Origin: Lawsonibacter asaccharolyticus | Lineage (GTDB): Bacteria > Bacillota > Clostridia > Oscillospirales > Oscillospiraceae | Assembly (NCBI GenBank): GCA_003112755.1 | Contig: BFBT01000001.1 | Span: forward strand, 930,001 to 994,000 | Length of the DNA stretch: 64,000 bases | Direction of reading: 5' to 3' | Shown here: in pieces, positions 1 to 64,000 of the stretch | How positions within the stretch are numbered: the stretch's first letter is position 1 | How the letters are laid out: each line of letters starts with the position of its first letter | Notes under the pieces: model-generated | Told to the model about the DNA's origin: nothing | Databases searched by the model: none | Seen by the model: the letters and a program-made list of their open reading frames with translations, nothing else | Translations under genes and position numbers: made by a program

Positions 1-145
1 GCCGCTGAAAGGCATCCAGCCCCTCCAGGGCGGTGCCCCGGTACTGCTCCGAGGGGTCCCGGCTCTCCAGCACCTGAGTGAAGGACCGCCCCGCCTCATG
101 ATACATCCCCTTCTCCAGCTTCAGATTGTCGTAGCAATAGGCCAT
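1..145 (-). CDS. Probable phage major capsid protein, N-terminal part (runs off window)
   Basis: Only the first 48 codons are present. The peptide begins MAYCYDNLKLEKGMYHEAG and reads through to the window edge without a stop. The ATG at 145 is preceded by a purine-rich GAGAGAGGAGAG ribosome site. It follows, on the same strand, the terminase, portal, protease and decoration-like genes, which is where a head module normally encodes its major capsid protein. The capsid assignment rests on that position and a loose resemblance to capsid N-termini of gut Firmicute prophages, so it is an inference. It could also be another structural protein. Confidence 0.55.
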   Translation of the reverse strand, partial: MAYCYDNLKLEKGMYHEAGRSFTQVLESRDPSEQYRGTALEGLDAFQR

Positions 146-166
146 CTCAGCTCTCTCCTCTCTGTC

Positions 167-529
167 TCACAGGCAGATCACGGCGCGCTTGCCCGCCGTG
201 TCCGTACTGACCACCAGACACTCCACCCCAGATGGGGACTCTTCGGCCCCGGCGGTCGCCGTCTGGACACCGCCGGCCCCATCCGCCGCCAGCACGTTCC
301 ACCCCAAATCGATGGAGCCCGTCACCGCCACCGGGCAGAATCCCTTCACCTGTACGCCGGCGCACCCGTTCTCATTGGACAGGGCCACGCCGCAGAACTT
401 GTCCCCGGCCGAGCAGGGCCCCACCTGGCCGTTGCCCGTCATCTTCACCACCTGTCCTGCCTTGACCTCCTTCTGGGCGAAAAAGGTGGCCGCCACTGCG
501 CCGATCTCCTCAAAGGAAACCTTGTTCAT
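167..529 (-). CDS. Phage head decoration-like small protein
   Basis: A 120-residue protein beginning MNKVSFEEIGAVAATFFAQ, rich in Gly, Ala and Val, with no membrane segment or signal peptide. The beta-rich pattern (QVVKMTGNGQVGPCSAGDKF, then CGVALSNENGCAGVQVKG) resembles small capsid-stabilising or decoration proteins. It lies between the protease and the putative capsid gene, the usual place for such a protein. The ATG at 529 follows a GGGAGGGA ribosome site. No catalytic motif is visible. The role is inferred from position and size; a scaffold-associated protein is possible. Confidence 0.5.
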   Translation of the reverse strand: MNKVSFEEIGAVAATFFAQKEVKAGQVVKMTGNGQVGPCSAGDKFCGVALSNENGCAGVQVKGFCPVAVTGSIDLGWNVLAADGAGGVQTATAGAEESPSGVECLVVSTDTAGKRAVICL

Positions 530-571
530 TCCCGATCCCTCCCGATTTATTTTGTAAAGACGGCCCCGCCG

Positions 572-1498
572 TCAGATCAAAAAAGCCCCGTCCGGCCGCT
601 CCGGCATCCCGTCCCCGTTACCGTAGGACAGCTGCGGGGCGATGGGGTAGCGCTCCGCCGCCCGCCGCTGATAATTCTCCCGCAACTCCAGCAGCTCCTT
701 TTCCTCCAGCCGGTCCGCGATGTGCCGGAGGGTCTCCGCCCCCACCTGGCGCTCCGCCAGCAGGCCCAGCCGGACCACCTCGTTCCGCAGTCCCGTCAGA
801 TAGCGGCGCCCCAGCTCGGCCGCCCGCTCCAGATCTTCCAGCTCGGCTGCGGCGGCGGGCTCTCCCAGCGCCAGCTGCTTCAGCGAAGGGCTCCCTCCGG
901 CCCGCTTCATCACTCCAGCCCTGGGCTGGGCGGGCACTGCGACAAAGGAGAACTCGAAAGCGTCTGTGGCCTCCAGCAAACGCGCGCAGCACAGCCTGCC
1001 GTCGTACCGCTTTCCCTTCTCGTGGGCGCACCTGCCCATGTCCGACCCGCAGATGGAGCACTCTGCCCGCTTTACCGCGCAGCCCACGCTGACCTCCCGC
1101 TTGATACCCCCTTCGATCTCCGCGATCAGGTCCTGGTTTCCCTGGGTCCGCACCATGTAGGCGTACCCCTTCAGATAGCAGGCGGGCTCTCCCAGCGCCG
1201 TGCGTATCCCCTCCTCCCGGACCACTTCCGTCCGGTAGATGCGGGCCGTCTGACCGCCGGCGCTCCACCTGTGGTCAAAGATCCCGCTCTTGCCCACAAA
1301 CAGCTCCGCCAGCTGCTCCAGGGTGGCCTGTGGAAACTGCTCCCCGTCCCGGTCCACCTCGTTGTCGCACAGCCGCACCGCGAACAGATAGACCTCCGCC
1401 GCTGTCAGCTCCTTCCGGCTCTGCCGGTTGACGAGGGCCAGCTCCTCCTCTGTGGGCTCCACCCTCTGGCCCCCAAGGGCCTCCTTTTCTACCTTCAT
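572..1498 (-). CDS. Putative phage prohead protease / capsid maturation protein
   Basis: A 308-residue protein. The ATG at 1498 overlaps the portal stop as ATGA, so the two are translationally coupled; a longer upstream reading would run into the portal gene. The N-terminal half holds a phage-protease-like region (DNEVDRDGEQF near residue 48, GIFDHRWSAGGQTARIYRTE near residue 80, then REVSVGC). Four cysteines (CSICGSDMGRC plus CC) could bind metal. The C-terminal third is charged and helical, as expected of a scaffold. It would process the scaffold or capsid during head assembly. The catalytic residues cannot be named with certainty. The call rests on order (terminase, portal, protease, capsid) and the HxW/EVSVG pattern. 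Confidence 0.6.
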   Translation of the reverse strand: MKVEKEALGGQRVEPTEEELALVNRQSRKELTAAEVYLFAVRLCDNEVDRDGEQFPQATLEQLAELFVGKSGIFDHRWSAGGQTARIYRTEVVREEGIRTALGEPACYLKGYAYMVRTQGNQDLIAEIEGGIKREVSVGCAVKRAECSICGSDMGRCAHEKGKRYDGRLCCARLLEATDAFEFSFVAVPAQPRAGVMKRAGGSPSLKQLALGEPAAAAELEDLERAAELGRRYLTGLRNEVVRLGLLAERQVGAETLRHIADRLEEKELLELRENYQRRAAERYPIAPQLSYGNGDGMPERPDGAFLI

Positions 1499-2640
1499 GT
1501 CCGTTCCTCCTCTCTGATGGCTTCCGCCTGGGCCAGATACAGCTTCGCTCTGGCCTCCTCCACGAAGTCCTGCAAGTTGATGTCCGCCCAGTCCACCGTC
1601 ACATCGCCGCCCCAGCCGTGGAGCCGCAGCCACATCTCACAGATGCGCTCCACCGCCGGCTCCAGGGTCCGGCGCAGGGCGGTGATCTCGCTGGTCATCA
1701 GGTCGGCCTGCTGGGCGCTCATCCGCTCCGTGCTGGACCAGGACAGCCCCAGCAGGAAGGGAGGGATACCGGTGCGGGCAACGAGCTGTTCCAGGATCTG
1801 ACGCACCGGCACCTGGCTGTCCAGCACCTGATTGTCCGCCCCGATGACCTTGATGTCCAGATCCCCCACCGCCACAAAGTCCCGCACGGCCCCCTGCCTG
1901 CCCGCCTGCATGGCGGCGGACCACTCCCCGGCGATTTGCCGGCACCGCTCCTGGGCATAGGCTCCCTCTCCCTCTCCGGGGCGGCAGATGACCGCGAAGC
2001 GCACGTTGCCCATTCGCTCCCAGTTCATCCCCGTGGCCTGGTAGATCTTCAGCAGGATGTCGGTGAGGAAGGGCATGGACCGCAGCAGGGACACCCCGTA
2101 GGGGTGCTCTGTCTCCGGCTGAAAAGGGGTGAACAGCAGCAGCTCCTGCCAGGGCAGGGGCTCACAGGTTCCGCCCAGGCCCCGGGCACACAGCTGAAAG
2201 TCCAGGGGCGAGTCCCCCTCCCGGATCTCCACCTGCTCCGGTCCGGCGCACAGCAGAGCGGCGATCTCCCGGCCCTGGCAGTCCAGCACCAGTTCGCCCA
2301 CCCCCCGCCCGCAGGTGAGCATGGAGTCCAGATAGCAGTCCAGAAAGGACTGGATGCCCCGCTGTCCCCGCCCGGTGGGGACAGTACGGAGGAACCGCTC
2401 CAGCCCCGCCTGGGCGGCGGGCTCCCCGCACTTCACCGCCACTCCGCCGGCCAGCCGGATCAGCTTCCAGATGGCCGCGTCCAGGATGGGCACCGCCTCC
2501 CGGATGGCCCGGTAGAGCTGGAGCTCCCCCGCCCCCAGGGGCACATACCGGTCCAGCACGCCGAAGGGATGCCGTCCGCTCTCCCGGATCTGCACCGCCT
2601 CCGCCCGAGCCGGCCCCTTGTTTCGTTCCCGCCGCTTCAT
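1495..2640 (-). CDS. Phage portal protein
   Basis: A 381-residue protein starting at the ATG at 2640 (MKRRERNKGPARAEAVQIRE), behind a GGAGG site. The open frame continues further upstream but that stretch overlaps terL and has no ribosome site. It shows the alpha-helical pattern of portal proteins: AIREAVPILDAAIWKLIRLA near residue 45, a central LPWQELLLFTPFQPETEHPYG segment near residue 155, and a C-terminal region with FLLGLSWSSTERMSAQQADL. Portals form the dodecameric ring through which DNA is packaged. It sits 37 bp after terL and overlaps the downstream protease gene by 4 bp. Confidence 0.8.
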   Translation of the reverse strand: MKRRERNKGPARAEAVQIRESGRHPFGVLDRYVPLGAGELQLYRAIREAVPILDAAIWKLIRLAGGVAVKCGEPAAQAGLERFLRTVPTGRGQRGIQSFLDCYLDSMLTCGRGVGELVLDCQGREIAALLCAGPEQVEIREGDSPLDFQLCARGLGGTCEPLPWQELLLFTPFQPETEHPYGVSLLRSMPFLTDILLKIYQATGMNWERMGNVRFAVICRPGEGEGAYAQERCRQIAGEWSAAMQAGRQGAVRDFVAVGDLDIKVIGADNQVLDSQVPVRQILEQLVARTGIPPFLLGLSWSSTERMSAQQADLMTSEITALRRTLEPAVERICEMWLRLHGWGGDVTVDWADINLQDFVEEARAKLYLAQAEAIREEERT

Positions 2641-2677
2641 CGCAAAAGCCTCCTTTGCCTCTTCCGGCCCCTGCCGG

Positions 2678-3934
2678 TCAAAATATCCTCCGTTCCACGC
2701 TCCCGGCCCAGCTGCCGCCGCGCTCCTTTGCCGCCACCGTGACGGCAAAATACCGGATGTCATCCATTGCGTGGTCATGTTCCTTGCACACCTGGTCCCG
2801 CCCTCCGGCGCTGGTGTCCCAGCGGTACAGCCCGAACTCCCGGATGGCGTCTCCGCACCCGGGACAGATGACCAGCCGGCCCGTCCGCAGCAGCTCCGCT
2901 GTGGTGCGGATGCCGGAGAGCACCTCGTTCTCCGCCCGCCGCACCTGCCAGCCCCGCCGCCGCAGGCACTCCAGAAAGCTGGCGGCGGAGGGGTCTGCCA
3001 CCACCTCCCTGATGGGCCGCCCGTCCGCCAGTGCCTCCAGCGCGTCGGCGTATTCGCTGTCCGTCTTCTGCCGCCCCTCCCGGCGGGAGTCGTAATAGAA
3101 CTCCTCCACCCGGTACCACGCCTCCCCCCACCGCCCCCAAAGTCCCATAGAGGTGGGGTTCACCGTACCGTAGTCGCAGGAGATATACCACTCCGCCGCC
3201 CGCCCCTCCGGCGGCTCGCACACCATCTCCCGGGAGAAGAAGTCATATACCAGCCCTGCCGCCGCGGTCCATTCCCCCAGCACGAACCGGCGGTAGAAGG
3301 TCCCCTGGAACATGGTCCGGTATCGCTCCCGCACCTGGGGAGACAGGCCCGGGTTGTCCTCCATGGTGAAGTGGAGGTAAAGGGCGTTGCGCTCCCCAGC
3401 CTTCTGGACCCACTCCTGATAGAACCAGTGTCCCGGCCCCTCCGGGTTGCAGGAGAACCACAGCCTGGCCCCCTGGACCGAGCACCGGGCGCAGCACTGC
3501 TCCACAAAGGAGCGGGGCATCAGAACAGCCTCGTCCAGCAGCGCCCCCGCCAGGGTCACCCCCTGGATGCGTGCCGCCGCCCCCTCGTCCCCTCCGCCGA
3601 ACAGGCAGAAGATGTTCCGCCGCCGCCCCAGGGACACCGTCACCTCCCCCCGGGTCAGCTGCTCCCGGCACTGGAATCCCATCCCTCTCAACAGGGGCAG
3701 CACCTCTCCCGTCAGGTTCCGCCGCACCCCCTCCATGCTCCGGCCGCACAGGGCGAATCTCCGCCCCTGGAAGCGGGCCATGGCCCACAGGAAGAAGGAC
3801 AGGCCTAAGCACAGGGTCTTGCCGCTGCGCACCGCGCCGTCGCAGATGATGGCGCTCTTCTCCCAGTGGGGAGACCCCTCTCGCCACCAGGTCAGCACCT
3901 GCCGCTGTTTGGGGGAGAACCTCAGCGCTCCCAT
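2678..3934 (-). CDS. terL: Phage terminase large subunit, PBSX type
   Basis: A 418-residue DNA-packaging motor. The N-terminal ATPase shows a Walker A motif, GAVRSGKT (about residues 33-40), and a Walker B-like segment, LAGALLDEAVLM (about residues 128-139). The C-terminal nuclease half has ISCDYGTVNPTSMGLWG (about 250), VVADPSAASFLECLRRRGW (about 310) and a late HAMDDIRYF with an acidic pair. It would translocate DNA into the prohead and cut it. The gene starts within the end of the small-subunit gene (13-bp overlap) behind a GGAGGAG site. Base composition matches the host genes nearby, which suggests long residence. Confidence 0.9.
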   Translation of the reverse strand: MGALRFSPKQRQVLTWWREGSPHWEKSAIICDGAVRSGKTLCLGLSFFLWAMARFQGRRFALCGRSMEGVRRNLTGEVLPLLRGMGFQCREQLTRGEVTVSLGRRRNIFCLFGGGDEGAAARIQGVTLAGALLDEAVLMPRSFVEQCCARCSVQGARLWFSCNPEGPGHWFYQEWVQKAGERNALYLHFTMEDNPGLSPQVRERYRTMFQGTFYRRFVLGEWTAAAGLVYDFFSREMVCEPPEGRAAEWYISCDYGTVNPTSMGLWGRWGEAWYRVEEFYYDSRREGRQKTDSEYADALEALADGRPIREVVADPSAASFLECLRRRGWQVRRAENEVLSGIRTTAELLRTGRLVICPGCGDAIREFGLYRWDTSAGGRDQVCKEHDHAMDDIRYFAVTVAAKERGGSWAGSVERRIF

Positions 3935-4239
3935 TCCGGCTCCTCCGCCGTCCCGCCCAGGGTCCGCAGCAGCTCCTCCGCTTCCGTCTCCCGGTTCTCC
4001 CGGATCAGCTCCATCAGCTTTTCCAGGGCCTTGAGCCGGTCGGTGAACTTGATCTCCACCGCTCCGTTCCCCGCCCGCTTGAACTCCGTCATAGCCGTCA
4101 GGTCCAGCCCGTCGATGGCCTCCAGCGCCTCCCCGGACAGATAGGCCAGCTTGACGGCGTCATTCACTCTCGCCCGAGTCAGTCGTCGCACCTGCCGGAT
4201 CAGCTGCTCTCGCTGCCGCTTTTCTTCCGCCTTGCTCAC
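3922..4239 (-). CDS. Phage terminase small subunit-like protein
   Basis: A 105-residue protein from the GTG at 4239, preceded by a strong GAGGAGGG ribosome site; a longer frame exists upstream but lacks a good start. The N-terminus (SKAEEKRQREQLIRQVRRL) and the segment TRARVNDAVKLAYLSGE look like a DNA-binding helical domain. The C-terminus is acidic and helical (MELIRENRETEAEELLRTLG), typical for oligomerising small terminases. It would recognise the packaging site and load TerL, which it overlaps by 13 bp. It is the outermost phage gene in this window; beyond it the gene order becomes ordinary chromosome. Confidence 0.7.
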   Translation of the reverse strand: MSKAEEKRQREQLIRQVRRLTRARVNDAVKLAYLSGEALEAIDGLDLTAMTEFKRAGNGAVEIKFTDRLKALEKLMELIRENRETEAEELLRTLGGTAEEPEWER

Positions 4240-4436
4240 CCCATCACCCTCCTCACCCCTGGTCCGACTTCGGAAAAAGTTGTACAGACCCGTCCACGCA
4301 GGCCAAAAATTTTTGAAAAATTTTTGCATCATGCAACGATTTGCGCAGAAAAAAATACCGGTCCGCTGCGGCGTATAGAAGTCCTCGCCCCTCCACATCC
4401 TTTTCACAGAAACATTTGGATTTGGAGGGACCCGCC
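4240..4436. other. Phage/chromosome junction spacer with AT-rich direct repeats
   Basis: A 197-bp divergent spacer between the outermost phage gene and dacF. It holds two consecutive copies of AAAAATTTTTG (about 4304-4326) in an otherwise GC-rich setting, then TTGCATCATGCAA, a short palindrome. No integrase, attachment repeat or tRNA is visible. Promoters for one or both sides presumably lie here, but none is convincing enough to place. Confidence 0.4.
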
Positions 4437-5591
4437 ATGAACCGTTTCCTTTCTTTGGCGCTGGCCGCCCTGCTGCTGGCGCCCTGTGTATCTGCTGCTG
4501 ACCTCCCCGCCTCCGCCGCCCCCTCCGGGCCGGAGACAGCCGCCGCCTCTGCGGTGCTGATGGAGAAGGAGAGCGGCGCTGTCCTCTACGAAAAAGACGC
4601 CCGCCAGAAGCTGGAGCCCGCCAGCGTCACCAAGATCATGACCCTGCTTCTCATCATGGAAGCCCTGGACAGCGGCCGCATTGCCCGGGACGACATGGTG
4701 ACCGTCTCCGCTTATGCCGCCGGCATGGGCGGTTCCCAGGTCTACCTGAAGGAGGGGGAGCAGATGTCCGTCTCCGAGCTGCTCAAGTGCATCACTGTGG
4801 TCTCCGGCAATGACGCCGCTGTGGCCATGGCCGAGTATCTTTCCGGCAGCGAGGCCGACTTTGTTGCCGAGATGAACCTCCGGGCCCGTGAGCTGGGCAT
4901 GGCTGACACCAACTTCGTCAACTGCACCGGCCTCCCCGCCCAGGGCCACCTCACCTCCGCTCACGACATCGCCCTCATGTCCCGGGAGCTGATCCTCAAC
5001 CATCCCAGCATCCGGGAGTACACCACCATCTGGATGGACTCCATCCGGGACGGTGCCTTCGGTCTCACAAACACCAACCGTCTGGTCCGCTTCTATCAGG
5101 GAGCCACCGGCCTCAAGACCGGTTCCACCGATTCCGCCCTGTACTGCGTCTCCGCCACCGCCGAGCGGGACGGCATGGAACTCATCGCCGTGGTGATGAA
5201 GTCTCCCACCTCCGCTCAGCGCTTTGAAGACGCCAAAGCCCTTCTGGATTACGGCTTCGCCAACTATACGCTCGCCCGGGTCTATCCCGATGTCCCACTG
5301 GCCCCCGTGGAGGTGCTGCTGGGCACCACCGCCCAGGTCCAGCCTCAGTTGGAGCGGGAGTGTTCCCTCCTGGTCCGGAAGGGGGAGGAGGGCCTGATCT
5401 CCACCCAGATCCAGCTCGCCCAGGACCTGGAGGCCCCGGTGGAGCGGGGGCAGAAACTGGGGCAGATGGTGGTCACTGTGGACGGCGAGGTCCGGGACAC
5501 CATCCCCATCGTCGCCTCCCAGCAGGTGGACCGCCTCACCATTCCCGGCATCTTTGGAAAGATGTTTCAGCGGCTGCTGATGGCCCGCTGA
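4437..5591 (+). CDS. dacF: Serine-type D-Ala-D-Ala carboxypeptidase (penicillin-binding protein 5/DacF family)
   Basis: A 384-residue exported enzyme that trims the terminal D-Ala from peptidoglycan stem peptides. A signal peptide covers roughly residues 1-20 (LSLALAALLLAPCVSA). The three active-site motifs are present: SVTK (S63-K66), SGN (S123-N125) and KTG (K227-G229). The C-terminal domain (about 280-384) is the beta-rich PBP5 tail ending in a short amphipathic segment (FGKMFQRLLM) that could touch the membrane. The ATG at 4437 sits after TTGGAGGGA, and only this start gives the signal peptide at the N-terminus. Family members act in vegetative wall maturation or in the spore wall; the sequence does not decide which. 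Confidence 0.92.
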   Translation: MNRFLSLALAALLLAPCVSAADLPASAAPSGPETAAASAVLMEKESGAVLYEKDARQKLEPASVTKIMTLLLIMEALDSGRIARDDMVTVSAYAAGMGGSQVYLKEGEQMSVSELLKCITVVSGNDAAVAMAEYLSGSEADFVAEMNLRARELGMADTNFVNCTGLPAQGHLTSAHDIALMSRELILNHPSIREYTTIWMDSIRDGAFGLTNTNRLVRFYQGATGLKTGSTDSALYCVSATAERDGMELIAVVMKSPTSAQRFEDAKALLDYGFANYTLARVYPDVPLAPVEVLLGTTAQVQPQLERECSLLVRKGEEGLISTQIQLAQDLEAPVERGQKLGQMVVTVDGEVRDTIPIVASQQVDRLTIPGIFGKMFQRLLMAR

Positions 5592-5600
5592 CGCCCTGTT

Positions 5601-5629
5601 CGGAGCTCCCCGGCCGCCGGGGGGCTCCG
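5601..5629 (+). terminator. Intrinsic terminator after dacF
   Basis: A 13-bp stem (CGGAGCTCCCCGG with one wobble pair) and a 3-nt loop, followed by the moderately T-rich AATAAATTCCATTTT. It separates dacF from the glycogen promoter. Confidence 0.65.
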
Positions 5630-5657
5630 AATAAATTCCATTTTACCGGCTTTTCAC

Positions 5658-5686
5658 TTGACGCGTCCTCTCTTCTGTTGTATAAT
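5658..5686 (+). promoter_or_regulatory. Sigma-A promoter of the glycogen operon
   Basis: TTGACG, 17 bp, TATAAT, about 80 bp before glgB. This is close to consensus and is probably the main promoter for glgB-glgC-glgD-glgA. Confidence 0.85.
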
Positions 5687-5772
5687 TTTTATAAATATAG
5701 AGGAGAATTTTTGGTTTTTGTTCGTGCTTTTCGACCATTTGTGACACAAAAGAGTGATTTGAGGTGGTTTCA

Positions 5773-7779
5773 TTGGCCAAAACGAAGAAAAATGCCCCGG
5801 TTTATGCCCCGGAACATGAACTGAGAGCGTTCAGTGATGGACACAGCACCCATGCCTGGGAGTGCTTCGGCGCCCATGCCGGCGAGCAGGACGGTGTCCC
5901 CGGCTACTATTTCCGAGTCTGGGCCCCCAACGCCCAGCAGGTGTGTGTCTTTGGTTATTTCAACGACTGGGACCCCAACGCCAACCCTCTGACCCCTGTT
6001 CAGGGCGGCATCTGGGAGGGGTTCATCCCCGGCCTTCAGCAGTATGACGCGTATAAATATGCAGTACATACCAAGGATGGCCGCCTGACCGGCAAGGCTG
6101 ACCCCTTTGCCTTCCACGCAGAGACTCGCCCAGGCACCGCCTCCAAGCTTTACGACCTCTCCGGTTACCAGTGGGGGGACCGGGCCTGGCTGGACTATCG
6201 GGCCAAAAACGCCCCCTACCGCCGCCCTATGAACATCTATGAATGTCACCTGGGCTCCTGGCGCCGCACGGGGGAAGGGGAGTTCCTCAGCTACCGGGAT
6301 CTGGCCGCCTATCTGGTCCCCTATGTGAAGGAGCTGGGCTTCACCCATGTGGAGCTCCTCCCTGTCACCGAACATCCCCTGGATGCCTCCTGGGGTTACC
6401 AGTGTACCGGCTACTTTGCCGCCACCAGCCGCTTCGGTACCCCCCACGACCTGATGTATTTCGTGGACCAGATGCACCAGGCTGGCATCGGCGTCATCAT
6501 GGACTGGGTCCCCGCCCACTTCCCCCGGGATGAGTTCGGCCTCTATCACTTTGACGGCACCCCCACCTACGAGTATGCTGACCCCCGGAAGGGAGAGCAC
6601 GCCGACTGGGGCACCAACGTCTTTGACTACGGACGCAACGAGGTGCGCTCCTTCCTCTACTCCTCCGCCATGTTTTGGCTGGATGAGTTCCATTTTGACG
6701 GCCTGCGGGTGGATGCGGTCTCCTCCATGCTCTACCTGGACTATGCCCGCAAGCCCGGAGAGTGGATACCCAACATCCACGGCGGTAAGGAGAACCTGGA
6801 GGCCATCGAGTTCCTCCAGCGCCTCAACGAGATGGTCTTCGGTGCCCATCCCGACGTGCTGATGATTGCGGAGGAGTCCACCGCCTGGCCCAAGGTCACC
6901 TATCCGGTGAGCGACGGGGGCCTGGGCTTCAACTTCAAGTGGAACATGGGCTGGATGAACGACATCTGCCACTACATCAAAATGGACCCATACTTCCGGC
7001 AGTTCAACCACCGGGACATCACCTTCTCCCTGGTGTATGCCTTCTCGGAGAACTACATCCTGCCCCTCTCCCACGACGAGGTGGTCCACATGAAGGGCTC
7101 CTTCTTTGGCAAGATGCCCGGGGACAACCCCATGAAGTTTGCCGGCGTCCGGGTCTTCTATACCTATATGCTTGCCCACCCGGGCAAAAAGCTCACCTTT
7201 ATGGGTGCCGAGTTGGCCCAGTGGAACGAGTGGCACTATGAATATTCCCTGGACTGGCATTTGCTCCAGTACGAGCCCCACCGCCAGACCCAGGAGTTCT
7301 TTAAGGCGGCCAACGCCTTCTATCTGGAGCAGCCCGCCCTCTGGGAGCAGGATGACTCCTGGCAGGGCTTCCAGTGGCTGTGCGCCGATGACAACCAAGC
7401 CAACACTGTCTCCTTCCTCCGCTGGGACAAGGAGGGCAGCCCCCTGCTGGTAGTGTGCAACTTCTCTCCGGTACACCGGAAGGGTTATCGGGTGGGGACC
7501 CCCTTCGCCGGGATGTGGTCCGCTGTGCTGAACACAGATGACGTGTCCTTCGGCGGGGGAGGCCTTGGCGACCAGGACCCTGTACGCACCGAGTACATCC
7601 CCTGCCACGACCAGGACCAGTCCATGGAGATCGACCTGCCCCCCATGGCCGCCGTCATCTACCGCTGTACCCGCAAGTTCCCCAAGCGCAAGCCCAAGGC
7701 GTCCAAATCGGAAAAAACCGGCCCCTCCGGCAAGCGCCCCGCCAAGCCCGGCGCCTCCAAGCGGAAAAAAGAGGCATAA
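5773..7779 (+). CDS. glgB: 1,4-alpha-glucan branching enzyme (GH13)
   Basis: A 668-residue enzyme that introduces alpha-1,6 branches into glycogen. The start is read as TTG at 5773, because GAGGTGG lies 6 bp before it; an in-frame GTG at 5764 falls inside that ribosome site. An N-terminal CBM48-like module (YYFRVWAPNAQQVCVFGYFN, about residues 45-64) precedes the GH13 barrel. Barrel motifs are GVIMDWVPAHF, GLRVDAVSS (nucleophile Asp near 314), MIAEEST (acid Glu near 367) and LSHDEVVH. An unusual extension of about 35 residues, rich in Lys, Pro and Ser (PKRKPKASKSEKTG onward), ends the protein. First gene of the glg operon. Confidence 0.95.
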   Translation: MAKTKKNAPVYAPEHELRAFSDGHSTHAWECFGAHAGEQDGVPGYYFRVWAPNAQQVCVFGYFNDWDPNANPLTPVQGGIWEGFIPGLQQYDAYKYAVHTKDGRLTGKADPFAFHAETRPGTASKLYDLSGYQWGDRAWLDYRAKNAPYRRPMNIYECHLGSWRRTGEGEFLSYRDLAAYLVPYVKELGFTHVELLPVTEHPLDASWGYQCTGYFAATSRFGTPHDLMYFVDQMHQAGIGVIMDWVPAHFPRDEFGLYHFDGTPTYEYADPRKGEHADWGTNVFDYGRNEVRSFLYSSAMFWLDEFHFDGLRVDAVSSMLYLDYARKPGEWIPNIHGGKENLEAIEFLQRLNEMVFGAHPDVLMIAEESTAWPKVTYPVSDGGLGFNFKWNMGWMNDICHYIKMDPYFRQFNHRDITFSLVYAFSENYILPLSHDEVVHMKGSFFGKMPGDNPMKFAGVRVFYTYMLAHPGKKLTFMGAELAQWNEWHYEYSLDWHLLQYEPHRQTQEFFKAANAFYLEQPALWEQDDSWQGFQWLCADDNQANTVSFLRWDKEGSPLLVVCNFSPVHRKGYRVGTPFAGMWSAVLNTDDVSFGGGGLGDQDPVRTEYIPCHDQDQSMEIDLPPMAAVIYRCTRKFPKRKPKASKSEKTGPSGKRPAKPGASKRKKEA

Positions 7780-7863
7780 CCGGACCAGTTTCTCCGTTTG
7801 CTCCTGGTCTGTTATACGATACTTCCCTGTGTGTGCTTATCAATCCAAGAGGTGATGAATGAG

Positions 7864-9068
<1,205 letters not shown>

Positions 9069-9072
<4 letters not shown>

Positions 9073-10187
9073 ACGATCTCCACGGCATCCTGTTTGCCTA
9101 CCATTCTGACTCCAATCTAGGTGAGCTGACCCGCCCCCGCAATACCTGCTCTCTGCCCTTCGGCGGTCGGTACCGCCTGATCGACTTCATGCTCTCCAGC
9201 TATGTCAACGCGGGCATCAGCGACGTGGGCCTGATCGTCCACGAGAGCTATCAGTCCCTGCTGGACCATGTGGGTTCCGGCAAGGACTGGGACCTGAGCC
9301 GCAAGCACGGCGGCCTGCGCATCCTGCCCCCCTTCGGCGTGGCAGAGCGGGGCGGCAGCGGGGAATACCGCGGCAACATGGAGGCGCTGGCGGGCATCTA
9401 CACCTATCTCCAGAACATCCGTCAGGAGTATGTCATCATGGGCTGGGGCGACATGGTGGTCAACCTGCCCGTGGCCGAAGTGTTCCAGCAGCATCTGGAC
9501 AGCGGTGCTGACATCACCATCCTCTGCACCCAGGAGCTGAAGGGCGCCCCCCGCAACACCGTCTACATCACCCAGGGTCCCGATGGACTGGTGAGCGATC
9601 TGTCCATCAATCCCGCTCACGCGGCCAACGCCCTGGAGTCGCTGGAGACCTACATCATCTCCAAAAAGCTGCTGCTGGACATGGTGGACTACTGCGCCGC
9701 CCATAACATCCACAACTTCAGCAGGGGCGTTCTGCTTCCCCGTCTGAGCACCCTGAAGGTGCTGCCCTATCTCCACAGAGGCTATGTGGCCCGCTTCCAG
9801 TCCGTGGCCGACTACTTCCAGCACTCCATGGACCTGCTGGACCCAGCGGTGCGGGCGGACCTGTTCGATCCTGACCGCCCCATCCGGACCAAGGACCAGT
9901 CCAACCCCTCCACCTACTACGGCCCAGACGCCAAATCAATCCACTCCCTGGTGGCGGACGGCTGCTTCATCGAGGGCGAGGTGGAAAACTCCATCCTCTC
10001 CCGCGGCGTCATTGTGGAGGCAGGCGCCAAGGTCTCCAACAGCGTCCTGATGCAGGGGACCATCATCCGCGCAGGTGCCTCCCTGTCCTACACCATCACC
10101 GACAAGAATGTCCAGGTGAATCAGGACCGGATGCTGATGGGCCACTCCACCTATCCGCTGGCCATCTCCAAGGATTCCATCGTCTGA
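9069..10187 (+). CDS. glgD: ADP-glucose pyrophosphorylase regulatory-type subunit GlgD
   Basis: A 372-residue paralogue of GlgC with the same two-domain plan ([20 protein letters not shown] near residue 25; beta-helix repeats in the last 100 residues, such as [20 protein letters not shown]). The glycine-rich catalytic loop of GlgC (LAGGQGSR) is replaced by [16 protein letters not shown], and the GDHIYK motif by [10 protein letters not shown]. This fits the known non-catalytic GlgD of Firmicutes, which forms a hetero-oligomer with GlgC and raises its activity. Its start overlaps the glgC stop. Confidence 0.92.
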
Positions 10188-10193
10188 TCGCAG

Positions 10194-10224
10194 GGGAGGC
10201 CCCTGACCGGACAAGGGGCCTCCC
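10194..10224 (+). promoter_or_regulatory. Intercistronic hairpin between glgD and glgA
   Basis: A perfect 11-bp stem (GGGAGGCCCCT) with a 9-nt loop directly after glgD. No T-run follows, so it is more likely an mRNA processing or stability element than a terminator. Confidence 0.55.
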
Positions 10225-10255
10225 TCCGCGCTGATATGAAGAAAGGAACTGATCT

Positions 10256-11695
10256 ATGAGAATTCTGTTTGCCTCGTCTGAGGTGGCGCCCTTTATCAAG
10301 ACCGGCGGGCTGGCCGATGTGGCCGGCTCTCTGCCCAAGGCGCTGGCCCAGGAGGGCCACGACGTCAAGGTCATCCTACCGCTGTATGAGGGGGTCGGAG
10401 AACAGTGGCGCAGCCAGATGAAGTTCGAGCAGTATTACAACGTCACTCTGTCGTGGCGGCACGTGTACTGCGGTGTCTTCTCCCTGGAGCAGGACGGCGT
10501 CACCTACTGGTTCGTGGACAATGAGTATTACTTCAAACGCTGGCAGCTGTACGGCCACTTTGATGACTGTGAGCGCTTTGCCTACTTCTCCCGGGCCGTC
10601 ATCGAGACGCCGGGCCACTTCGGCTGGGCCCCGGACATCATCCACTGCAACGACTGGCAGACCGCCCTGGTCCCGGTCTACATGCTGGAGGAGCGGTACC
10701 ACGTCCCCGAGCTGGCCAACACCAAGACGGTGTTCACCATCCACAACATCGAATATCAGGGCCGCTACGGCGACCAGGTACTGGAGGACGTCATTGGCCT
10801 GGACCGCAGCTATCTCAACGAGGGGATGCTGGGCTACTACAAGGACGTCAACCTAATGAAGGGCGCCATCATGGCCTCCAACTTCGTCACCACCGTCTCG
10901 CCCACCTACGCCCAGGAGCTGCGTCTGCCCTTCTATGCCCACGGCTTGGCCGGGGTCATCAACGAGCAGAGCGGAAAGCTCCAGGGCATCCTCAACGGCA
11001 TCGATACCCAGCTCTATGACCCCGCCGCCACCTCCGGGCTGGCCGCCAACTTCAGCGCCCGCTCCCTGGTGAAGGGGAAGGCCGAGTGCAAGCTGGCCCT
11101 CCAGCGGGCCGTGGGCCTGGAGGAGAACGCCGACGTGCCCATCATCGCCTGCATCTCCCGCCTGGTGGGCCACAAGGGATTCTCCCTGGTCACTGATGCC
11201 CTCCACGAGATCATGGCCATGAATGTGCAGATGGTGGTCTTGGGCACCGGAGACTGGCAGTATGAGGCCGCCTTCCGTGAGGCGCAGGTCCAGTATCCCG
11301 GCCGCTTTGCCGCCCAGATCACCTATTCCGCGCCTCTGTCCACCGCCATTTACGCCGGCGCGGACCTGTTCCTCATGCCCTCGGTCAGCGAGCCCTGCGG
11401 CCTGAGCCAGATGATCGCTATGCGCTACGGCACTGTCCCCGTAGTGCGGGAGACCGGCGGCCTGAAGGACACCGTCACCCCCTACAACAAGTTCGAGGGC
11501 ACCGGCCGGGGCTTTACCTTCTCTGACATCAACGCCCACGATATGGTCTGGGTCCTGCGGGAGGCAGTGGACCTCTATTTCAACAACAAAAAGGCCTGGC
11601 GCGGCATCCAGAAGGAGGACATGACCGCCGACTTCAGCTGGAACAGCTCCGCCCGCCAATATCTGGAGATCTATCAGCGTATCCTGGGCTGGTAG
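10256..11695 (+). CDS. glgA: Glycogen synthase (ADP-glucose type, GT5)
   Basis: A 479-residue enzyme that extends alpha-1,4-glucan chains from ADP-glucose. The N-terminus shows the GT5 signature FIKTGGLADVAGSLPKAL (about residues 13-30), and the HCNDWQTALVPVY and FTIHNIEYQGRY segments follow. The C-terminal domain has the nucleotide-sugar site SVSEPCGLSQMIAMRYG and RETGGLKDTV. Length is typical for bacterial GlgA. The ATG at 10256 follows GAAAGGAA. It is the last gene read from the glgB promoter before a separate promoter serves glgP. Confidence 0.95.
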   Translation: MRILFASSEVAPFIKTGGLADVAGSLPKALAQEGHDVKVILPLYEGVGEQWRSQMKFEQYYNVTLSWRHVYCGVFSLEQDGVTYWFVDNEYYFKRWQLYGHFDDCERFAYFSRAVIETPGHFGWAPDIIHCNDWQTALVPVYMLEERYHVPELANTKTVFTIHNIEYQGRYGDQVLEDVIGLDRSYLNEGMLGYYKDVNLMKGAIMASNFVTTVSPTYAQELRLPFYAHGLAGVINEQSGKLQGILNGIDTQLYDPAATSGLAANFSARSLVKGKAECKLALQRAVGLEENADVPIIACISRLVGHKGFSLVTDALHEIMAMNVQMVVLGTGDWQYEAAFREAQVQYPGRFAAQITYSAPLSTAIYAGADLFLMPSVSEPCGLSQMIAMRYGTVPVVRETGGLKDTVTPYNKFEGTGRGFTFSDINAHDMVWVLREAVDLYFNNKKAWRGIQKEDMTADFSWNSSARQYLEIYQRILGW

Positions 11696-11764
11696 ATTCA
11701 GGGCCCGTCTGGGTATCCCGCCGGAAACGGGCTGAAATGGCGGCTGTTTTGGCCCTTCCGCCAA

Positions 11765-11793
11765 TTGACGCGCCCACTCCGGTCTGCTACAAT
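11765..11793 (+). promoter_or_regulatory. Sigma-A promoter of glgP
   Basis: TTGACG, 17 bp, TACAAT. It gives glgP its own start, so breakdown can be set separately from synthesis. A strong hairpin begins at the expected transcription start. Confidence 0.8.
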
Positions 11794-11845
11794 GGAGCCT
11801 GTATGGAAAAATTTTTCGCCATACAGGCTCCGTGATTTTTATTTT
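11794..11845 (+). promoter_or_regulatory. Leader hairpin with U-rich tail before glgP (possible attenuator)
   Basis: GGAGCCTGTATGG (11794-11806) pairs perfectly with CCATACAGGCTCC (11819-11831), followed by GTGATTTTTATTTTCATTTT. This has the form of an intrinsic terminator placed within the first 35 nt of the glgP transcript and upstream of its ribosome site. It could be an attenuator, a 5' stabiliser, or the terminator of glgA transcripts entering from upstream. Confidence 0.65.
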
Positions 11846-11872
11846 CATTTTAAATTAACAGGGAGGCAAATT

Positions 11873-14308
11873 ATGGCTGAATACAACAAAGCCCAGCTCA
11901 CTGAGATGATCGTGGGCAAGCTCCTGCGGAATTTTGGCCGCACAGTGGATGAGGCCACCCCTAATCATATGTTCAAGGCCTGCGCCATGGTCCTGCGGGA
12001 TATCATGTCCGGTCATCAGATCGAGACCAGCAACCACGTCTGGGAAGCCCAGGGCCGGCAGGTCCACTACCTCTCTCTGGAATTCCTGATGGGCCGCTCT
12101 TTGGAGAAGAACGCCTATAATCTGGGGCTGCTGGACACCTTGACCCAGGTGCTGGAGGATCTGGGCTTTTCCGCCGCTGACCTGTTCGAGACCGAGCCAG
12201 ACGCCGGCCTGGGCAATGGCGGTCTGGGTCGTCTGGCCGCCTGCTACCTGGACTCCATGACCACTTTGGAGATCCCGGCCACCGGTTATTCCATCTGCTA
12301 TGAGCTGGGCATCTTCAAGCAGAAGATCATTGACAGCAAGCAGGTGGAGCTGGCCGACAACTGGCTTGGCCTGGGCGACGCCTGGCTTATCGCCAAGATG
12401 GACGAGGCGGAGGAGGTCCGCTTTGGCGGCAGGATCGTGGACCATTGGGTGGACGGCCACAATAAACCGGAGCACGTGGGCTACACGACCGTGCTGGCCA
12501 TTCCACGTGACATGGAGATCGCCGGCTACAAGACCAACCACACCAACACCCTGCGCCTGTGGGACGCCAAGAGCCCGGTCCCCGTAGATATGTCCCTCTA
12601 CTCCCGGGGTGAGTACCTGAAGGCGGTGGAGCAGCAGGCCATGGCCGAGGTCATCGCAAAAGTGCTCTATCCCGATGACAACCACTACGAGGGCAAGTCC
12701 CTGCGGCTGAAGCAGCAGTATTTCTTCGTCTCCGCCACCGCCCAGTCTATCGTCCGCCAGCACCGTGCCCAGTATGGGACGCTGCGCAACTTCCACCAGA
12801 AGCATGTCATCCAGATCAACGACACCCATCCCACCCTGGTCATCCCCGAGCTGATGCGCATCCTGCTGGACGTGGAGGGGTACAGCTGGGACGAGGCGTG
12901 GCACATCGTCACCAACACCGTCTGCTACACTAACCACACTGTCCTGGCCGAGGCCCTGGAGCGCTGGCCCCAGAACCTGATCGAGTCCCTGCTGCCCCGC
13001 ATCTGGGAGATCCTGAAGGAGATCGCCGCCCGCTACCAGCGCCAGCTGGAGGGATACTTCGGCGGGGACATGAACCGGGTCTCCCGGATGGCCATCATCT
13101 GGGGTGGGGAGGTCCGCATGGCCAACCTGTGCGTGTGCGCCTGCTCCGCAGTCAACGGCGTGTCCGCCCTCCACTCCGATATCCTCAAGCGGGACGTGTT
13201 CCATGACGCCTACCTCCGCCAGCCTGACCAGTTTAAAAACGTGACCAACGGCATCGACCACCGCCGCTGGCTCTCTCAGATCAACCCCAAGCTGGACGCC
13301 CTGATCCGGGAGTGCACCGGCAGCGACGCCTACCTGCTCCACCCGGAATCCATCTCCGGCCTGGAGAAGTACAAGGACGACTCCGCCGTCCTGGACCGCC
13401 TGGAGTCCATCAAACAGGAGAACAAGCGCCGTTTTGCCGGCTATGTGGCCCGGGAGTCCGGGATCATCCTCAACACCGACGCCATCTTCGACGTACAGGT
13501 GAAGCGCCTCCATGAGTATAAGCGCCAGCTGCTCAACGTGCTGCATATCGTGTGCCTGTACCAGCAGCTGCGGGACGATCCCAATATGGACTTCACGCCC
13601 CAGACCTTCCTCTTCGGCGCCAAGGCGGCCCCGGGCTACCACGTGGCCAAACAGATCATCCAGCTCATCAACTCCCTGGCCGCCCAGATCAACGCCAACC
13701 CCGTCTGCAAGGATAAGCTCCAGGTGGTTTTCCTGGAGAACTACCGGGTCTCCCTGGCAGAGAAGCTGATGCCTGCCTCCGAGCTCTCCGAGCAGATCTC
13801 CACCGCCGGCAAGGAGGCCAGCGGCACCGGCAACATGAAGTTCATGATGAATGGCGCCCTCACCATCGGCACCCTGGACGGAGCCAATGTGGAGATGCAC
13901 CAGCAGCTGGGGGATGAGAACATCTTCCTTTTCGGCCTCACCGCCGACCAGGTGGAGGAGCGCCGCCGCCAGGGCTATCGCTCTCTGGATTACTACCAGC
14001 AGGACCCGGTGCTCAAGCGGGTGCTGGACCAGATCTCCGCCGGCTTCTCCGACGGCAGGGCCTACACCGACCTGACCAACCGCCTGCTCTTCGGCGGAGG
14101 GGGCGGGATCGCCGATGAATATATGCTACTGGCCGACTTTGACAGCTACTGTCAGGCCCACCGCCGCTCTCTGGAGGTCTACAAGGACCGGAGAGCCTGG
14201 GATCAGAAATCTCTCATCAACATCGCCCGGTCCGGCATCTTCGCCGCCGACCGCTCCATCCGGGACTACGCCCGGGACATCTGGCATGTCCCCACCCGGT
14301 TCGACTGA
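11873..14308 (+). CDS. glgP: Glycogen/starch phosphorylase (GT35)
   Basis: An 811-residue enzyme that releases glucose-1-phosphate from glycogen chain ends. Typical signatures are VHYLSLEFLMGRSLEKNAYN (about residues 64-83), GLGNGGLGRLAACYLDSM and, near residue 645, the pyridoxal-phosphate region EASGTGNMKFMMNGALTIGT with its conserved Lys. The ATG at 11873 follows GGGAGG; the open frame upstream merely crosses the leader hairpin. Length is normal for the family. It has its own promoter and a strong terminator after it, closing the glycogen cluster. Confidence 0.96.
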   Translation: MAEYNKAQLTEMIVGKLLRNFGRTVDEATPNHMFKACAMVLRDIMSGHQIETSNHVWEAQGRQVHYLSLEFLMGRSLEKNAYNLGLLDTLTQVLEDLGFSAADLFETEPDAGLGNGGLGRLAACYLDSMTTLEIPATGYSICYELGIFKQKIIDSKQVELADNWLGLGDAWLIAKMDEAEEVRFGGRIVDHWVDGHNKPEHVGYTTVLAIPRDMEIAGYKTNHTNTLRLWDAKSPVPVDMSLYSRGEYLKAVEQQAMAEVIAKVLYPDDNHYEGKSLRLKQQYFFVSATAQSIVRQHRAQYGTLRNFHQKHVIQINDTHPTLVIPELMRILLDVEGYSWDEAWHIVTNTVCYTNHTVLAEALERWPQNLIESLLPRIWEILKEIAARYQRQLEGYFGGDMNRVSRMAIIWGGEVRMANLCVCACSAVNGVSALHSDILKRDVFHDAYLRQPDQFKNVTNGIDHRRWLSQINPKLDALIRECTGSDAYLLHPESISGLEKYKDDSAVLDRLESIKQENKRRFAGYVARESGIILNTDAIFDVQVKRLHEYKRQLLNVLHIVCLYQQLRDDPNMDFTPQTFLFGAKAAPGYHVAKQIIQLINSLAAQINANPVCKDKLQVVFLENYRVSLAEKLMPASELSEQISTAGKEASGTGNMKFMMNGALTIGTLDGANVEMHQQLGDENIFLFGLTADQVEERRRQGYRSLDYYQQDPVLKRVLDQISAGFSDGRAYTDLTNRLLFGGGGGIADEYMLLADFDSYCQAHRRSLEVYKDRRAWDQKSLINIARSGIFAADRSIRDYARDIWHVPTRFD

Positions 14309-14315
14309 CCCTTTC

Positions 14316-14350
14316 AAAGCCGCCGCAGACGGGTCTGCGGCGGCTTTTTC
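14316..14350 (+). terminator. Intrinsic terminator of glgP
   Basis: A 14-bp GC-rich stem (AAAGCCGCCGCAGA with its complement), a 4-nt loop and a TTTTT tract just after the glgP stop. Confidence 0.92.
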
Positions 14351-14423
14351 CGTCCGGCTTAGCGCTGGCTGGAACGCCGTTCCTCTTCCGGAAATGGTAG
14401 GAAGGGATTTCCAAGAAAATCAC

Positions 14424-14452
14424 TTGCAAAATGTCAACAAATGCAATAAAAT
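14424..14452 (+). promoter_or_regulatory. Probable promoter of the PHP phosphatase-rpiB pair
   Basis: TTGCAA, 17 bp, TAAAAT, ending about 50 bp before the start codon at 14503. Confidence 0.6.
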
Positions 14453-14502
14453 AGAGGGCGAAGCGGACTGATCCACAGAATTTGCCCGCCGGAGGTCTCT
14501 GT

Positions 14503-15306
14503 ATGTATCTTGCTGATCATCACATCCATTCCTGCTGCTCCCCGGACAGTGAGGCGCCCCTCTCGGAGATGCTCCGGGCGGCCCAGGCCGCCGGCCTCTC
14601 CGACCTGTGTGCCACTGACCACTGCGACCTGCTGGATCTGGACGGGGGACGGGTCACAGGGCTGGACTGGGCCCCCATCCTGACCCAGTATCAGGCGGCT
14701 CGGGGGGACTGCCCCGCCGGCGTGAAGCTGCGCCTGGGTTTGGAGCTGGGCGGTGCCCCGGTGGACCCGGACTGCGCCGCCGCCATCCTCTCCGGCGCGG
14801 ACCTGGACTTTGTTATCGGCTCCATCCACAACCTCAGCCCCGCCAAGGGGGGGAAGGACTTCTATTTCCTGGACTACACCACCCCCCGGGCCTGCTATGA
14901 GGCCCTGGATGACTACTTCGACAGCCTGGCCCAGCTGGTCCATCTGGACTGCTGGGACACGATGGGCCATATCATCTACCCCCTTCGGTATATGCAGCAG
15001 ATCCCTGGGCATCCTGTCACTCTGGAGAGGTACCAGGACCGCCTGCGCGCGCTCCTCACCGGGGTGGCCCAGGCGGGGCGGGCCATTGAGGTGAACACCT
15101 GGTGCGGGCGCACTGTGACCCAGTGGCAGCCCCTGCTGGAGCTCTACCGGGACTGCGGCGGCGAGCTGATCACCCTGGGGTCCGACGCCCACAGGCCAGA
15201 GGACGTGGGGAAGGGGATCTCCCAGGCCCAGGAGCTGCTCCGAACAGTCGGCTTCCGTTATTTCACCGTCTACCACCGCCGGACCCCCCAATTCATCCGG
15301 CTGTGA
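14503..15306 (+). CDS. PHP-domain phosphatase, histidinol-phosphatase (HisK/HisJ) type
   Basis: A 267-residue PHP-family metal-dependent phosphoesterase. The first metal motif DHHIHS is at residues 5-10, followed by ATDHCD (about residue 37), the ELG segment near 80, GSIHNL near 107 and a late GSDAH motif. These metal-binding residues match histidinol-phosphate phosphatases of the HisJ/HisK kind (histidine synthesis). No his genes are nearby, so the substrate is not proven and another sugar or amino-acid phosphate is possible. The ATG at 14503 follows GGAGG. It lies 42 bp upstream of rpiB, probably in one transcript. Confidence 0.78.
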   Translation: MYLADHHIHSCCSPDSEAPLSEMLRAAQAAGLSDLCATDHCDLLDLDGGRVTGLDWAPILTQYQAARGDCPAGVKLRLGLELGGAPVDPDCAAAILSGADLDFVIGSIHNLSPAKGGKDFYFLDYTTPRACYEALDDYFDSLAQLVHLDCWDTMGHIIYPLRYMQQIPGHPVTLERYQDRLRALLTGVAQAGRAIEVNTWCGRTVTQWQPLLELYRDCGGELITLGSDAHRPEDVGKGISQAQELLRTVGFRYFTVYHRRTPQFIRL

Positions 15307-15348
15307 CAGAAGGATAGTTGAAGAAGAGAGAAGAAGGAGGATTTCATT

Positions 15349-15783
15349 ATGATCGCAATCGCTTCCGACCACGGAGGGTACGCCCTGAAGGAGCACATCA
15401 AGGCCTATCTCGCCGCTAAGGGGATCACCTGCCAGGACTTCGGCTGTGAGACGCCGGACCGGTGCGATTACCCTGTTTTCGGCAAGGCTGCCGCCCAGGC
15501 CGTGGCCTCCGGCCAGTGTGAGAAGGGGATCGTCATCTGCACCACTGGCATCGGCATCTCCATCTCTGCCAACAAGGTAAAGGGCATCCGCTGCGCCCTG
15601 TGCGGGGATACCCTGTCCGCCGAGATGTGCCGCCGCCACAACAATGCCAACATGCTGGCTATGGGGGCGGGTATCGTGGGCCCCAACCTGGCGGAGCGGA
15701 TGGTGGACGTGTTTCTGTCCACCGAATTCGACGGCGGCCGCCACACCAAGCGGGTAGAGCTGATGATGGAGATCGAGGGCTGA
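15349..15783 (+). CDS. rpiB: Ribose 5-phosphate isomerase B
   Basis: A 144-residue enzyme of the RpiB/LacA/LacB fold that interconverts ribose 5-phosphate and ribulose 5-phosphate. The N-terminus IAIASDHGGYALKEHIKAYL is characteristic. Further family segments are DYPVFGKAAAQAVASGQCEK, the active-site CTTGIGISISANKVKGIRCA, and MCRRHNNANMLAMGAG. Length is normal. A strong AAGGAGG site precedes the ATG. It follows the PHP phosphatase at 42 bp. Confidence 0.93.
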   Translation: MIAIASDHGGYALKEHIKAYLAAKGITCQDFGCETPDRCDYPVFGKAAAQAVASGQCEKGIVICTTGIGISISANKVKGIRCALCGDTLSAEMCRRHNNANMLAMGAGIVGPNLAERMVDVFLSTEFDGGRHTKRVELMMEIEG

Positions 15784-15819
15784 GCCCAGCAGAAAAATGT
15801 TCCGGAGACAAAAAGGGAA

Positions 15820-15848
15820 TTGACAAACAGCTCCCCGTGCGATAAAGT
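15820..15848 (+). promoter_or_regulatory. Promoter of the T-box/ilv operon
   Basis: TTGACA, 17 bp, TAAAGT. It begins the T-box leader whose terminator ends about 300 nt downstream. Confidence 0.75.
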
Positions 15849-15859
15849 AGTAAATAACT

Positions 15860-16155
15860 TTTACCGGGGCGACCCGGAAGATGACAAAACGCGATGACCG
15901 GGCCAGTAGGCAGTTCCAAAGGGTACAGAGAGGGAGCGGTTGGTGTAAGCTCCACCTGTGGAACAGGGCGCCGAACATCACCCGCGAGCAGTCCCGCTGA
16001 ACCGTTTGCCGCAGTAGGCGGGGCCGGAGACCCACCGTTACAGGGGCATGAGCGCGCAGCGCCGGCCTGTTCTGGCCGCTCCGCTGTGAAGTTAGGTGGT
16101 ACCACGGAGCAGACGGCTTCGTCCTATCGAGATAGGACGAAGCCGTTTATTTTTA
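15860..16155 (+). promoter_or_regulatory. T-box leader of the ilv operon, probable isoleucine specifier
   Basis: The untranslated leader carries the hallmarks of a tRNA-sensing T-box. These are a stem I distal region AGAGAGGGAGCGGTTGGTG with AAGCTCC, the T-box antiterminator sequence AGGTGGTACCACGG at 16094-16107, and a terminator stem (ACGGCTTCGTCCTATC with its complement, 16113-16146) followed by TTATTTTT. On the 3' side of stem I, near 15975, GAAC is followed by ATC, the position of the specifier codon in other T-boxes, which points to tRNA-Ile. The TGGT of the T-box would pair with an ACCA 3' end. Uncharged tRNA-Ile would thus allow ilv transcription. Element boundaries are approximate. 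Confidence 0.85.
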
Positions 16156-16197
16156 CCCCGCCGCCCAGGCGGCATGCAATTTGGAGGTGATCTTCTC

Positions 16198-17826
16198 ATG
16201 ACAGGAGCACAGGCCCTGATCGAGAGTTTGAAGCGGGAACAGGTAGCGCATATCTTCGGCTATGCCGGCGCCACCATCTGCCCGGCGGTGGACGCCTTGA
16301 AGTCCCACCCGGAGATCGGCTACACCCTGGTCCGCACGGAGCAGAACGCGGGCCATATGGCCTCCGGCTATGCCCGGATCAGCGGGAAGGTGGGGGTGTG
16401 CATGGTGACCTCCGGCCCGGGCGCCACCAACCTGATCACCGGCATCGCCACCGCCTATATGGATTCCATCCCCATGGTAGCCATCACCGGCCAGGTACCC
16501 AGCAATCTGCTGGGGCGGGATATCTTCCAGGAGGTGGATATCACTGGCGCGGTGGCCCCCTTCTCCAAGCACAGCTACCTGGTCAAGGACGCCAACGACA
16601 TCCCCCGCATCGTCAAGGAGGCCTTTCACATCGCCTCCACTGGCCGGCCCGGCCCGGTGCTCATCGACATCCCCATCGATGTACAGGAGCAGTCCCTGAA
16701 AAAGTTCTACTACCCCGAGGAGGTCAGCATCCGGGGCTATAAGCCCAGCGTAAAGGGCAATGACCTGCAGATCAAGCGGGTGGTGGAGGCCATCTCCCGC
16801 TCCAAACAGCCTCTGATCTGCGCCGGCGGCGGCGTGTGGCTGGCCGACGCCAAAGAGGAGCTGCTGGAGCTGGCGGAGCGGTGTTCCATCCCTGTGGTCA
16901 AGACCATGATGGGGCTGGGGCTCCTGCCCACCGACCACCCGCTGAACATGGGGATGATCGGGGCCCACGGCAACCACTGCGCCAACAAGGCCCTGGCCAA
17001 GGCGGACCTGCTCATCATGGTGGGCACCCGGGCCGCCGACCGGGCCATGGTGGACCCGGGGGAGATCCAGCGCCGCATGGCCACCATCCACATCGACGTG
17101 GACCCGGCGGAGATCGGAAAAAATATGCAGGCCGCCATCCCTCTGGTGGGCAATGTGAAGGTCATCCTCCGGCAGATCCTGGACCGGGACGTGGCGGCCA
17201 CCGACTCGGCGGCCTGGCTGGAAAAGCTGCGTGACTACCGGAAGGCGGAGCTGAACCGCGTCTTCCCCCGCCGGGCGGGCTCGGTCTTCCCGGGCACAGT
17301 CCTCCGCCGGCTGGGAGCCCGGCTGGACGACGATGCCGTCATCTGCGTGGATGTGGGCCAGAACCAGATCTTCGCCTGCAAATATATCCCCCAGAAGCAC
17401 GGACGCCTGCTCACCAGCGGCGGCCTGGGCACCATGGGGTATGCCCTCCCTGCCGCTGTGGGGGCCAAGGTGGCCGGTCCCGACCGCCAGACTCTGGTGG
17501 TCTGCGGCGACGGCTCCTTCCAGATGGCCATGAACGAGCTGGCCGCCATCCGGGCGGCGGACATGGACATCAAGATCGTCCTGTTCCGCAACCACACCCT
17601 GGGTCTGGTCCACCAGATCCAGAGCAGCGCCCCCTACCACGGGCCCTTCGGTGTGGCGCTGGACGGCTCCCCGGACTTTGAGACCATTGCCGCCGCGTAC
17701 CGGGTCCCCTGCATCCAGGTGGGGGACGAGGATCACCTGGACGAGGCGCTGGACCGTTTTCTGGGCACACAGGGCAGCTGTCTGCTGATTTGTGAGGTCC
17801 ACCCCGACGTTGGGACCAATGACTGA
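16198..17826 (+). CDS. ilvB: Acetolactate synthase large subunit-like ThDP enzyme, divergent copy
   Basis: A 542-residue thiamine-diphosphate enzyme with the acetohydroxyacid synthase domain order. The N-terminal part has EQNAGHMASGYAR with the catalytic Glu, and GRDIFQEVDITG follows. The C-terminal ThDP motif is CGDGSFQMAMNELAAI followed by RNHTLG. It differs from the second copy at key places: FGYAGATICPAVD replaces FGYPGGTILNLYD, and GLVHQIQSS replaces GMVRQWQNL, so the Trp that favours 2-ketobutyrate in known enzymes is missing. The ATG at 16198 follows GGAGGTGATC. First gene behind the T-box, with its own small subunit next. It probably makes acetolactate, but substrate preference may be altered. 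Confidence 0.82.
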   Translation: MTGAQALIESLKREQVAHIFGYAGATICPAVDALKSHPEIGYTLVRTEQNAGHMASGYARISGKVGVCMVTSGPGATNLITGIATAYMDSIPMVAITGQVPSNLLGRDIFQEVDITGAVAPFSKHSYLVKDANDIPRIVKEAFHIASTGRPGPVLIDIPIDVQEQSLKKFYYPEEVSIRGYKPSVKGNDLQIKRVVEAISRSKQPLICAGGGVWLADAKEELLELAERCSIPVVKTMMGLGLLPTDHPLNMGMIGAHGNHCANKALAKADLLIMVGTRAADRAMVDPGEIQRRMATIHIDVDPAEIGKNMQAAIPLVGNVKVILRQILDRDVAATDSAAWLEKLRDYRKAELNRVFPRRAGSVFPGTVLRRLGARLDDDAVICVDVGQNQIFACKYIPQKHGRLLTSGGLGTMGYALPAAVGAKVAGPDRQTLVVCGDGSFQMAMNELAAIRAADMDIKIVLFRNHTLGLVHQIQSSAPYHGPFGVALDGSPDFETIAAAYRVPCIQVGDEDHLDEALDRFLGTQGSCLLICEVHPDVGTND

Positions 17827-17840
17827 GAGGGGGATAAGCC

Positions 17841-18326
17841 ATGAAACAGACCATTTCCGTCCTGGTGGAGAACCAGGCCGGCGTTCTGAACCGGATCACC
17901 GGCCTGTTCTCCCGCCGGGCCTTTAACATAGAATCCCTGGCAGTGGGTGTCACCGATGACCCCACCATCTCCCGCATCACCATCATCGTGGACAGCGGCA
18001 ACAGCGTGGTGGAGCAGGTGGAAAAGCAGCTCAACAAGCTGATCGAAGTCATCAAGGTCCGCACCCTGGAGGAGAACAGCCTGATCGGCCGGGAGCTGAT
18101 GATCCTGAAGGTGAACGCCAACAACAAGACCCGCCAGGATATCATGACCATCTGTGAGATCATGGGGGCCAAGGTGGACGATATCTCTCCCACCTCCCTC
18201 ACCCTGGAGCTGTCCGATACCCCCGACCGGCTGGACACCTTTCAGTCCATGATGCGCCCCTTCTCCATCCTGGAGGTGGCCCGCACCGGGGTCATCGCCG
18301 TCCAGAAGGGCGGAGGGAAAATTTGA
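17841..18326 (+). CDS. ilvN: Acetolactate synthase small (regulatory) subunit, first copy
   Basis: A 161-residue protein with an N-terminal ACT domain (SVLVENQAGVLNRITGLFSRR, then NIESLAVGVTDD) and the C-terminal ALS-small-subunit domain (LMILKVNANNKTRQDIMTIC onward). It would bind valine-type effectors and activate the adjacent large subunit. It lies 14 bp after the divergent large subunit, so it probably partners that protein. Length matches the usual 160-175 residues. Confidence 0.9.
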   Translation: MKQTISVLVENQAGVLNRITGLFSRRAFNIESLAVGVTDDPTISRITIIVDSGNSVVEQVEKQLNKLIEVIKVRTLEENSLIGRELMILKVNANNKTRQDIMTICEIMGAKVDDISPTSLTLELSDTPDRLDTFQSMMRPFSILEVARTGVIAVQKGGGKI

Positions 18327-18457
18327 TCGTGAGTCAGGAGATAAAAGTTCTGAGTCAGTAAGTGCGCTTCCGGCGCACAAATATAAAGCGGTCCGGCGAA
18401 GCCGGGCGCCTCAGCTCCTATCTCATCGTTCCTATCTGAACCAAAGGAGGCAGCAGC

Positions 18458-20161
18458 TTGAAAGTAAGAGCCACCCAGGCCATCCTGGAGTGCCTGCTGG
18501 AGCAGGAGGTGGACACCGTCTTCGGCTATCCGGGCGGGACCATCCTGAATCTCTATGATGAACTGTATCACTACCAAGATAAAATACACCACATATTGAC
18601 CGCCCACGAGCAGGGGGCCTCCCACGCCGCCGATGGCTATGCCCGATCCACCGGCAAGGTGGGGGTGTGCTTCGCTACCTCGGGCCCCGGGGCCACCAAT
18701 CTCACCACCGGCATCGCCACCGCCTATATGGATTCCTCTCCTGTGGTCTTCATCACCTGCAATGTCACTGAGGAGACCCTGGGCAAGGACGCTTTCCAGG
18801 AGGTGGACATCACCGGCATCGCCATGCCCATCACCAAGGCCACCTATCTGGTCCGGGACCCCCAGACCATCCCCGACGTGATGCGTCAGGCCTTTGCCGT
18901 GGCTGCCACTGGCCGGCCCGGCCCGGTGCTCATCGACTTTCTGAAGAACGTCACCTTCCCCACCACTATGATCGACTATGAGTTCATCCCCTGGAAGGAG
19001 AACCGCTCCTGCGGCAGCATCCGGGAGCTGAACCTGCGCCACGGCCTCAAGCCGCCGGAGCCTGACCTGGGGGATATCGACAAGCTGGTGGAGATGATCG
19101 CCCAGTCCCAGCGGCCGCTGCTCATGTGCGGCGGCGGCGTGGTCCGCGGGCGGGCGGACCGGCAGTTCCGGGAGTTTGCCGAGAAGCTGGACTGCCCCGT
19201 GGCCATCACCGTCATGGGGGGCGGCGGCTTCCCCGGTGCGCACCCCCTCACCACCGGCATGGTGGGGATGCACGGCACCCAGGCCTCCAACACCGCCTGT
19301 GACCAGTGCGACCTGCTCATCGCCGTGGGCTGCCGCTTCTCTGACCGGGTGGCTCTGGACCCTGCCTCCTTTGCCAGCCAGGCGAAGATCGTCCAGATCG
19401 ATATCGACCGTTCGGAGATCGACAAGAACATCCTCACCGACCACCACATCATCGGCTCCGCCAAACGGGTGCTGGAACTGCTCAACCAGCGGGTCCCCCA
19501 GTACCACCGGGACGCCTGGAAGGAGCAGATCCTTTCCCTGAAGCGGGAGCCGGAGGTGGAGACCTCCCAGGTCCTTACTCCCAGGCAGGTGCTGGAGACC
19601 ATCCGCCGCATGGCCCCCCAGGACACCATCGTGGCCACCGATGTGGGCCAGCATCAGATGTGGTCTATCCAGCATTTCCACTTCGACTACCCCGGCCAGC
19701 TGCTCACCAGCGGCGGCTTCGGCACCATGGGCTTCGGACTGGGGGCCGCCATCGGTGCCAAGGTGGGCAATCCGGACAAGGTGGTGGTCCACACCACTGG
19801 AGACGGCTGCTTCCGCATGAACTGCCACGAGCTGGCCACTGTGGAGCACTACCACCTGCCCATCATCACCGTCATCTTCAACAACGGCTGTCTGGGCATG
19901 GTGCGCCAGTGGCAGAACCTGCTCTACCACCAGCGCTTCTCCCAGACTACCCTGGACCGTGGCCCCGACTTCGTCAAGCTGGCCGAGGCATATGGACTGA
20001 AGGGCTTCCGGGTCTCCACCCGGGCGGAGATGGAGCAGGCCTTTGGCCAGGCCCTCCAGGCGGGGTGCGGCTGTGTCATCGACTGCCGCCTGGATATGGA
20101 CGAGATGGTCCGGCCCATGGTGGCCGGCGGGGCCCATATCACCGACTTTCTGCTGAAATAA
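18458..20161 (+). CDS. ilvB: Acetolactate synthase large subunit, canonical copy
   Basis: A 567-residue acetohydroxyacid synthase catalytic subunit for Val, Leu and Ile synthesis. Canonical motifs are present: FGYPGGTILNLYDELY near residue 22, AHEQGASHAADGYARSTGKV with the catalytic Glu, GKDAFQEVDITG, the ThDP motif GDGCFRMNCHELATV with FNNGCLG, and GMVRQWQ with the specificity Trp. The start is TTG at 18458 behind AAAGGAGG. A 131-bp spacer with a GTGCGC hairpin separates it from the first ilvN, but no terminator intervenes, so it is probably in the same operon. Confidence 0.93.
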   Translation: MKVRATQAILECLLEQEVDTVFGYPGGTILNLYDELYHYQDKIHHILTAHEQGASHAADGYARSTGKVGVCFATSGPGATNLTTGIATAYMDSSPVVFITCNVTEETLGKDAFQEVDITGIAMPITKATYLVRDPQTIPDVMRQAFAVAATGRPGPVLIDFLKNVTFPTTMIDYEFIPWKENRSCGSIRELNLRHGLKPPEPDLGDIDKLVEMIAQSQRPLLMCGGGVVRGRADRQFREFAEKLDCPVAITVMGGGGFPGAHPLTTGMVGMHGTQASNTACDQCDLLIAVGCRFSDRVALDPASFASQAKIVQIDIDRSEIDKNILTDHHIIGSAKRVLELLNQRVPQYHRDAWKEQILSLKREPEVETSQVLTPRQVLETIRRMAPQDTIVATDVGQHQMWSIQHFHFDYPGQLLTSGGFGTMGFGLGAAIGAKVGNPDKVVVHTTGDGCFRMNCHELATVEHYHLPIITVIFNNGCLGMVRQWQNLLYHQRFSQTTLDRGPDFVKLAEAYGLKGFRVSTRAEMEQAFGQALQAGCGCVIDCRLDMDEMVRPMVAGGAHITDFLLK

Positions 20162-20174
20162 AGGGGGCTTCACC

Positions 20175-20741
20175 ATGAGACCTGATATGAACAAGGACAT
20201 CAAGCCCTACACGCTGTCCATTCTGGTCCAGGACATCCCCGGCGTCCTCAGCCAGGTGGCCCGCCTCTTCTCCCGCAAGGGCTACAACATCGAATCCATC
20301 GTCTCCGGCGAGTCGGGGGACCCCGGCGTGACCCGCATCACCATCGTGCTGCTGGGGGACGAGCTGATGATCTCCCAAATCGCCGCCCAGTGCCGCAAGC
20401 TCCTTCCGGTGATCGCAGTGAAGATCCTGGACGAGTCCACCTCCCTCCAGCGGGAGATGGCCCTCATCAAAGTCAAGACTCTGGACCGCAACGCCCGGGA
20501 CGAGGTCATCCAGATGGCCAACATCTTCCGGGCCAACATCATTGACGTCAGCCGGGAGACTCTTACCGTAGCCATCTTCGGGGACCGGGACAAGACTGAG
20601 GCTCTGGTCCGCCTGCTGAGGGACTTCGGCGTGCTGGAGATCGCAAGAACGGGTACCATCGCCATCGAAAGAGGGCGTAGCACCATATACGACGACAATA
20701 AGATCAAGGAGGAATATAACTATGGCAAAAATGTACTATGA
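20175..20741 (+). CDS. ilvN: Acetolactate synthase small (regulatory) subunit, second copy
   Basis: A 188-residue regulatory subunit with an N-terminal ACT domain ([20 protein letters not shown], then [20 protein letters not shown]) and the C-terminal small-subunit domain ([20 protein letters not shown]). It is slightly longer than the first copy. The ATG at 20175 is used; a second in-frame ATG follows at 20187. The last 20 bp overlap the start of ilvC. Being 13 bp after the canonical large subunit, it is that protein's likely partner. Confidence 0.9.
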
Positions 20742-21741
20742 GAAAGACTGCGACATCAACTACCTCAACGGCAAGAAGATCGCCATCATCGGCTATGGCT
20801 CCCAGGGCCACGCCCATGCCCTGAACCTGAAGGACTCCGGCTGTGACGTGTGCGTGGGCCTGCGCGCCGGCTCCAAGAACTGGAAGAACGCCGAGGACGC
20901 CGGCCTGAAGGTGATGACCGTGGCCGACGCCGCCAAGTGGGGCGACATCGTGATGATGCTCATCAACGACGAGGTACAGGCCGACGTCTACAAGCGGGAC
21001 ATCGAGCCCAACCTGGTGGAGGGCAATGCCCTGGCCTTCGCCCACGGCTTCAACATCCGCTACCAGCAGATCCGTCCCCCCAAGGGCGTGGACGTGTTCA
21101 TGGCTGCCCCCAAGGGCCCCGGTCATACCGTCCGCTCCACCTATGTCAACGGCAAGGGAGTGCCCTGCCTGGTGGCCGTGGAGCAGAACGCCACCGGCGA
21201 CGCCTATAAGATCGCTCTGGCCTACATCGCCGGCATCGGCGGTGCCCGGGCCGGCGTGATGGAGACCACCTTCCACGACGAGACCGAGACTGACCTGTTC
21301 GGCGAGCAGGCCGTGCTGTGCGGCGGCGTGGTGGACCTGATGCGCTGCGGCTTCGAGACCCTGGTGGAGGCTGGCTACGAGCCTGAGAACGCCTACTTCG
21401 AGTGCATCCACGAGATGAAGCTCATCATCGACCTGATCAACAAGGGCGGCGTGGCGGCCATGAATTACTCCATCTCTGACACCGCCGAGTACGGCGAGTA
21501 TGTCTCCGGACCCCGCGTGCTGCCCTACGAGGAAACCAAGAAGAACATGAAGGCTGTCCTTCAGGACATCCAGGACGGCACCTTCGCCGGAAAGTGGATC
21601 GCCGAGAACAAAAACGGCCGCACCTTCTTCAACTCCAAGCGCGCCCAGCTGGCCAAGCACCAGATGGAGATCGTGGGCGAGGAGCTGCGCAAGAATATGA
21701 TCTGGGGCGGCGACAAGGACCTGGATACCGCTTCCAACTAA
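20722..21741 (+). CDS. ilvC: Ketol-acid reductoisomerase (class I)
   Basis: A 339-residue enzyme converting acetohydroxy acids to dihydroxy-isovalerate or -methylvalerate with NAD(P)H. The Rossmann motif [20 protein letters not shown] is at about residues 14-33. Catalytic-domain acids appear in the [15 protein letters not shown] segment, and the C-terminus ends [20 protein letters not shown]. Length is that of class I enzymes. It begins inside the end of ilvN at a well-spaced AAGGAGG site, and is the last gene before a strong terminator. Confidence 0.96.
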
Positions 21742-21789
21742 CCGGGCGCAAGCCAGCGACAGCGGTGCCGCTGACCTTTCATGTATGAC

Positions 21790-21827
21790 AAAAGGGTTCT
21801 TGAGCATATGCTCAAGAACCCTTTTGT
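21790..21827. terminator. Bidirectional terminator after ilvC
   Basis: An uninterrupted palindrome, AAAAGGGTTCTTGAGCAT and its complement, ending in TTTTGTTAT. The A-run on the other side makes it also usable for the minus-strand gene that ends at 21849. Confidence 0.92.
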
Positions 21828-21848
21828 TATAATCTATAGTGTTGTCAT

Positions 21849-22295
21849 TCAGCAAAAAAAGGTTGTTATCAATATTGAAGTCATCACAAGGAACTCTAAC
21901 AGTATTTGTATCCCTTGATTAGGAGCGTTATTCTTTACTCTTTTATGCCAAAAAATAATCTCAATTACTTTTACTGAAAGGACAAGAAAGCAAAAAAACT
22001 GACTCAAAATGGGAAAAGGCGGATAATATTGATATAATTGATATAATTGATAAAATGCGGCAGGTAAAAAAATCGAAAAAGTACATTGATATTTTTTTCG
22101 GCAGTAAAATCTTAATAATATGATGAGCTCATATATAATTGCAAGGATCCAGGTCACAATATAGATCTGTAAAAATAGACTTTCTCCAAGATATTCAGCT
22201 AAAACACCGCTCTCCCAGGGGTATTGCGGAAACATTGGAAATAACAGGATGTAGGATATTGCCAATAAAAATGATAGTATTTTTAGAACCAGCAT
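21849..22295 (-). CDS. AT-rich four-helix membrane protein of unknown function
   Basis: A 148-residue hydrophobic protein with about four membrane segments (near residues 3-22, 41-62, 78-108 and 128-147), rich in Ile, Leu, Phe and Tyr (FYQLYQLYQYYPPFPILSQF). No family is recognised. Its DNA is far more AT-rich than neighbours on either side, suggesting horizontal acquisition. An AGGTGG site precedes the ATG at 22295. It ends just beyond the ilvC terminator. It could be the remnant of a small transferred element, but no transposase or repeat borders it. Confidence 0.6.
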   Translation of the reverse strand: MLVLKILSFLLAISYILLFPMFPQYPWESGVLAEYLGESLFLQIYIVTWILAIIYELIILLRFYCRKKYQCTFSIFLPAAFYQLYQLYQYYPPFPILSQFFCFLVLSVKVIEIIFWHKRVKNNAPNQGIQILLEFLVMTSILITTFFC

Positions 22296-22376
22296 CCAAA
22301 ATCATCCACCTAAATTTTTCTTAAAACCATCATTGGCGTTCAAGTTCTTCTATTCGGTCATTATCTGCGGGAGAAC

Positions 22377-23282
22377 TCAGGGCTCCAGCCCCAGATGGCG
22401 CAGGACCTTTTCCCAAAAGGTCTCCTTATGCCAGTTGACCAGATCCAGCAGCTCCTGGGTGGAGGTGTTGTCCGTGATGGCGTAGCGGTTCAGCATCCGA
22501 AGGGAGGCGGGGTCCCCGCCCCGGATCTGGTTGGGGCCGAAGACGGAGGTGACGGTCACTTTGATCCCCTCCTCCCCGAAGATCCGGTCCGCCTCCTGGC
22601 TGACCAGTCCGAAGGGGTAGGCCAGGGCGGTGACCTGCTGGCCCAGCTCCTGGGCGAAGAGCTGCCGGGCCTGACGGCAGTCGCCGGCGAGGACCTGGCG
22701 GTAGGCATCCTCCGGCTCGCCCGCCAGGGGCAGCACCCCCTCGCGGCCGCTGTACCCGTAGTCGGCCCGCTGATGCAGGTCAAAGGTGTGGCTCTCCACC
22801 TCCAGCACACCGGACTCCAGATAGGGCCGGACGTCCTTCAGGGCGAAGCGGGGCGGGTCCAGGGGCTGGCCCGAGTGGGCATAGACGCTCTGCCCGGCGT
22901 TGATCCCGATGACAAAGATGACGGCGTTCAGGCCATGGCGCTCCAGGATGGGGGCGGCCAGCTCCAGATTGCTGGTATAGCCGTCGTCAAAGGTGATGAG
23001 CACCGGGTGGTCCGGGAGCGGGGTCCCCTGCTCCCCAAATTCAATGAGCTGCCGGATGGTAACGCTGTTCCAGCCGTGCTCCTTCAGGGCGGCCATATGG
23101 GCCTCGAACCGGGCGGGAGAGATCACCATATCGGTGGCCACGTCCTCCGAGATGTGGTGGTACATGAGCACCGGGAGCTGGGACACGTTCCGGGTGCTGG
23201 TCCAGACCGCCGCCGCCGCGTACAGCAGGAGCGGGATCAGGACCGGGAGCGGCAGCCATCTTTTTTTCCAAAAGCGTTTCAT
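22377..23282 (-). CDS. Membrane-anchored polysaccharide deacetylase (NodB/CE4)
   Basis: A 301-residue protein with an N-terminal anchor (LPLPVLIPLLLYAAAAVW, residues 10-27) and an extracellular CE4 domain. Motif 1 is LITFDDGYTSNLELAAPI with the metal-binding Asp pair (about residues 95-112). A downstream motif is ESHTFDLHQRADYG, in place of the usual SHTxxH. The fold continues through YPFGL. Such enzymes remove acetyl groups from peptidoglycan or surface glycans. The ATG at 23282 follows AAGGAAG. The preceding same-strand gene encodes a small anchored protein, possibly co-transcribed. Confidence 0.85.
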   Translation of the reverse strand: MKRFWKKRWLPLPVLIPLLLYAAAAVWTSTRNVSQLPVLMYHHISEDVATDMVISPARFEAHMAALKEHGWNSVTIRQLIEFGEQGTPLPDHPVLITFDDGYTSNLELAAPILERHGLNAVIFVIGINAGQSVYAHSGQPLDPPRFALKDVRPYLESGVLEVESHTFDLHQRADYGYSGREGVLPLAGEPEDAYRQVLAGDCRQARQLFAQELGQQVTALAYPFGLVSQEADRIFGEEGIKVTVTSVFGPNQIRGGDPASLRMLNRYAITDNTSTQELLDLVNWHKETFWEKVLRHLGLEP

Positions 23283-23424
23283 CTTCTACTTCCTTTCTGA
23301 TATCTGCCGGACCTGCGCGGGGCCGGGTCTATCTATGGATACAGGATGAGGTGCAGTTTATTCCGGCCGGCTTTTTTCTATGGGATATCTCTGGAGGGCG
23401 TCTCCGCCGCCCGGTCCCGCCCGC

Positions 23425-23868
23425 TCATGGCAGGGCCTCCCGGCACAGCTCCAGACACCGCTGGTAGGCCGCTCCCTCCTCCACCCGGAAGAGGCTCCCC
23501 TCGAAGCAGAGAAAACCGTTCTCATACAGGACCACATCCCCCAAGGGCTCGTAGGTGCGGAACAGATCGATATGATAGGTATGCTGCCCCCGCTCATAGC
23601 GGATGGCCTGATAGGGCCCCCGCCAGGCCACCCGCAGCTCCCCCAGGGCCTGGACCAGGCCGTTCTCCTCCACTGTGAACCTGACCATATCCTCGTGGGA
23701 GGGGGATACATAGAACTCCGTGACCTGGTCCAGGGGGGGCAGCATCCCCTGCAGCGGCCGGGCCCCCAGGAAGACCTGGGCGGCCACCGCCAGCAGGGCC
23801 GCCGCCGAGAACAGGGCAAAGGCCCAAGCCGCCGCCCGGTCCCGCAGGCTCATCGTTCCGTGCTTCAT
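23425..23868 (-). CDS. Small membrane-anchored protein of unknown function
   Basis: A 147-residue protein with one membrane segment (AWAFALFSAAALLAVAAQVF, about residues 14-33) and an extracellular domain of about 110 residues rich in aromatic and charged residues (TEFYVSPSHEDMVRFTVEEN; HTYHIDLFRTYEPLGDVVLY). No family is recognised. The start at 23868 has a GGGAGG site; an in-frame ATG five codons later is also possible. It lies upstream of the deacetylase on the same strand, so a surface-glycan role is conceivable but unproven. Confidence 0.6.
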   Translation of the reverse strand: MKHGTMSLRDRAAAWAFALFSAAALLAVAAQVFLGARPLQGMLPPLDQVTEFYVSPSHEDMVRFTVEENGLVQALGELRVAWRGPYQAIRYERGQHTYHIDLFRTYEPLGDVVLYENGFLCFEGSLFRVEEGAAYQRCLELCREALP

Positions 23869-23958
23869 TTCCCGCGCCTCCCATCTGTTCCAGAGAGAGT
23901 CTTTTCTAAAACAAGCTTAACAGCGGGGACCCATTTTGTAAACGGGTCCCCGCCAATT

Positions 23959-24165
23959 TCAGCAGGATTTTTCCCCCGGCCCCAGGAACAGCTCGTCCAC
24001 CGTGGTCCCCAGCACTCCGGCCAGGTGGAAGGCCAGGGTGAGGGTGGGGTCGTACTTGTTGTTTTCGATGGCGTTGATGGTCTGGCGGGACACTCCGCAC
24101 CGGCGGGCCAGCTCTTCCTGAGAGAGCCCCATCTCGCTCCTCAGCGCCCGGATCTTGTTCTCCAT
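23959..24165 (-). CDS. Small XRE-family (Cro/CI-type) regulator
   Basis: A 68-residue protein that is almost entirely a helix-turn-helix domain: RALRSEMGLSQEELARRCGV, then SRQTINAIENNKYDP, then VLGTTVDELFL. This is the YozG/YgzD-like class that commonly accompanies small membrane proteins. The ATG at 24165 lies only 2 bp after the stop of the membrane-protein gene, so they form one operon. A perfect inverted repeat overlaps the operon's promoter and is the probable autoregulatory operator. Confidence 0.85.
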   Translation of the reverse strand: MENKIRALRSEMGLSQEELARRCGVSRQTINAIENNKYDPTLTLAFHLAGVLGTTVDELFLGPGEKSC

Positions 24166-24167
24166 GC

Positions 24168-24479
24168 TCAGCCTCCATACTTGTGCTTGAACCAGCCCAA
24201 AAAGGCCGCATACACCACCGCCGCCGTTACCAGCTGGATAAAGGGGGAGGCCGGCTCCCCGCTGGGCTGCTGTACCGCCGTCCGGATCACCTCGATCAGG
24301 TCGCCGCCCACCACGGCGATGAAGGCCCAGGTGCTGGCCTTGCCCACGATCATCTGCCGCCGCTCGTCCTCCAGCTCCGACCGGACCAGGGAGACGAACA
24401 TCCACACGATCAGCACTGCGGAGAGGATCAGCACGGCTAGAAAGATCACCACAAAAATAGAAGTCTCGTTGGATTCCAT
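24168..24479 (-). CDS. Small membrane protein partnered with an XRE regulator
   Basis: A 103-residue protein with membrane segments near residues 7-31, 50-62 and 83-96, and a charged loop RSELEDERRQMIVGKASTW. No exact family is recognised, but an XRE regulator plus a two- to three-helix membrane protein in one operon is a recurrent Firmicute pair. First gene of the operon, with GGAGGCAG before the ATG at 24479. Function unknown; a membrane-stress or signalling role is only inference. Confidence 0.65.
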   Translation of the reverse strand: MESNETSIFVVIFLAVLILSAVLIVWMFVSLVRSELEDERRQMIVGKASTWAFIAVVGGDLIEVIRTAVQQPSGEPASPFIQLVTAAVVYAAFLGWFKHKYGG

Positions 24480-24498
24480 GACGCTGCCTCCTTGTCAA

Positions 24499-24557
24499 AT
24501 CAAGATGTCAAATTCTTTTGACATCTTGATTCTAACATGGATGTGCGGAGATGTCAA
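24499..24557 (-). promoter_or_regulatory. Promoter with overlapping perfect inverted-repeat operator
   Basis: Read on the minus strand, TTGACA (24552-24557), 17 bp, TAGAAT (24529-24534) forms a good promoter. Its last two bases begin a perfect 14-bp inverted repeat, ATCAAGATGTCAAA with a 4-nt centre (24499-24530), lying over the start of transcription. TGTCAAA half-sites recur next to it. The adjacent XRE protein is the likely ligand. Confidence 0.8.
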
Positions 24558-24576
24558 ACACTTTTTACATCCCGTG

Positions 24577-24612
24577 CAAAAAAAGACCCGGCCTCCCCTG
24601 GATGGCCGGGTC
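24577..24612 (-). terminator. Terminator after the DUF47 gene
   Basis: On the minus strand, GACCCGGCC pairs with GGCCGGGTC and is followed by seven T residues. It ends the pit-DUF47 transcript. Confidence 0.88.
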
Positions 24613-24639
24613 CTGAAAGCGCAGCATATGCGTCTTTGG

Positions 24640-25263
24640 TCAGGAGTTCTTCATTACGATCTGCTCCACCACGTCCGCCACATGCTCACAGGCGTCAGTG
24701 CATTTCTCCAGGTAGAAATAGACCTCCCGCCAGCAGATGATCTCCACCGGGTCGGTGCAGGTGGTGTGCAGCTCCCGCATGCTGGTCACAAAGACCTGAT
24801 CCGCCTGCTCCTCCAGGGTGTTGATGGCGATGATGTGGTCCCGCAGGCTCTTGGAGTGGCGGAAGGAGGCGAACTCTTTCAGCATGAGCTTGACCATGTC
24901 GCAGCTCTTCACCACGATGGAGACCAGCTCCAGGGAGTCGGGCCGGATGCTCTGGATGTTGTTGTAGTAGAGCCGGAGCATCACATCCTCGATCTTGTCT
25001 GTCACCTCATCGATGTTCTGGCTGAGCAGGATGATGTCCTCCCGCTCGATGGGGGTGATGAACGCCTTGACCAGAGCGTCCAGCACCTCGTGCTTTTTCT
25101 CGTCAGCGGCGTGCTCCACCTTGTGCATGTCGTCCAGCTTCTCCCGGATCAGCAGGGGATCGAAATCCCGCATGACCCGCTCCAGCAGGTGGGCCGCCTG
25201 ATAGGCGCAGTCCGCACAAGCGTAGAAGTTGCCGAAATAAAAGGAATCACTCTTTTTCGCCAT
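24640..25263 (-). CDS. DUF47 family PhoU-like accessory protein of phosphate transport
   Basis: A 207-residue all-helical cytosolic protein of the DUF47/PhoU-like family (MAKKSDSFYFGNFYACADCA at the start; KVEHAADEKKHEVLDALVKA and PIEREDIILLSQNIDEVTDK with the conserved E/D metal-binding repeats near residues 50-90). These proteins are found beside Pit-type phosphate permeases and are thought to regulate them. The start at 25263 follows GGAGGAAG. It lies 24 bp downstream of the permease in one operon and is followed by a terminator. Confidence 0.88.
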   Translation of the reverse strand: MAKKSDSFYFGNFYACADCAYQAAHLLERVMRDFDPLLIREKLDDMHKVEHAADEKKHEVLDALVKAFITPIEREDIILLSQNIDEVTDKIEDVMLRLYYNNIQSIRPDSLELVSIVVKSCDMVKLMLKEFASFRHSKSLRDHIIAINTLEEQADQVFVTSMRELHTTCTDPVEIICWREVYFYLEKCTDACEHVADVVEQIVMKNS

Positions 25264-25287
25264 AACACTCTTCCTCCCCATGATCGA

Positions 25288-26340
25288 TCAGAAGATCGCC
25301 GTAAATATCTTAGCCATGACAAAGCTGATGAGCCCGCATCCCGGGAAGGTGAACACCCAGGTGAGCATCATGTCCTTCACCACGCCGAAATTGATGGCGG
25401 AGAGCCGCTTCACCGCCCCCACACCCATGATGGCGCTGGTCTTGGTGTGGGTGGTGGACACTGGGATACCGAACAGGCTGGAGAGCAGCAGGCAGGCCGC
25501 CGCCGCCAGGTCTGCGGCGAACCCCTGGTACTTCTCCAGGCGCACCATATCCATTCCCACCGACTTGATGATCTTTTCGCCCCCCACGCTGGTGCCCAGG
25601 CCCATCACGGTGCTGCACATCAGCATCAGCCAGGCGGGGATGACCATCCCGGTGACGCTCTCCTGCCCGCCGCAGAAGGCCATGCCCAGAAAGAGCACAC
25701 CGATGAATTTCTGCCCGTCCTGGGCCCCGTGCATGAAGCTCATGGCGGCGGCAGCAAAGATCTGTGCCCCCTGGAAGAAGCCGTTGGTCTTCCTTCGGTC
25801 CATCCCGGCGCACACCAGGATGACCAGGCGGCAGATGCCCCACCCGGCCAGGAAGCCCAGCGCCAGGCTCAGCACCAGGCCGTAGAGCACCTTGACCCAC
25901 TCGCCCATGTTGATGCCGCCAATGCCGTTCTGGATGGCGATAGCCGCCCCTGTGAGGCCCGCGATCAGGCTGTGGCTCTCGCTGGTGGGGATGCCGAAGC
26001 GGGCCGCCCCCACGCTGTACACCACGATGGAGAACAGAGCCGCGCACAGGGCGATCAGGGCCTCATGGGTGTTGCCGCCGAAGTCCACCATATTGCTGAT
26101 GGTGGAGGCTACCGAGCTGTTGATGTGGGTCATGATGAGCACGCCCAGGAAGTTGAACACCGCGCTGGTCAGGATGGCTGCCCGGACGTTGATGCACCGG
26201 GTGGCGATGCAGGTGGCGATGGCGTTGGGGGCATCCGTCCATCCGTTGACGAAAATGACGCCCAGCGTCAGCAGGACTGTGACCAGCATGGCCGGGCTGG
26301 AAAAGACCTGCTGTACAAATGATGCAAATGACAGTTCCAT
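25288..26340 (-). CDS. pit: PiT-family inorganic phosphate permease
   Basis: A 350-residue polytopic membrane protein with the duplicated PiT signature: NGWTDAPNAIATCIATR near residue 31 and FMHGAQDGQKFIGV in the second half, plus GIPTSESHSLIAGLTGAA and GIPVSTTHTKTSAIMG. These proteins take up phosphate, usually as a metal-phosphate complex, with protons or sodium. The ATG at 26340 is preferred because GGAGGGAG precedes it and the protein then begins at the first membrane region. It is co-transcribed with the DUF47 gene from a promoter about 190 bp upstream, with an attenuator-like leader between. Confidence 0.9.
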   Translation of the reverse strand: MELSFASFVQQVFSSPAMLVTVLLTLGVIFVNGWTDAPNAIATCIATRCINVRAAILTSAVFNFLGVLIMTHINSSVASTISNMVDFGGNTHEALIALCAALFSIVVYSVGAARFGIPTSESHSLIAGLTGAAIAIQNGIGGINMGEWVKVLYGLVLSLALGFLAGWGICRLVILVCAGMDRRKTNGFFQGAQIFAAAAMSFMHGAQDGQKFIGVLFLGMAFCGGQESVTGMVIPAWLMLMCSTVMGLGTSVGGEKIIKSVGMDMVRLEKYQGFAADLAAAACLLLSSLFGIPVSTTHTKTSAIMGVGAVKRLSAINFGVVKDMMLTWVFTFPGCGLISFVMAKIFTAIF

Positions 26341-26527
26341 ACGATCTCCCGCGCTCCCTCCTGCCCGTGAGAGGCATAAAAATAACAGGACTTGCTGACC
26401 CGGTCCGGTGCGAAGTCCTGTCATCCTCCATCAGGGAGCATCCCCCTTGTTCTTCAAGTTGTCGTGGAACCACAGCACGGAGCATCTTCCGCCGGGAACG
26501 TCCATTCCCCTGTGGACCTCTAGGTTT
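26341..26527 (-). promoter_or_regulatory. Long pit leader with terminator-like hairpin (attenuator candidate)
   Basis: The minus-strand leader from about 26520 to the pit start contains, at about 26386-26422, a stem of ACAGGACTT with AAGTCCTGT followed by TATTTTTAT. This is an intrinsic terminator placed before the ribosome site. Upstream of it lie several short GC-rich pairings and the repeated word GATGCTCC. No riboswitch class is recognised. It may be a regulatory RNA controlling phosphate uptake. Confidence 0.6.
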
Positions 26528-26556
26528 AGCATAGCATTTTACACCAATTTCGTCAA
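26528..26556 (-). promoter_or_regulatory. Promoter of the pit-DUF47 operon
   Basis: On the minus strand, TTGACG (26551-26556), 17 bp, TATGCT (26528-26533). Confidence 0.7.
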
Positions 26557-26620
26557 GACTTTACCTTTTCCGTCCCAGTTCAAGATTTGTGCAGGCAGGG
26601 AGACCGGCGTTCTGCCCGTC

Positions 26621-27295
26621 TCATCCCAGCCCCATCACCTCCATGCTGCGGCACATGTGGATGGCCATGGCATGCTCTGCGCCCTCTCCGTCCCGCTTTG
26701 CCAAAAATTCCAGCAGCAGGGCGTGGTCCCGCAGGGTGTCCTCTGCCAGCTGCTCGCCGTGCTCTCCGCTCTCCACTGCGGCGGCCACTGCCTGGTGGAT
26801 CACCGGCAGCAGCCGGACCATGAATTCGTTGTGGGCAGCCCGCACGATGGCGGCATGAAAGTCACGGTCCGCCTCCGTCCGGTCCTGTCCTGCCCGGATG
26901 CACCGCTCCACCGCCTCCCCTCTCTCCAGGATATCCCGCAGCTCCTCCTCCGTGGCCCGCTGGCAGGCCAGCCGGGCGGCCTTTGGCTCGAAGATGGACC
27001 GCAGCTCAAACAGGTCCCGCAGCTGGCCCTGAAGCCGCTCCAGCCCAGAGAAGCCGAAGTCCTCGATGTCCGCCACTTCCTCCGACACAAAGGTCCCCCG
27101 CCCCCGCCGGACCTCCAGCACTCCACGGGCGGCCAGCTCTCGGATGGCCTCCCGCAGGGTGGCGCGGCTCACCCCCAGCTGCTGGGAGAGCTCCACCTCG
27201 TTGGGGAGCTTGTCCCCGGGCCGCAGCGTGCCCTCCGCCACGATGCTGTTATACAGGCGTTCCGCCGTCTGCTGGGACAGATTCCGCTTCGACAT
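26621..27295 (-). CDS. GntR-family regulator with FCD domain
   Basis: A 224-residue FadR-type regulator. The winged helix is at residues 1-75 (AERLYNSIVAEGTLRPGDKL, then VSRATLREAIRELAARGVLE, then VRRGRGTFV). The FCD ligand domain (about 95-215) shows ELRSIFEPKAARLACQRATE, DRDFHAAIVRAAHN and a late DH that would bind metal. FCD members usually sense small carboxylic acids. It is divergent from ilvD, so a keto acid or branched-chain intermediate is a plausible signal. The ATG at 27295 follows AAAAGGAG. Confidence 0.85.
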   Translation of the reverse strand: MSKRNLSQQTAERLYNSIVAEGTLRPGDKLPNEVELSQQLGVSRATLREAIRELAARGVLEVRRGRGTFVSEEVADIEDFGFSGLERLQGQLRDLFELRSIFEPKAARLACQRATEEELRDILERGEAVERCIRAGQDRTEADRDFHAAIVRAAHNEFMVRLLPVIHQAVAAAVESGEHGEQLAEDTLRDHALLLEFLAKRDGEGAEHAMAIHMCRSMEVMGLG

Positions 27296-27339
27296 GGTCT
27301 CTCTTCTCCTTTTCTCTGTGCCGGAGGCGCAGCTCCCTC

Positions 27340-27399
27340 TTGACATTTTCCCCTCTATCTTATACTATATAGTCAGACAATGCAAGAGAAATCAGACAA
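27340..27399 (+). promoter_or_regulatory. ilvD promoter with two candidate operator half-sites
   Basis: TTGACA (27340-27345), 17 bp, TACTAT (27363-27368). Just downstream, TCAGACAA occurs twice in direct orientation (27373-27380 and 27392-27399), 19 bp apart, about two helix turns. These could bind the divergent GntR protein. Confidence 0.65.
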
Positions 27400-27432
27400 C
27401 TTGAGTCTGGATCTGTGAGGAGGTCAATTCCC

Positions 27433-29094
27433 ATGCGCAGCGATGTCATTAAAAAAGGGGCCCCCGCCGCCCCCAACCGCTCCCTGCTCTATGCCCTGGG
27501 CTATACCAAGGAGGAGCTGGAGCGGCCTCTCATCGGCGTGGTCTGTTCCTACAACGAGATCGTCCCCGGCCACATGAACCTGGATAAGATCGCCGAGGCG
27601 GTGAAGGCCGGCATCCGTGCCGCCGGAGGCACCCCGGTGGAGTTCCCCGCCATCGCCGTGTGCGACGGCATCGCCATGGGACATGTGGGCATGAAGTACT
27701 CCCTGGTCACCCGGGACCTGATCGCCGACTCCACCGAGGCCATGGCTATGGCCCACCAGTTTGACGGTCTGGTGATGATCCCCAACTGCGACAAGAACGT
27801 GCCCGGCCTGCTCATGGCGGCTGCTCGGGTGAACATCCCCACCATCTTCGTCTCCGGCGGTCCCATGATGGCGGGCACTATGAATGACGGCCGCCGTACC
27901 TGTCTGAGCCACATGTTCGAGGCGGTGGGCTCCTACTACGCCGGCAAGCTGGACGAGGCCGGCCTGGAGGAGTATGAAAACAACGCCTGCCCCACCTGCG
28001 GCTCCTGCTCCGGCATGTACACCGCCAACTCCATGAACTGCCTCACCGAGGCCATCGGCATGGGGCTGCGGGGCAACGGCACCATCCCCGCCGTGTGGTC
28101 CGCCCGCCTGCGGCTGGCCAAGCACGCCGGCATGCAGATCATGGAGCTGGTGGAGCGGGATATCCGCCCCCGGGACATCATGACCGAGGCCGCCTTCCAC
28201 AACGCCGAGACCATCGACATGGCCCTGGGCTGCTCCACCAACACCATGCTCCACCTGCCTGCCATCGCCCATGAGTGCGGCATCGAGCTCTCCTTCGACA
28301 TGGCCAATGAGATCTCTCAGAAGACCCCCAACCTGTGCCACCTGGCCCCGGCGGGCAACACCTATATGGAGGACCTGGAGCGGGCCGGCGGCGTCTACGC
28401 CGTCATGGCCGAGCTGTCCAAGGCGGGCCTGCTGGACACCGGCCTGATGACCTGCACCGGCAAGACGGTGGCAGAGAACCTGGCGGGCGTGGTCAACCGG
28501 GACCCGGAGATCATCCGCCCCATCGAGGCTCCCTATTCCAAGACCGGCGGCATCGCCGTGCTGAAGGGCAACCTGGCCCCCGACGGCTGCGTGGTGAAGC
28601 AGTCCGCTGTGGCCCCGGAGATGATGGTCCACGAGGGCCCTGCCCGGGTGTTCGACAGCGAGGAGGACGCCATCCAGGCCATCTACGCCGGCAGGATCGT
28701 GGCCGGCGACGTAGTGGTCATCCGCTACGAGGGCCCCAAGGGCGGTCCCGGCATGCGGGAGATGCTCAACCCCACCTCCGCCATCGCGGGCATGGGCCTG
28801 GATAAGGATGTGGCCCTCATCACCGACGGCCGCTTCTCCGGCGCCACCCGGGGGGCTTCCATCGGCCATGTGTCCCCCGAGGCGGCCTCCGGCGGCCCCA
28901 TCGGTCTGGTGGAAGAGGGCGACCTCATCGCCATCGACATCCCTGCCCACTCCATCACCCTGAAGGTGTCCGACGAGGAGCTGGAGGCCCGGCGGGCCAA
29001 GTGGGTCTGCCCCGAGCCCAAGATCAAGACCGGCTATCTGGCCCGGTACGCCAAAATGGTTTCCTCCGCCGACCGGGGGGCCATCCTGGAGTAA
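27433..29094 (+). CDS. ilvD: Dihydroxy-acid dehydratase
   Basis: A 553-residue Fe-S dehydratase forming 2-keto acids in Val, Leu and Ile synthesis. Conserved segments are [36 protein letters not shown] with its cluster Cys, [20 protein letters not shown] with further cluster Cys residues, and [20 protein letters not shown] near the C-terminus. The ATG at 27433 has AGGAGGTC before it; an upstream in-frame GTG at 27415 overlaps that site. It is separate from the T-box ilv operon and has its own promoter opposite a GntR gene. Confidence 0.95.
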
Positions 29095-29106
29095 ACAGCG
29101 CGATAC

Positions 29107-29149
29107 AAATAGCCCGGACGCGGCCTCCGCCGTGTCCGGGCTATTTCTG
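29107..29149 (+). terminator. Terminator after ilvD
   Basis: AAATAGCCCGGAC pairs with GTCCGGGCTATTT around a GC-rich loop; the 3' arm supplies a short T-tract. Confidence 0.85.
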
Positions 29150-29387
29150 CTCTGTGTCCCTTTGATATTCAGAAGAGGCCCGCGGTGATGCGCCCGCCCT
29201 CCGCCCCCGCACGGGAGGCGGCGTCCCGGTGGAACATGGTACAGACACGTTCCTGCAAGAATATGCTGTGCGGAGAGGGTCCCATACAGGGACGGCCTCA
29301 GCAGGCAGGCGGGCACATCACAGCAGGTCCCCATGGTAGGATATCCGTTTTCTCCCGTCTCATCCCCTCGGGCCGCTGTCTGGGGAT
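29150..29387. other. Intergenic region without identifiable genes
   Basis: I see no coding or RNA feature here. Readable frames have no ribosome site or recognisable protein. The end of the intergenic region (29388-29441) matches the upstream region of the related gene at 51.9 kb and is listed separately. Confidence 0.5.
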
Positions 29388-29441
29388 AAAAATGGGCACA
29401 GTTTCCCCAAAATCCCATTATTTGTATTTCAACGTCCCACA
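29388..29441 (+). promoter_or_regulatory. Conserved upstream element of the tail-like gene, copy 1
   Basis: A 54-bp block aligning without gaps to 52224-52277 on the minus strand. Shared words are AAATGGGCAYAGT, ATTTGTATT and AACGTC, the last two in the 27-bp core CCATWATTTGTATT. It lies 57 bp before the start of the gene at 29498. No sigma-A promoter stands out, so it may be a promoter for another sigma factor or an activator site. Confidence 0.65.
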
Positions 29442-29497
29442 TAGCCCCCGGTTTCCCCCTTCTATGAAATCATTTTTAATAGAAAGAGGGATCGATC

Positions 29498-30082
29498 ATG
29501 GCAAGCAGACACACTGAACATTATGGGTTGAGCCAGTGGGAGGCTTCGGACAAAGTGGAGCGGACCGACTTCAACGCGGACAACGCCGCGGTGGACGGGG
29601 CGCTCCACGCGCTGGCACAGTCCAAGGCGGAGACCGCCGCCCTCTCCCAGCTCTCCGGCCTTGTGGCCCAGAAGGCGGACCAGACCGCCCTGGAGGCGCT
29701 GGAGGGGCGGCTGGACAGCAAGGCGGATCAGGAGGGCCTGAGCGGCGTGGAGCGCCGCCTGTCAGCCGTGGAGGGCTCCATGCCCCGCACCGCCTTCGGC
29801 AGCTACACCGGAAACGGGACCAGCGGCCCGGAGTCCCCTGTCTCCCTCACCTTTTCCTTCCCGCCCCAGCTTTTGGCGGTGCGCCGCTCCGGCTCCTCCG
29901 CCGACCGCTCCGGCCTGCTCCTCCTCCGGGGCGTCACCCAGGGAGGCGGCCTGGGGCACATCGACTTCTATGTCAATGTCACCTGGTCGGGAAATCAGGT
30001 CTCCTGGTACACCTCAAAGGACAACCCCTCCACCCAGATGAATTCTGAGGGCGTGGAGTATTTTTATTTTGCCATTGGGTAA
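29498..30082 (+). CDS. Phage-tail-appendage-like protein beside the first SLH gene
   Basis: A 194-residue protein. The N-terminus (HTEHYGLSQWEASDKV, then RTDFNADNAAVDGALHAL) matches a module common at the start of tail-fibre or appendage proteins in gut Firmicute phages. A coiled coil follows (residues 45-92, with repeated KAD and LE heptads), then a beta-rich C-terminal domain of about 100 residues (FGSYTGNGTSGPESPVSLTF to the end). It is convergent with SLH protein 1, with their ends 85 bp apart. A shorter relative sits in the same place beside the second SLH gene. No export signal is seen. Function unknown. Confidence 0.7.
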   Translation: MASRHTEHYGLSQWEASDKVERTDFNADNAAVDGALHALAQSKAETAALSQLSGLVAQKADQTALEALEGRLDSKADQEGLSGVERRLSAVEGSMPRTAFGSYTGNGTSGPESPVSLTFSFPPQLLAVRRSGSSADRSGLLLLRGVTQGGGLGHIDFYVNVTWSGNQVSWYTSKDNPSTQMNSEGVEYFYFAIG

Positions 30083-30107
30083 AACAGATATCGCTCTTTC
30101 ATGAGAG

Positions 30108-30138
30108 GAAACACCCCCGGGCAGATGCCCGGGGGTGT
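30108..30138 (-). terminator. Terminator of the first SLH gene
   Basis: ACACCCCCGGGCAT and its complement form a 13-bp stem between the two convergent genes. The T-run is short (GTTTCC) on the minus strand. Confidence 0.65.
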
Positions 30139-30167
30139 AATGATTCCTGTTTTACCCGGTCGGATAA

Positions 30168-33100
30168 TTAGGCCTCAATGCTCAGAGTAGCAGTCACGTC
30201 GCCGGTCACGTTTCCGATGGTCACTTCCACGGTAGCGGTAGCAACCTTAGGGGATACTCCGGCAACATCGATCTTGTAGTAGGTAGTGCCAGTCTGATAA
30301 TCGGCAGCACTGGTAACCTCGGTATAAGTGACACTGTCGTTAGTGGTGAACAGCTTACCGGCCTCCAAAGCTGCTTTGAAGTTCTCAAAGTTATCAAATA
30401 CACCGGAAGCGGTACCAGTAGCGTCACTCTTGACATAAGTCTGAGCAACGGCCTTTACACCTTCGGTCGTTACACCAGAGACTTTCACCTCAGTTTTGTC
30501 GCTCTCGATCTTCTTCCCAGCGGCCTGCGCAGCGGCAGTCTGCTGCTGCATGGTGACGGTAAACCCGTCCATGCCAGTTTTGATCTGAGCAGGGATCTCG
30601 CTGGTAAACTCCCAGCCAGCAGGAGCATTCAGGGTCAGGTCATAGCTCTGATAGTCATAGGAAACAGTCAGAGTTCCGTCCACCAGGGCGCGGACATAAT
30701 AGGTGGTGCCGGCCTTGGTCACAGTATTGCCTTCGCCGTCGACAGAGACAGTGGCAACAGTCTTGTTGGCGTCAGTTCCAGTGGGAACCACAGCCAGGGT
30801 GGTGTCCACAGGCACAGTGACGGTCTGGCCATTCACATAAGAAGTTCCATTGACGGTAACAACAGCGTCGGTCAGATTCAGGGTCAGGGTCGCCTGAGTG
30901 GCGGCAACGGGCTCAACCTCAGCCTTAACCTCTTCATTCTTGGTGACCTTGTTCAGAGTCACGGTGCGGGTCTCAGTGCCCTTGTTGTCAGTCCACTGAT
31001 AGCCGGTCTTGGGAGTCATCTTCACGGTGACATCCAGGTTCTTCTCGGTCAGGACCAGGCTCTTATTAGTCTCGCTGTTGCCGTTCTCATCGGTGATGGT
31101 GTACTCCACCTTGTCGCCATTGCTTACACTCACGGTGTAGGCAACGGGGGCATCGGTGCCCTTGACCTCAGTGATGCACACGCCCATCAGGATCTTGCCG
31201 TCCAGGACATAGGTGACCTTGTCGTTGCCGTCGTCCTTGATGCGGCCGATGGTGGACTTGGTCAGGTCGTCGCCGTCGAAGCGGGCAACCACCACGTCCT
31301 CGTCATAGGCGTAGGTCTTATAGTTCTGGCCGGCGGCATCGCCGATGCCGATGACCTCGTCGTCCTCGCCCTCGGTGCCGACACCATTATCCACGTGCCA
31401 ATCGGTGAAGGTATCGTCATAGTCGGTGACAAAGCCGTCCTTGTTGTAGGTCAGGCCGCTGAGCACCTTGATATCGTCGGTCCCGATGGTCTTGAAGAAG
31501 TCATAGGCGTCGCCGTCGCGGACCTTCAGCTTGACGATCTCGCCGCCGACCATGGCCTGGTACTCATAGTACTTGGTGTTGGTCTCGTTGTCCTTCTGGG
31601 CCTTGGCGCCGGTGTCGCCCACCACGAAGATGACTTCGTCGTCGCCGTCCACGTTGGCGTTCTCGATGTAGACCACCTTGGCCACGCCGCCCTTGTCGAA
31701 GACAACGGCGTTGGTGTCCGCGTCACCCTTCACGTCGGGCACATTCTTGATGCCGGTGTAGACGGTGTAGTCGTCGCCGTCGTACAGCAGGAAGATAGTG
31801 CTGCTGTTGGCATAGTAGTCGTCGGTCGCAAAGATCTTCATGGCGGAGGTGCCGGACTTGATCTCCAGACCGGTGGCGTTGAAGGTATCATCCTTCAGGT
31901 CGATGCGGTTGTCGCTTCTCTTGGTCAGAGTGTACAGGCCGTCGCTGTCCTTGGAGTAGGACACGATGTAGCCCTCCAGAGCCTCACGGGCCTTCTGAGT
32001 GCTATCATACTTGTCCGTGCTGTCGGAATCCAGGTCCACCTTCAGCTTGGTGGCGTCGGTGAGCAGCAGGGTGGCGCCGAAGTCGGCGTCATCGCCGTAC
32101 TTGTCGTTGGCGGAGCCAACGCCCACCACGTAGGCGTAATCCTGAGCCACGGCGTCAGCGTCCAGATGGATCACATAGCCATAGGCGTCCAGATAGGCCA
32201 CGGTCTCGGCGTCCACATCATCGGTGTCCAGCTTGTCGCTGGCATCCATGTTCTTGGAGTAGGAGTAGCTGGTGCCGTCCAGGGAGAAGTTGTCCTTGTC
32301 CTTCACCTTGGTGACAGTGCCTTCCACGGACTCAGCCTTGACAACAGACTGGATCTCGTCGTTGGCGTAGGTGTAGACGACCACGTCGTCCTCCGCAAAA
32401 GCGGTGGTAGCAAACTCGTCGTCGCTGGCATCGGCGGGGCCGTCCACCAGGTCGGACAGGGTGATGGTGCCGTCCTTCTCATCGACCTTGTAGACCTCAG
32501 CCACATAGCTGTCGATGACGGAGACGGTAACTTCCTTCTCCTTGGAGTCAACATAGACCTGAGTCAGAACGCCGTTGCCGGTCACGTTCTCGCCAGCGGC
32601 CTCCTTCAGGAAGCAGTCAGTGCTGGTACGGTTGTCATACAGGTCGTTGCCGTCGAAGGAGTACTCATTGGCCTCGCCGTTGGTGTAAACGGTCCAGTCA
32701 TAGTCCTGAGCGGCAGTGCGGCCCACATCGTTGTACAGGGTCTTGGAAGAGACCTTGGCAGTGTAGGTGTGGGTAGCGGTGTCGGCCATGCTGATGATGA
32801 TGTCGTCGTCAGCGATGCCCTTGTAGCTGTCGGGGATGTTGCCCTCGTCGTCCAGAGACACGTTGGCCAGGGAGCCGGTGCCCCACACGGTGCTGGGACG
32901 GCCGAAGTCATCCTCGTCATTCATGTACACCAGGTCGAAGTTCTTGTAGCCCAGGGTCTGCTTGTAGTCGAACTTCACGCCGTTGGCCCAGGTGCTGCCG
33001 GTGTTGAAGTAGATGTTGAAGGTGTCGTTGTACTCAACGGTGACAGCCTTGGTCAGGGCGTTGAACACCAGCTCGGCCACGTTGTCGCGGGTCAGGCCGG

Positions 33101-33638
33101 CATTGGCGGTCAGCTTCAGATCGCCGTACATGCCCAGCTCAGTGCCCTTGGCGGTGGCGGCCAGCATCCAGTCGTTGCCGAAGTCAGTGGCGCTCTGGAA
33201 GTAGCCCAGAGTGCGGCACAGCATCAGCACGGCCTGCGCGGTGGTCACGGTGGCGCTGGGGTCGAACTTGCCGTCGCCCACACCGGCCACGATGCCCAGG
33301 CTGGCGCACAGGTTCACATAGCCCTCCGCCCAGTCGGGGACGTCGGTGAACACGCTGGTCTCCGCGAACTGGTTGACGTTCACACCGGCGCCATACAGCA
33401 TGGTGCAGATGATGACCGCCATCTCGGCGCGGGTGACTACGTTCTCGGGACCAAAGGACCCGTTCTCGTAGCCGTCGAACACGCCGATCTCGGCGGTGAC
33501 CGCCACGGCGTCCTGATTGACGATCTTATCCTTATCGGTAAAATCGTCGATGCCCTTAGCGCTGGTTCCGACCATCATCATGCCCAGGAGCATGGCGGAA
33601 GCCAGAGCAACGCTGAGAGCGCGCTTCAGGTTTCTCAT
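30168..33638 (-). CDS. SLH-domain surface (S-layer-like) protein 1
   Basis: A 1156-residue exported protein. The signal peptide (residues 1-27, LSVALASAMLLGMMMVGTSA) is followed by three SLH repeats (about 30-205, with FTDVPDWAEGYVNLCASLGI, VTRAEMAVIICTMLYGAG, and LTRDNVAELVFNALTKAV) that bind secondary wall polymer. The long body is very acidic, rich in Asp, Tyr, Thr and Val. The last 250 residues look like Ig- or repeat-type beta domains (TLNLTDAVVTVNGTSYVNG). The N-terminal 205 residues are nearly the same as in SLH protein 2, but the bodies differ. The ATG at 33638 follows AAAGGAGG, and a near-consensus promoter lies 100 bp upstream. Confidence 0.92.
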   Translation of the reverse strand: MRNLKRALSVALASAMLLGMMMVGTSAKGIDDFTDKDKIVNQDAVAVTAEIGVFDGYENGSFGPENVVTRAEMAVIICTMLYGAGVNVNQFAETSVFTDVPDWAEGYVNLCASLGIVAGVGDGKFDPSATVTTAQAVLMLCRTLGYFQSATDFGNDWMLAATAKGTELGMYGDLKLTANAGLTRDNVAELVFNALTKAVTVEYNDTFNIYFNTGSTWANGVKFDYKQTLGYKNFDLVYMNDEDDFGRPSTVWGTGSLANVSLDDEGNIPDSYKGIADDDIIISMADTATHTYTAKVSSKTLYNDVGRTAAQDYDWTVYTNGEANEYSFDGNDLYDNRTSTDCFLKEAAGENVTGNGVLTQVYVDSKEKEVTVSVIDSYVAEVYKVDEKDGTITLSDLVDGPADASDDEFATTAFAEDDVVVYTYANDEIQSVVKAESVEGTVTKVKDKDNFSLDGTSYSYSKNMDASDKLDTDDVDAETVAYLDAYGYVIHLDADAVAQDYAYVVGVGSANDKYGDDADFGATLLLTDATKLKVDLDSDSTDKYDSTQKAREALEGYIVSYSKDSDGLYTLTKRSDNRIDLKDDTFNATGLEIKSGTSAMKIFATDDYYANSSTIFLLYDGDDYTVYTGIKNVPDVKGDADTNAVVFDKGGVAKVVYIENANVDGDDEVIFVVGDTGAKAQKDNETNTKYYEYQAMVGGEIVKLKVRDGDAYDFFKTIGTDDIKVLSGLTYNKDGFVTDYDDTFTDWHVDNGVGTEGEDDEVIGIGDAAGQNYKTYAYDEDVVVARFDGDDLTKSTIGRIKDDGNDKVTYVLDGKILMGVCITEVKGTDAPVAYTVSVSNGDKVEYTITDENGNSETNKSLVLTEKNLDVTVKMTPKTGYQWTDNKGTETRTVTLNKVTKNEEVKAEVEPVAATQATLTLNLTDAVVTVNGTSYVNGQTVTVPVDTTLAVVPTGTDANKTVATVSVDGEGNTVTKAGTTYYVRALVDGTLTVSYDYQSYDLTLNAPAGWEFTSEIPAQIKTGMDGFTVTMQQQTAAAQAAGKKIESDKTEVKVSGVTTEGVKAVAQTYVKSDATGTASGVFDNFENFKAALEAGKLFTTNDSVTYTEVTSAADYQTGTTYYKIDVAGVSPKVATATVEVTIGNVTGDVTATLSIEA
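33335..33449 (-). repeat. 115-bp inverted identical repeat, copy A (inside SLH gene 1)
   Basis: Compared base by base, this stretch is identical to 48548-48662 read on the opposite strand. It codes for the middle of the first SLH repeat region. The surrounding 5' coding sequence is similar but carries many differences, so the perfect block stands out. Confidence 0.95.
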
Positions 33639-33740
33639 TGGATATTCCTCCTTTTATATTTGGCAAATGAGAGCTATTTTCTTGAATTTTAGGGGTTTTA
33701 CCAAAATCAGGAAAGTACAACTCCCCTTGCCTGTGTGTGT

Positions 33741-33769
33741 ATGATATCTCAAAAGCTCGAAATCGTCAA
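33741..33769 (-). promoter_or_regulatory. Strong promoter of SLH gene 1
   Basis: On the minus strand, TTGACG (33764-33769), 17 bp, TATCAT (33741-33746), giving a leader of about 95 nt. Confidence 0.8.
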
Positions 33770-33894
33770 GCGGCCGGAGCAAGATGTAACAAAACGGTAA
33801 CATTGCGTCGGCTTTGTTACAGAGGGCCTTTGAGGGGGGCCGGCGCCCCCAAAAAGAGGGTCCTTCCTTATATATTATCATGAGGCGGCGCAGG

Positions 33895-34430
33895 GTTGTA
33901 CGCGGGGGTGCAACTTGGGGGAGGGAGCTGGGGGCAGGGGCGTTTTCGGTCTCTCCGCAGGGGCGCGCTTTGCGCCCCCGCCTCTGGCATATCCTGTGGG
34001 TGGGACGGAGGAAGGAGGACCCCTCATCCGCCGCGGCTCGCGCCGCCACACCTTCCCCCCACAGGGGGAAGGCTTTGGGGGCGGCTGGAAGCCTGCGGGA
34101 GATCTTGGGCCTCTGCGCAGGGGCGGGGCTTGCCCCCGCCTGTCTCTGGCATGCTCTGTGACTGGTACGGGGGGAGGAGGACCCCTCATCCGTCGCGGCT
34201 CGCGCCGCCACACCTTCCCCCCTGTGGGGGGAAGACTTTTGGGGCAGCTGGAAGCCTGCGGGAGATCTTGGGCCTCTGCGCAGGGGCGGGGCTTGCCCCC
34301 GCCTGTCTCTGGCATGTTCTGCGACTGGTATGGGGGGAGGAGGACCCCTCATCCGTCACGGCTCGCGCCGCCGCACCTTCCCCCCACAGGGGGAAGGCTT
34401 TTGGGGCGGCTGGAAGCCGCCCCGCATGAG
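33895..34430. repeat. Tandem array of about 162-bp GC-rich palindromic units
   Basis: The word ACCCCTCATCCG begins at 34019, 34181 and 34344, a period of 162-163 bp. Each unit contains GGCTCGCGCCGCC, a CCTTCCCCCC/GGGGGAAGG palindrome, a GGCTGGAAGCC segment, GGGCGGGGCTTGCCCCCGCC and a CTCTGGCATG word. A degraded partial unit precedes 34019 and the last is truncated at about 34420. Copies are about 90% alike by eye. The open frames crossing it are by-products of the repeat. It resembles non-coding palindromic repeats of gut Clostridia rather than a CRISPR. Confidence 0.85.
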
Positions 34431-34479
34431 TGCAGCTCCCCTGACAGAAAAGGAGGCGGCCTAAGCTATTAAACGGGCA

Positions 34480-34508
34480 TTGACTTTCCTGGTAATTTCA
34501 GGTATAAT
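34480..34508 (+). promoter_or_regulatory. Promoter of the AT-rich two-gene island
   Basis: TTGACT, 17 bp, TATAAT, about 78 bp before the first gene. Confidence 0.85.
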
Positions 34509-34585
34509 AGATAGCACATTATGAGCTTGGAAGTGGCCTTTTGAAGTGACCAAACGGTCCGCCATTACAGCGTGGAGGGTAATTT

Positions 34586-34825
34586 ATGTACTTGAATCAA
34601 CGTACTCGTGATACCCTAGAAAGAATCATCGGAAAATCTGCCGACGATCTCAAGAAAATGGATCTGATTGAAGAAAAGAGTTTTGTGGAAGAAAAAACAG
34701 GAAAAAATTTGATTTTTTCTAAAAAAATGGATTCCAGAATGACCGGACGCGGAAATCCGCTTATTATTCGCCGCCGTATTTCTACTATGAGCGATATTGA
34801 TCAAATGATAGCAAGGATGAAGTAA
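34586..34825 (+). CDS. Small charged protein of unknown function, first gene of a two-gene island
   Basis: A 79-residue, basic, cytosolic protein (LNQRTRDTLERIIGKSADDL at the start; RGNPLIIRRRISTMSDIDQM near the end). No family is recognised. Its size and its position 1 bp before a larger partner gene resemble an antitoxin or adaptor, but no DNA-binding fold is evident. Base composition is much lower in GC than both flanks. The ATG at 34586 follows GGAGGG. Confidence 0.6.
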   Translation: MYLNQRTRDTLERIIGKSADDLKKMDLIEEKSFVEEKTGKNLIFSKKMDSRMTGRGNPLIIRRRISTMSDIDQMIARMK

Positions 34826-34826
34826 T

Positions 34827-35462
34827 ATGACTGGCAGCACCACAGTCGACAGCAATTTTCTCCTGGCACACAAAGAACAATTAGACGAAGTGTTCCAAGT
34901 CTATTTAGATGATATCAATCCGTTTATCGTTCAATTTGAAATATTAAAAAACGAATTTCCGATTGAGCTTCAAAATGAGATCCGCGCAATGTATGGGCAT
35001 CTGGCCAGGGCCGCAATAGCTGCCACTCCAGAAGAAGCAGAGCGTAATCTTGCGAAAATCAAATCACATACCAAGCGTGCGCTCTTAGATTGCTACAAAT
35101 ACAGCTGCATCATTTTTTCTGATCAGTATGAGGAGTTTTTCCGTGATTATCATGGGGTGGATCTGACTTATTTGGAGGATGGAAACTTTCTGAGACGTGT
35201 CCATCAGTTGAGGGAGGCCGCTACGGAGCAGTTGAAAGCTGCCAAATGTGCGGAAACCTCCAACATTTCGGAGGATACCCTGTTTGAACTATATCAAGAG
35301 GCATATAATCAGTTCGCAGATATAGACCAAATCCTTGAAGAGGCGCGAAAGCACGCTGATTTCCTCAAACATAAGGCGTCTATGAAATCAATCGGCAGTG
35401 CAGTCAGCCTGGTCGTGGGACTCGCCAGCCTTGGGCTGGCCCTTCTTACTCTGGTCTTTTGA
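34827..35462 (+). CDS. Helical protein with C-terminal membrane segment, unknown function
   Basis: A 211-residue protein, mostly alpha-helical and rich in Glu, Ala and Leu, with a likely coiled coil (about residues 50-180: EEAERNLAKIKSHTKRALLD; FADIDQILEEARKHADFLKH). It ends in a C-terminal hydrophobic segment (SAVSLVVGLASLGLALLTLV, about 190-209). No signal peptide, so probably tail-anchored. No family is recognised. It begins 1 bp after the upstream stop, so the pair is translationally linked. AT-rich composition between a repeat array and a strong terminator suggests an acquired cassette; a defence or toxin role is only a guess. Confidence 0.6.
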   Translation: MTGSTTVDSNFLLAHKEQLDEVFQVYLDDINPFIVQFEILKNEFPIELQNEIRAMYGHLARAAIAATPEEAERNLAKIKSHTKRALLDCYKYSCIIFSDQYEEFFRDYHGVDLTYLEDGNFLRRVHQLREAATEQLKAAKCAETSNISEDTLFELYQEAYNQFADIDQILEEARKHADFLKHKASMKSIGSAVSLVVGLASLGLALLTLVF

Positions 35463-35497
35463 GCACAGTTTTATCTTTAGATATCAATCAATTTTTA

Positions 35498-35532
35498 AAT
35501 GCGCTGCAGGGATTTCCCTGCAGCGCATTTTT
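35498..35532. terminator. Bidirectional terminator between convergent genes
   Basis: AAATGCGCTGCAGGG pairs perfectly with CCCTGCAGCGCATTT, with T-runs on both strands. It serves the two-gene island and the response regulator. Confidence 0.92.
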
Positions 35533-36209
35533 TATTCCTTCTCGAACCGATAGCCCACCCCGCGGAGAGTGACGATCCGGTCGCTGTACGGGACGATGGC
35601 ACAGCGGATATGCTGGATATGGGTGTCCAGGGTGCGGGTGTCAGTGGAGAGCTCCCCGCCCCAGATGATGTCCAGCAGGCGCTTGCGGGAGAAGGCCACG
35701 TCCGGGTGGCTCATCAGCACGGTGAGCAAGTCGAACTCCCTGGGCGTCAGGTTGATCTGGCGGCCGTCCACCTCCACCCGCCGGGCAGTCAGGTCCAGCA
35801 CCAGCCCGCCGCTGCGGAGCACCTCCGCCTCCTCCGAGGCCAGGGTGCTGCACCGCTTCAGGATGGCCGAGATCCGCAGGAGCAGCTCCCGCGCCGAAAA
35901 GGGCTTGGTCATATAGTCGTCCGCCCCCAGCTCCAGGCCATGGATGCGGTCCTCCGCCGTGTTTTTGCTGGACAGGATCAGCACCGGGATGGCGGAGAAG
36001 GTGCGGACCGCCTTCAACACCGTAAAGCCGTCCATCCCCGGCAGATTCACCGCCAGGACCATGAGATCAAATGCGTTCTGCTGCCGGGACAGGCTGAGGG
36101 CGGTCTCGCCGTCCCCCGCCTCTGTCACATCATAGCCCTCCATCCGGGCATGTTTTGCGATCCGGGCGCGCACACCCGTATCCCCGTCTACGACTAAGAT
36201 CCGTTTCAT
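35532..36209 (-). CDS. Orphan OmpR-type response regulator with degenerate receiver
   Basis: A 225-residue protein: receiver domain (1-115) plus a winged-helix DNA-binding domain (about 130-225: NLTPREFDLLTVLMSHPDVA, then RTLDTHIQHIRCAI, then TLRGVGYRFEKE). The receiver lacks its phospho-acceptor. The usual LLDVxLPGMDG reads VLAVNLPGMDG, putting Ala at residue 53. The acidic pair is also altered (VVDGD rather than VDDD). The conserved Ser (ILSSK) and Lys (MTKPF) remain. No kinase gene is adjacent. It probably acts without phosphorylation. A GGAGG site precedes the ATG at 36209. Confidence 0.88.
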   Translation of the reverse strand: MKRILVVDGDTGVRARIAKHARMEGYDVTEAGDGETALSLSRQQNAFDLMVLAVNLPGMDGFTVLKAVRTFSAIPVLILSSKNTAEDRIHGLELGADDYMTKPFSARELLLRISAILKRCSTLASEEAEVLRSGGLVLDLTARRVEVDGRQINLTPREFDLLTVLMSHPDVAFSRKRLLDIIWGGELSTDTRTLDTHIQHIRCAIVPYSDRIVTLRGVGYRFEKE

Positions 36210-36260
36210 CGGGCGACCTCCTCCGTGTCTTGTTGTCCCCCGCCCCTCCTCCGGCGGGGT

Positions 36261-37247
36261 TCAGCCGTACTGCTCCAGCACGGCCTTCAGCTTCCGGCGG
36301 TATTCCTCCGCCGCTTTTTGGGGCGCGATCAGCTCCACATTGTCCTCCAGCCCGAACAGCCAGCCGAAAAACTGCGGGCTGAGCACCAGAGGCAGCGTGA
36401 CGGTGAAGTGGTCCTCGTCCTCCGGCACCAGGATCACGTCCTGGCCGAACCGGTCCCACACCACCCCCGCCATGTGGCTGCGGCAGCGCAGGGTAACGCT
36501 GGCCTCCTCCCCGCTGTACATGCCGAAGTGCTTCTGGCCATAGGCGGCCACATCAAAATCCGGGTAGCGGTCCTCCCCCTCCCGGGGCAGGCCGGTAACC
36601 ACGATCTCCGCCATCTTGTCCACCCGGTAGTGGCGCATCTCCTGGTTGGAGATGTCGTAAGCCACCAGATAGTAATTCTCGCTGTTCCAGATCAGGCCGT
36701 AGGGAGAGACGGCGTAACGCCGCCCCTCCCGCCGAAAGACCTTGTTCCGGTGCATGTCGTAGTCAAAGTAGCGGAAGGTGATGCTCTTCCGGGCCGAGAG
36801 GGCCGTGTGGAGCTTGTCTACATTATAATATATGCTCTCGTTCATGGCCTTGACCCGGCCGCTGACGTACACCTGCCGCTGGAGCTGGCGGGCCTGGTGG
36901 CTGCTCGCCAGCCCCTCCAGCTTGCGGATCAGGGCGTCGCTCTTCTTCCGGGTGATGAAGCGGGAGGACTGCACCACGTCCACCAGCAGCTTCAGCTCCG
37001 GCAGCTCAAACTCCCGCCGGCCCACGAACCAGCCCGGGGACCGGCCCTTCCGGCTCTGCACGTCCAGGCCGAACAGCCGCAGGGCCTCCAGATCGTCGTA
37101 GACGCTCTTCCGCTCCGCCCGGATGCCCCGCAGGTCCAGTTCCCCGATCAGCTGGGGGACGGTGATGGGGTGCTCCTCGTCGGTGCGCTGGAGCAGGATC
37201 TGATACAGATACAGCAGTTTCAGCTTTTGATTGGGACTCTTCGCCAT
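36261..37247 (-). CDS. WYL-domain transcriptional regulator
   Basis: A 328-residue DeoR-like regulator. The N-terminal winged helix (residues 1-60) contains KLLYLYQILLQRTDEEHPIT and VPQLIGELDLRGIRAERKSV. The WYL sensing domain (about 140-230) shows ITFRYFDYDMHRNKVFRREG, YAVSPYGLIWNSENYYLVAY and MRHYRVDKM, and a C-terminal WCX-like domain follows. Family members bind nucleic-acid-type or other small ligands. Gap to the response regulator is 51 bp on the same strand. The target is unknown. Confidence 0.88.
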   Translation of the reverse strand: MAKSPNQKLKLLYLYQILLQRTDEEHPITVPQLIGELDLRGIRAERKSVYDDLEALRLFGLDVQSRKGRSPGWFVGRREFELPELKLLVDVVQSSRFITRKKSDALIRKLEGLASSHQARQLQRQVYVSGRVKAMNESIYYNVDKLHTALSARKSITFRYFDYDMHRNKVFRREGRRYAVSPYGLIWNSENYYLVAYDISNQEMRHYRVDKMAEIVVTGLPREGEDRYPDFDVAAYGQKHFGMYSGEEASVTLRCRSHMAGVVWDRFGQDVILVPEDEDHFTVTLPLVLSPQFFGWLFGLEDNVELIAPQKAAEEYRRKLKAVLEQYG

Positions 37248-37314
37248 GGGTCATCCTCCTCATTCCGGTGATGCACTCAGCATACCGGAACCTGTGTCCC
37301 ATATAACGGACTAT

Positions 37315-37647
37315 TCACTCCCAGGCGGCCCACACCTCGGGACAGTAGCCCACCGTGGCCTGCCTGCCGTTTCGCACGATGGGGGTGCGCAGCATGGTCT
37401 GGTCCTCCCACAGCCGGTCCAGCTTGTCCTGGTCATAGGCCAGATGCTGGAAAAGAGGATAGTCTGGGTGCTTGGGGTCGGCCAGGGCCTCCAGCCCCAC
37501 CGCGTTCTTCACGCTGGACAGCTCCCCCCGGCTCATGCCGTACTTCACCACATCCACAGACTGAAATCTCACCCGGCGCTCCTTGAACCAGCGCTCCGCC
37601 TTTTTGGTATCAAAGCATTTGGACCTGCCAAAAATCTGTATGTTCAT
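37315..37647 (-). CDS. ArsC/Spx-family thioredoxin-fold protein
   Basis: A 110-residue protein of the arsenate-reductase-like/Spx fold (MNIQIFGRSKCFDTKKAERW at the start, with a single active-site Cys at residue 11; RTPIVRNGRQATVGYCPEVW at the end with the conserved cis-Pro region). It lacks the CxxC of Spx and is close to YffB/ArsC-like proteins of unknown substrate. A good promoter (37761-37789 on the minus strand) serves it alone. Confidence 0.78.
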   Translation of the reverse strand: MNIQIFGRSKCFDTKKAERWFKERRVRFQSVDVVKYGMSRGELSSVKNAVGLEALADPKHPDYPLFQHLAYDQDKLDRLWEDQTMLRTPIVRNGRQATVGYCPEVWAAWE

Positions 37648-37760
37648 TACGATATCCTCCGGAAGCGCGGGCCGCCTCGTCCCCTGCCCCCGCCGGGCAG
37701 GGCGGCCTGCATGGTCCCTGTGTCCTTCCTCAGGCTGTTAAATTATGTATATCTAAGTAT

Positions 37761-37789
37761 AACATATTCCCTCCCAGGGCACAAGTCAA
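37761..37789 (-). promoter_or_regulatory. Promoter of the ArsC-like gene
   Basis: On the minus strand, TTGACT (37784-37789), 17 bp, TATGTT (37761-37766). Confidence 0.65.
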
Positions 37790-37906
37790 AACCGCTCCGG
37801 AACCGGTTTATTTCCCCGGCGGCTGGTCATACTAGGAGATGCTACAAATACAGGGCCGTTCCCGCTCCGCCCCGGCGGAGCCCGGCCGGAAGGGTGGAAA
37901 CACATC

Positions 37907-40285
37907 GTGAAAGCTGTCATTATGGCGGGCGGAGAGGGGACCCGCCTGCGCCCCCTGTCCCTGGGCATGCCGAAGCCCATGGTCCCTCTGCTGGGCCGGC
38001 CGGTGATGGAACACATCATCGGCCTGCTCAAGCGCCACGGGATCGACGAGATCGCCGTCACCCTGTGCTACATGCCGGAGGCAGTGCAGTCCTATTTCGG
38101 GGACGGACAGAAGTGGGGGGTCCGCCTGCACTACTTCATCGAGGAGGCCCCGCTGGGCACTGCTGGCAGCGTGCGGGCCTGCGCCCCCTTCCTGGAGGGA
38201 GAGGACTTCCTGGTCATCAGCGGGGACAGCGTCTGCGACCTGGATCTCACTGCCGCCATGGAGTTCCATCAGGCCAAGCGGGCCCAGGCCACCCTGGTCC
38301 TCTTCCGTCATCCCGCGCCCCTGGAGTACGGGCTGGTCCTCACCGACGAGGAGCAGCGGGTGGTCCGCTTTGTGGAGAAGCCCTCCTGGGGGCAGGTGGT
38401 GACCGATCTGGTCAACACCGGCATCTATCTGCTCTCCCCCCAGGTGCTGGAGCAGATCCCTCCGGACAGGCCCTGGGATTTTGGAAAGGATGTGTTCCCA
38501 GCCCTACTGGAGTCCGGCGGCGGCCTGTACGGCGTCCCCGGCGGCGGCTACTGGTGCGACATGGGGGACTGCGGGGCCTATCTGGACTGTGCGGCGGACG
38601 CCCTCTCTGGGAAGGTGAAGCTGGATATGGGCCTGCCTCAGCAGTCCCCCGGCGTCTGGAGCCCCCAGCCCATCCCAGAGGGTGTCACCGTGATCCCGCC
38701 CTGCTGGCTGGGCCCGGGGGCGGCGGTGGAGCCGGGCGCCCTGATCGGCCCCCATACCGTGCTGGAGCAGAACAGCTGGGTGGGACGCCGCAGCCTGGTC
38801 CAGCGGTCGGTGCTCCTCCCCGGCGCCCGGGCGGAGGAGCGGACCACCCTCTACGGAGCCATCCTCTGCAAGGGGGCCGCCGCCCGGCCGGAGGCCGTCC
38901 TCAACGAGGGGACCGTCCTTGGAGAGAGGGCCTTGGCGGAGGAGAAGGCCGTACTGCTGGAGGGGGTGCGCCTCTGGCCAGCCCGGGTTGCCCCTGCTGG
39001 GACGCGGCTGTCCCGCTCCATCACTTCCTCCGGCCGCCGGGAGCCTCTTCTGTTCGGGGACGGCGGGGTGATCCGGGGCGTACTGGGAGAAGATCTGGGC
39101 CCGGAGGCCCTGATGACCATCGGCGGCGTGCTGGGGTGCGAGGGCAAGGTGGGCCTTGGCTACTGGGGCGGGAACGGTGCCCGCATGCTGGCCCAAGCGG
39201 CCGCCAGCGGCATCGCCGCGGCCGGCGGGACCCCTCTGGCCCATGACCTGGAGTGCGCCGCCCAGGCCGCCTGGCTGGCGGAGCACCATCAGATCCCTGT
39301 CTCTCTCTTTTTGGAGCAGGAGGGGGACCGCATCTATCTCCATCTCTTCGGCCGCAGCGGCCTGCCTCTGGGCCGGGCCAGGGAGCGGAAGCTGGAACAC
39401 GCCGTAGCCCAGGGGGACGCCCCCCGGGTCCCCGCCGGTCAGATCGGCGAGGTGGTCCGGGTCCATGCGGGCTGTGATGACTACGCCGCCGACGCGGCCA
39501 GGCGCAGCCGTCTCCACCGTTTCCCCATGCGCTCCATCACCGTGGCCGTCCCCGGATCCGCTCCCGCTGACCGGGCCATCCGGCAGGCCCTTTCCAGCCT
39601 GGGCTGCACGGTATTGGACCGCTGGCGGAAAGGGGTGCCCGCCTTCTCTGGGCTCCACGGCGGGCTCTACCTCTCCGCTCAGGACGAGTCTGGCACTCTT
39701 CTGGACCCAGGGCAGCTGCTCACCCTGGTCTGCCTGATCGAGATGGAGGACGGCGGGGGGCGGGTAGCGGTGCCCGATGGGGCCAGCGCCGCGGTGGACC
39801 TGGTGGCCGCAGGATTCCACGGCACCGCTCTGCGGCTGGGCCGGGACGGTGAGCAGGCCCTGTCCCTGTATGCCGCCCTGCCCTGGCTGCGGGACGCCGC
39901 CTTTGCTGCTGCCCGCATCTGTTCCAGGATTGGCTCCTCCGGTGAGAAGCTGGAGGCCTTGATGAGCAAGACACCCCGCTTCTCCTCCTGGAAGCGGGAG
40001 GTCCCCCTCCACGGGAACCGGGGCCTGCTGATGCAGACCCTGGCGGAGGGGAAGGCCGCTGCAGGCGGCGAGGGGGTCCGCATCCACACGGGGAACGGGT
40101 GGGTCTATCTGGTCCCCCTGTCCCGCCGGCCCGCCCTGCGTATCCTGGCGGAGAGTCCCGACCTGGAGGTAGCCGCTGAGCTGTGCGACTTCTACGCGGG
40201 CCGGGCTGCCCAGCTGGACCGGGAGCTGTCCCGGCAGCTCCCTCCGCCGGAGCAGAGGGAGAGCCCGGCCGGGGAGCGGCTGTAA
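37907..40285 (+). CDS. Sugar-1-phosphate nucleotidyltransferase fused to a degenerate phosphomannomutase-like domain
   Basis: A 792-residue fusion. Residues 1-235 are a mannose-1-phosphate guanylyltransferase-like domain (AVIMAGGEGTRLRPLSLGMP, ISGDSVCDLDL, FVEKPSWGQV). Residues 245-375 form a beta-helix acyltransferase-like linker. Residues 380-780 follow the phosphohexomutase plan but have lost its catalytic elements. The TASHNP phosphoserine loop is replaced around residues 466-473 by SLFLEQEG, and the DxDxD metal loop around 581-590 by GLHGGLYLSA. The mutase half is therefore probably non-catalytic. The start is GTG at 37907 behind AAGGGTGG. Expected role: making NDP-sugar for surface glycan. 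Confidence 0.82.
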   Translation: MKAVIMAGGEGTRLRPLSLGMPKPMVPLLGRPVMEHIIGLLKRHGIDEIAVTLCYMPEAVQSYFGDGQKWGVRLHYFIEEAPLGTAGSVRACAPFLEGEDFLVISGDSVCDLDLTAAMEFHQAKRAQATLVLFRHPAPLEYGLVLTDEEQRVVRFVEKPSWGQVVTDLVNTGIYLLSPQVLEQIPPDRPWDFGKDVFPALLESGGGLYGVPGGGYWCDMGDCGAYLDCAADALSGKVKLDMGLPQQSPGVWSPQPIPEGVTVIPPCWLGPGAAVEPGALIGPHTVLEQNSWVGRRSLVQRSVLLPGARAEERTTLYGAILCKGAAARPEAVLNEGTVLGERALAEEKAVLLEGVRLWPARVAPAGTRLSRSITSSGRREPLLFGDGGVIRGVLGEDLGPEALMTIGGVLGCEGKVGLGYWGGNGARMLAQAAASGIAAAGGTPLAHDLECAAQAAWLAEHHQIPVSLFLEQEGDRIYLHLFGRSGLPLGRARERKLEHAVAQGDAPRVPAGQIGEVVRVHAGCDDYAADAARRSRLHRFPMRSITVAVPGSAPADRAIRQALSSLGCTVLDRWRKGVPAFSGLHGGLYLSAQDESGTLLDPGQLLTLVCLIEMEDGGGRVAVPDGASAAVDLVAAGFHGTALRLGRDGEQALSLYAALPWLRDAAFAAARICSRIGSSGEKLEALMSKTPRFSSWKREVPLHGNRGLLMQTLAEGKAAAGGEGVRIHTGNGWVYLVPLSRRPALRILAESPDLEVAAELCDFYAGRAAQLDRELSRQLPPPEQRESPAGERL

Positions 40286-40328
40286 GCCGAGGACCTGCCT
40301 GTCAGGAAAAAGGGCGGAAAATTTAGGC

Positions 40329-40357
40329 TGTACTTTTCCAGCCCCATGTGTTATACT
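40329..40357 (+). promoter_or_regulatory. Possible promoter of the RNase J gene
   Basis: TGTACT, 17 bp, TATACT. The -35 is weak, but the position implies a leader of about 315 nt. Confidence 0.45.
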
Positions 40358-40364
40358 GTATTTT

Positions 40365-40678
40365 GCTTATTTTTGGATTTATGCGCGTCAGGGGTGGCAG
40401 GCGCCCCCTCCCCGCGCCTAAATATAACCCATGCAGGGCCCGCACGCAGGCGGTCACCCGTCCATGGGGACACACAGTACGGACGAGAGCGCAGCCGCCG
40501 GATGCCCCGGCGGGCCTCCCGGGAGCGGCGCGGCCCCTGGCCCCCGCTCCATCAGGCGAAGAGACACCCCGTTTCCCGGCGAGGCAGGGCCGGAAAGCAG
40601 GGGCGTCCTTCGCCCGGTTGTTTTGCGCCCAGCCGTACATAGACCAGAACTTGACAAATCAAAAACAAGGAGTATCGT
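40365..40678 (+). promoter_or_regulatory. Structured leader of the RNase J gene
   Basis: A non-coding stretch with several strong pairings. GGAGCGG (40522-40528) pairs with CCGCTCC (40544-40550). GCGAAGAGACACCCC (40556-40570) pairs with GGGGCGTCCTTCGC (40600-40613), enclosing CCGGC/GCCGG (40576-40593). No open frame, terminator or known riboswitch is recognised. A structured 5' end before a ribonuclease gene could allow self-cleavage control. Confidence 0.5.
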
Positions 40679-42337
40679 ATGGCTGAAAAACTGAAGATCA
40701 TTTCTCTCGGCGGTCTCAACGAGATCGGCAAAAACCTCACCGTCTATGAATACGGCGGTGACATCGTGGTGGTAGACTGTGGCATGGGTTTCCCCGATGA
40801 CGACATGTACGGCATCGACGTGGTCATCCCCGACGTCAGCTACCTGATCAAAAACCAGAACAAGGTCCGGGGGATTTTCATCACCCACGGACACGAGGAC
40901 CATATCGGCGCGCTGCCCTATGTCCTCCGCTCCCTGAACGCCCCCATCTATGCCACCCGGATGAGCGCCGGCCTGATCCGCCTGAAGCTGGAGGAGCACC
41001 GGCTGCTGGACAAGACCAAGATCATCACCTGCGAGGCGGGCGACGTGATCAAGGCCGGCAAATTCACCGTGGAATTCATCCATGTGAACCACTCCATTGC
41101 CGACGCGGTGGCCTTTGCCATCAAGTGCCCGGTGGGAACCTGCGTCCACACCGGTGACTTCAAGATTGACGCCACCCCCATCCAGGGCGGCATGATCGAC
41201 CTGGCCCGGCTGGGCCAGCTGGGCAACGAGGGGGTGCTGGCCCTGCTGGCCGACTCCACCAACGTGGAGCGTCCCGGCTATACCCGCAGTGAGCGCAGCG
41301 TGGGCAATTCCTTTGACGCACTTTTCAAGGGCTGTGAGGAACGCATCATCGTCACTACCTTTGCAAGCAATGTGGACCGGCTCCAGCAGATCATCGATGT
41401 GGCCGCCCGCTATGGCCGCCGGGTAGCGGTCACTGGCCGCAGCATGGAGAACGCCATGAAGGTGTCCACCGAGCTGGGCTATATGAACATCCCAGATGGA
41501 GTGCTGATGGACCTGAACCAGATTAAGTCCCTGCCCAAGAACAGGGTGTGCATCATCACCACCGGCAGTCAAGGGGAGACCATGTCCGCCCTGTCCCGCA
41601 TGGCCTTCTCCACCCACCGGCAGGTGGATATCCTCCCCGGGGATCGGATCATCATCTCTGCCTCCGCCATCCCGGGCAATGAGCACTCTATTGGCAACGT
41701 CATCAACGAGCTCTACCGCAAGGGGGCGGAGGTGCTCAACGAGCGGGAGCTGGCCCTCCACGTGTCGGGCCACGCCTGCCAGGAGGAGTTGAAGATCATC
41801 CACGCCCTGGTCAAGCCCAAGTTCTTCATCCCGGTCCACGGAGAGCAGCGCATGCTCCAGACCCACGCAAAGCTGGCCCGGGAGATGGGGATGGACTCCA
41901 ATCATATCCTCATCAGCGACATCGGCCGGGTCATGGAACTGACCCAGAACAGCGCCCGTCTGGCGGGCACTGTCACTGCGGGCCAGGTCTTTGTGGACGG
42001 CTTGGGAGTGGGCGACGTGGGCAGCGTAGTGCTGCGGGACCGCCGCCATCTGGCCCAGGACGGCATGATCGTGGTGGTCATGTCCATGTCTGGGGAGGAC
42101 GGCAGCCTGGTCTCCGGCCCCGACCTGATCACCCGAGGCTTCGTCTATGTGAAGGAGTCCGAGGGGCTGATGGAGGAGCTGCGCCAGGTGGCCCTGGAGG
42201 CCATCAACAGCGTGGACGCCCGCTATTCCACCGACTGGTCCGCCATCAAGGGTGCGGTCAAGGGGGACCTGTCCAACTACCTCTATAAGAAGACCAAGCG
42301 CTCCCCCATGATCCTGCCTGTTATTATGGAGGTCTGA
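40679..42337 (+). CDS. rnj: Ribonuclease J
   Basis: A 552-residue beta-CASP metallo-beta-lactamase nuclease with 5'-3' exo- and endonuclease activity in mRNA decay and rRNA maturation. The metal motif HGHEDH is at residues 70-75, with HTGDFKID near 157 and ADSTNVERPGYTRSE in the beta-CASP insertion. SGHACQEELK and FFIPVHGEQRML provide later metal or phosphate ligands. The C-terminal domain (about 450-552) is present. The ATG at 40679 follows AAGGAG. It is monocistronic, with a strong terminator. Confidence 0.95.
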   Translation: MAEKLKIISLGGLNEIGKNLTVYEYGGDIVVVDCGMGFPDDDMYGIDVVIPDVSYLIKNQNKVRGIFITHGHEDHIGALPYVLRSLNAPIYATRMSAGLIRLKLEEHRLLDKTKIITCEAGDVIKAGKFTVEFIHVNHSIADAVAFAIKCPVGTCVHTGDFKIDATPIQGGMIDLARLGQLGNEGVLALLADSTNVERPGYTRSERSVGNSFDALFKGCEERIIVTTFASNVDRLQQIIDVAARYGRRVAVTGRSMENAMKVSTELGYMNIPDGVLMDLNQIKSLPKNRVCIITTGSQGETMSALSRMAFSTHRQVDILPGDRIIISASAIPGNEHSIGNVINELYRKGAEVLNERELALHVSGHACQEELKIIHALVKPKFFIPVHGEQRMLQTHAKLAREMGMDSNHILISDIGRVMELTQNSARLAGTVTAGQVFVDGLGVGDVGSVVLRDRRHLAQDGMIVVVMSMSGEDGSLVSGPDLITRGFVYVKESEGLMEELRQVALEAINSVDARYSTDWSAIKGAVKGDLSNYLYKKTKRSPMILPVIMEV

Positions 42338-42426
42338 GCCGGTCAACCCGGCGGTTGGGCCCTTTCCGTTCTGTTTTCCCCTGTGTGTCCCCGCCGGAGG
42401 CCGAAGGGGATATCTGGAAGAAGAGT

Positions 42427-42466
42427 AAACTGAGGCGCGGAGCATCTGCTCCGCGCCTCAGTTTTT
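42427..42466. terminator. Bidirectional terminator between rnj and the SleB-like gene
   Basis: AAACTGAGGCGCGGAGCA pairs with TGCTCCGCGCCTCAGTTT around a 2-nt centre, with T-runs on both strands. Confidence 0.92.
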
Positions 42467-43269
42467 CAGACATAAAACTGGTGTCCACCGATGGTGGTAT
42501 AATAGGTGGCGTTGCTCACGATCCATCTGCCTGCCGACAGGGCAGGGGAGAAAAAATACAAGCTCTCGCCCACCACGTCGGTCCCCTCCAGGCAGAGCTT
42601 CGCCGCCACCAGGCTGGAGGAGGCCGGGGCGTCATAGATGGTCCCGTTGGACACCGGCTGGAACTGGACACCGTACTTTGTGTCAAAGACCACCCCCTCC
42701 ACAGTGTCGGGGTACTGGCTGCTCTCCACCCGGTTCAGGATCACGTTGCCCACCGCGATCTGGCCCAGCAGGGGTTCCCCCCGGCTCTCTGCCGAGATAA
42801 TCCTGGACAGCCAGTACAGGTCCTCCGCCGGGTAGCTGGCAGAGGCGGGCTGGGCCTGGTCAGTGGACAGCCAGGCGGCTCCCTCCACCTCGTCCCAGGT
42901 CAGCTGGAGACCGGCGGCCTCTGCCAGCACCTCCAGGGGCAGGGCGATCCTCCCATCCCGGACCTGTACCCCGTGCTCCACATACAGGGCTCTGCCGTTG
43001 ACCTCCACGTAGAGGGCGCCGGGGGTGGCCGTCAGTTCCAGGTCCTCCGCTGTCAGCGCCGCCGCTGTCCCATTCCAGCTCAGCGTGTATCCGTCCGCCG
43101 CCTGGCACAGGGCGGCCAGCGTCACATAGGGCGTCCCCTCCTCCGTCCATGCGGCGGAGGGCTCCACTATCCTGTCATCGATCTGGAGTTGGGCGGCTTC
43201 GGCGGCCGGTATCATCAGAGCGCCCGCCAGCAGGGCGGCCGCGGCCCATCGGAAAAACAGTCGTCTCAT
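42466..43269 (-). CDS. SleB-type cell-wall hydrolase with stalk domain
   Basis: A 267-residue exported protein. The signal peptide (LFFRWAAAALLAGALMIPAAEA, residues 4-25) precedes a copper-amine-oxidase-N-like stalk domain (residues 30-140, with LPLEVLAEAAGLQLTWDEVE). The catalytic SleB/hydrolase_2 domain follows (from about residue 155: YWLSRIISAESRGEPLLGQI with the catalytic Glu; AVGNVILNRVESSQYPDTVE; AAKLCLEGTDVVGESLYFFS). Members are lytic transglycosylases of spore cortex or wall. The start at 43269 puts the signal peptide first and has AAAGGAG. Confidence 0.9.
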   Translation of the reverse strand: MRRLFFRWAAAALLAGALMIPAAEAAQLQIDDRIVEPSAAWTEEGTPYVTLAALCQAADGYTLSWNGTAAALTAEDLELTATPGALYVEVNGRALYVEHGVQVRDGRIALPLEVLAEAAGLQLTWDEVEGAAWLSTDQAQPASASYPAEDLYWLSRIISAESRGEPLLGQIAVGNVILNRVESSQYPDTVEGVVFDTKYGVQFQPVSNGTIYDAPASSSLVAAKLCLEGTDVVGESLYFFSPALSAGRWIVSNATYYTTIGGHQFYV

Positions 43270-43375
43270 GCTCTCGTGCTCCTTTGCTCTATTTTGTAAC
43301 CAAATTGTAACTTTTATGCAGTGCAAAGGCAAGCTGTAAGTTTTGGTGCTCCGTTTTCTTCCAGGCAGTCAGGCA

Positions 43376-43410
43376 TAAAAGGGGCGGGCCGCATCTGCGG
43401 CCCGCCCCCC
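43376..43410 (-). terminator. Terminator of the DUF4358/SGNH lipoprotein pair
   Basis: On the minus strand, GGGGCGGGCCGCA and its complement form a long stem followed by TTTTAT, just after the DUF4358 stop. Confidence 0.85.
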
Positions 43411-43423
43411 AGTCTATCTCCCT

Positions 43424-43900
43424 TTACTGCTCCAGCACGCCCTGAGCCGCCTCCAGGTCGCCGGCCACCAGCAGCAGCACAGTGTTCTCCCGCTGCTGGA
43501 TGACGGCGCTCTCCAGCTTGGGCAGCTCCTGAGGACGGTAGTCCCGGTTGGAGTCTATCTGCTTCTGCACATAGTCTCCCAGCACCTGGACGGCTGTCTG
43601 CGCTTGGTCCCCGCTGGTGAAGACCAGGACAGCCCCCTCCTCACAGGTGGCGCCCGCTGAGCGCAGCACCTTGGCGGCAGTCAGATCCTCCCGCTCCAGC
43701 CCGGAGTTTCCCAAGCCGTAGAGGGTAAAGGCAGTGTCGCCGTCCAGCTCCTCCAGTTCCTCAGAGAAGGCTCCAGCGTCCGCCAGCGCCTGGAGGGTGA
43801 TCTCCGGGTCAAACCCAGCCTTCTCCTCCGCGCCGCCGCAGGCGGCCAGCGGCAGCAAAAGCAGAAACAGTACCGCCGCTATCCCAGCAAATCGTCTCAT
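43424..43900 (-). CDS. DUF4358-type lipoprotein
   Basis: A 158-residue lipoprotein with a signal ending in the lipobox LAAC (Cys21). A domain of the DUF4358 kind follows (DPEITLQALADAGAFSEELE; TAFTLYGLGNSGLEREDLTA; GAVLVFTSGDQAQTAVQVLG; the DYRPQELPKLESAVIQQREN end). DUF4358 proteins lie beside SGNH hydrolases and acyltransferases in Clostridia, suggesting a part in surface-polymer acylation. Its start overlaps the stop of the SGNH gene by 4 bp. Confidence 0.8.
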   Translation of the reverse strand: MRRFAGIAAVLFLLLLPLAACGGAEEKAGFDPEITLQALADAGAFSEELEELDGDTAFTLYGLGNSGLEREDLTAAKVLRSAGATCEEGAVLVFTSGDQAQTAVQVLGDYVQKQIDSNRDYRPQELPKLESAVIQQRENTVLLLVAGDLEAAQGVLEQ

Positions 43901-44877
43901 GTCTCAGTTCCCTCCGGATAAAGTGTTTCGAAGTCCACAGTATGGACTTTCAGATACTCCAGCCACTGCTTGCAGTAGTCGCTCTTCAGATGCACCCCGT
44001 CCTTGCTGGCCTCCTCGGGCAGTTCCCCGTTCTCATTGGCAAATTCGGAATACAGGTCCAGAAACACCACCTGCTTTTCCTCTGCCGCTTTCTGCATCAG
44101 GCCGTTGTACACCCGGAGGTGCTCGTTGGTCAGATAGCTGGGGCCGCCAGATGCCGCCACCACCGACTCGTTCAGAGGGATCAGGCCCTGGATGTAGATG
44201 ACCGCGTCGGGCTGGCAAGCCCGGATAGCATCGATGGCGTCACAGTATGCCTGGTAAAAGCCCTCGTCGTTGTAGTAGCCCAGCTCATTGACGCCCAGGG
44301 ACAGGTACACCTTTCCATATTCGCCCAGCTCCAGGGCCTCCAGCAGCGTATAGGCGGTCCCATCAATCGTGATCGCCTTTTTCTCCGCCAGCTTGAAGAT
44401 GGACAGGCCGTTGGAGGTCAGGTTGGTCCCAGTCCCGATCCCACTGTAAAGCAGGAAGCCGTCCGTGCGGGAGTCCCCCACAAAAGCGGCGTCCTCAAAG
44501 TAGGTGTTGTCCACTGCCGGACTCTCCGGCGCGGGCTGGGAGAAGTCGTAGCTGCTCTCTCCGCTGTCTCCCACATGGGCAGGCTTGTCCTCCGGGCTGT
44601 TTGGGACGTTCTGCCCCTGTTCTGATCCGCCGGACAGGGTGGAGGGCTCTCCCTCCGGCACAGCTCCGGCAGGGCCCTCTCCAGGCACATTATGATCCGG
44701 CGCCCCGGAGGGGTCAGCCGCCGGGATACCGGCCTCCGGCTGAGCGCTCTGGGCAGGCGGGTCAGCCGACTGTCCCTGGGCGGAGCTGCCTGCGCCGGGG
44801 CTGCCGCCGCACCCGGTCAGGCTGGCCGAGATAGCCGCTGCCATCAGGAAACAGAGAAAGGAAGGAAAACGCTTCAT
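43897..44877 (-). CDS. SGNH/GDSL-hydrolase lipoprotein
   Basis: A 326-residue lipoprotein. The signal peptide with lipobox SLTGC (Cys23) is followed by a disordered linker of about 100 residues rich in Pro, Ser, Gly and Glu. The SGNH domain then shows block I FVGDSRTDGF (about 133-142, nucleophile Ser), SLGVNELGYY (block III Gly/Asn), GLIPLN, and a late DGVHLKSDYCKQW with the Asp-His pair. It would remove or transfer acyl groups on surface glycans. It overlaps the DUF4358 gene by 4 bp. The MBOAT acyltransferase often found with such pairs is absent here. Confidence 0.85.
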   Translation of the reverse strand: MKRFPSFLCFLMAAAISASLTGCGGSPGAGSSAQGQSADPPAQSAQPEAGIPAADPSGAPDHNVPGEGPAGAVPEGEPSTLSGGSEQGQNVPNSPEDKPAHVGDSGESSYDFSQPAPESPAVDNTYFEDAAFVGDSRTDGFLLYSGIGTGTNLTSNGLSIFKLAEKKAITIDGTAYTLLEALELGEYGKVYLSLGVNELGYYNDEGFYQAYCDAIDAIRACQPDAVIYIQGLIPLNESVVAASGGPSYLTNEHLRVYNGLMQKAAEEKQVVFLDLYSEFANENGELPEEASKDGVHLKSDYCKQWLEYLKVHTVDFETLYPEGTET

Positions 44878-44928
44878 CAGATTACCTCCAAAAATTCCAG
44901 TCGCATGATTCTCTCTCTTTGCCCCGTC

Positions 44929-45381
44929 TCAGGACCCGGCCGGCCGGTGGTACAGCCGAGGAAACACCGTCCGAAATACAGACGAGGCCAGCATGGCTCC
45001 CACCGCCAGGGCCGCCGCCATCCCAAAGGTGTGCAGCAACTCAGCCAGGAACCGGTCTGTATCTCCCGCCACGCAGTAGCTCATGGCGTAATAGATACCT
45101 CCCCCCGGAACCAGGGGGAGAAGTGCTACCAGCAGATAGCCGGTCACCGGGCAGCGGCGCAGCCGGGCCATGATCTCCGAAAAGACGCCTATGGCCACCG
45201 CAGCCAGGAATGCGGCCACGATGCTGCTGCCCGCCAGCAGATACACCAGCCAGCCCAGTCCTCCCCCGAAGCCGCAGATCAGCTTTCCTACGCCGTGGAT
45301 GTTGAAGACCAGTGTAAAGCCTACGCAGGCCAGAAAGGCCCAGAGGCAGGGCAAGACATAGTCCAGAAAAATTCGCTCCAT
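44929..45381 (-). CDS. ThrE-type exporter, small membrane subunit
   Basis: A 150-residue protein with four to five membrane segments and the ThrE_2 pattern (ACVGFTLVFNIHGVGKLICG; GLGWLVYLLAGSSIVAAFLA; TGYLLVALLPLVPGGGIYYA with the conserved PGG). It supplies the second half of a split threonine/serine exporter; the larger subunit ends 21 bp upstream. The start at 45381 is an ATG preceded by AGGTGG. Confidence 0.88.
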   Translation of the reverse strand: MERIFLDYVLPCLWAFLACVGFTLVFNIHGVGKLICGFGGGLGWLVYLLAGSSIVAAFLAAVAIGVFSEIMARLRRCPVTGYLLVALLPLVPGGGIYYAMSYCVAGDTDRFLAELLHTFGMAAALAVGAMLASSVFRTVFPRLYHRPAGS

Positions 45382-45402
45382 CCCGATCCACCTCCAACGG
45401 TC

Positions 45403-46164
45403 CTAAAGCATCTGGCCGATGGCCAGCCCCACCACCGTGCCCAGGGCAATGGCCGAAGCCACCAGGATGGCGTCCGCTGTCCGGCTCAGGCCCGAGATGA
45501 TGTCCCCGGCCATGATCTCCCGCATGGCGTTGGTCAGCGCCACACCGGGCACCAGCACCATCAGCACACCGATAGTCACAGTATCCACGTCGTATCCGAA
45601 GCCCAGGCGCACCAGCAGCAGGGAGAGCAGCGAGCCCACTGTGCTGCATACTACGGTGCGGAAGAAGCTGTTGCTCCCAATGAACCGCCCCCCATATAAA
45701 AGGCAGATCCCTACCGCCAAGCCGCACACGAAAGCACACAGGCCGTCCAGGAAATGACCTCCGAATAGAAGGGTGAAAAAAGCGGGGGCCAAACCATACC
45801 CCATCAGTACCTGATGGGACGAGTAGCGGGGATACCCTCTCTCCAGGGCGGAGACCAAGCTCTGGGCATCCTCCAGTGGTGGGACCTGGCTGCATAGATG
45901 CCGGCACAGGTCGTTGCACCGCTCCAGCAGCTCAATGTCTGTCCCATGGCCCGGGATGCGCCGCATCCGGGTGATAGGATGCCCCTGGGGCGTAGTCACG
46001 CTGACGATGATGCAATTCGGGATGGCAAACACCTCCGGCCGCTCCAGGCCATAGGCATTCAGCACCCGATGCATGGATTCCTCCACCCGGTAGATCTCCG
46101 CCCCGCTGGCCATCAGCTGGTATCCCAGATCCGTGGTCAGATTGAGCAGTCTGTCATAGTCCAT
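45403..46164 (-). CDS. ThrE-type threonine/serine exporter, large subunit
   Basis: A 253-residue protein. The soluble N-terminal domain (1-115) resembles ThrE cytosolic regions (QLMASGAEIYRVEESMHRVL; NCIIVSVTTPQGHPITRMRR). Five membrane segments follow, with GVLMVLVPGVALTNAMREIM and DIISGLSRTADAILVASAIA. With the small subunit it makes a complete ThrE-like exporter for Thr/Ser or small metabolites. The ATG at 46164 follows GGAGGAGG; the frame upstream lacks a ribosome site. Confidence 0.9.
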   Translation of the reverse strand: MDYDRLLNLTTDLGYQLMASGAEIYRVEESMHRVLNAYGLERPEVFAIPNCIIVSVTTPQGHPITRMRRIPGHGTDIELLERCNDLCRHLCSQVPPLEDAQSLVSALERGYPRYSSHQVLMGYGLAPAFFTLLFGGHFLDGLCAFVCGLAVGICLLYGGRFIGSNSFFRTVVCSTVGSLLSLLLVRLGFGYDVDTVTIGVLMVLVPGVALTNAMREIMAGDIISGLSRTADAILVASAIALGTVVGLAIGQML

Positions 46165-46345
46165 AGCCTCCCCCTCCTCCTGCAACAGAATACCGGGTTT
46201 CACTGCCGGATGCAAGCAACAATTTTGTTACAATCCCCGCGCCACGGGGCCATGCAGAGAGAAGGGGCCCTTCTACCTAGTTCAGACGGTCATGACGCCA
46301 GAAAAGTTTTCTGTTGGTCGATTTTTTCTTTTTAAACAGGCAGAA

Positions 46346-46388
46346 GCGGCTGAGATCTCCGCGCAGAGACCCCAGCCGCTTTTTCTTT
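46346..46388. terminator. Hairpin downstream of the MATE gene
   Basis: AGCGGCTG pairs with CAGCCGCT around a loop of about 20 nt. The long T-run follows on the plus strand; on the minus strand, where the MATE transcript ends, the T-tract is weak (TTCTGCCTGTTT). Confidence 0.5.
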
Positions 46389-47822
46389 TCACTGCTCCGT
46401 CGCTTCCGGATGGTGTCCATCCACAGACAGATAGGAGGGACCGCTCCCCTGTACCTTGGCGTACGCCTTTTTCCGGATCGCCAGGAACATGATGATGTGG
46501 ACCGCTCCTGTGATTGCCCAGGTGATGGGATAAGAGATATACAGGTTCCCTGGAACCGGGTCCAGGGGGAACACGAACCAGACCCACAGCAGGCGCAGCA
46601 CACAGGAGCCCAGCAGGGAGACCACCATGGGCACGATAGAATAGCCGATCCCTCTTAGGATGCCCACCATGGTATCCATAATACCACAGATGGCGTACAG
46701 CCGGCCGATATAGGACATCCGCACCAGCCCCTGCTGGATCACGTCCGGCTCCCCAGGTGCGTAGATGCCAAGGAGCTGAGAGCCGAAGAAAAAGGCCAGG
46801 TTACCCAGGATCAGGCCGGTCAGAATCACAAAGCCCTGGCAATAGAGGGCCACCTTGTCCACGCGGTCGCATTTGCCGGCACCATAGTTCTGCCCGCTGA
46901 AGGTCAGGGCGCTCTGATAGAAAGCGTTCATGGCCGCGTAAACGAAGCCCTCGATATTCTGGGCTGCGGCGGACCCCGCCATTACCGTGTCGCCGAAGGA
47001 GTTGATGGAGGACTGGATCACCACATTGGACAGGGAGAAGATGACGCCCTGGAAGCCGGCGGGCAGGCCCACCTGAAAGATCCGACCGATGACCCGCTTG
47101 TTCAAGTGCATCCGGTGAAGGTTCAGGTGCAGCGCCCCGTGCTCCCGCATCAGGCAGCGCAGGATCAGCCAGGCAGAGACATACTGGGAAATGCTGGTGG
47201 CCATGGCGACACCTGCCACATCCAACCTGCAAACGATGACAAAGAACAGGTTCAGCACCACATTGAGCACACCTGCAGCCAGCAGGAAATAGAGCGGGCG
47301 CTGGGTGTCTCCCTTGGCGCGCAGGATGGCACTGCCGAAGTTGTACACCATGGTGGCCGGCATGCCGATGAAGTAAATCCTCAGATACACCGAGGCCAGC
47401 CCGATCACATTTTCCGGGGAGGACATCCACTCCAGCATTTGGCGGGCCATAATGACGCCGAAGATCATCAAGACCACGCCGCTGATCATAGCCAGCAGGA
47501 TTGAGGTGTGCACAGCGCGGTTGGCCTCGGCCTTCCGTCCGGCGCCCAGGTCCTGGGCGACCACCACATTGGCACCCACCGACAGACCTACAAACAGGTT
47601 GACCAGCAGATTGATCAGCGCGGTGTTGGAGCCCACAGCAGCCAGGGACGCCTTTCCGCAGAACTGGCCTACCACCACCACATCCGCCGCATTGAACAGG
47701 AGCTGCAGCAGGCTGGAGGCCATCAGCGGCAGCGCAAACAGCAGGATCTTGTTGGCAAGCGTCCCGTTGCACATATCGATTTCATAGCCCTTGCTCTGTC
47801 TTCTCATGGGTCGATCCGCCAT
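46389..47822 (-). CDS. MATE-family efflux transporter
   Basis: A 477-residue protein with about 12 membrane segments in two related halves (LFALPLMASSLLQLLFNAAD; GANVVVAQDLGAGRKAEANR; the second half begins IFQVGLPAGFQGVIFSLSNV and includes AAQNIEGFVYAAMNAFYQSA and SGQNYGAGKCDRV). It would export drugs or cationic metabolites using an ion gradient. The ATG at 47822 is very close to its AAAGGA site; a second in-frame ATG at 47807 is possible. A disordered tail of about 20 residues ends the protein. Confidence 0.92.
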   Translation of the reverse strand: MADRPMRRQSKGYEIDMCNGTLANKILLFALPLMASSLLQLLFNAADVVVVGQFCGKASLAAVGSNTALINLLVNLFVGLSVGANVVVAQDLGAGRKAEANRAVHTSILLAMISGVVLMIFGVIMARQMLEWMSSPENVIGLASVYLRIYFIGMPATMVYNFGSAILRAKGDTQRPLYFLLAAGVLNVVLNLFFVIVCRLDVAGVAMATSISQYVSAWLILRCLMREHGALHLNLHRMHLNKRVIGRIFQVGLPAGFQGVIFSLSNVVIQSSINSFGDTVMAGSAAAQNIEGFVYAAMNAFYQSALTFSGQNYGAGKCDRVDKVALYCQGFVILTGLILGNLAFFFGSQLLGIYAPGEPDVIQQGLVRMSYIGRLYAICGIMDTMVGILRGIGYSIVPMVVSLLGSCVLRLLWVWFVFPLDPVPGNLYISYPITWAITGAVHIIMFLAIRKKAYAKVQGSGPSYLSVDGHHPEATEQ

Positions 47823-48358
47823 TCCTTTCCATCTATCCCGAAAGCTTCAGACCTTCTCTGGTCACACTCTATCTCTACTATATAATCCTTAACACACTCC
47901 CGCCCACTTTTCAAGGCCCTTCTTCCCATTTCTCTGAAATTTCCTCTATTCGCCTGTCCGCCGCTAAGTTTTTCACAAAATTTCCGTTACTTTTACAAGG
48001 TTCCTACTCCGCTTCTCTCCTTGTCCCTCAAGCGCAGGAGATGCTCCGGCCTGCGGGACTCCCTATGTGCTATGCAATTTGAATTTTCGTCTACCAAAAG
48101 TCTACCAAAAAAGGGCGGCGGTGGCCTGGAGTTTCAGGGCCTTGCTGCCCCTTCTGTTTTCATGTGTCTACCAAATGTCTACCAGGGAAACTTTTTAGGC
48201 GTAATCTCGGGGATTTTTCCCTTGATCTCCCCCTTTTTATAACCAATTCCTCCTGTGTCAGAAGTGTTGTACAGGCATAGTGGGCCGAAATGTTCTGGAA
48301 AAGGCCCAGTTTGTCAGAAAACAGCGACTTTTGTCAATATAAAAAGGAGGAATATCCA
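47823..48358. other. Upstream region of SLH gene 2 with paired TCTACCAAA repeats
   Basis: No gene is seen in these 536 bp. GTCTACCAAAA is directly repeated at 48089-48110 (11-bp period), and the same word recurs as a second pair at 48166-48184 (12-bp period). This resembles paired protein-binding sites or a remnant of a recombination locus. A GGGCC/GGCCC hairpin lies at 48282-48307. Unlike SLH gene 1, no convincing sigma-A promoter is found before the ribosome site at 48346. Confidence 0.5.
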
Positions 48359-51300
48359 ATGAGAAACCTGAAGCGTGCTCTCAGCCTGGCTCTGGCTTCC
48401 GTTATGCTCCTGGGCATGATGGTCGTGGGCTCCAGCGCTAAGGGTATCGACGATTTCACCGACAAGGCCGAGATCGTCAATCAGGATGCCGTGGCGGTCA
48501 CCTCTGCCATCGGCATGTTCGAGGGCTACGAGGACGGGTCCTTCGGCCCCGAGAACGTAGTCACCCGCGCCGAGATGGCGGTCATCATCTGCACCATGCT
48601 GTATGGCGCCGGTGTGAACGTCAACCAGTTCGCGGAGACCAGCGTGTTCACCGACGTCCCCGCCTGGGCGCAGGGCTATGTGAACCTGTGCTCCAGCCTG
48701 GGCATCGTGGCCGGCGTGGGCGACGGCAAGTTCGACCCCAACGCCACCGTGACCACCGCGCAGGCTGTGCTGATGCTGTGCCGCGCCCTGGGCTACTTCC
48801 AGAGCGCCGCTGACTTCGGCAATGACTGGATGCTGGCCGCCACCGCCAAGGGCACCGCTCTGGGCCTGTATGGCGACCTGAAGCTCACCGCCAACGCCGG
48901 GCTGACCCGCGACAACGTGGCTGAGCTGGTGTTCAACGCCCTGACCAAGGCCGTGCCTGTTCAGTACAACGAGCTGCTGGGTGTGTACTACAACGAGAAC
49001 CAGGGCATCATCTACTCCCTGGAGTTCAACTACCTGCAGACCCTGGGCTACAAGAACTTCGACCTGGTCTATAAGACCGACACCGAGACCATCTATGGCC
49101 GTCCCGCCACCACCTGGGGCACCGGCTCTTACAATGTCAAGACCGATGCCGGCGACACCAGCAAGACCGATACTCTGACCGAGGACGGCGGCCTGATCGC
49201 CTCCATGGTCCGCATGCTGGACAAGGACGAGATCATCACCGTTCCCAACACCCCCACCTACACCTATACCACCGGCACCGATGAGGACGACGTGTACAAG
49301 GATCTGGGCAAGTCCGTCTGCGACGAGGACGATTATGAGTGGACCGTCTATGTCAACGGCGAGAAGGTCTATGACGAGGGCACCGATGTCGCTGACACCG
49401 TCTATGACAACAGCGTGGGCAACGACGTTCCTGAGCGGGGCGAAGATGCTGACTATCAGTACACCGGCAAGGGCACCGTCACCGAGATCTATGTGGACGA
49501 CGCTGACGCCACTGTCACTGTGGTCGCCATCAACTACTACATGGGCCAGGTCTCCAAGGTGAAGACCGACGACGACGGCGAGTACATCAACGTCAAGGCC
49601 CTGTCCAATCTGAGTCAGGACGACGCCAAACTGGACGACCGCGACTTCTATGTCGAGGGCTATGAGGAGGACGACTACATCGTCTTCACCATCGACCAGA
49701 ACGAGGACGACGACTTCTACATTGCCGAGGTCATCACTCCCGAGGTCGCGACCGGTGAGGTCAGCCGCGTGGAGAACGACCGCGACAGCGACGACACCTA
49801 TCTGAAGCTGGACGACGGCACCAAGTACCCCTACTCCGGTGCATACCACATCGTCTACGATCTGGACAGCAACACCGATGAGCACCCCGAGTTGGGTGAG
49901 GACTACGACCTGTACCTGGATCCCAACGGTTACGTTCTGGGCTTCAAGCTGGCCGGCGAGTCCGAGACCAAGTACCTGTACGTTCAGGACTCCGACGAGG
50001 AGCTGCGCGACTGGGTCGCCCGTGTTGACCTGGCCGACGGCACCAGCCCCAAGGTGGAGCTGAAGGACACCTACAAGAATACCGATGGAGACAGTGTTGA
50101 TATTGCTTGGGACAAGGACGCCTCCGAGCACGTTATCAAGAACGCCACCAATATCGACGAGCGCGTCTGGGCCTACACCGTCAGCGAGAGCAGCAATGTC
50201 TACTCCCTGAAGGAGGTCAACGACAAGTACCTGCCCGCCAAGGTGGATGACGCCTTTGTTGCTGATCCCGATGCCGAGATCAAGAACGGCAAGGCCTATG
50301 TCTCCCAGGGCGACAACGAGTTCATCGTTGACAAGCAGACCATCTTCGTGGACACCATGAACAACGTGGCCTACATCGGCTATGACGAGGTGCCCAACGT
50401 GGAGAAGGCCCAGCTGGCTTATGTCATGGACGGCCGCGTGGCTGAGATCGTCTTCATCCTGGATGGCGAGATCTATGACGAGGACAGCACCTACTTCTAC
50501 CTGACCAGCACCAAGCGCGAGTCCCTGAAGTACGACGGCGACTACTACTGGGAGTACTTCAACGCCTATGTGGACGGCCAGAAGCAGTCCGTGTTCATCG
50601 ACCAGGATCTGAATGCGCTGAAAGAGGGCACCCTGTACAAGGCTGTGAAGACCACCGATGAGCAGTACATCACCGAGTACCGGGAGGTCGCGCTGGAGGA
50701 CAACGTGGTCAACGCCACCGGCGATGACGCCTTCTGGCTGACTACCGCCCAGTCCAAGGAAGTCAAGTTCGACACCGACGACGAGACCGTCTTCGTCTAC
50801 GTGGAGATGGAGCCCAAGAAGCCCGCTGAGTTTGTAAAGGCTGGTTCCTATGCCGCTTATACGGGCGGCTGGAAGTACTCCGTCTCTGAGGGCGGCATCA
50901 GCGACATGATCCTTGAGGATGAGCCCGAGGAGCAGGACGGCATCGACTATCTGACCTACGTCACCGTGGTGGAGAAGGACGAGGAGTACGCCGAGCTGGT
51001 ATATATCATCTATAAGCCCGTGGTGGACCCCATCATCTCTTACACCGTGACTGTCGATGTTGAGAACGCCGACGTGACCATCGACGGCGAGCCCTACACC
51101 GGGCCTGTGAAGGTTGTTGCCGGCACCAAGATCACCGTGGCCGCCACCGCCAAGCCCGGCTACTCCTTTGCTGCGGACCCGAGCGGCGAGTACACTATTA
51201 CTGGAGACCGGACGATCAACGCGAAGGCCACCGCCAACGGCCGCACCATCACTGTGAATGGTAATGCTACTGGCGACAAGGACAGCGCTAAGACCGATGA

Positions 51301-51868
51301 GGAGGTTGTGGTGACACTGACCCCCAAGGAGGGCTACACCATCACTTCTGTTGATTGCAATGTTACCGCCAAGATCGACACCAAGAACTGGACCGTCACC
51401 ATTCCCGCCGGTCTGGAGAACGTGGTAATCGACGTGGATACTGATCCTGACGTGTACACTGTGACTTATGATGAGACCAGCGAGTGGTGGAGCGGTCGTC
51501 ATATGATCAAGACCAGCGGCGAGACCACCATTGAGAGAGACGGTTCTATCACTGTTGAGCTGACCACTGATTTTATCGGTGCGACCAACGCCCAGGTGAA
51601 GGTGACCGGCGCCACTGGCGAGTTCACGAAGGTGAACGGCGTGGATCAGAAGACCGACAGCACCACCATCAGCACTGAAGCTGAACTGAAGGTCCTCCAG
51701 AACCAGTTTGGCACCATCTATTCCGACGCCGCTTGTGAGAATCCTGTGGCCGGAGCTGTCACCCCTAGCATGACTGTGTATTGGATCACCGTCGAGGGCC
51801 AGGCCGCTGTCTGGACCGGGACCATCAGCAATCCCACTGGTAATGTGACTGTTGAGCTGGATGTTTAA
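48359..51868 (+). CDS. SLH-domain surface (S-layer-like) protein 2
   Basis: A 1169-residue exported protein. The signal peptide (LSLALASVMLLGMMVVGSSA) and three SLH repeats (to about residue 205) closely match SLH protein 1. The leader around the ribosome site (AAAGGAGGAATATCCA) is also the same. The body is a different sequence, strongly acidic and rich in Asp, Glu and Tyr. The last 170 residues contain InlB-type beta repeats (TVDVENADVTIDGEPYTGPV; AAATAKPGYSFAADPSGEYT-like). It is anchored to the wall through its SLH domains. The ATG at 48359 is used; upstream in-frame codons have no ribosome site. No clear promoter is visible, so expression may depend on recombination or another factor. 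Confidence 0.92.
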   Translation: MRNLKRALSLALASVMLLGMMVVGSSAKGIDDFTDKAEIVNQDAVAVTSAIGMFEGYEDGSFGPENVVTRAEMAVIICTMLYGAGVNVNQFAETSVFTDVPAWAQGYVNLCSSLGIVAGVGDGKFDPNATVTTAQAVLMLCRALGYFQSAADFGNDWMLAATAKGTALGLYGDLKLTANAGLTRDNVAELVFNALTKAVPVQYNELLGVYYNENQGIIYSLEFNYLQTLGYKNFDLVYKTDTETIYGRPATTWGTGSYNVKTDAGDTSKTDTLTEDGGLIASMVRMLDKDEIITVPNTPTYTYTTGTDEDDVYKDLGKSVCDEDDYEWTVYVNGEKVYDEGTDVADTVYDNSVGNDVPERGEDADYQYTGKGTVTEIYVDDADATVTVVAINYYMGQVSKVKTDDDGEYINVKALSNLSQDDAKLDDRDFYVEGYEEDDYIVFTIDQNEDDDFYIAEVITPEVATGEVSRVENDRDSDDTYLKLDDGTKYPYSGAYHIVYDLDSNTDEHPELGEDYDLYLDPNGYVLGFKLAGESETKYLYVQDSDEELRDWVARVDLADGTSPKVELKDTYKNTDGDSVDIAWDKDASEHVIKNATNIDERVWAYTVSESSNVYSLKEVNDKYLPAKVDDAFVADPDAEIKNGKAYVSQGDNEFIVDKQTIFVDTMNNVAYIGYDEVPNVEKAQLAYVMDGRVAEIVFILDGEIYDEDSTYFYLTSTKRESLKYDGDYYWEYFNAYVDGQKQSVFIDQDLNALKEGTLYKAVKTTDEQYITEYREVALEDNVVNATGDDAFWLTTAQSKEVKFDTDDETVFVYVEMEPKKPAEFVKAGSYAAYTGGWKYSVSEGGISDMILEDEPEEQDGIDYLTYVTVVEKDEEYAELVYIIYKPVVDPIISYTVTVDVENADVTIDGEPYTGPVKVVAGTKITVAATAKPGYSFAADPSGEYTITGDRTINAKATANGRTITVNGNATGDKDSAKTDEEVVVTLTPKEGYTITSVDCNVTAKIDTKNWTVTIPAGLENVVIDVDTDPDVYTVTYDETSEWWSGRHMIKTSGETTIERDGSITVELTTDFIGATNAQVKVTGATGEFTKVNGVDQKTDSTTISTEAELKVLQNQFGTIYSDAACENPVAGAVTPSMTVYWITVEGQAAVWTGTISNPTGNVTVELDV
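48548..48662 (+). repeat. 115-bp inverted identical repeat, copy B (inside SLH gene 2)
   Basis: Identical in all 115 positions to 33335-33449 on the opposite strand. The pair are in inverted orientation, 15.1 kb apart, within divergent genes, so recombination between them would invert the segment carrying both upstream regions. Confidence 0.95.
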
Positions 51869-51898
51869 TTTTAGCTCATATCTCAGCTAAATCCTTAT

Positions 51899-51930
51899 AT
51901 CCCCCGGAGCATTTGCTCCGGGGGATTCTC
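51899..51930 (+). terminator. Terminator of SLH gene 2
   Basis: ATCCCCCGGAGCA pairs perfectly with TGCTCCGGGGGAT, followed by TCTCTC. It lies between the convergent genes, as at the first SLH locus. Confidence 0.75.
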
Positions 51931-52152
51931 TCACTTCCCCTCCAGCTTCTCCACCCGGGCAGACAGGGCGTTGATATCACTGCGCAGCTTATCCAGTACC
52001 GCATTGAGAACGCTGGGGCTGACGATCAGATCCCGCATGGCTTTCAGCGCCCCGTCTATCTTTTGATTATCCGCGTTAAACTCCGTCCGGAGCACCTGGT
52101 CCGCAGCCTCCCATTGATTCAGTCCATAATACTGAGTCTGTCCCCTTGCCAT
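51931..52152 (-). CDS. Short phage-tail-appendage-like protein beside the second SLH gene
   Basis: A 73-residue protein whose N-terminus (QYYGLNQWEAADQVLRTEFN, then ADNQKIDGALKAM) matches the gene at 29498, followed by a short coiled coil (LDKLRSDINALSARVEKLEG). The beta-rich C-terminal domain of the relative is missing, so it may be a truncated paralogue or a minimal form. It is convergent with SLH gene 2, with ends 62 bp apart, mirroring the first locus. The ATG at 52152 follows AGGAGGG. Confidence 0.75.
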   Translation of the reverse strand: MARGQTQYYGLNQWEAADQVLRTEFNADNQKIDGALKAMRDLIVSPSVLNAVLDKLRSDINALSARVEKLEGK

Positions 52153-52223
52153 AAAAAATCCCTCCTGTCCTGACTGGGCCCGCCATATTTGGACCCGCTC
52201 AAAACCGGAGGGAAAGAGCTTTT

Positions 52224-52277
52224 TGTGAGACGTTTCAATACAAATTATGGAAATTAAGCGGGACTATGCCCATTTCT
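52224..52277 (-). promoter_or_regulatory. Conserved upstream element of the tail-like gene, copy 2
   Basis: A 54-bp block that aligns without gaps to 29388-29441 (plus strand). Shared words are AAATGGGCA, ATTTGTATT and AACGTC. It ends 72 bp before the gene's start. Conservation outside the coding region suggests a functional promoter. Confidence 0.65.
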
Positions 52278-52309
52278 GTCCCGCCTCCACAAGCCCCGTG
52301 GGTATTTTT

Positions 52310-52344
52310 GAGGGGCGCATCGTGCGCGCCCCCGCTTTTTCTGG
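52310..52344 (+). terminator. Terminator-like hairpin before the sugar kinase gene
   Basis: GGGGCGC pairs with GCGCCCC, followed by CGCTTTTTC. No plus-strand gene ends just before it; it may be a backup stop for SLH gene 2 transcripts. Confidence 0.5.
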
Positions 52345-52420
52345 ATTTTCTTCTTACTCTCGGATATAATGGAAATACGATCCCGGCCGTGGGCCCCACG
52401 GCCGCTGTGGAGGTGTTTTT

Positions 52421-53407
52421 ATGTGTGAGGAAGCTGTCTATGACGTTGTGGCCCTGGGCGAGCTGCTCATTGATTTTACCCCCGTGTCCACCGATGGGGC
52501 GGGCTGTCCCACGCTCAAGGCCAATCCCGGGGGCGCGCCGGGCAATCTTCTGGCCGCCCTGAGCAGATATGGCCGGCGCACCGCCTTTCTGGGCAAGGTG
52601 GGAGAGGATGCCTTCGGCCGCCTCCTTCTGGAGTCCCTGCGCCGGGCTGGAGTCCAGACCCGGGGCATCCGCCTCACCTCCTCCGCCTTCACCACTCTGG
52701 CCTTTGTCACCCTGGATGCCGCGGGGGACCGCTCCTTCAGCTTTGCACGCAAGCCGGGGGCGGACACCCAGCTCCGGTGGGAGGAGGTGGACCGCTCCCT
52801 CATCCAGCGCTGCCGTCTCTTCCACTTCGGCTCCCTCAGCCTCACCGACGAGCCCGCCCGATCCGCCACCCGGGCCGCGGTGGCCTACGCCCGGGAGCTG
52901 GGCCGGACCGTCACCTTTGATCCCAACCTGCGTCTCCCCCTCTGGCCCTCCCCTGCGGAGGCCCGGGCCCAGATCCTGTGGAGCCTGTGTCAGGCGGATG
53001 TGGTCAAGCTCAGCGATGAGGAGGTGGACTTCCTCTGGGGCTGCTCCCCCCAGGAGGGGGCCCGCCGCCTGCTGGAGGAGTGCGGCGTCTCCCTGGCCAT
53101 GGTCACCCTGGGTCCCCGGGGCTGCTACCTCCAGAACCGGAGGGGGAGCTGTGCCCTGACCGCCCCCCAGGTCTCCCCTGTGGATACCACCGGCGCGGGC
53201 GACATCTTCGGCGGGAGCGCCCTCCACCGCCTGCTGGACTTCCGCGTCCCCCCGGAGGAGCTGGACCGGGGCGGCCTGGAGGAGATCGCCCGCTTTGCCG
53301 TCACCGCCGCCAGCCTCTCCACTCAGCACCCCGGCGGCATCCCCAGCATCCCGGAGCTGGCCCAGGTGGTGGCCCGGATGGGAGAGCCCGCCCCCCTCTC
53401 CCTATGA
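52421..53407 (+). CDS. PfkB-family carbohydrate kinase (fructokinase-like)
   Basis: A 328-residue ribokinase-fold sugar kinase. The N-terminal signature is VVALGELLIDFTPV, with GGAPGNLLAALSRYGRRTAF (about residues 37-56). The C-terminal ATP/catalytic motif is PVDTTGAGDIFGGSALHRLL, with the base Asp in GAGD. It is closest in plan to fructokinases, but 2-keto-3-deoxygluconate or another sugar is possible. The ATG at 52421 follows GGAGGTG. A GntR gene with its own promoter follows. Confidence 0.88.
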   Translation: MCEEAVYDVVALGELLIDFTPVSTDGAGCPTLKANPGGAPGNLLAALSRYGRRTAFLGKVGEDAFGRLLLESLRRAGVQTRGIRLTSSAFTTLAFVTLDAAGDRSFSFARKPGADTQLRWEEVDRSLIQRCRLFHFGSLSLTDEPARSATRAAVAYARELGRTVTFDPNLRLPLWPSPAEARAQILWSLCQADVVKLSDEEVDFLWGCSPQEGARRLLEECGVSLAMVTLGPRGCYLQNRRGSCALTAPQVSPVDTTGAGDIFGGSALHRLLDFRVPPEELDRGGLEEIARFAVTAASLSTQHPGGIPSIPELAQVVARMGEPAPLSL

Positions 53408-53416
53408 ATCCCCCTC

Positions 53417-53445
53417 TTGTTCCCGCTCCCCTTCCATGTTATAAT
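53417..53445 (+). promoter_or_regulatory. Promoter of the GntR regulator gene
   Basis: TTGTTC, 17 bp, TATAAT, 30 bp before the TTG start. Confidence 0.65.
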
Positions 53446-53475
53446 CAGTCATTCCGTCTTGAAGGAGGTGGCCCT

Positions 53476-54105
53476 TTGCCCGTCAAAGAGAAAAAGACCA
53501 GCCGCGCAGAGTTCGCCTATGACACCCTGAAGCGCCGTATCCTGGACAATCAGCTCCCCCCCGGCGCCATGCTCAGCGAGGTGGCCCTGGCCCAGAAGCT
53601 GAACATGAGCCGCACCCCCATCCGGGAGGCCCTGAAGATGCTGATGCGGGACGACCTGGTGGAGATCCGGGACGGCGTGGGCACCTTCGTCAAATCTGCC
53701 ACCCAGAAGGACATCGAGGATGCCTACGCGGTGCGCCAGGCCCTGGAGGTGCTGGCCGCCCGGACCGCCATTGGCGCTTTCTCCTCAGAGGATCTGGACG
53801 CCCTGGAGGCCCGCTTCCGCTCCCTCCAGGTACGGCTGGAACAGGGGGAGACTGTTCGCGTGGAGGAGTTTGCCGACGCGGACTGGGCCCTCCACGACCA
53901 GATCCTGCAAAAGAGCGGCAACCGCTATGCCCAGAAGGCCACCAACGACCTGCGGGCCGTGCTACGCCGGTATCAGTACCTGTCGGTCCGCCTGCTCTCC
54001 CGGGTGGAGGAGAGCCTTACGGAGCACCTGGCCATCCTGGACTGCATCCGCCGCCGGGATCTGGCGCGGCTGACAGAGCTGCTGGAGAACCACATTCAAT
54101 ATTGA
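53476..54105 (+). CDS. GntR-family regulator with FCD-like domain
   Basis: A 209-residue regulator beginning at TTG 53476, five bases after AAGGAGGTG; longer frames upstream run through the kinase gene. The winged helix (residues 8-75) contains AYDTLKRRILDNQLPPGAML, KLNMSRTPIREALKMLMRDD and RDGVGTFV. The helical ligand domain covers the rest (VRQALEVLAARTAIGAFSSE; ADWALHDQILQKSGNRYAQK; EHLAILDCIRRRDL). It probably controls the downstream aminotransferase gene, whose promoter contains a GntR-type palindrome. Confidence 0.87.
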   Translation: MPVKEKKTSRAEFAYDTLKRRILDNQLPPGAMLSEVALAQKLNMSRTPIREALKMLMRDDLVEIRDGVGTFVKSATQKDIEDAYAVRQALEVLAARTAIGAFSSEDLDALEARFRSLQVRLEQGETVRVEEFADADWALHDQILQKSGNRYAQKATNDLRAVLRRYQYLSVRLLSRVEESLTEHLAILDCIRRRDLARLTELLENHIQY

Positions 54106-54109
54106 TTTG

Positions 54110-54141
54110 GAGATCCCCCGACACTGCCGGGGGATCTCTTA
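54110..54141 (+). terminator. Terminator after the GntR gene
   Basis: GAGATCCCCCG pairs with CGGGGGATCTC around a 7-nt loop, followed by TTATTG. Confidence 0.75.
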
Positions 54142-54186
54142 TTGTATGCATCTTTTAATTTTCTTTTTTAATTTAGACTTTTTCTA

Positions 54187-54215
54187 TTGACTAAGATGTA
54201 TACATCTCTTATACT
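54187..54215 (+). promoter_or_regulatory. Aminotransferase promoter with a palindromic operator in its spacer
   Basis: TTGACT (54187-54192), 17 bp, TATACT (54210-54215). The spacer contains AGATGTATACATCT (54194-54207), a perfect 14-bp palindrome of the GTATAC type bound by many GntR/FCD repressors. A related half-site, TTGTATGCATC, lies 50 bp upstream. Confidence 0.82.
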
Positions 54216-54248
54216 CAGAGCACAACGATCCAGAAGGAGGCCACCCAC

Positions 54249-55571
54249 ATGACTGTCCATACGGAAAATGAAGCTCTGTTCCAGCGCGCCAGCCGCTGTC
54301 TGGCCGGCGGTGTCCTGTCCAATTTCAAGAAGGCCAAAGGCGTCGCTCCGGTCTATGTCAAAAGCGCCGAGGGCTGCCGCATGACCGACTATGACGGCAA
54401 TGTGTACTACGACTTCTCCCTCTCCGCCGGGCCCGCCATTCTGGGCCACAGCAACGAGGGGCTGCGCCGGGCCCTCAGGGAGCAGCTGGACCAGGCCTAC
54501 ACGAACCGGGACTGTCTGGCGGCCATCGAAGCCGCGGAAAAGATCCAGCAGGTGGTCCCCTGCGCCGAGCTGGTCCGCTTCGCCGTCTCCGGCGTGGACG
54601 CAGTCTTCAACGCCATCCGGGTGGCCCGGGCTTATACAGGACGCCCCCTGTATGTAAAGTTCAAGGGGCAGTACAACGGGGGCATGGACTTCGTTCTGGG
54701 CGGCCGCACCGACCGCGGCGATCTCCAGGCCCGGGACGGCGTGGACCCGGATGACTTCTACTCCGCCATGTGCTACACCGAGGGCCGCGCCCCCCACGCC
54801 CTGGATGACTGCCTCCTGGCAGAATACAACGATCTGGAGGGGCTGGCCGCCCTGTTCCAGGAGCAGGGGGATCAGATCGCCTGCGTCATCATGGAGCCCG
54901 TGACCCTGAATATGACCGGCTGCATGCCTGAGCCCGGCTTTCTGGAGGGACTGCGGGAGCTGTGTACCCGGTATGGCGTGCTGATGGTCTTTGACGAGAC
55001 CCTCACCGGCTTCCGCCTGGCGCTGGGAGGCGCCCAGGAGTACTTCGGCGTCACCCCCGACCTGTGCACCTTTGCCAAGGCCATCGGCGGCGGCTTCCCT
55101 GTGGCCGCCTTCGCCGGCCGGCGGGAGGTCATGCAGGTCATCGAGGACAACCGCGTCCTGGCCGTGGGCACCTACAATGGCCATCCCCTGGCCGCCGCGG
55201 CTGTGCTGGAGACTATCCGGCAGCTGGAGGCCAACGACGGAGAGGCGTTCCGCCTGATCCGCCGGTACACCCAGATGGCCAAGGATGGCATGGAGGCTCT
55301 GGCCAGAAAGCACGGCGTGGACATGATTGTCCAGGGGATGCCGGGGGCGCTCTTTCCCGTGTTCACCAAGAAGGAGAAGATCATCAACCACCGGGACGCC
55401 CTGGCCAACGCCAGCTTCCCCAAGCACAGCCGCTTTATGGCCCTGCTGAAGGACCGCGGCATCCTGCACAACAGCCGCCTCTGCTTCTCCCCCGCCCACA
55501 CAGAGGAGGACATCCAGTACCTCCTCTCCGCCGTGGATGAGGCCCTGGCCGTCATGGCCCAGGAGGCGTGA
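54249..55571 (+). CDS. Class III (HemL-like) PLP-dependent aminotransferase
   Basis: A 440-residue fold-type I aminotransferase of the glutamate-1-semialdehyde aminomutase-like group. Visible are GCRMTDYDGNVYYDFSLSAG, VSGVDAVFNAIRVARAYTGR, MVFDETLTGFRLALGGAQEY with the cofactor Asp, and TFAKAIGGGFPVAAFAGRRE with the Schiff-base Lys. It lacks the SPVR segment typical of true HemL near the N-terminus (GGVLSNFKKA instead), and no heme genes are nearby, so the substrate is probably another amino acid or amine. The promoter is likely repressed by the adjacent GntR protein. Confidence 0.83.
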   Translation: MTVHTENEALFQRASRCLAGGVLSNFKKAKGVAPVYVKSAEGCRMTDYDGNVYYDFSLSAGPAILGHSNEGLRRALREQLDQAYTNRDCLAAIEAAEKIQQVVPCAELVRFAVSGVDAVFNAIRVARAYTGRPLYVKFKGQYNGGMDFVLGGRTDRGDLQARDGVDPDDFYSAMCYTEGRAPHALDDCLLAEYNDLEGLAALFQEQGDQIACVIMEPVTLNMTGCMPEPGFLEGLRELCTRYGVLMVFDETLTGFRLALGGAQEYFGVTPDLCTFAKAIGGGFPVAAFAGRREVMQVIEDNRVLAVGTYNGHPLAAAAVLETIRQLEANDGEAFRLIRRYTQMAKDGMEALARKHGVDMIVQGMPGALFPVFTKKEKIINHRDALANASFPKHSRFMALLKDRGILHNSRLCFSPAHTEEDIQYLLSAVDEALAVMAQEA

Positions 55572-55587
55572 ACCGCCGTGATTCATT

Positions 55588-55628
55588 AAAACAGGTCCTG
55601 CGCTCCTCTGAGCGCAGGACCTGTTTTT
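55588..55628 (+). terminator. Terminator of the aminotransferase gene
   Basis: AAACAGGTCCTGCGCT pairs perfectly with AGCGCAGGACCTGTTT, followed by TTT; the A-run makes it usable from both sides. Confidence 0.92.
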
Positions 55629-55648
55629 CCTGATGATGGGACCGGGTC

Positions 55649-57022
55649 TCACGCCTGGGGTGTGCCCTCCCCCTCCTGCCGGTCCTGGGCTCTCTCCTGC
55701 CGCAGCACTGCGATCAAAAACCAGACTGCCAGAGCGGCGGTCAGCACTCCGGCCGCCGGCGCCGTCAGCCACACGCCGTCCAGCCCCAGCGCGGCTGGCA
55801 GCACCGCCAGACAGGCCAGCGGAAAGGCCAGCGTCTTGCTGAAGGCCAGGATCAGGGAGCGTCCCGGCCGGTTCAATGCGGTGAAGAAGGAGCTCAGACA
55901 GGTCCCTGCCCAGCCCAGCAGATAAGACAGGGAGAACAGCCTCATGGCCCGCAAGCTCATCTCCAGCAGGGCGGGGTCATCCCCCTGGATAAAGAGAGGG
56001 ATGACATACTTTCCCCCCAGCTGCATCCACAGCAAAGCCGCCAGCGACACCGCCGCGCCTGTCAAAAGCACCCTCTTTTCCAGGGCCAGCATCCTGTCCC
56101 GGCGCCGGGCACCGTAGTTGTAGCTGATGGCGGGCTGAATGGAATCTGCCATACCAAACAGCAGAGAGCCCACGATGCTGTCCACATACATCACGATAGA
56201 GAAAGCCGCCACCGCCATAGACCCGGACAGCCTCAGCAGTACGCTGTTGAGAATGACCATCATCACAGATCCCGCAATACTGGAAAAGAACTCCGAGCTG
56301 CCATTGGCCAAAATATTCCCCAGCTGACGGGCAGAGATGGTCCCCCGAACAAAACGCAGAGGGAGACGGCCCATCCCAAAGGGCAGGAAGCCCAGTACTG
56401 TACCCAGGGCAATGCTCAGACAGGAGGCCGCCGCTGCCGCGGCCACCCCCCAGCGGAAAACTACCAAAAATAGAAAATCCAGCACGATGTTCAACAGTGC
56501 TGTAACCACATTGAGTATCATGCTGTACCGCACCCGGCCGCAGATGCGCAGATAGTTGTCCACTGCAAAGAATACCATAATGACGGGCGCGAATACGGCA
56601 TATACCTGCATATACTCCGCCCCCATGGCGGTGACCTCCGCCTCCGCCCCCATCAGGGACACCATCGGTCCGGCCAGGAAAAAGCCGCCCAGCCCGATGA
56701 CGCAGGACAGCGCCACGATCAGCCCGGTGCAGAAGCTGAAGATCCGGTTGGCCGCCCTCTCATTTTTTTCCCCAAGGCGGATAGAGATCTGAACGGAGGA
56801 CCCCACCGCCACCAGGTCCACCAGTGCGAAACTCATCATGATCAGCGGCATCACCAGATTGACCGCCGCCAGAGCGTTGGGGCCCACATAGCGCCCCACA
56901 AAGATGCCGTCCGCCACTGTGTACAGGGAGAGCATCGCCATGCTTATCATGCTGGGCAAGGCGCACCGGAAAAACAGCCGAGTGGGCGGAAGGCTCTCAA
57001 ATAATTTTTCATGCTGTGTCAT
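55649..57022 (-). CDS. MATE-family efflux transporter, MarR-controlled
   Basis: A 457-residue polytopic protein with 12 predicted membrane segments and MATE features (ALPSMISMAMLSLYTVADGI; FVGRYVGPNALAAVNLVMPL; SVQISIRLGEKNERAANRIF; a second half with MADSIQPAISYNYGARRRDR). It probably exports toxic compounds. It starts 1 bp after the MarR stop, so both come from one operator-controlled promoter. The last 15 residues are charged and disordered. Confidence 0.92.
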   Translation of the reverse strand: MTQHEKLFESLPPTRLFFRCALPSMISMAMLSLYTVADGIFVGRYVGPNALAAVNLVMPLIMMSFALVDLVAVGSSVQISIRLGEKNERAANRIFSFCTGLIVALSCVIGLGGFFLAGPMVSLMGAEAEVTAMGAEYMQVYAVFAPVIMVFFAVDNYLRICGRVRYSMILNVVTALLNIVLDFLFLVVFRWGVAAAAAASCLSIALGTVLGFLPFGMGRLPLRFVRGTISARQLGNILANGSSEFFSSIAGSVMMVILNSVLLRLSGSMAVAAFSIVMYVDSIVGSLLFGMADSIQPAISYNYGARRRDRMLALEKRVLLTGAAVSLAALLWMQLGGKYVIPLFIQGDDPALLEMSLRAMRLFSLSYLLGWAGTCLSSFFTALNRPGRSLILAFSKTLAFPLACLAVLPAALGLDGVWLTAPAAGVLTAALAVWFLIAVLRQERAQDRQEGEGTPQA

Positions 57023-57023
57023 T

Positions 57024-57458
57024 TTAAAAATCCTTTATATATTCCGAAGTAAACGTATTCAAAATGGAACAGAACACCGCGATCTGTTCCGGTGTGAAGC
57101 TCCTTTCCACCAGCCGGATCGCCCGCTCAAACGGGCCCTCATAGGCTCGGAGCGACTGTGTCATCTGCGGAGATACGTCCAACTGGATCACCCTCCGGTC
57201 GGTCTCGCTGCGGGTCTTGGTCACCATCCCCAGCCGCTCCAGCTCGTTGACCTTGATGGTCACCGCCGACTTTGTGATGTGCAGAGTATTGGCCAGGGTG
57301 CTCACCGTACACTCCCCCTGGGCCCGCTGGTAGGAGATCACATCCAGATACATGATGCTATTATAAGACAGCTCTCCGCCGCCGGTGCGGCTGATCTGCC
57401 TCAGATCACTGACCGTTACATCGTAGTAATACCGGTTCAGACTATCCCGCAGGTCCAT
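57024..57458 (-). CDS. MarR-family repressor of the MATE gene
   Basis: A 144-residue winged-helix regulator (LSYNSIMYLDVISYQRAQGE; VSTLANTLHITKSAVTIKVN as recognition region; MVTKTRSETDRRVIQLDVSP as wing). First gene of a two-gene operon with a MATE transporter. A 28-bp near-perfect palindrome just downstream of the -10 box is the likely autoregulatory operator. The start at 57458 is the first ATG after that operator. Confidence 0.9.
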   Translation of the reverse strand: MDLRDSLNRYYYDVTVSDLRQISRTGGGELSYNSIMYLDVISYQRAQGECTVSTLANTLHITKSAVTIKVNELERLGMVTKTRSETDRRVIQLDVSPQMTQSLRAYEGPFERAIRLVERSFTPEQIAVFCSILNTFTSEYIKDF

Positions 57459-57475
57459 CCGTTCCCCTCATTTCA

Positions 57476-57534
57476 TTAAGCGAATTTATATAAATTTGCT
57501 TAACTAATATAGCAGAAGATCCTTTCTCTGTCAA
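57476..57534 (-). promoter_or_regulatory. MarR-MATE promoter and operator
   Basis: On the minus strand, TTGACA (57529-57534), 17 bp, TATATT (57506-57511). Directly downstream, at 57476-57503, TTAAGCAAATTTAT pairs with its complement with one mismatch, forming a 28-bp palindrome over the transcription start. Confidence 0.88.
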
Positions 57535-57611
57535 CCCCGTCCGCACGATTTTCTCCCCGCGGCAGCCCTCATTTGGATAGAGGCGCCGCCCTCAGATGCG
57601 GGTCTCCATCC

Positions 57612-57980
57612 TCAAAGGATCTTCCACACCAGGGCCCGCCCCAGCAGCACCCCCGCCAGGCACAGACCCACGCTGGCCAGGATGTACCCGCCCCCGGCGG
57701 CCCATCTCCCCTGCTCCAGCAGCTCCACCGTCTCCAGTGAAAAAGTGGAAAAGGTGGTAAAACCACCGCAAAGTCCGGTCTTCAAAAACAGAACTGCACT
57801 TTTGGACATGGGCAGCTGTCCCGCCGCCTGGGCCACGGCGCCGATGACCACCGCCCCCAGAAAATTGGTGAGCAGGGTCATCACCGGAAAGGACCATGGG
57901 GCGGCAATCAGGCTGAGCAGATACCTCCCCACGGCGCCCAGGCCGCCCCCCAGGGCCACGAACAAACAGTTGGACCACAT
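57612..57980 (-). CDS. crcB: Fluoride channel (Fluc/CrcB)
   Basis: A 122-residue protein with four membrane helices and CrcB signatures: FVALGGGLGAVGRYLLSL near the start, LLTNFLGAVVIGAVAQAA with the conserved Asn, and KTGLCGGFTTFSTFSLETVE with the Phe/Thr fluoride track. It exports fluoride as a dual-topology dimer. Only one copy is seen, consistent with a homodimer. It lies 3 bp after a DUF4177 gene. I looked for a fluoride riboswitch upstream and did not see one. Confidence 0.92.
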   Translation of the reverse strand: MWSNCLFVALGGGLGAVGRYLLSLIAAPWSFPVMTLLTNFLGAVVIGAVAQAAGQLPMSKSAVLFLKTGLCGGFTTFSTFSLETVELLEQGRWAAGGGYILASVGLCLAGVLLGRALVWKIL

Positions 57981-57983
57981 GGC

Positions 57984-58178
57984 TCAGGGCTCCTCCCGTT
58001 CAAAGATCAGGTCCACTTCCTTGGTGCCGCCCTCCCCGGAAAACATGGTGGGCAGATATCCCACGTAACGCCAACCCTTGGCCGCGTACTCGTCTATGAT
58101 CTCCCGGTGCTCACAGGCGCTGTTGTCCATCCAGAAGCCGCCCCCGGTGCGATAGGTCACATATTCATATCGGTACAT
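57984..58178 (-). CDS. DUF4177 small protein
   Basis: A 64-residue protein (YRYEYVTYRTGGGFWMDNSA, then EHREIIDEYAAKGWRYVGYL) with the DUF4177 pattern: an aromatic N-terminal strand, an Ile-Ile-Asp-Glu helix and a GWRYVGYLP strand. Function unknown. Of two nearby ATGs, the one at 58178 is correctly spaced from AAAGGAAGG. It is co-transcribed with crcB. Confidence 0.78.
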   Translation of the reverse strand: MYRYEYVTYRTGGGFWMDNSACEHREIIDEYAAKGWRYVGYLPTMFSGEGGTKEVDLIFEREEP

Positions 58179-58274
58179 GTCCATCCTTCCTTTCTCAAAG
58201 ATGCTTTCCCGTTCCGGTACCCGGAGGCGGGGCCGGAGCCAGTTTCTCCCCCCGGCGTCTGCTTTCAGTATAGC

Positions 58275-58308
58275 ACAAAAATGGGGCGGGCCAACGGCCC
58301 GCCCCATT
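58275..58308 (-). terminator. Terminator of metG
   Basis: On the minus strand, AATGGGGCGGGCC pairs with GGCCCGCCCCATT and ends in TTTTGTGC. Confidence 0.88.
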
Positions 58309-58349
58309 AAAATGACGCAGATCTTTTTCGATCTGTCCCACAGTCCCGT

Positions 58350-60320
58350 TCAGCACATCTTGGCCCCAGCGGGGATCTTGTCGTCGATCATCAGCAGGTT
58401 GAGCTGCTCCTCGCCCTTCTCGGTGTGGACGGCGGAGATCAGCATACCGTTGGACTCCAGTCCCATCATCTTCCGGGGGGGCAGGTTGACGATGGCGACC
58501 AGGGTCTTGCCCACCAGTTCCTCGGGCTTGTACCACATCGCGATGCCGGAGAGGATCTGCCGGTCGGTGCCGGTGCCGTCGTCCAGGGTGAAGCGCAGCA
58601 GCTTGTTGGACTTCTTCACTGTTTCGCAGGCCTTGACTTTAACGGCCCGGAAATCGCTCTTGCAAAAGGTGTCAAAATCCACCTTCTCTGTGAGCTGAGG
58701 CTCCACCTCCAAATCGGGCAGAGCTGCCTTCTTGGCGGCCGCCGCAGCCTCCTCCAGCTCGGAAAGGGCCTTTTCTGCGTCGATGCGGGGGAACAGGTTC
58801 TCGCCCCGGGAGACAGTGACAGTGTGAGACAGGGCCCCATAGCCGGCGGCGCTCTCCCAGGTAGAGCAGGTCTCGCAGGCGCCGATCTGCCGGAGCACCT
58901 CGGCAGCAGACTGGGGGATAAAGGGGGTGAGCAGGATAGCGGAGACCCGCAGCACCTCCAGCAGGTTGTACATCACCCGGGCCAGCCGGGCGCCGTTGGC
59001 CTCCATGTCCTTGGCCAGGGTCCAGGGGGTGTTCTCGTCGATATACTTGTTGGCCCGGCCGATCACCTTGAAGATCTCCGCCAGGGCGTTCTGGAAGGCG
59101 TAGTGCTCCATCTGCTCTTCATACCTGGTGCGCAGGGAGGAGATCAGCTCCACCAGCTCCCCATCCTTCTCCTCGTCCGCCGCCTGCTCCTCAGGCAGGG
59201 TGCCGCCGAAATACTTGCCCACCATGGACACGGTGCGTGAGAGGAGATTGCCCAGGTCGTTGGCCAGGTCCGTGTTGATGGTCTGGATCAGCAGCTCGTT
59301 GGAGAAGTTGCCGTCAGAGCCGAAGGGGAAGGTGCGCATCAGGAAGAAGCGCAGGGCATCCACTCCGAACTTCTCCGCCAGGATATAGGGATCTACCACG
59401 TTGCCCTTGGACTTGGACATCTTTCCTCCGTCCAGCAGCAGCCAGCCGTGGCCGAACACCTTCTTGGGCAGGGGCATCTCCATGCTCATCAGCATGGCGG
59501 GCCAGATGATGGAGTGGAACCGGACGATCTCCTTGCCCACAAAGTGGACGTCCGCGGGCCAGAACTTCTCATAGTCGTCATACCGGTCGTTGAGGAAGCC
59601 CAGGGCGGTGGTGTAGTTGAACAGGGCGTCCACCCATACATAGACCACGTGGCCCGGGTCAAAGTCCACTGGCACGCCCCAGGTGAAGGAGGTGCGGCTG
59701 ACGCACAGGTCCTCCAGGCCGGGCTTGATGAAGTTGTTCACCATCTCATTCACCCGGCTGCGGGGCTCCAAAAAGTCGGTGTCCTCCAGCAGATGCTGTA
59801 CCCGGTCGGCGTACTTGGACAGGCGGAAGAAGTAGGCCTCCTCCTCCGCGTCCACCACATCCCGGCCGCAGTCAGGGCACTTGCCGTCCACCAGCTGGCT
59901 CTCGGTCCAGAAGGACTCGCAGGGCTTGCAGTATTTCCCTACATACTTGCCCTTGTAGATGTCCCCCTTCTCATACATCTTCTTAAATATCTTCTGGATG
60001 GCGGACACGTGGTAGTCATCGGTGGTGCGGATGAACCGGTCGTTGCTGATGTTCATCAGCTTCCACAGATCCAGCACGCCCCGCTCCCCCTCCACGATGC
60101 GGTCCACATACTCCTTGGGGGTGACGCCGGCCTCCTTGGCCTTGTCCTCGATCTTCTGGCCGTGCTCGTCGGTGCCCGTCAGGAACATGACCTCACAGCC
60201 GGTGAGACGCTTATACCGGGCCATAGCGTCGGTGGCCACGGTGCAGTAGGTGTGGCCGATGTGCAGCTTGTCGCTGGGATAGTAGATAGGGGTGGTGATA
60301 TAAAATCTCTTGCGTTCCAT
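58350..60320 (-). CDS. metG: Methionyl-tRNA synthetase with C-terminal tRNA-binding domain
   Basis: A 656-residue class I synthetase. The HIGH motif appears in PIYYPSDKLHIGHTYCTVAT (about residues 10-29), a zinc-binding CKPC/CPDC pair near residues 125-145, and KMSKSKGNVVDPYILAEKFG near 300. The C-terminal EMAP/Trbp111-like OB domain (about 545-656: FDTFCKSDFRAVKVKACETV; LPPRKMMGLESNGMLISAV) binds tRNA. It charges tRNA-Met for initiation and elongation. The ATG at 60320 follows GGGAGGAC, 2 bp after the stop of an upstream membrane-protein gene. Confidence 0.97.
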   Translation of the reverse strand: MERKRFYITTPIYYPSDKLHIGHTYCTVATDAMARYKRLTGCEVMFLTGTDEHGQKIEDKAKEAGVTPKEYVDRIVEGERGVLDLWKLMNISNDRFIRTTDDYHVSAIQKIFKKMYEKGDIYKGKYVGKYCKPCESFWTESQLVDGKCPDCGRDVVDAEEEAYFFRLSKYADRVQHLLEDTDFLEPRSRVNEMVNNFIKPGLEDLCVSRTSFTWGVPVDFDPGHVVYVWVDALFNYTTALGFLNDRYDDYEKFWPADVHFVGKEIVRFHSIIWPAMLMSMEMPLPKKVFGHGWLLLDGGKMSKSKGNVVDPYILAEKFGVDALRFFLMRTFPFGSDGNFSNELLIQTINTDLANDLGNLLSRTVSMVGKYFGGTLPEEQAADEEKDGELVELISSLRTRYEEQMEHYAFQNALAEIFKVIGRANKYIDENTPWTLAKDMEANGARLARVMYNLLEVLRVSAILLTPFIPQSAAEVLRQIGACETCSTWESAAGYGALSHTVTVSRGENLFPRIDAEKALSELEEAAAAAKKAALPDLEVEPQLTEKVDFDTFCKSDFRAVKVKACETVKKSNKLLRFTLDDGTGTDRQILSGIAMWYKPEELVGKTLVAIVNLPPRKMMGLESNGMLISAVHTEKGEEQLNLLMIDDKIPAGAKMC

Positions 60321-60322
60321 AT

Positions 60323-61222
60323 TCAGTCGTCCTCCCGATGATGATTCTCGACCCCGGCTCCTCCCGGGGCATTGTCCCCTTCTGCCCGTTCCAATGCCCC
60401 GCTGGGCATTCGATCCTCCAGCAGGCACTCCGGCCAAGCCGGGCCGAAGCAGGTGCGCAGCAGCGCCCAGCTCTGGGCCAGCAGGACCAGCACCGCAGCA
60501 GCGGTCAGCGCGGTAAAGAAGAGGGACTGTCCGTTGGCCAGCGCCTCCAGGTTCAGAACGATCCCCATCAGGGAAAAAAACAGGCACAGCCTGGGCCTGG
60601 GGTGGCGGAAAGCGAAGGAGGCGGCGAAGTACAGCGCCAGCACCGCACACACCACCGCCAGGATCATATCTGCGAACCGCAGCACCACCGGGTCCCGGGA
60701 GTACTCCTGATAGATCCCTACCAGCCAGGGCAGGGCGGCGTAGCCGGGCAGGGTGGTCAGGCCGGGATAACAGGCGGGCAGGCCTCCCCGGTAATGGCCC
60801 CGCCCCAGGATCATCAGCGCTGCAGCGGAGGGGATGCACAATACGGCAGCCAGCAGCTCCATCACGGGCAGTCCCTGGCCCAGTCCGTCCCGCCACAGCT
60901 GAAACGCCCGGAAAAAGCCCAGGGTGCCCAGCGCCGCGGCGGCCAGCAGGAGCAGGCTCCCCGCCGTCACCAGGGTCATATACAGGGAGCTGGGACAGCG
61001 GAAGGCTGCGGGATAGTCCTCCGGCTTCCCTCCCCCCTGGATCAGGACCAGGAACAGCAGCGCCAGCAGGGCCAGCACACCGATCAGCACCGGCGTGGCC
61101 GGGACGGAGCGGAACAGTTCGGTCTCTGGGTCCAGCGCGGCGGCCAGCTGCCAGCGGCGCAGGGCGAGGCAGGCGCCGCCCCCCGCCAGGGCCAGCACGG
61201 GCAAAGCGATATCTTTTCTCAT
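60323..61222 (-). CDS. Polytopic membrane protein of unknown function upstream of metG
   Basis: A 299-residue protein with about seven or eight membrane segments (LPVLALAGGGACLALRRW; VLIGVLALLALLFLVLIQGG; LVTAGSLLLLAAAALGTLGF; ILAVVCAVLALYFAASFAFR) and an acidic C-terminal tail of about 50 residues. No family is recognised. The ATG at 61222 has TAGGAGTG; the frame upstream has no better start. It ends 2 bp before metG, so metG is probably co-transcribed with it. Confidence 0.7.
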   Translation of the reverse strand: MRKDIALPVLALAGGGACLALRRWQLAAALDPETELFRSVPATPVLIGVLALLALLFLVLIQGGGKPEDYPAAFRCPSSLYMTLVTAGSLLLLAAAALGTLGFFRAFQLWRDGLGQGLPVMELLAAVLCIPSAAALMILGRGHYRGGLPACYPGLTTLPGYAALPWLVGIYQEYSRDPVVLRFADMILAVVCAVLALYFAASFAFRHPRPRLCLFFSLMGIVLNLEALANGQSLFFTALTAAAVLVLLAQSWALLRTCFGPAWPECLLEDRMPSGALERAEGDNAPGGAGVENHHREDD

Positions 61223-61430
61223 GACAACACTCCTAAAACTGGGAGAATGCGCTTTTATTATCATACCTTACCCGCAGAGAAAATGCAACACAGAGGGAAA
61301 AAATCCGCCGTTTTTTTCCCAGTCCTTTCAAGGTGGGCATCTTAAAAAGCGGTACAGGCCCCCGAAACGATTTTATAAAACCGCATCTCCCATGTGCCTG
61401 CCGTTTCTTCCCTGTCCCCTCACAAGACGC

Positions 61431-62041
61431 AAAACGGCGGGCCCCAACGGGGCCCGCCGTCGCAGTCTGTGGTCGTCTGGCCGTTTACTCCGCCAGAGCG
61501 GCGGTGATGATAGCCATGGAGCAGCCCCACAAAATGTTTCCATTTTGCGGGTTCCCTTCGGGATCTCATTGCTCGGGGCGTCCCAGCCGCCCCTCCGCCA
61601 AGGTTTTGCCTCCGGCAAAACGCTTGTACGGCGCAAGCGCCGTCCCCATCTTCGATGGGGCCCCAGGTCTACTCCATGGCCCCCGCTCTGTAAAACGACG
61701 GGCCCCACTGGGGCCCGCCGGCGCAGTCTGTGGTCGTCTGGCCGTTTACTCCGCCAGAGCGGCGGTGATGATGGCCATGGAGCAGCCCCACAAAATGTTT
61801 CCATTTTGCGGGTTCCCTTCGGGATCTCATTGCTCGGGGCGGCCCAGCCGCCCCTCCGCCAAGGTTTTGCCTCCGGCAAAACGCTTGTACGGCGCAAGCG
61901 CCGTCCCCATCTTTGATGGGGCCCCAGGTCTACTCCATGGCCCCCGCTCTGTAAAACGACGGGCCCCACTGGGGCCCGCCGGCGCAGTCTGTGGTCGTCT
62001 GGCCGTTTACTCCGCCAGAGCGGCGGTGATGATGGCCATGG
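61431..62041. repeat. Tandem 261-bp repeats carrying copies of the pta 3' end
   Basis: The word AAAACG before a GGGCCC hairpin occurs at 61431, 61692 and 61953, an exact 261-bp period. The third copy is the genuine terminator and end of pta. Each of the two other units contains the same terminator hairpin, the last 45 or so bases of pta including its stop, and then about 190 bp of stacked small palindromes (AAAATG..CATTTT, CCCTTCGGG, TTTTGCC..GGCAAAA, GGCGCAAGCGCC). Each unit ends with an inverted copy of the sequence around GGCCATGGAGTAGACC from pta. The two full units differ at only a few positions. Confidence 0.92.
61953..61983 (-). terminator. Terminator of pta
   Basis: On the minus strand, GGCGGGCCCC and GGGGCCCGTC form the stem followed by GTTTTAC. 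Copies occur in each upstream repeat unit, at 61431 and 61692. Confidence 0.75.
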
Positions 62042-62990
62042 AGTAGACCTCCTGGGCGTTGCAGCCGCGGCTGAGGTCGTTGATGGGGGCATTCAGGCCC
62101 AGCAGGATGGGGCCGTAGGCCTCAAAGCCGCCCAGACGCTGGGCGATCTTGTAGCCGATGTTGCCCGCGTTGATGTCAGGGAAGATGAAGGTGTTGGCGT
62201 AGCCGGCCACGGGGGAGCCGGGGAACTTCAGCTGGCCCACGGTGGGGGACACGGCGGCGTCAAACTGCATCTCGCCGTCCACGGGGATATCGGGCATGAG
62301 TGCCTTGGCCTTCTCGCAGGCGTTGCGCATCTTGTCCACATCTTCCCCCTTGCCGGAGCCCTTGGTGGAGTAGCTCAGGAAAGCCACCTTGGGGGCGATG
62401 CCGAAGATCTTGGCACACTTGGCGGTCTCCACGGCGATCTCCACCAGCTCGTCCTCCTCGGGCTTGATGTTGATGGCGCAGTCACCCATAGCCAGCACAT
62501 CGTTGTCGCCGGTGGCGGAGGCGCGGACCAGGATAAAGCAGGAGGAGACGATCTTGTTGCCCGGCTTGGTCTTGACCAGCTGCAGGGCGGGGCGGACGGT
62601 GTCGGCGGTGGAGTAGGTGGCGCCGCCCAGCAGGGCGTCGGCCACGCCCATCTTCACCAGCATGGTGCCAAAGTAGTTGCCCTTTTTCAGGGCGGCCCGG
62701 CACTCATCGGCGGTCATCTTGCCCTTGCGCAGCTCCACCATCTTCTCCACCATGGCGTCCATGCCGTCATAGTTCTCCGGGTCAATGATGATGGCGCCGC
62801 GGATATTGAAGCCGGCCTTCTCGGCGGCGGCCTGGACCTCCTCCTCGTTGCCCACCAGCACGGGGGTCAGGAAGGTCCCGGACAGCAGCCGGGCGGATGC
62901 CTCCAGGATGCGGGGGTCGGTGCCATCGGTAAAGACGATCTTGCGGGGATGAGCCTTCAGTTTGTCGATCAGATTCTGAAACATGTGCAT
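62007..62990 (-). CDS. pta: Phosphate acetyltransferase
   Basis: A 327-residue enzyme interconverting acetyl-CoA and acetyl phosphate, the first step of the acetate/ATP-forming pathway. Family segments are IVFTDGTDPRILEASARLLS near the start, KGNYFGTMLVKMGVADALLG, STADTVRPALQLVKTKPGNK, SFSTKGSG-like FLSYSTKGSGKGEDVDKMRN, and the C-terminal PINDLSRGCNAQEVYSMAII. Length is normal for the short Pta form. The ATG at 62990 lies 8 bp after GGAGGGA; a second ATG follows two codons later. No ackA is in the window. Its 3' end is duplicated downstream. Confidence 0.96.
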   Translation of the reverse strand: MHMFQNLIDKLKAHPRKIVFTDGTDPRILEASARLLSGTFLTPVLVGNEEEVQAAAEKAGFNIRGAIIIDPENYDGMDAMVEKMVELRKGKMTADECRAALKKGNYFGTMLVKMGVADALLGGATYSTADTVRPALQLVKTKPGNKIVSSCFILVRASATGDNDVLAMGDCAINIKPEEDELVEIAVETAKCAKIFGIAPKVAFLSYSTKGSGKGEDVDKMRNACEKAKALMPDIPVDGEMQFDAAVSPTVGQLKFPGSPVAGYANTFIFPDINAGNIGYKIAQRLGGFEAYGPILLGLNAPINDLSRGCNAQEVYSMAIITAALAE

Positions 62991-63317
62991 GGGTGATCCC
63001 TCCAACTTTTCGATTCGTGGCCGTAAGGCCGCTTTTCTGTCCCTTATGGTAGCATTTTCAGCCAGAAATTTCAAGGCTTATCCGCTGCAGAAGCGCATAA
63101 AATTCCTGTGGGACCTCTTTTTTCAGTTTTCCCCGCTCCTTCCGGGAATAACAGCCCTGTTTTGGCGGCCGTTGTCCACCCATGTCAAATTTCCGCGAAA
63201 ATTTTCATTTTTCTCTTTACGTGGCGTAATGCTTCCGTTATACTATACTGTATGTATTTCAGATCGAGATGAGATCCAGAAACGGCGGCCTGCGGGCCGC
63301 CCCTCGAGGTGAGAAAT
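62991..63317. promoter_or_regulatory. Divergent promoter region between pta and the XRE regulator
   Basis: For pta (minus strand): TTGAAA (63069-63074), 17 bp, TACCAT (63046-63051). For the regulator (plus strand): TTTACG (63216-63221), 17 bp, TATACT (63239-63244). A small GGCCGTAAGGCC hairpin lies in the pta leader. No gene is seen. Confidence 0.65.
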
Positions 63318-64000
63318 TTGAACGCAGAATTTTCCCGCACCCTCTCCCTGCTGCGGCAGGAGCGGGGGGTCAGCCAGCGCACCGCAGCGGGTGCCCTGGG
63401 CATCTCCCAGGCCCTGCTGTCCCACTATGAGAACGGCATCCGGGAGCCCGGCCTGGCCTTCGTGGTCCGGGCCTGCGACTATTATGGGGTCTCCGCCGAC
63501 TTTCTCCTGGGCCGCACCCTCACCCGGGACGGCACCACCATTGCCCCGGAGGAGCTCTATGACCTGAGCGATGAGAAGGACAACTCCATGAGGGGCAGCG
63601 TACTGGCCCTGCTGTCCAAAAAGCTGCTGGTGAACTCGGTGGGCATGCTCTTCGACCTGCTGGGCAAGACCGGCAGCCGGGAGGCCATCCGCGCCGCCTC
63701 CAACTACCTGTCCACCGCTGTCTATAAGGTGTTCCGCCGCCTGTATCAGGCCAACCCGTCCAACAACCCGGACTTTTTCTCCGTCCCGGCCCGGCAGTTC
63801 GCCGCCGGCCTGCCCGAGGCTGACATGGCGTGCAGCGAGGTGGAGCTGTGCGAGGCCCTGGCCGGCCAGGGCAAGGACAAGAGCCGCATGCCCGAGCTGA
63901 GCCACGACATCCTGGCCCGGGACTACCCGGTGCTCTACCAGTCCATGTTCCAGCTGGTCCACACCACCGGCGAGCGCATCAACAAGACCTTTGCCGGCCG
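63318..64000 (+). CDS. XRE-family transcriptional regulator (runs off window)
   Basis: At least 227 codons are open to the window end. The start is TTG at 63318 behind GAGGTGAG. The N-terminal helix-turn-helix (residues 1-65) reads FSRTLSLLRQERGVSQRTAA, then LGISQALLSHYENGIREPGL, then CDYYGVSADFLLGRTL. The remainder is helical (MLFDLLGKTGSREAIRAASN; LSHDILARDYPVLYQSMFQL) and may sense a ligand or form oligomers. It is divergent from pta. No stop is seen before the edge, so the length is unknown. Confidence 0.85.
   Translation, partial: MNAEFSRTLSLLRQERGVSQRTAAGALGISQALLSHYENGIREPGLAFVVRACDYYGVSADFLLGRTLTRDGTTIAPEELYDLSDEKDNSMRGSVLALLSKKLLVNSVGMLFDLLGKTGSREAIRAASNYLSTAVYKVFRRLYQANPSNNPDFFSVPARQFAAGLPEADMACSEVELCEALAGQGKDKSRMPELSHDILARDYPVLYQSMFQLVHTTGERINKTFAG

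What the first reader, a model, noticed from the sequence alone, without database searches (positions are those of the whole stretch)
30168..51868. Divergent SLH surface-protein genes with an identical inverted block: possible S-layer switching locus
Seen: two large SLH-protein genes face away from each other (starts at 33638 and 48359). Their first 205 or so residues and their ribosome-site regions are closely alike, but their bodies are unrelated. Within this, 33335-33449 and 48548-48662 are identical over 115 bp in inverted orientation, although flanking coding DNA differs at many silent sites. Gene 1 has a near-consensus promoter and gene 2 has none that I can see. Known: Campylobacter fetus sap genes switch S-layer proteins by inverting a promoter segment between conserved 5' ends. 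Inference: recombination here would invert about 15 kb and exchange which body is joined to the strong promoter. The silent-site identity suggests recent recombination or gene conversion.
Basis: partly seen in the sequence, partly recalled or inferred. Interest (0 to 1): 0.87.

Follow-up and report, generated by a model that had tools for sequence, protein, structure and literature searches.

The report
S-layer coat-switching gene family
A bacterium of a gut lineage appears to keep one switched-on gene for its protein coat plus eight silent spare versions, and to swap which version sits behind the single promoter by recombining their shared front ends; the same arrangement recurs across its relatives.

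Summary
The genome (Lawsonibacter-like) has nine SLH genes sharing about 650 bp of 5' sequence. Gene 1 alone has the promoter and the minus strand; the other eight, on the plus strand, carry instead GTCTACC box pairs around a hairpin. Box pairs (up to two mismatches) occur in 27 of 37 same-genus genomes; the promoter module in 31 of 41, once each in 29. Of 89 SLH starts, 53 have boxes, 31 the promoter, 5 neither, none both. Database proteins include apparent recombinants: gene-1 N-termini on four other bodies, gene-1 bodies on cassette N-termini, and mosaics fitting switch and return. The 115-bp block lies in the commonest junction interval. Best reading: one expression site and silent cassettes, exchanged by homologous recombination between inverted 5' ends. 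It works like Campylobacter fetus sap and Lactobacillus slp but belongs to neither. No inverted junction and no expression data were seen; most recombinants are single unnamed records, so cassette conversion and assembly chimeras remain possible. The papers searched do not describe it.

The parts
30168..33638 (-). Gene 1: SLH surface protein, 1156 aa, the only copy with the promoter module (proposed expression site)
33741..33800 (-). Promoter module TTACnGTTnnnTTACA-15-TTGACG-17-TATCAT; one match in this genome, and present at the boxless copy in relatives
33025..33667 (-). Shared 5' region of gene 1 (ribosome site, signal peptide, SLH repeats)
33335..33449 (-). 115-bp block identical to gene 2; lies inside the commonest junction interval (residues 59-102)
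48359..51868 (+). Gene 2: SLH surface protein, 1169 aa, a box-bearing (presumed silent) cassette
48330..48972 (+). Shared 5' region of gene 2
48548..48662 (+). 115-bp block identical to gene 1 (inverted)
48089..48107 (+). Upstream GTCTACC box pair (11-bp direct repeat) of the cassette header
48108..48165 (+). Hairpin between the box pairs (terminator-like; -25.5 kcal/mol, z -2.6 in this copy)
48166..48184 (+). Downstream GTCTACC box pair
33450..48547 (.). Segment predicted to invert between gene 1 and gene 2; Pfam finds RNase J, nucleotidyl transferase, cell-wall hydrolase, GDSL, ThrE and MATE genes among the ORFs scanned, no recombinase
29498..30082 (+). Convergent partner gene of gene 1 (modelled as coiled coil plus beta sandwich; family has variable C-termini)
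51931..52152 (-). Convergent partner gene of gene 2 (short form, 73 aa)

Best explanation
An S-layer-type (SLH) protein switching system with one expression site. Gene 1 sits behind the only copy of a conserved promoter module. Eight other genes carry the same RBS, signal peptide and SLH front end but lack that module, and have a box-hairpin-box header that probably insulates them from read-through. Homologous recombination between the inverted 5' ends of gene 1 and a cassette inverts the DNA between them. That places a different body behind the promoter and puts the old body behind a silent header. Shown: the nine-copy family, the single promoter module, mutual exclusion of promoter and boxes, orientation, and proteins with the expected recombinant N-termini. 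Inferred: silence of the cassettes, inversion as the physical route, RecA-type recombination, insulation by the header, and that E-type leads elsewhere still sit behind the promoter.
For: Nine copies, one unique in strand and upstream sequence. The box pair occurs 16 times in the genome, two per plus-strand copy and nowhere else, reversed control 0. The promoter module occurs in 31 of 41 genomes, once in 29, reversed control 0 of 41; of 30 loci examined, 20 had enough downstream sequence and 20 of 20 lead into an MRNLKR gene. In 89 starts boxes and promoter never coincide. Of 159 typed proteins whose body is not in the gene-1 cluster, 7 have a gene-1-type lead over at least 11 diagnostic sites (P0013, P0014, P0015, P0087, P0150, P0159, P0174) and P0192 over two, covering four body clusters; reciprocal forms are P0140, P0141 and P0144; P0123, P0131, P0135 and P0139 are mosaics that fit return trips; the last three diagnostic sites follow the body in 181 of 181 if P0144 (body 66% like gene 1) is counted with gene 1. 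In G007 the promoter copy and a boxed copy with a different body share about 440 bp with one mismatch, inverted; in G011 477 bp are identical, inverted, but the bodies there stay similar.
Against: No inverted junction or second orientation of the same species was seen, and no expression data. They are 8 of 159, a minority. G012 has only 1 of 6 boxed copies opposite to the promoter copy, and G003 0 of 1 on that contig. Ten of 41 genomes gave no promoter match, eight of them with box matches (G002, G005, G006, G009, G018, G022, G025, G034); most of these assemblies are fragmented. Five of 89 starts have neither element. Hairpins fold poorly in 2 of 5 boxed G012 copies and weakly in G007. A 3' homology block exists too, so double exchange is possible. 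Over its first 600 bases gene 1 differs from the cassettes by 8-11%, so exchange in this lineage is infrequent or confined.
Confidence: 0.78

Rival explanations
1. Cassette replacement by double exchange or gene conversion: the body at the expression site is overwritten using 5' homology (SLH front end) and 3' homology (5' end of the convergent partner gene), with no inversion.
For: The seven box-bearing copies with a partner share a 3' block of about 200-540 bp at 79-98%. E-c-E mosaics show conversion-like tracts. G012 and G003 have the promoter copy and boxed copies in direct orientation.
Against: Between gene 1 and the cassettes the 3' block is only 117-224 bp at 71-79%. Non-reciprocal replacement does not make a cassette lead on a gene-1 body, yet P0140 and P0141 have it. 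The promoter copy is opposite to every box header seen on its contig in G000, G007, G011, G010 and G017.
Confidence: 0.12
2. Ordinary paralog family: each copy has its own regulated promoter (the boxes being operator sites), and homogenised 5' ends reflect only gene conversion or selection on the SLH region; no switching.
For: Boxes are 11-bp direct repeats, a spacing used by OmpR/PhoB-type regulators (recalled). SLH and signal peptide are under protein constraint.
Against: None of 53 boxed starts has the promoter module, and a hairpin lies between the box pairs in all eight own copies. In G011 and G012 homology to the promoter copy resumes 10-25 bp below its -10. Proteins join leads and bodies across the family.
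Confidence: 0.06
3. The recombinant proteins are assembly chimeras and the family is static.
For: Unnamed sources, 7 of 8 E-to-cassette forms single-member; the 115-bp identical block could mislead short-k assembly.
Against: Junctions of P0014, P0087, P0150 and P0192 fall where the longest own-genome identity runs are 25, 20, 32 and 18 bp (the other junctions outside the 115-bp block were not measured). P0144 appears in a record named Clostridium phoceensis (longest contig 294 kb). A shared start of about 440 bp on differing bodies is present in the single-contig genome G007.
Confidence: 0.04

Closest known systems
Campylobacter fetus sap S-layer locus
   Same: Several homologs with a conserved N-terminus (seen as a reference title), a marked sap promoter, and frequent exchange of homologs (passages; the inversion mechanism itself is recalled).
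   Different: Here the N-terminus is a signal peptide plus SLH, copies are spread over 925 kb, no sapCDEF secretion genes were found in the segment, and the other copies carry a box-hairpin-box header.
Lactobacillus acidophilus slpA/slpB segment
   Same: Active and silent S-layer genes interchanged by inversion of a chromosomal segment (passages and reference title).
   Different: Two genes there, nine here; different anchor (recalled); here the header and a convergent partner gene recur in relatives.
Bacteroides phase-variable S-layer promoter (BT1927)
   Same: Gut commensal, variable S-layer, reported roles in phage and complement resistance (passages).
   Different: There a promoter between inverted repeats flips on or off; here bodies appear to be exchanged, with junctions spread over the shared region.

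Membership tests
SLH surface (S-layer type) proteins | SLH repeats (PF00395) near the N-terminus | tested here: met
   68.1 and 62.4 bits, cut-off 20.8; the two PDB sequences matched at E 0.01 are SLH chains of an S-layer protein
SLH surface (S-layer type) proteins | Forms a crystalline surface lattice | not testable with these tools
   needs microscopy or protein extraction; the AlphaFold model of gene 1 is of low confidence (mean pLDDT 69.1)
Campylobacter fetus sap | One promoter and several promoterless homologs with a conserved 5' end | tested here: met
   (promoterless by sequence; not by transcript)
Campylobacter fetus sap | Invertible promoter-bearing segment observed in both orientations | tested here: inconclusive
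   orientation fits and recombinant proteins exist; inverted junction not seen
Campylobacter fetus sap | sapCDEF secretion genes with the locus | tested here: not met
   none among the ORFs scanned in the segment
Campylobacter fetus sap | RecA dependence (recalled) | not testable with these tools
   needs a mutant
Lactobacillus slp segment | Active and silent gene in inverted orientation | tested here: met
   (silence inferred)
Lactobacillus slp segment | Two-gene segment | tested here: not met
   nine genes
Recombinase-driven invertons | Fixed crossover site and linked site-specific recombinase | tested here: not met
   junction intervals vary; no recombinase by Pfam among the ORFs scanned in the segment, some of which have no Pfam match at all

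The most novel reading that the evidence does not exclude
A genus-wide coat-variation system in gut Oscillospiraceae whose silent cassettes are two-gene modules: a variable S-layer body and a convergent, hypervariable coiled-coil plus beta-sandwich partner. They are held silent by a dedicated box-hairpin-box insulator recognised by an unknown protein, so that each inversion moves an S-layer body together with its neighbouring partner gene.
Probability: 0.3. Interest if true: 0.92.

Novelty: new variant of a known kind. Interest (0 to 1): 0.82.

Why it matters
If right, a gut lineage carries programmed S-layer variation of the kind known from C. fetus and Lactobacillus, but larger and spread over the chromosome. 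The coat is the outermost surface met by phages, antibodies and neighbours, so strain differences in those interactions may reflect which body sits behind one promoter. It also makes predictions that can be tested from sequence: one promoter per genome, boxes marking silent copies, and countable junction reads.

Tried and rejected
A fixed-site recombinase: none among the ORFs scanned in the 15-kb segment, and junctions are not at one site. A known RNA element in window 27000-55000: Rfam found nothing at gathering thresholds. An early short-pattern probe of the window was empty and uninformative. NCBIfam gave nothing useful for the two proteins, the partner or three unknown ORFs. PHROGs gave only weak virion-structural matches for two of three partner proteins, and Foldseek no PDB match at E 0.001. 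Conserved synteny of the expression site was not found: of the window neighbours tested, RNase J recurred closely only near the G012 copy, and in a relation to the promoter that a simple inversion does not explain. Replication-strand bias as the cause of the common orientation was considered; GC skew in the window alone could not settle it. The idea that there is no 3' homology was dropped.

Full report
Check. Both genes, the shared front ends and the exact 115-bp inverted identity are as described. The block is longer than chance spacing of the 50 differences gives (0.0009 of 20,000 placements). The bodies are related, at 31% over 534 columns, rather than unrelated.

The family. A DNA search of the whole assembly (4.28 Mb, 7 contigs) with gene 1's 5' end found nine copies, plus one 35-bp match on contig 3 that I do not count. 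The copies lie at about 834, 848, 893, 963 (gene 1), 978 (gene 2), 1681, 1699, 1725 and 1758 kb. Gene 1 is the only one on the minus strand, and its upstream DNA is unlike the rest. The first 600 coding bases are 89-100% identical among all nine. The 240 bp upstream are 93-99% identical among the eight others but 31-33% to gene 1. Towards the C-terminus the proteins fall to 12-32% identity.

The header. The eight share GTCTACCAAANGTCTACCA twice, 77 bp apart. Allowing two mismatches there are 16 occurrences in the genome, all at these eight genes, and none for the reversed control. A hairpin lies between the pairs in all eight (z -1.9 to -5.9). In G012 three of five boxed copies examined have long, fully paired stems of different sequence (z -8.3 to -9.0), while two fold poorly (z -2.6 and -1.1). 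G003 and G011 fold well (z -3.8 to -6.4) and G007 weakly (z -1.8 to -2.4). Box matches occur in 29 of 60 genomes of one search: 27 of 37 in the genus (own included) and 2 of 23 elsewhere in the order; the reversed control had one match in each of 6 of the 60.

The promoter. Gene 1's promoter belongs to a fixed module, TTACnGTTnnnTTACA-15-TTGACn-17-TAnnnT, which I found by eye upstream of the boxless copies of G000, G003, G007, G011 and G012. Searched in 41 genomes with up to two mismatches it occurs in 31, exactly once in 29, twice in G024 and three times in G035; control 0. Ten had no match, eight of which do have box matches. I examined 30 of the 34 matches: 20 had enough sequence and all 20 lead into an MRNLKR gene; in the other 10 the contig ends 182-378 bp after the module's start. 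In 89 distinct starts with 450 bp upstream, 53 have a box pair only, 31 the promoter only, 5 neither and none both. By set: own 8 and 1; four relatives 20 and 4; named contigs 18, 18 and 5 neither; other loci 7 and 8. The last set, 15 starts, was fetched mostly by these very motifs, and the stretches of the four relatives were also picked by box and 5'-end hits; the own and named sets were picked by the 5' region only. In G011 and G012 homology between boxed and promoter copies resumes 10-25 bp below the -10.

Recombination. In G007 and G012 the promoter copy and a boxed copy share long starts and then diverge: about 440 bp with one mismatch, and 133 plus 30 bp one base apart. In G011 a boxed copy is identical over 477 bp and stays similar beyond. 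Three protein searches listed the best 120 of 3635, 1718 and 3064 hits, about 8000 candidates being scored each time. Of 249 distinct database proteins, 8 lacked the start and 69 had too distant a start; the other 172 plus the nine own were typed at 22 residues that separate gene 1 (E) from gene 2 (c). At least P0051 and P0066 are copies of own proteins and so count twice. E leads sit on 20 of 22 gene-1 bodies, 16 of them E throughout. They also sit on 8 of 159 others (P0192 for its first two sites only), covering four body clusters: 833 kb, gene 2, 1681 kb and one with no own member. The reciprocal form, c lead and E tail, is P0140, P0141 and P0144 (body 66% like gene 1). Four gene-1 proteins are E-c-E mosaics, as expected after switching away and back with a different crossover. 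Counting by hand, 8 of 19 switch points lie in residues 59-102, which contain the 115-bp block (residues 64-101). At four of the other junctions (P0014, P0087, P0150, P0192) the longest own-genome identity runs are 18-32 bp.

Orientation. On the promoter's own contig, box headers are opposite in 8 of 8 (G000), 6 of 6 (G007, two being remnants), 2 of 2 (G011), 1 of 1 (G010), 1 of 1 (G017), 1 of 6 (G012) and 0 of 1 (G003), read. For G010 and G017 only the box match is seen, not the gene behind it. The named locus L149 has 1 of 1 but may be the same species as G010. Copies within a genome are not independent, so I give no probability. Opposite orientation makes recombination an inversion instead of a deletion. 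G012 has the copy layout expected after one inversion with a near neighbour, but its RNase J lies on the wrong side for that to be the whole story.

Mechanism. Single expression site, cassettes without the promoter, crossover in shared front ends, inversion, new body expressed. Silence, inversion and the recombination enzymes are inferred. Cassette replacement through the 3' block is the main rival; the reciprocal products speak against it as the only route.

Partner gene. A convergent gene of one family lies 3' of 8 of the 9 copies and nowhere else in the genome at E 0.001. Its 5' end is conserved and its C-terminus variable; the model of gene 1's partner is a coiled coil plus beta sandwich (pLDDT 88.9).

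Literature. I saw search listings and passages only. A search for Lawsonibacter with S-layer found no paper, and the listings of the related searches showed none describing this system; most subscription papers are not held. One gut-inverton paper (PMC11892184) has no mention of S-layer, Lawsonibacter or Flavonifractor in its main text. Dworkin 1995 and Boot 1996 were seen only as references; details of the sap inversion beyond searches are recalled. The gut habitat is recalled for these names.

Noticed in passing
29498-30082 (+); 51931-52152 (-); 3' sides of six further own copies: A convergent gene family (N-terminus like HYGLSQWEASDKVERTDFNADNA, variable C-terminus) occurs in exactly 8 places in the genome at E 0.001, all 3' of SLH copies (8 of 9), and next to many relatives' copies. 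Model: coiled coil plus beta sandwich, pLDDT 88.9, no PDB match at E 0.001.
   Followed up: partly
33977-34418: Tandem repeats of about 163 bp upstream of the gene-1 promoter, part of a dispersed family with 48 matches in the genome.
   Followed up: partly
L253 2558-7680 (G035 C37): A separate MKNLKRV SLH family: one gene has the promoter, while a second has its -35 half lying inverted about 420 bp upstream, as if the promoter had been cut by a small inversion.
   Followed up: no
L106 and L109 (G007): Two box headers lead into no intact SLH gene, as expected of decayed silent cassettes.
   Followed up: partly
33741-33800: The promoter module carries TGTTAC repeats at a fixed spacing of 15 bp before the -35, possibly a dedicated activator site.
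   Followed up: no
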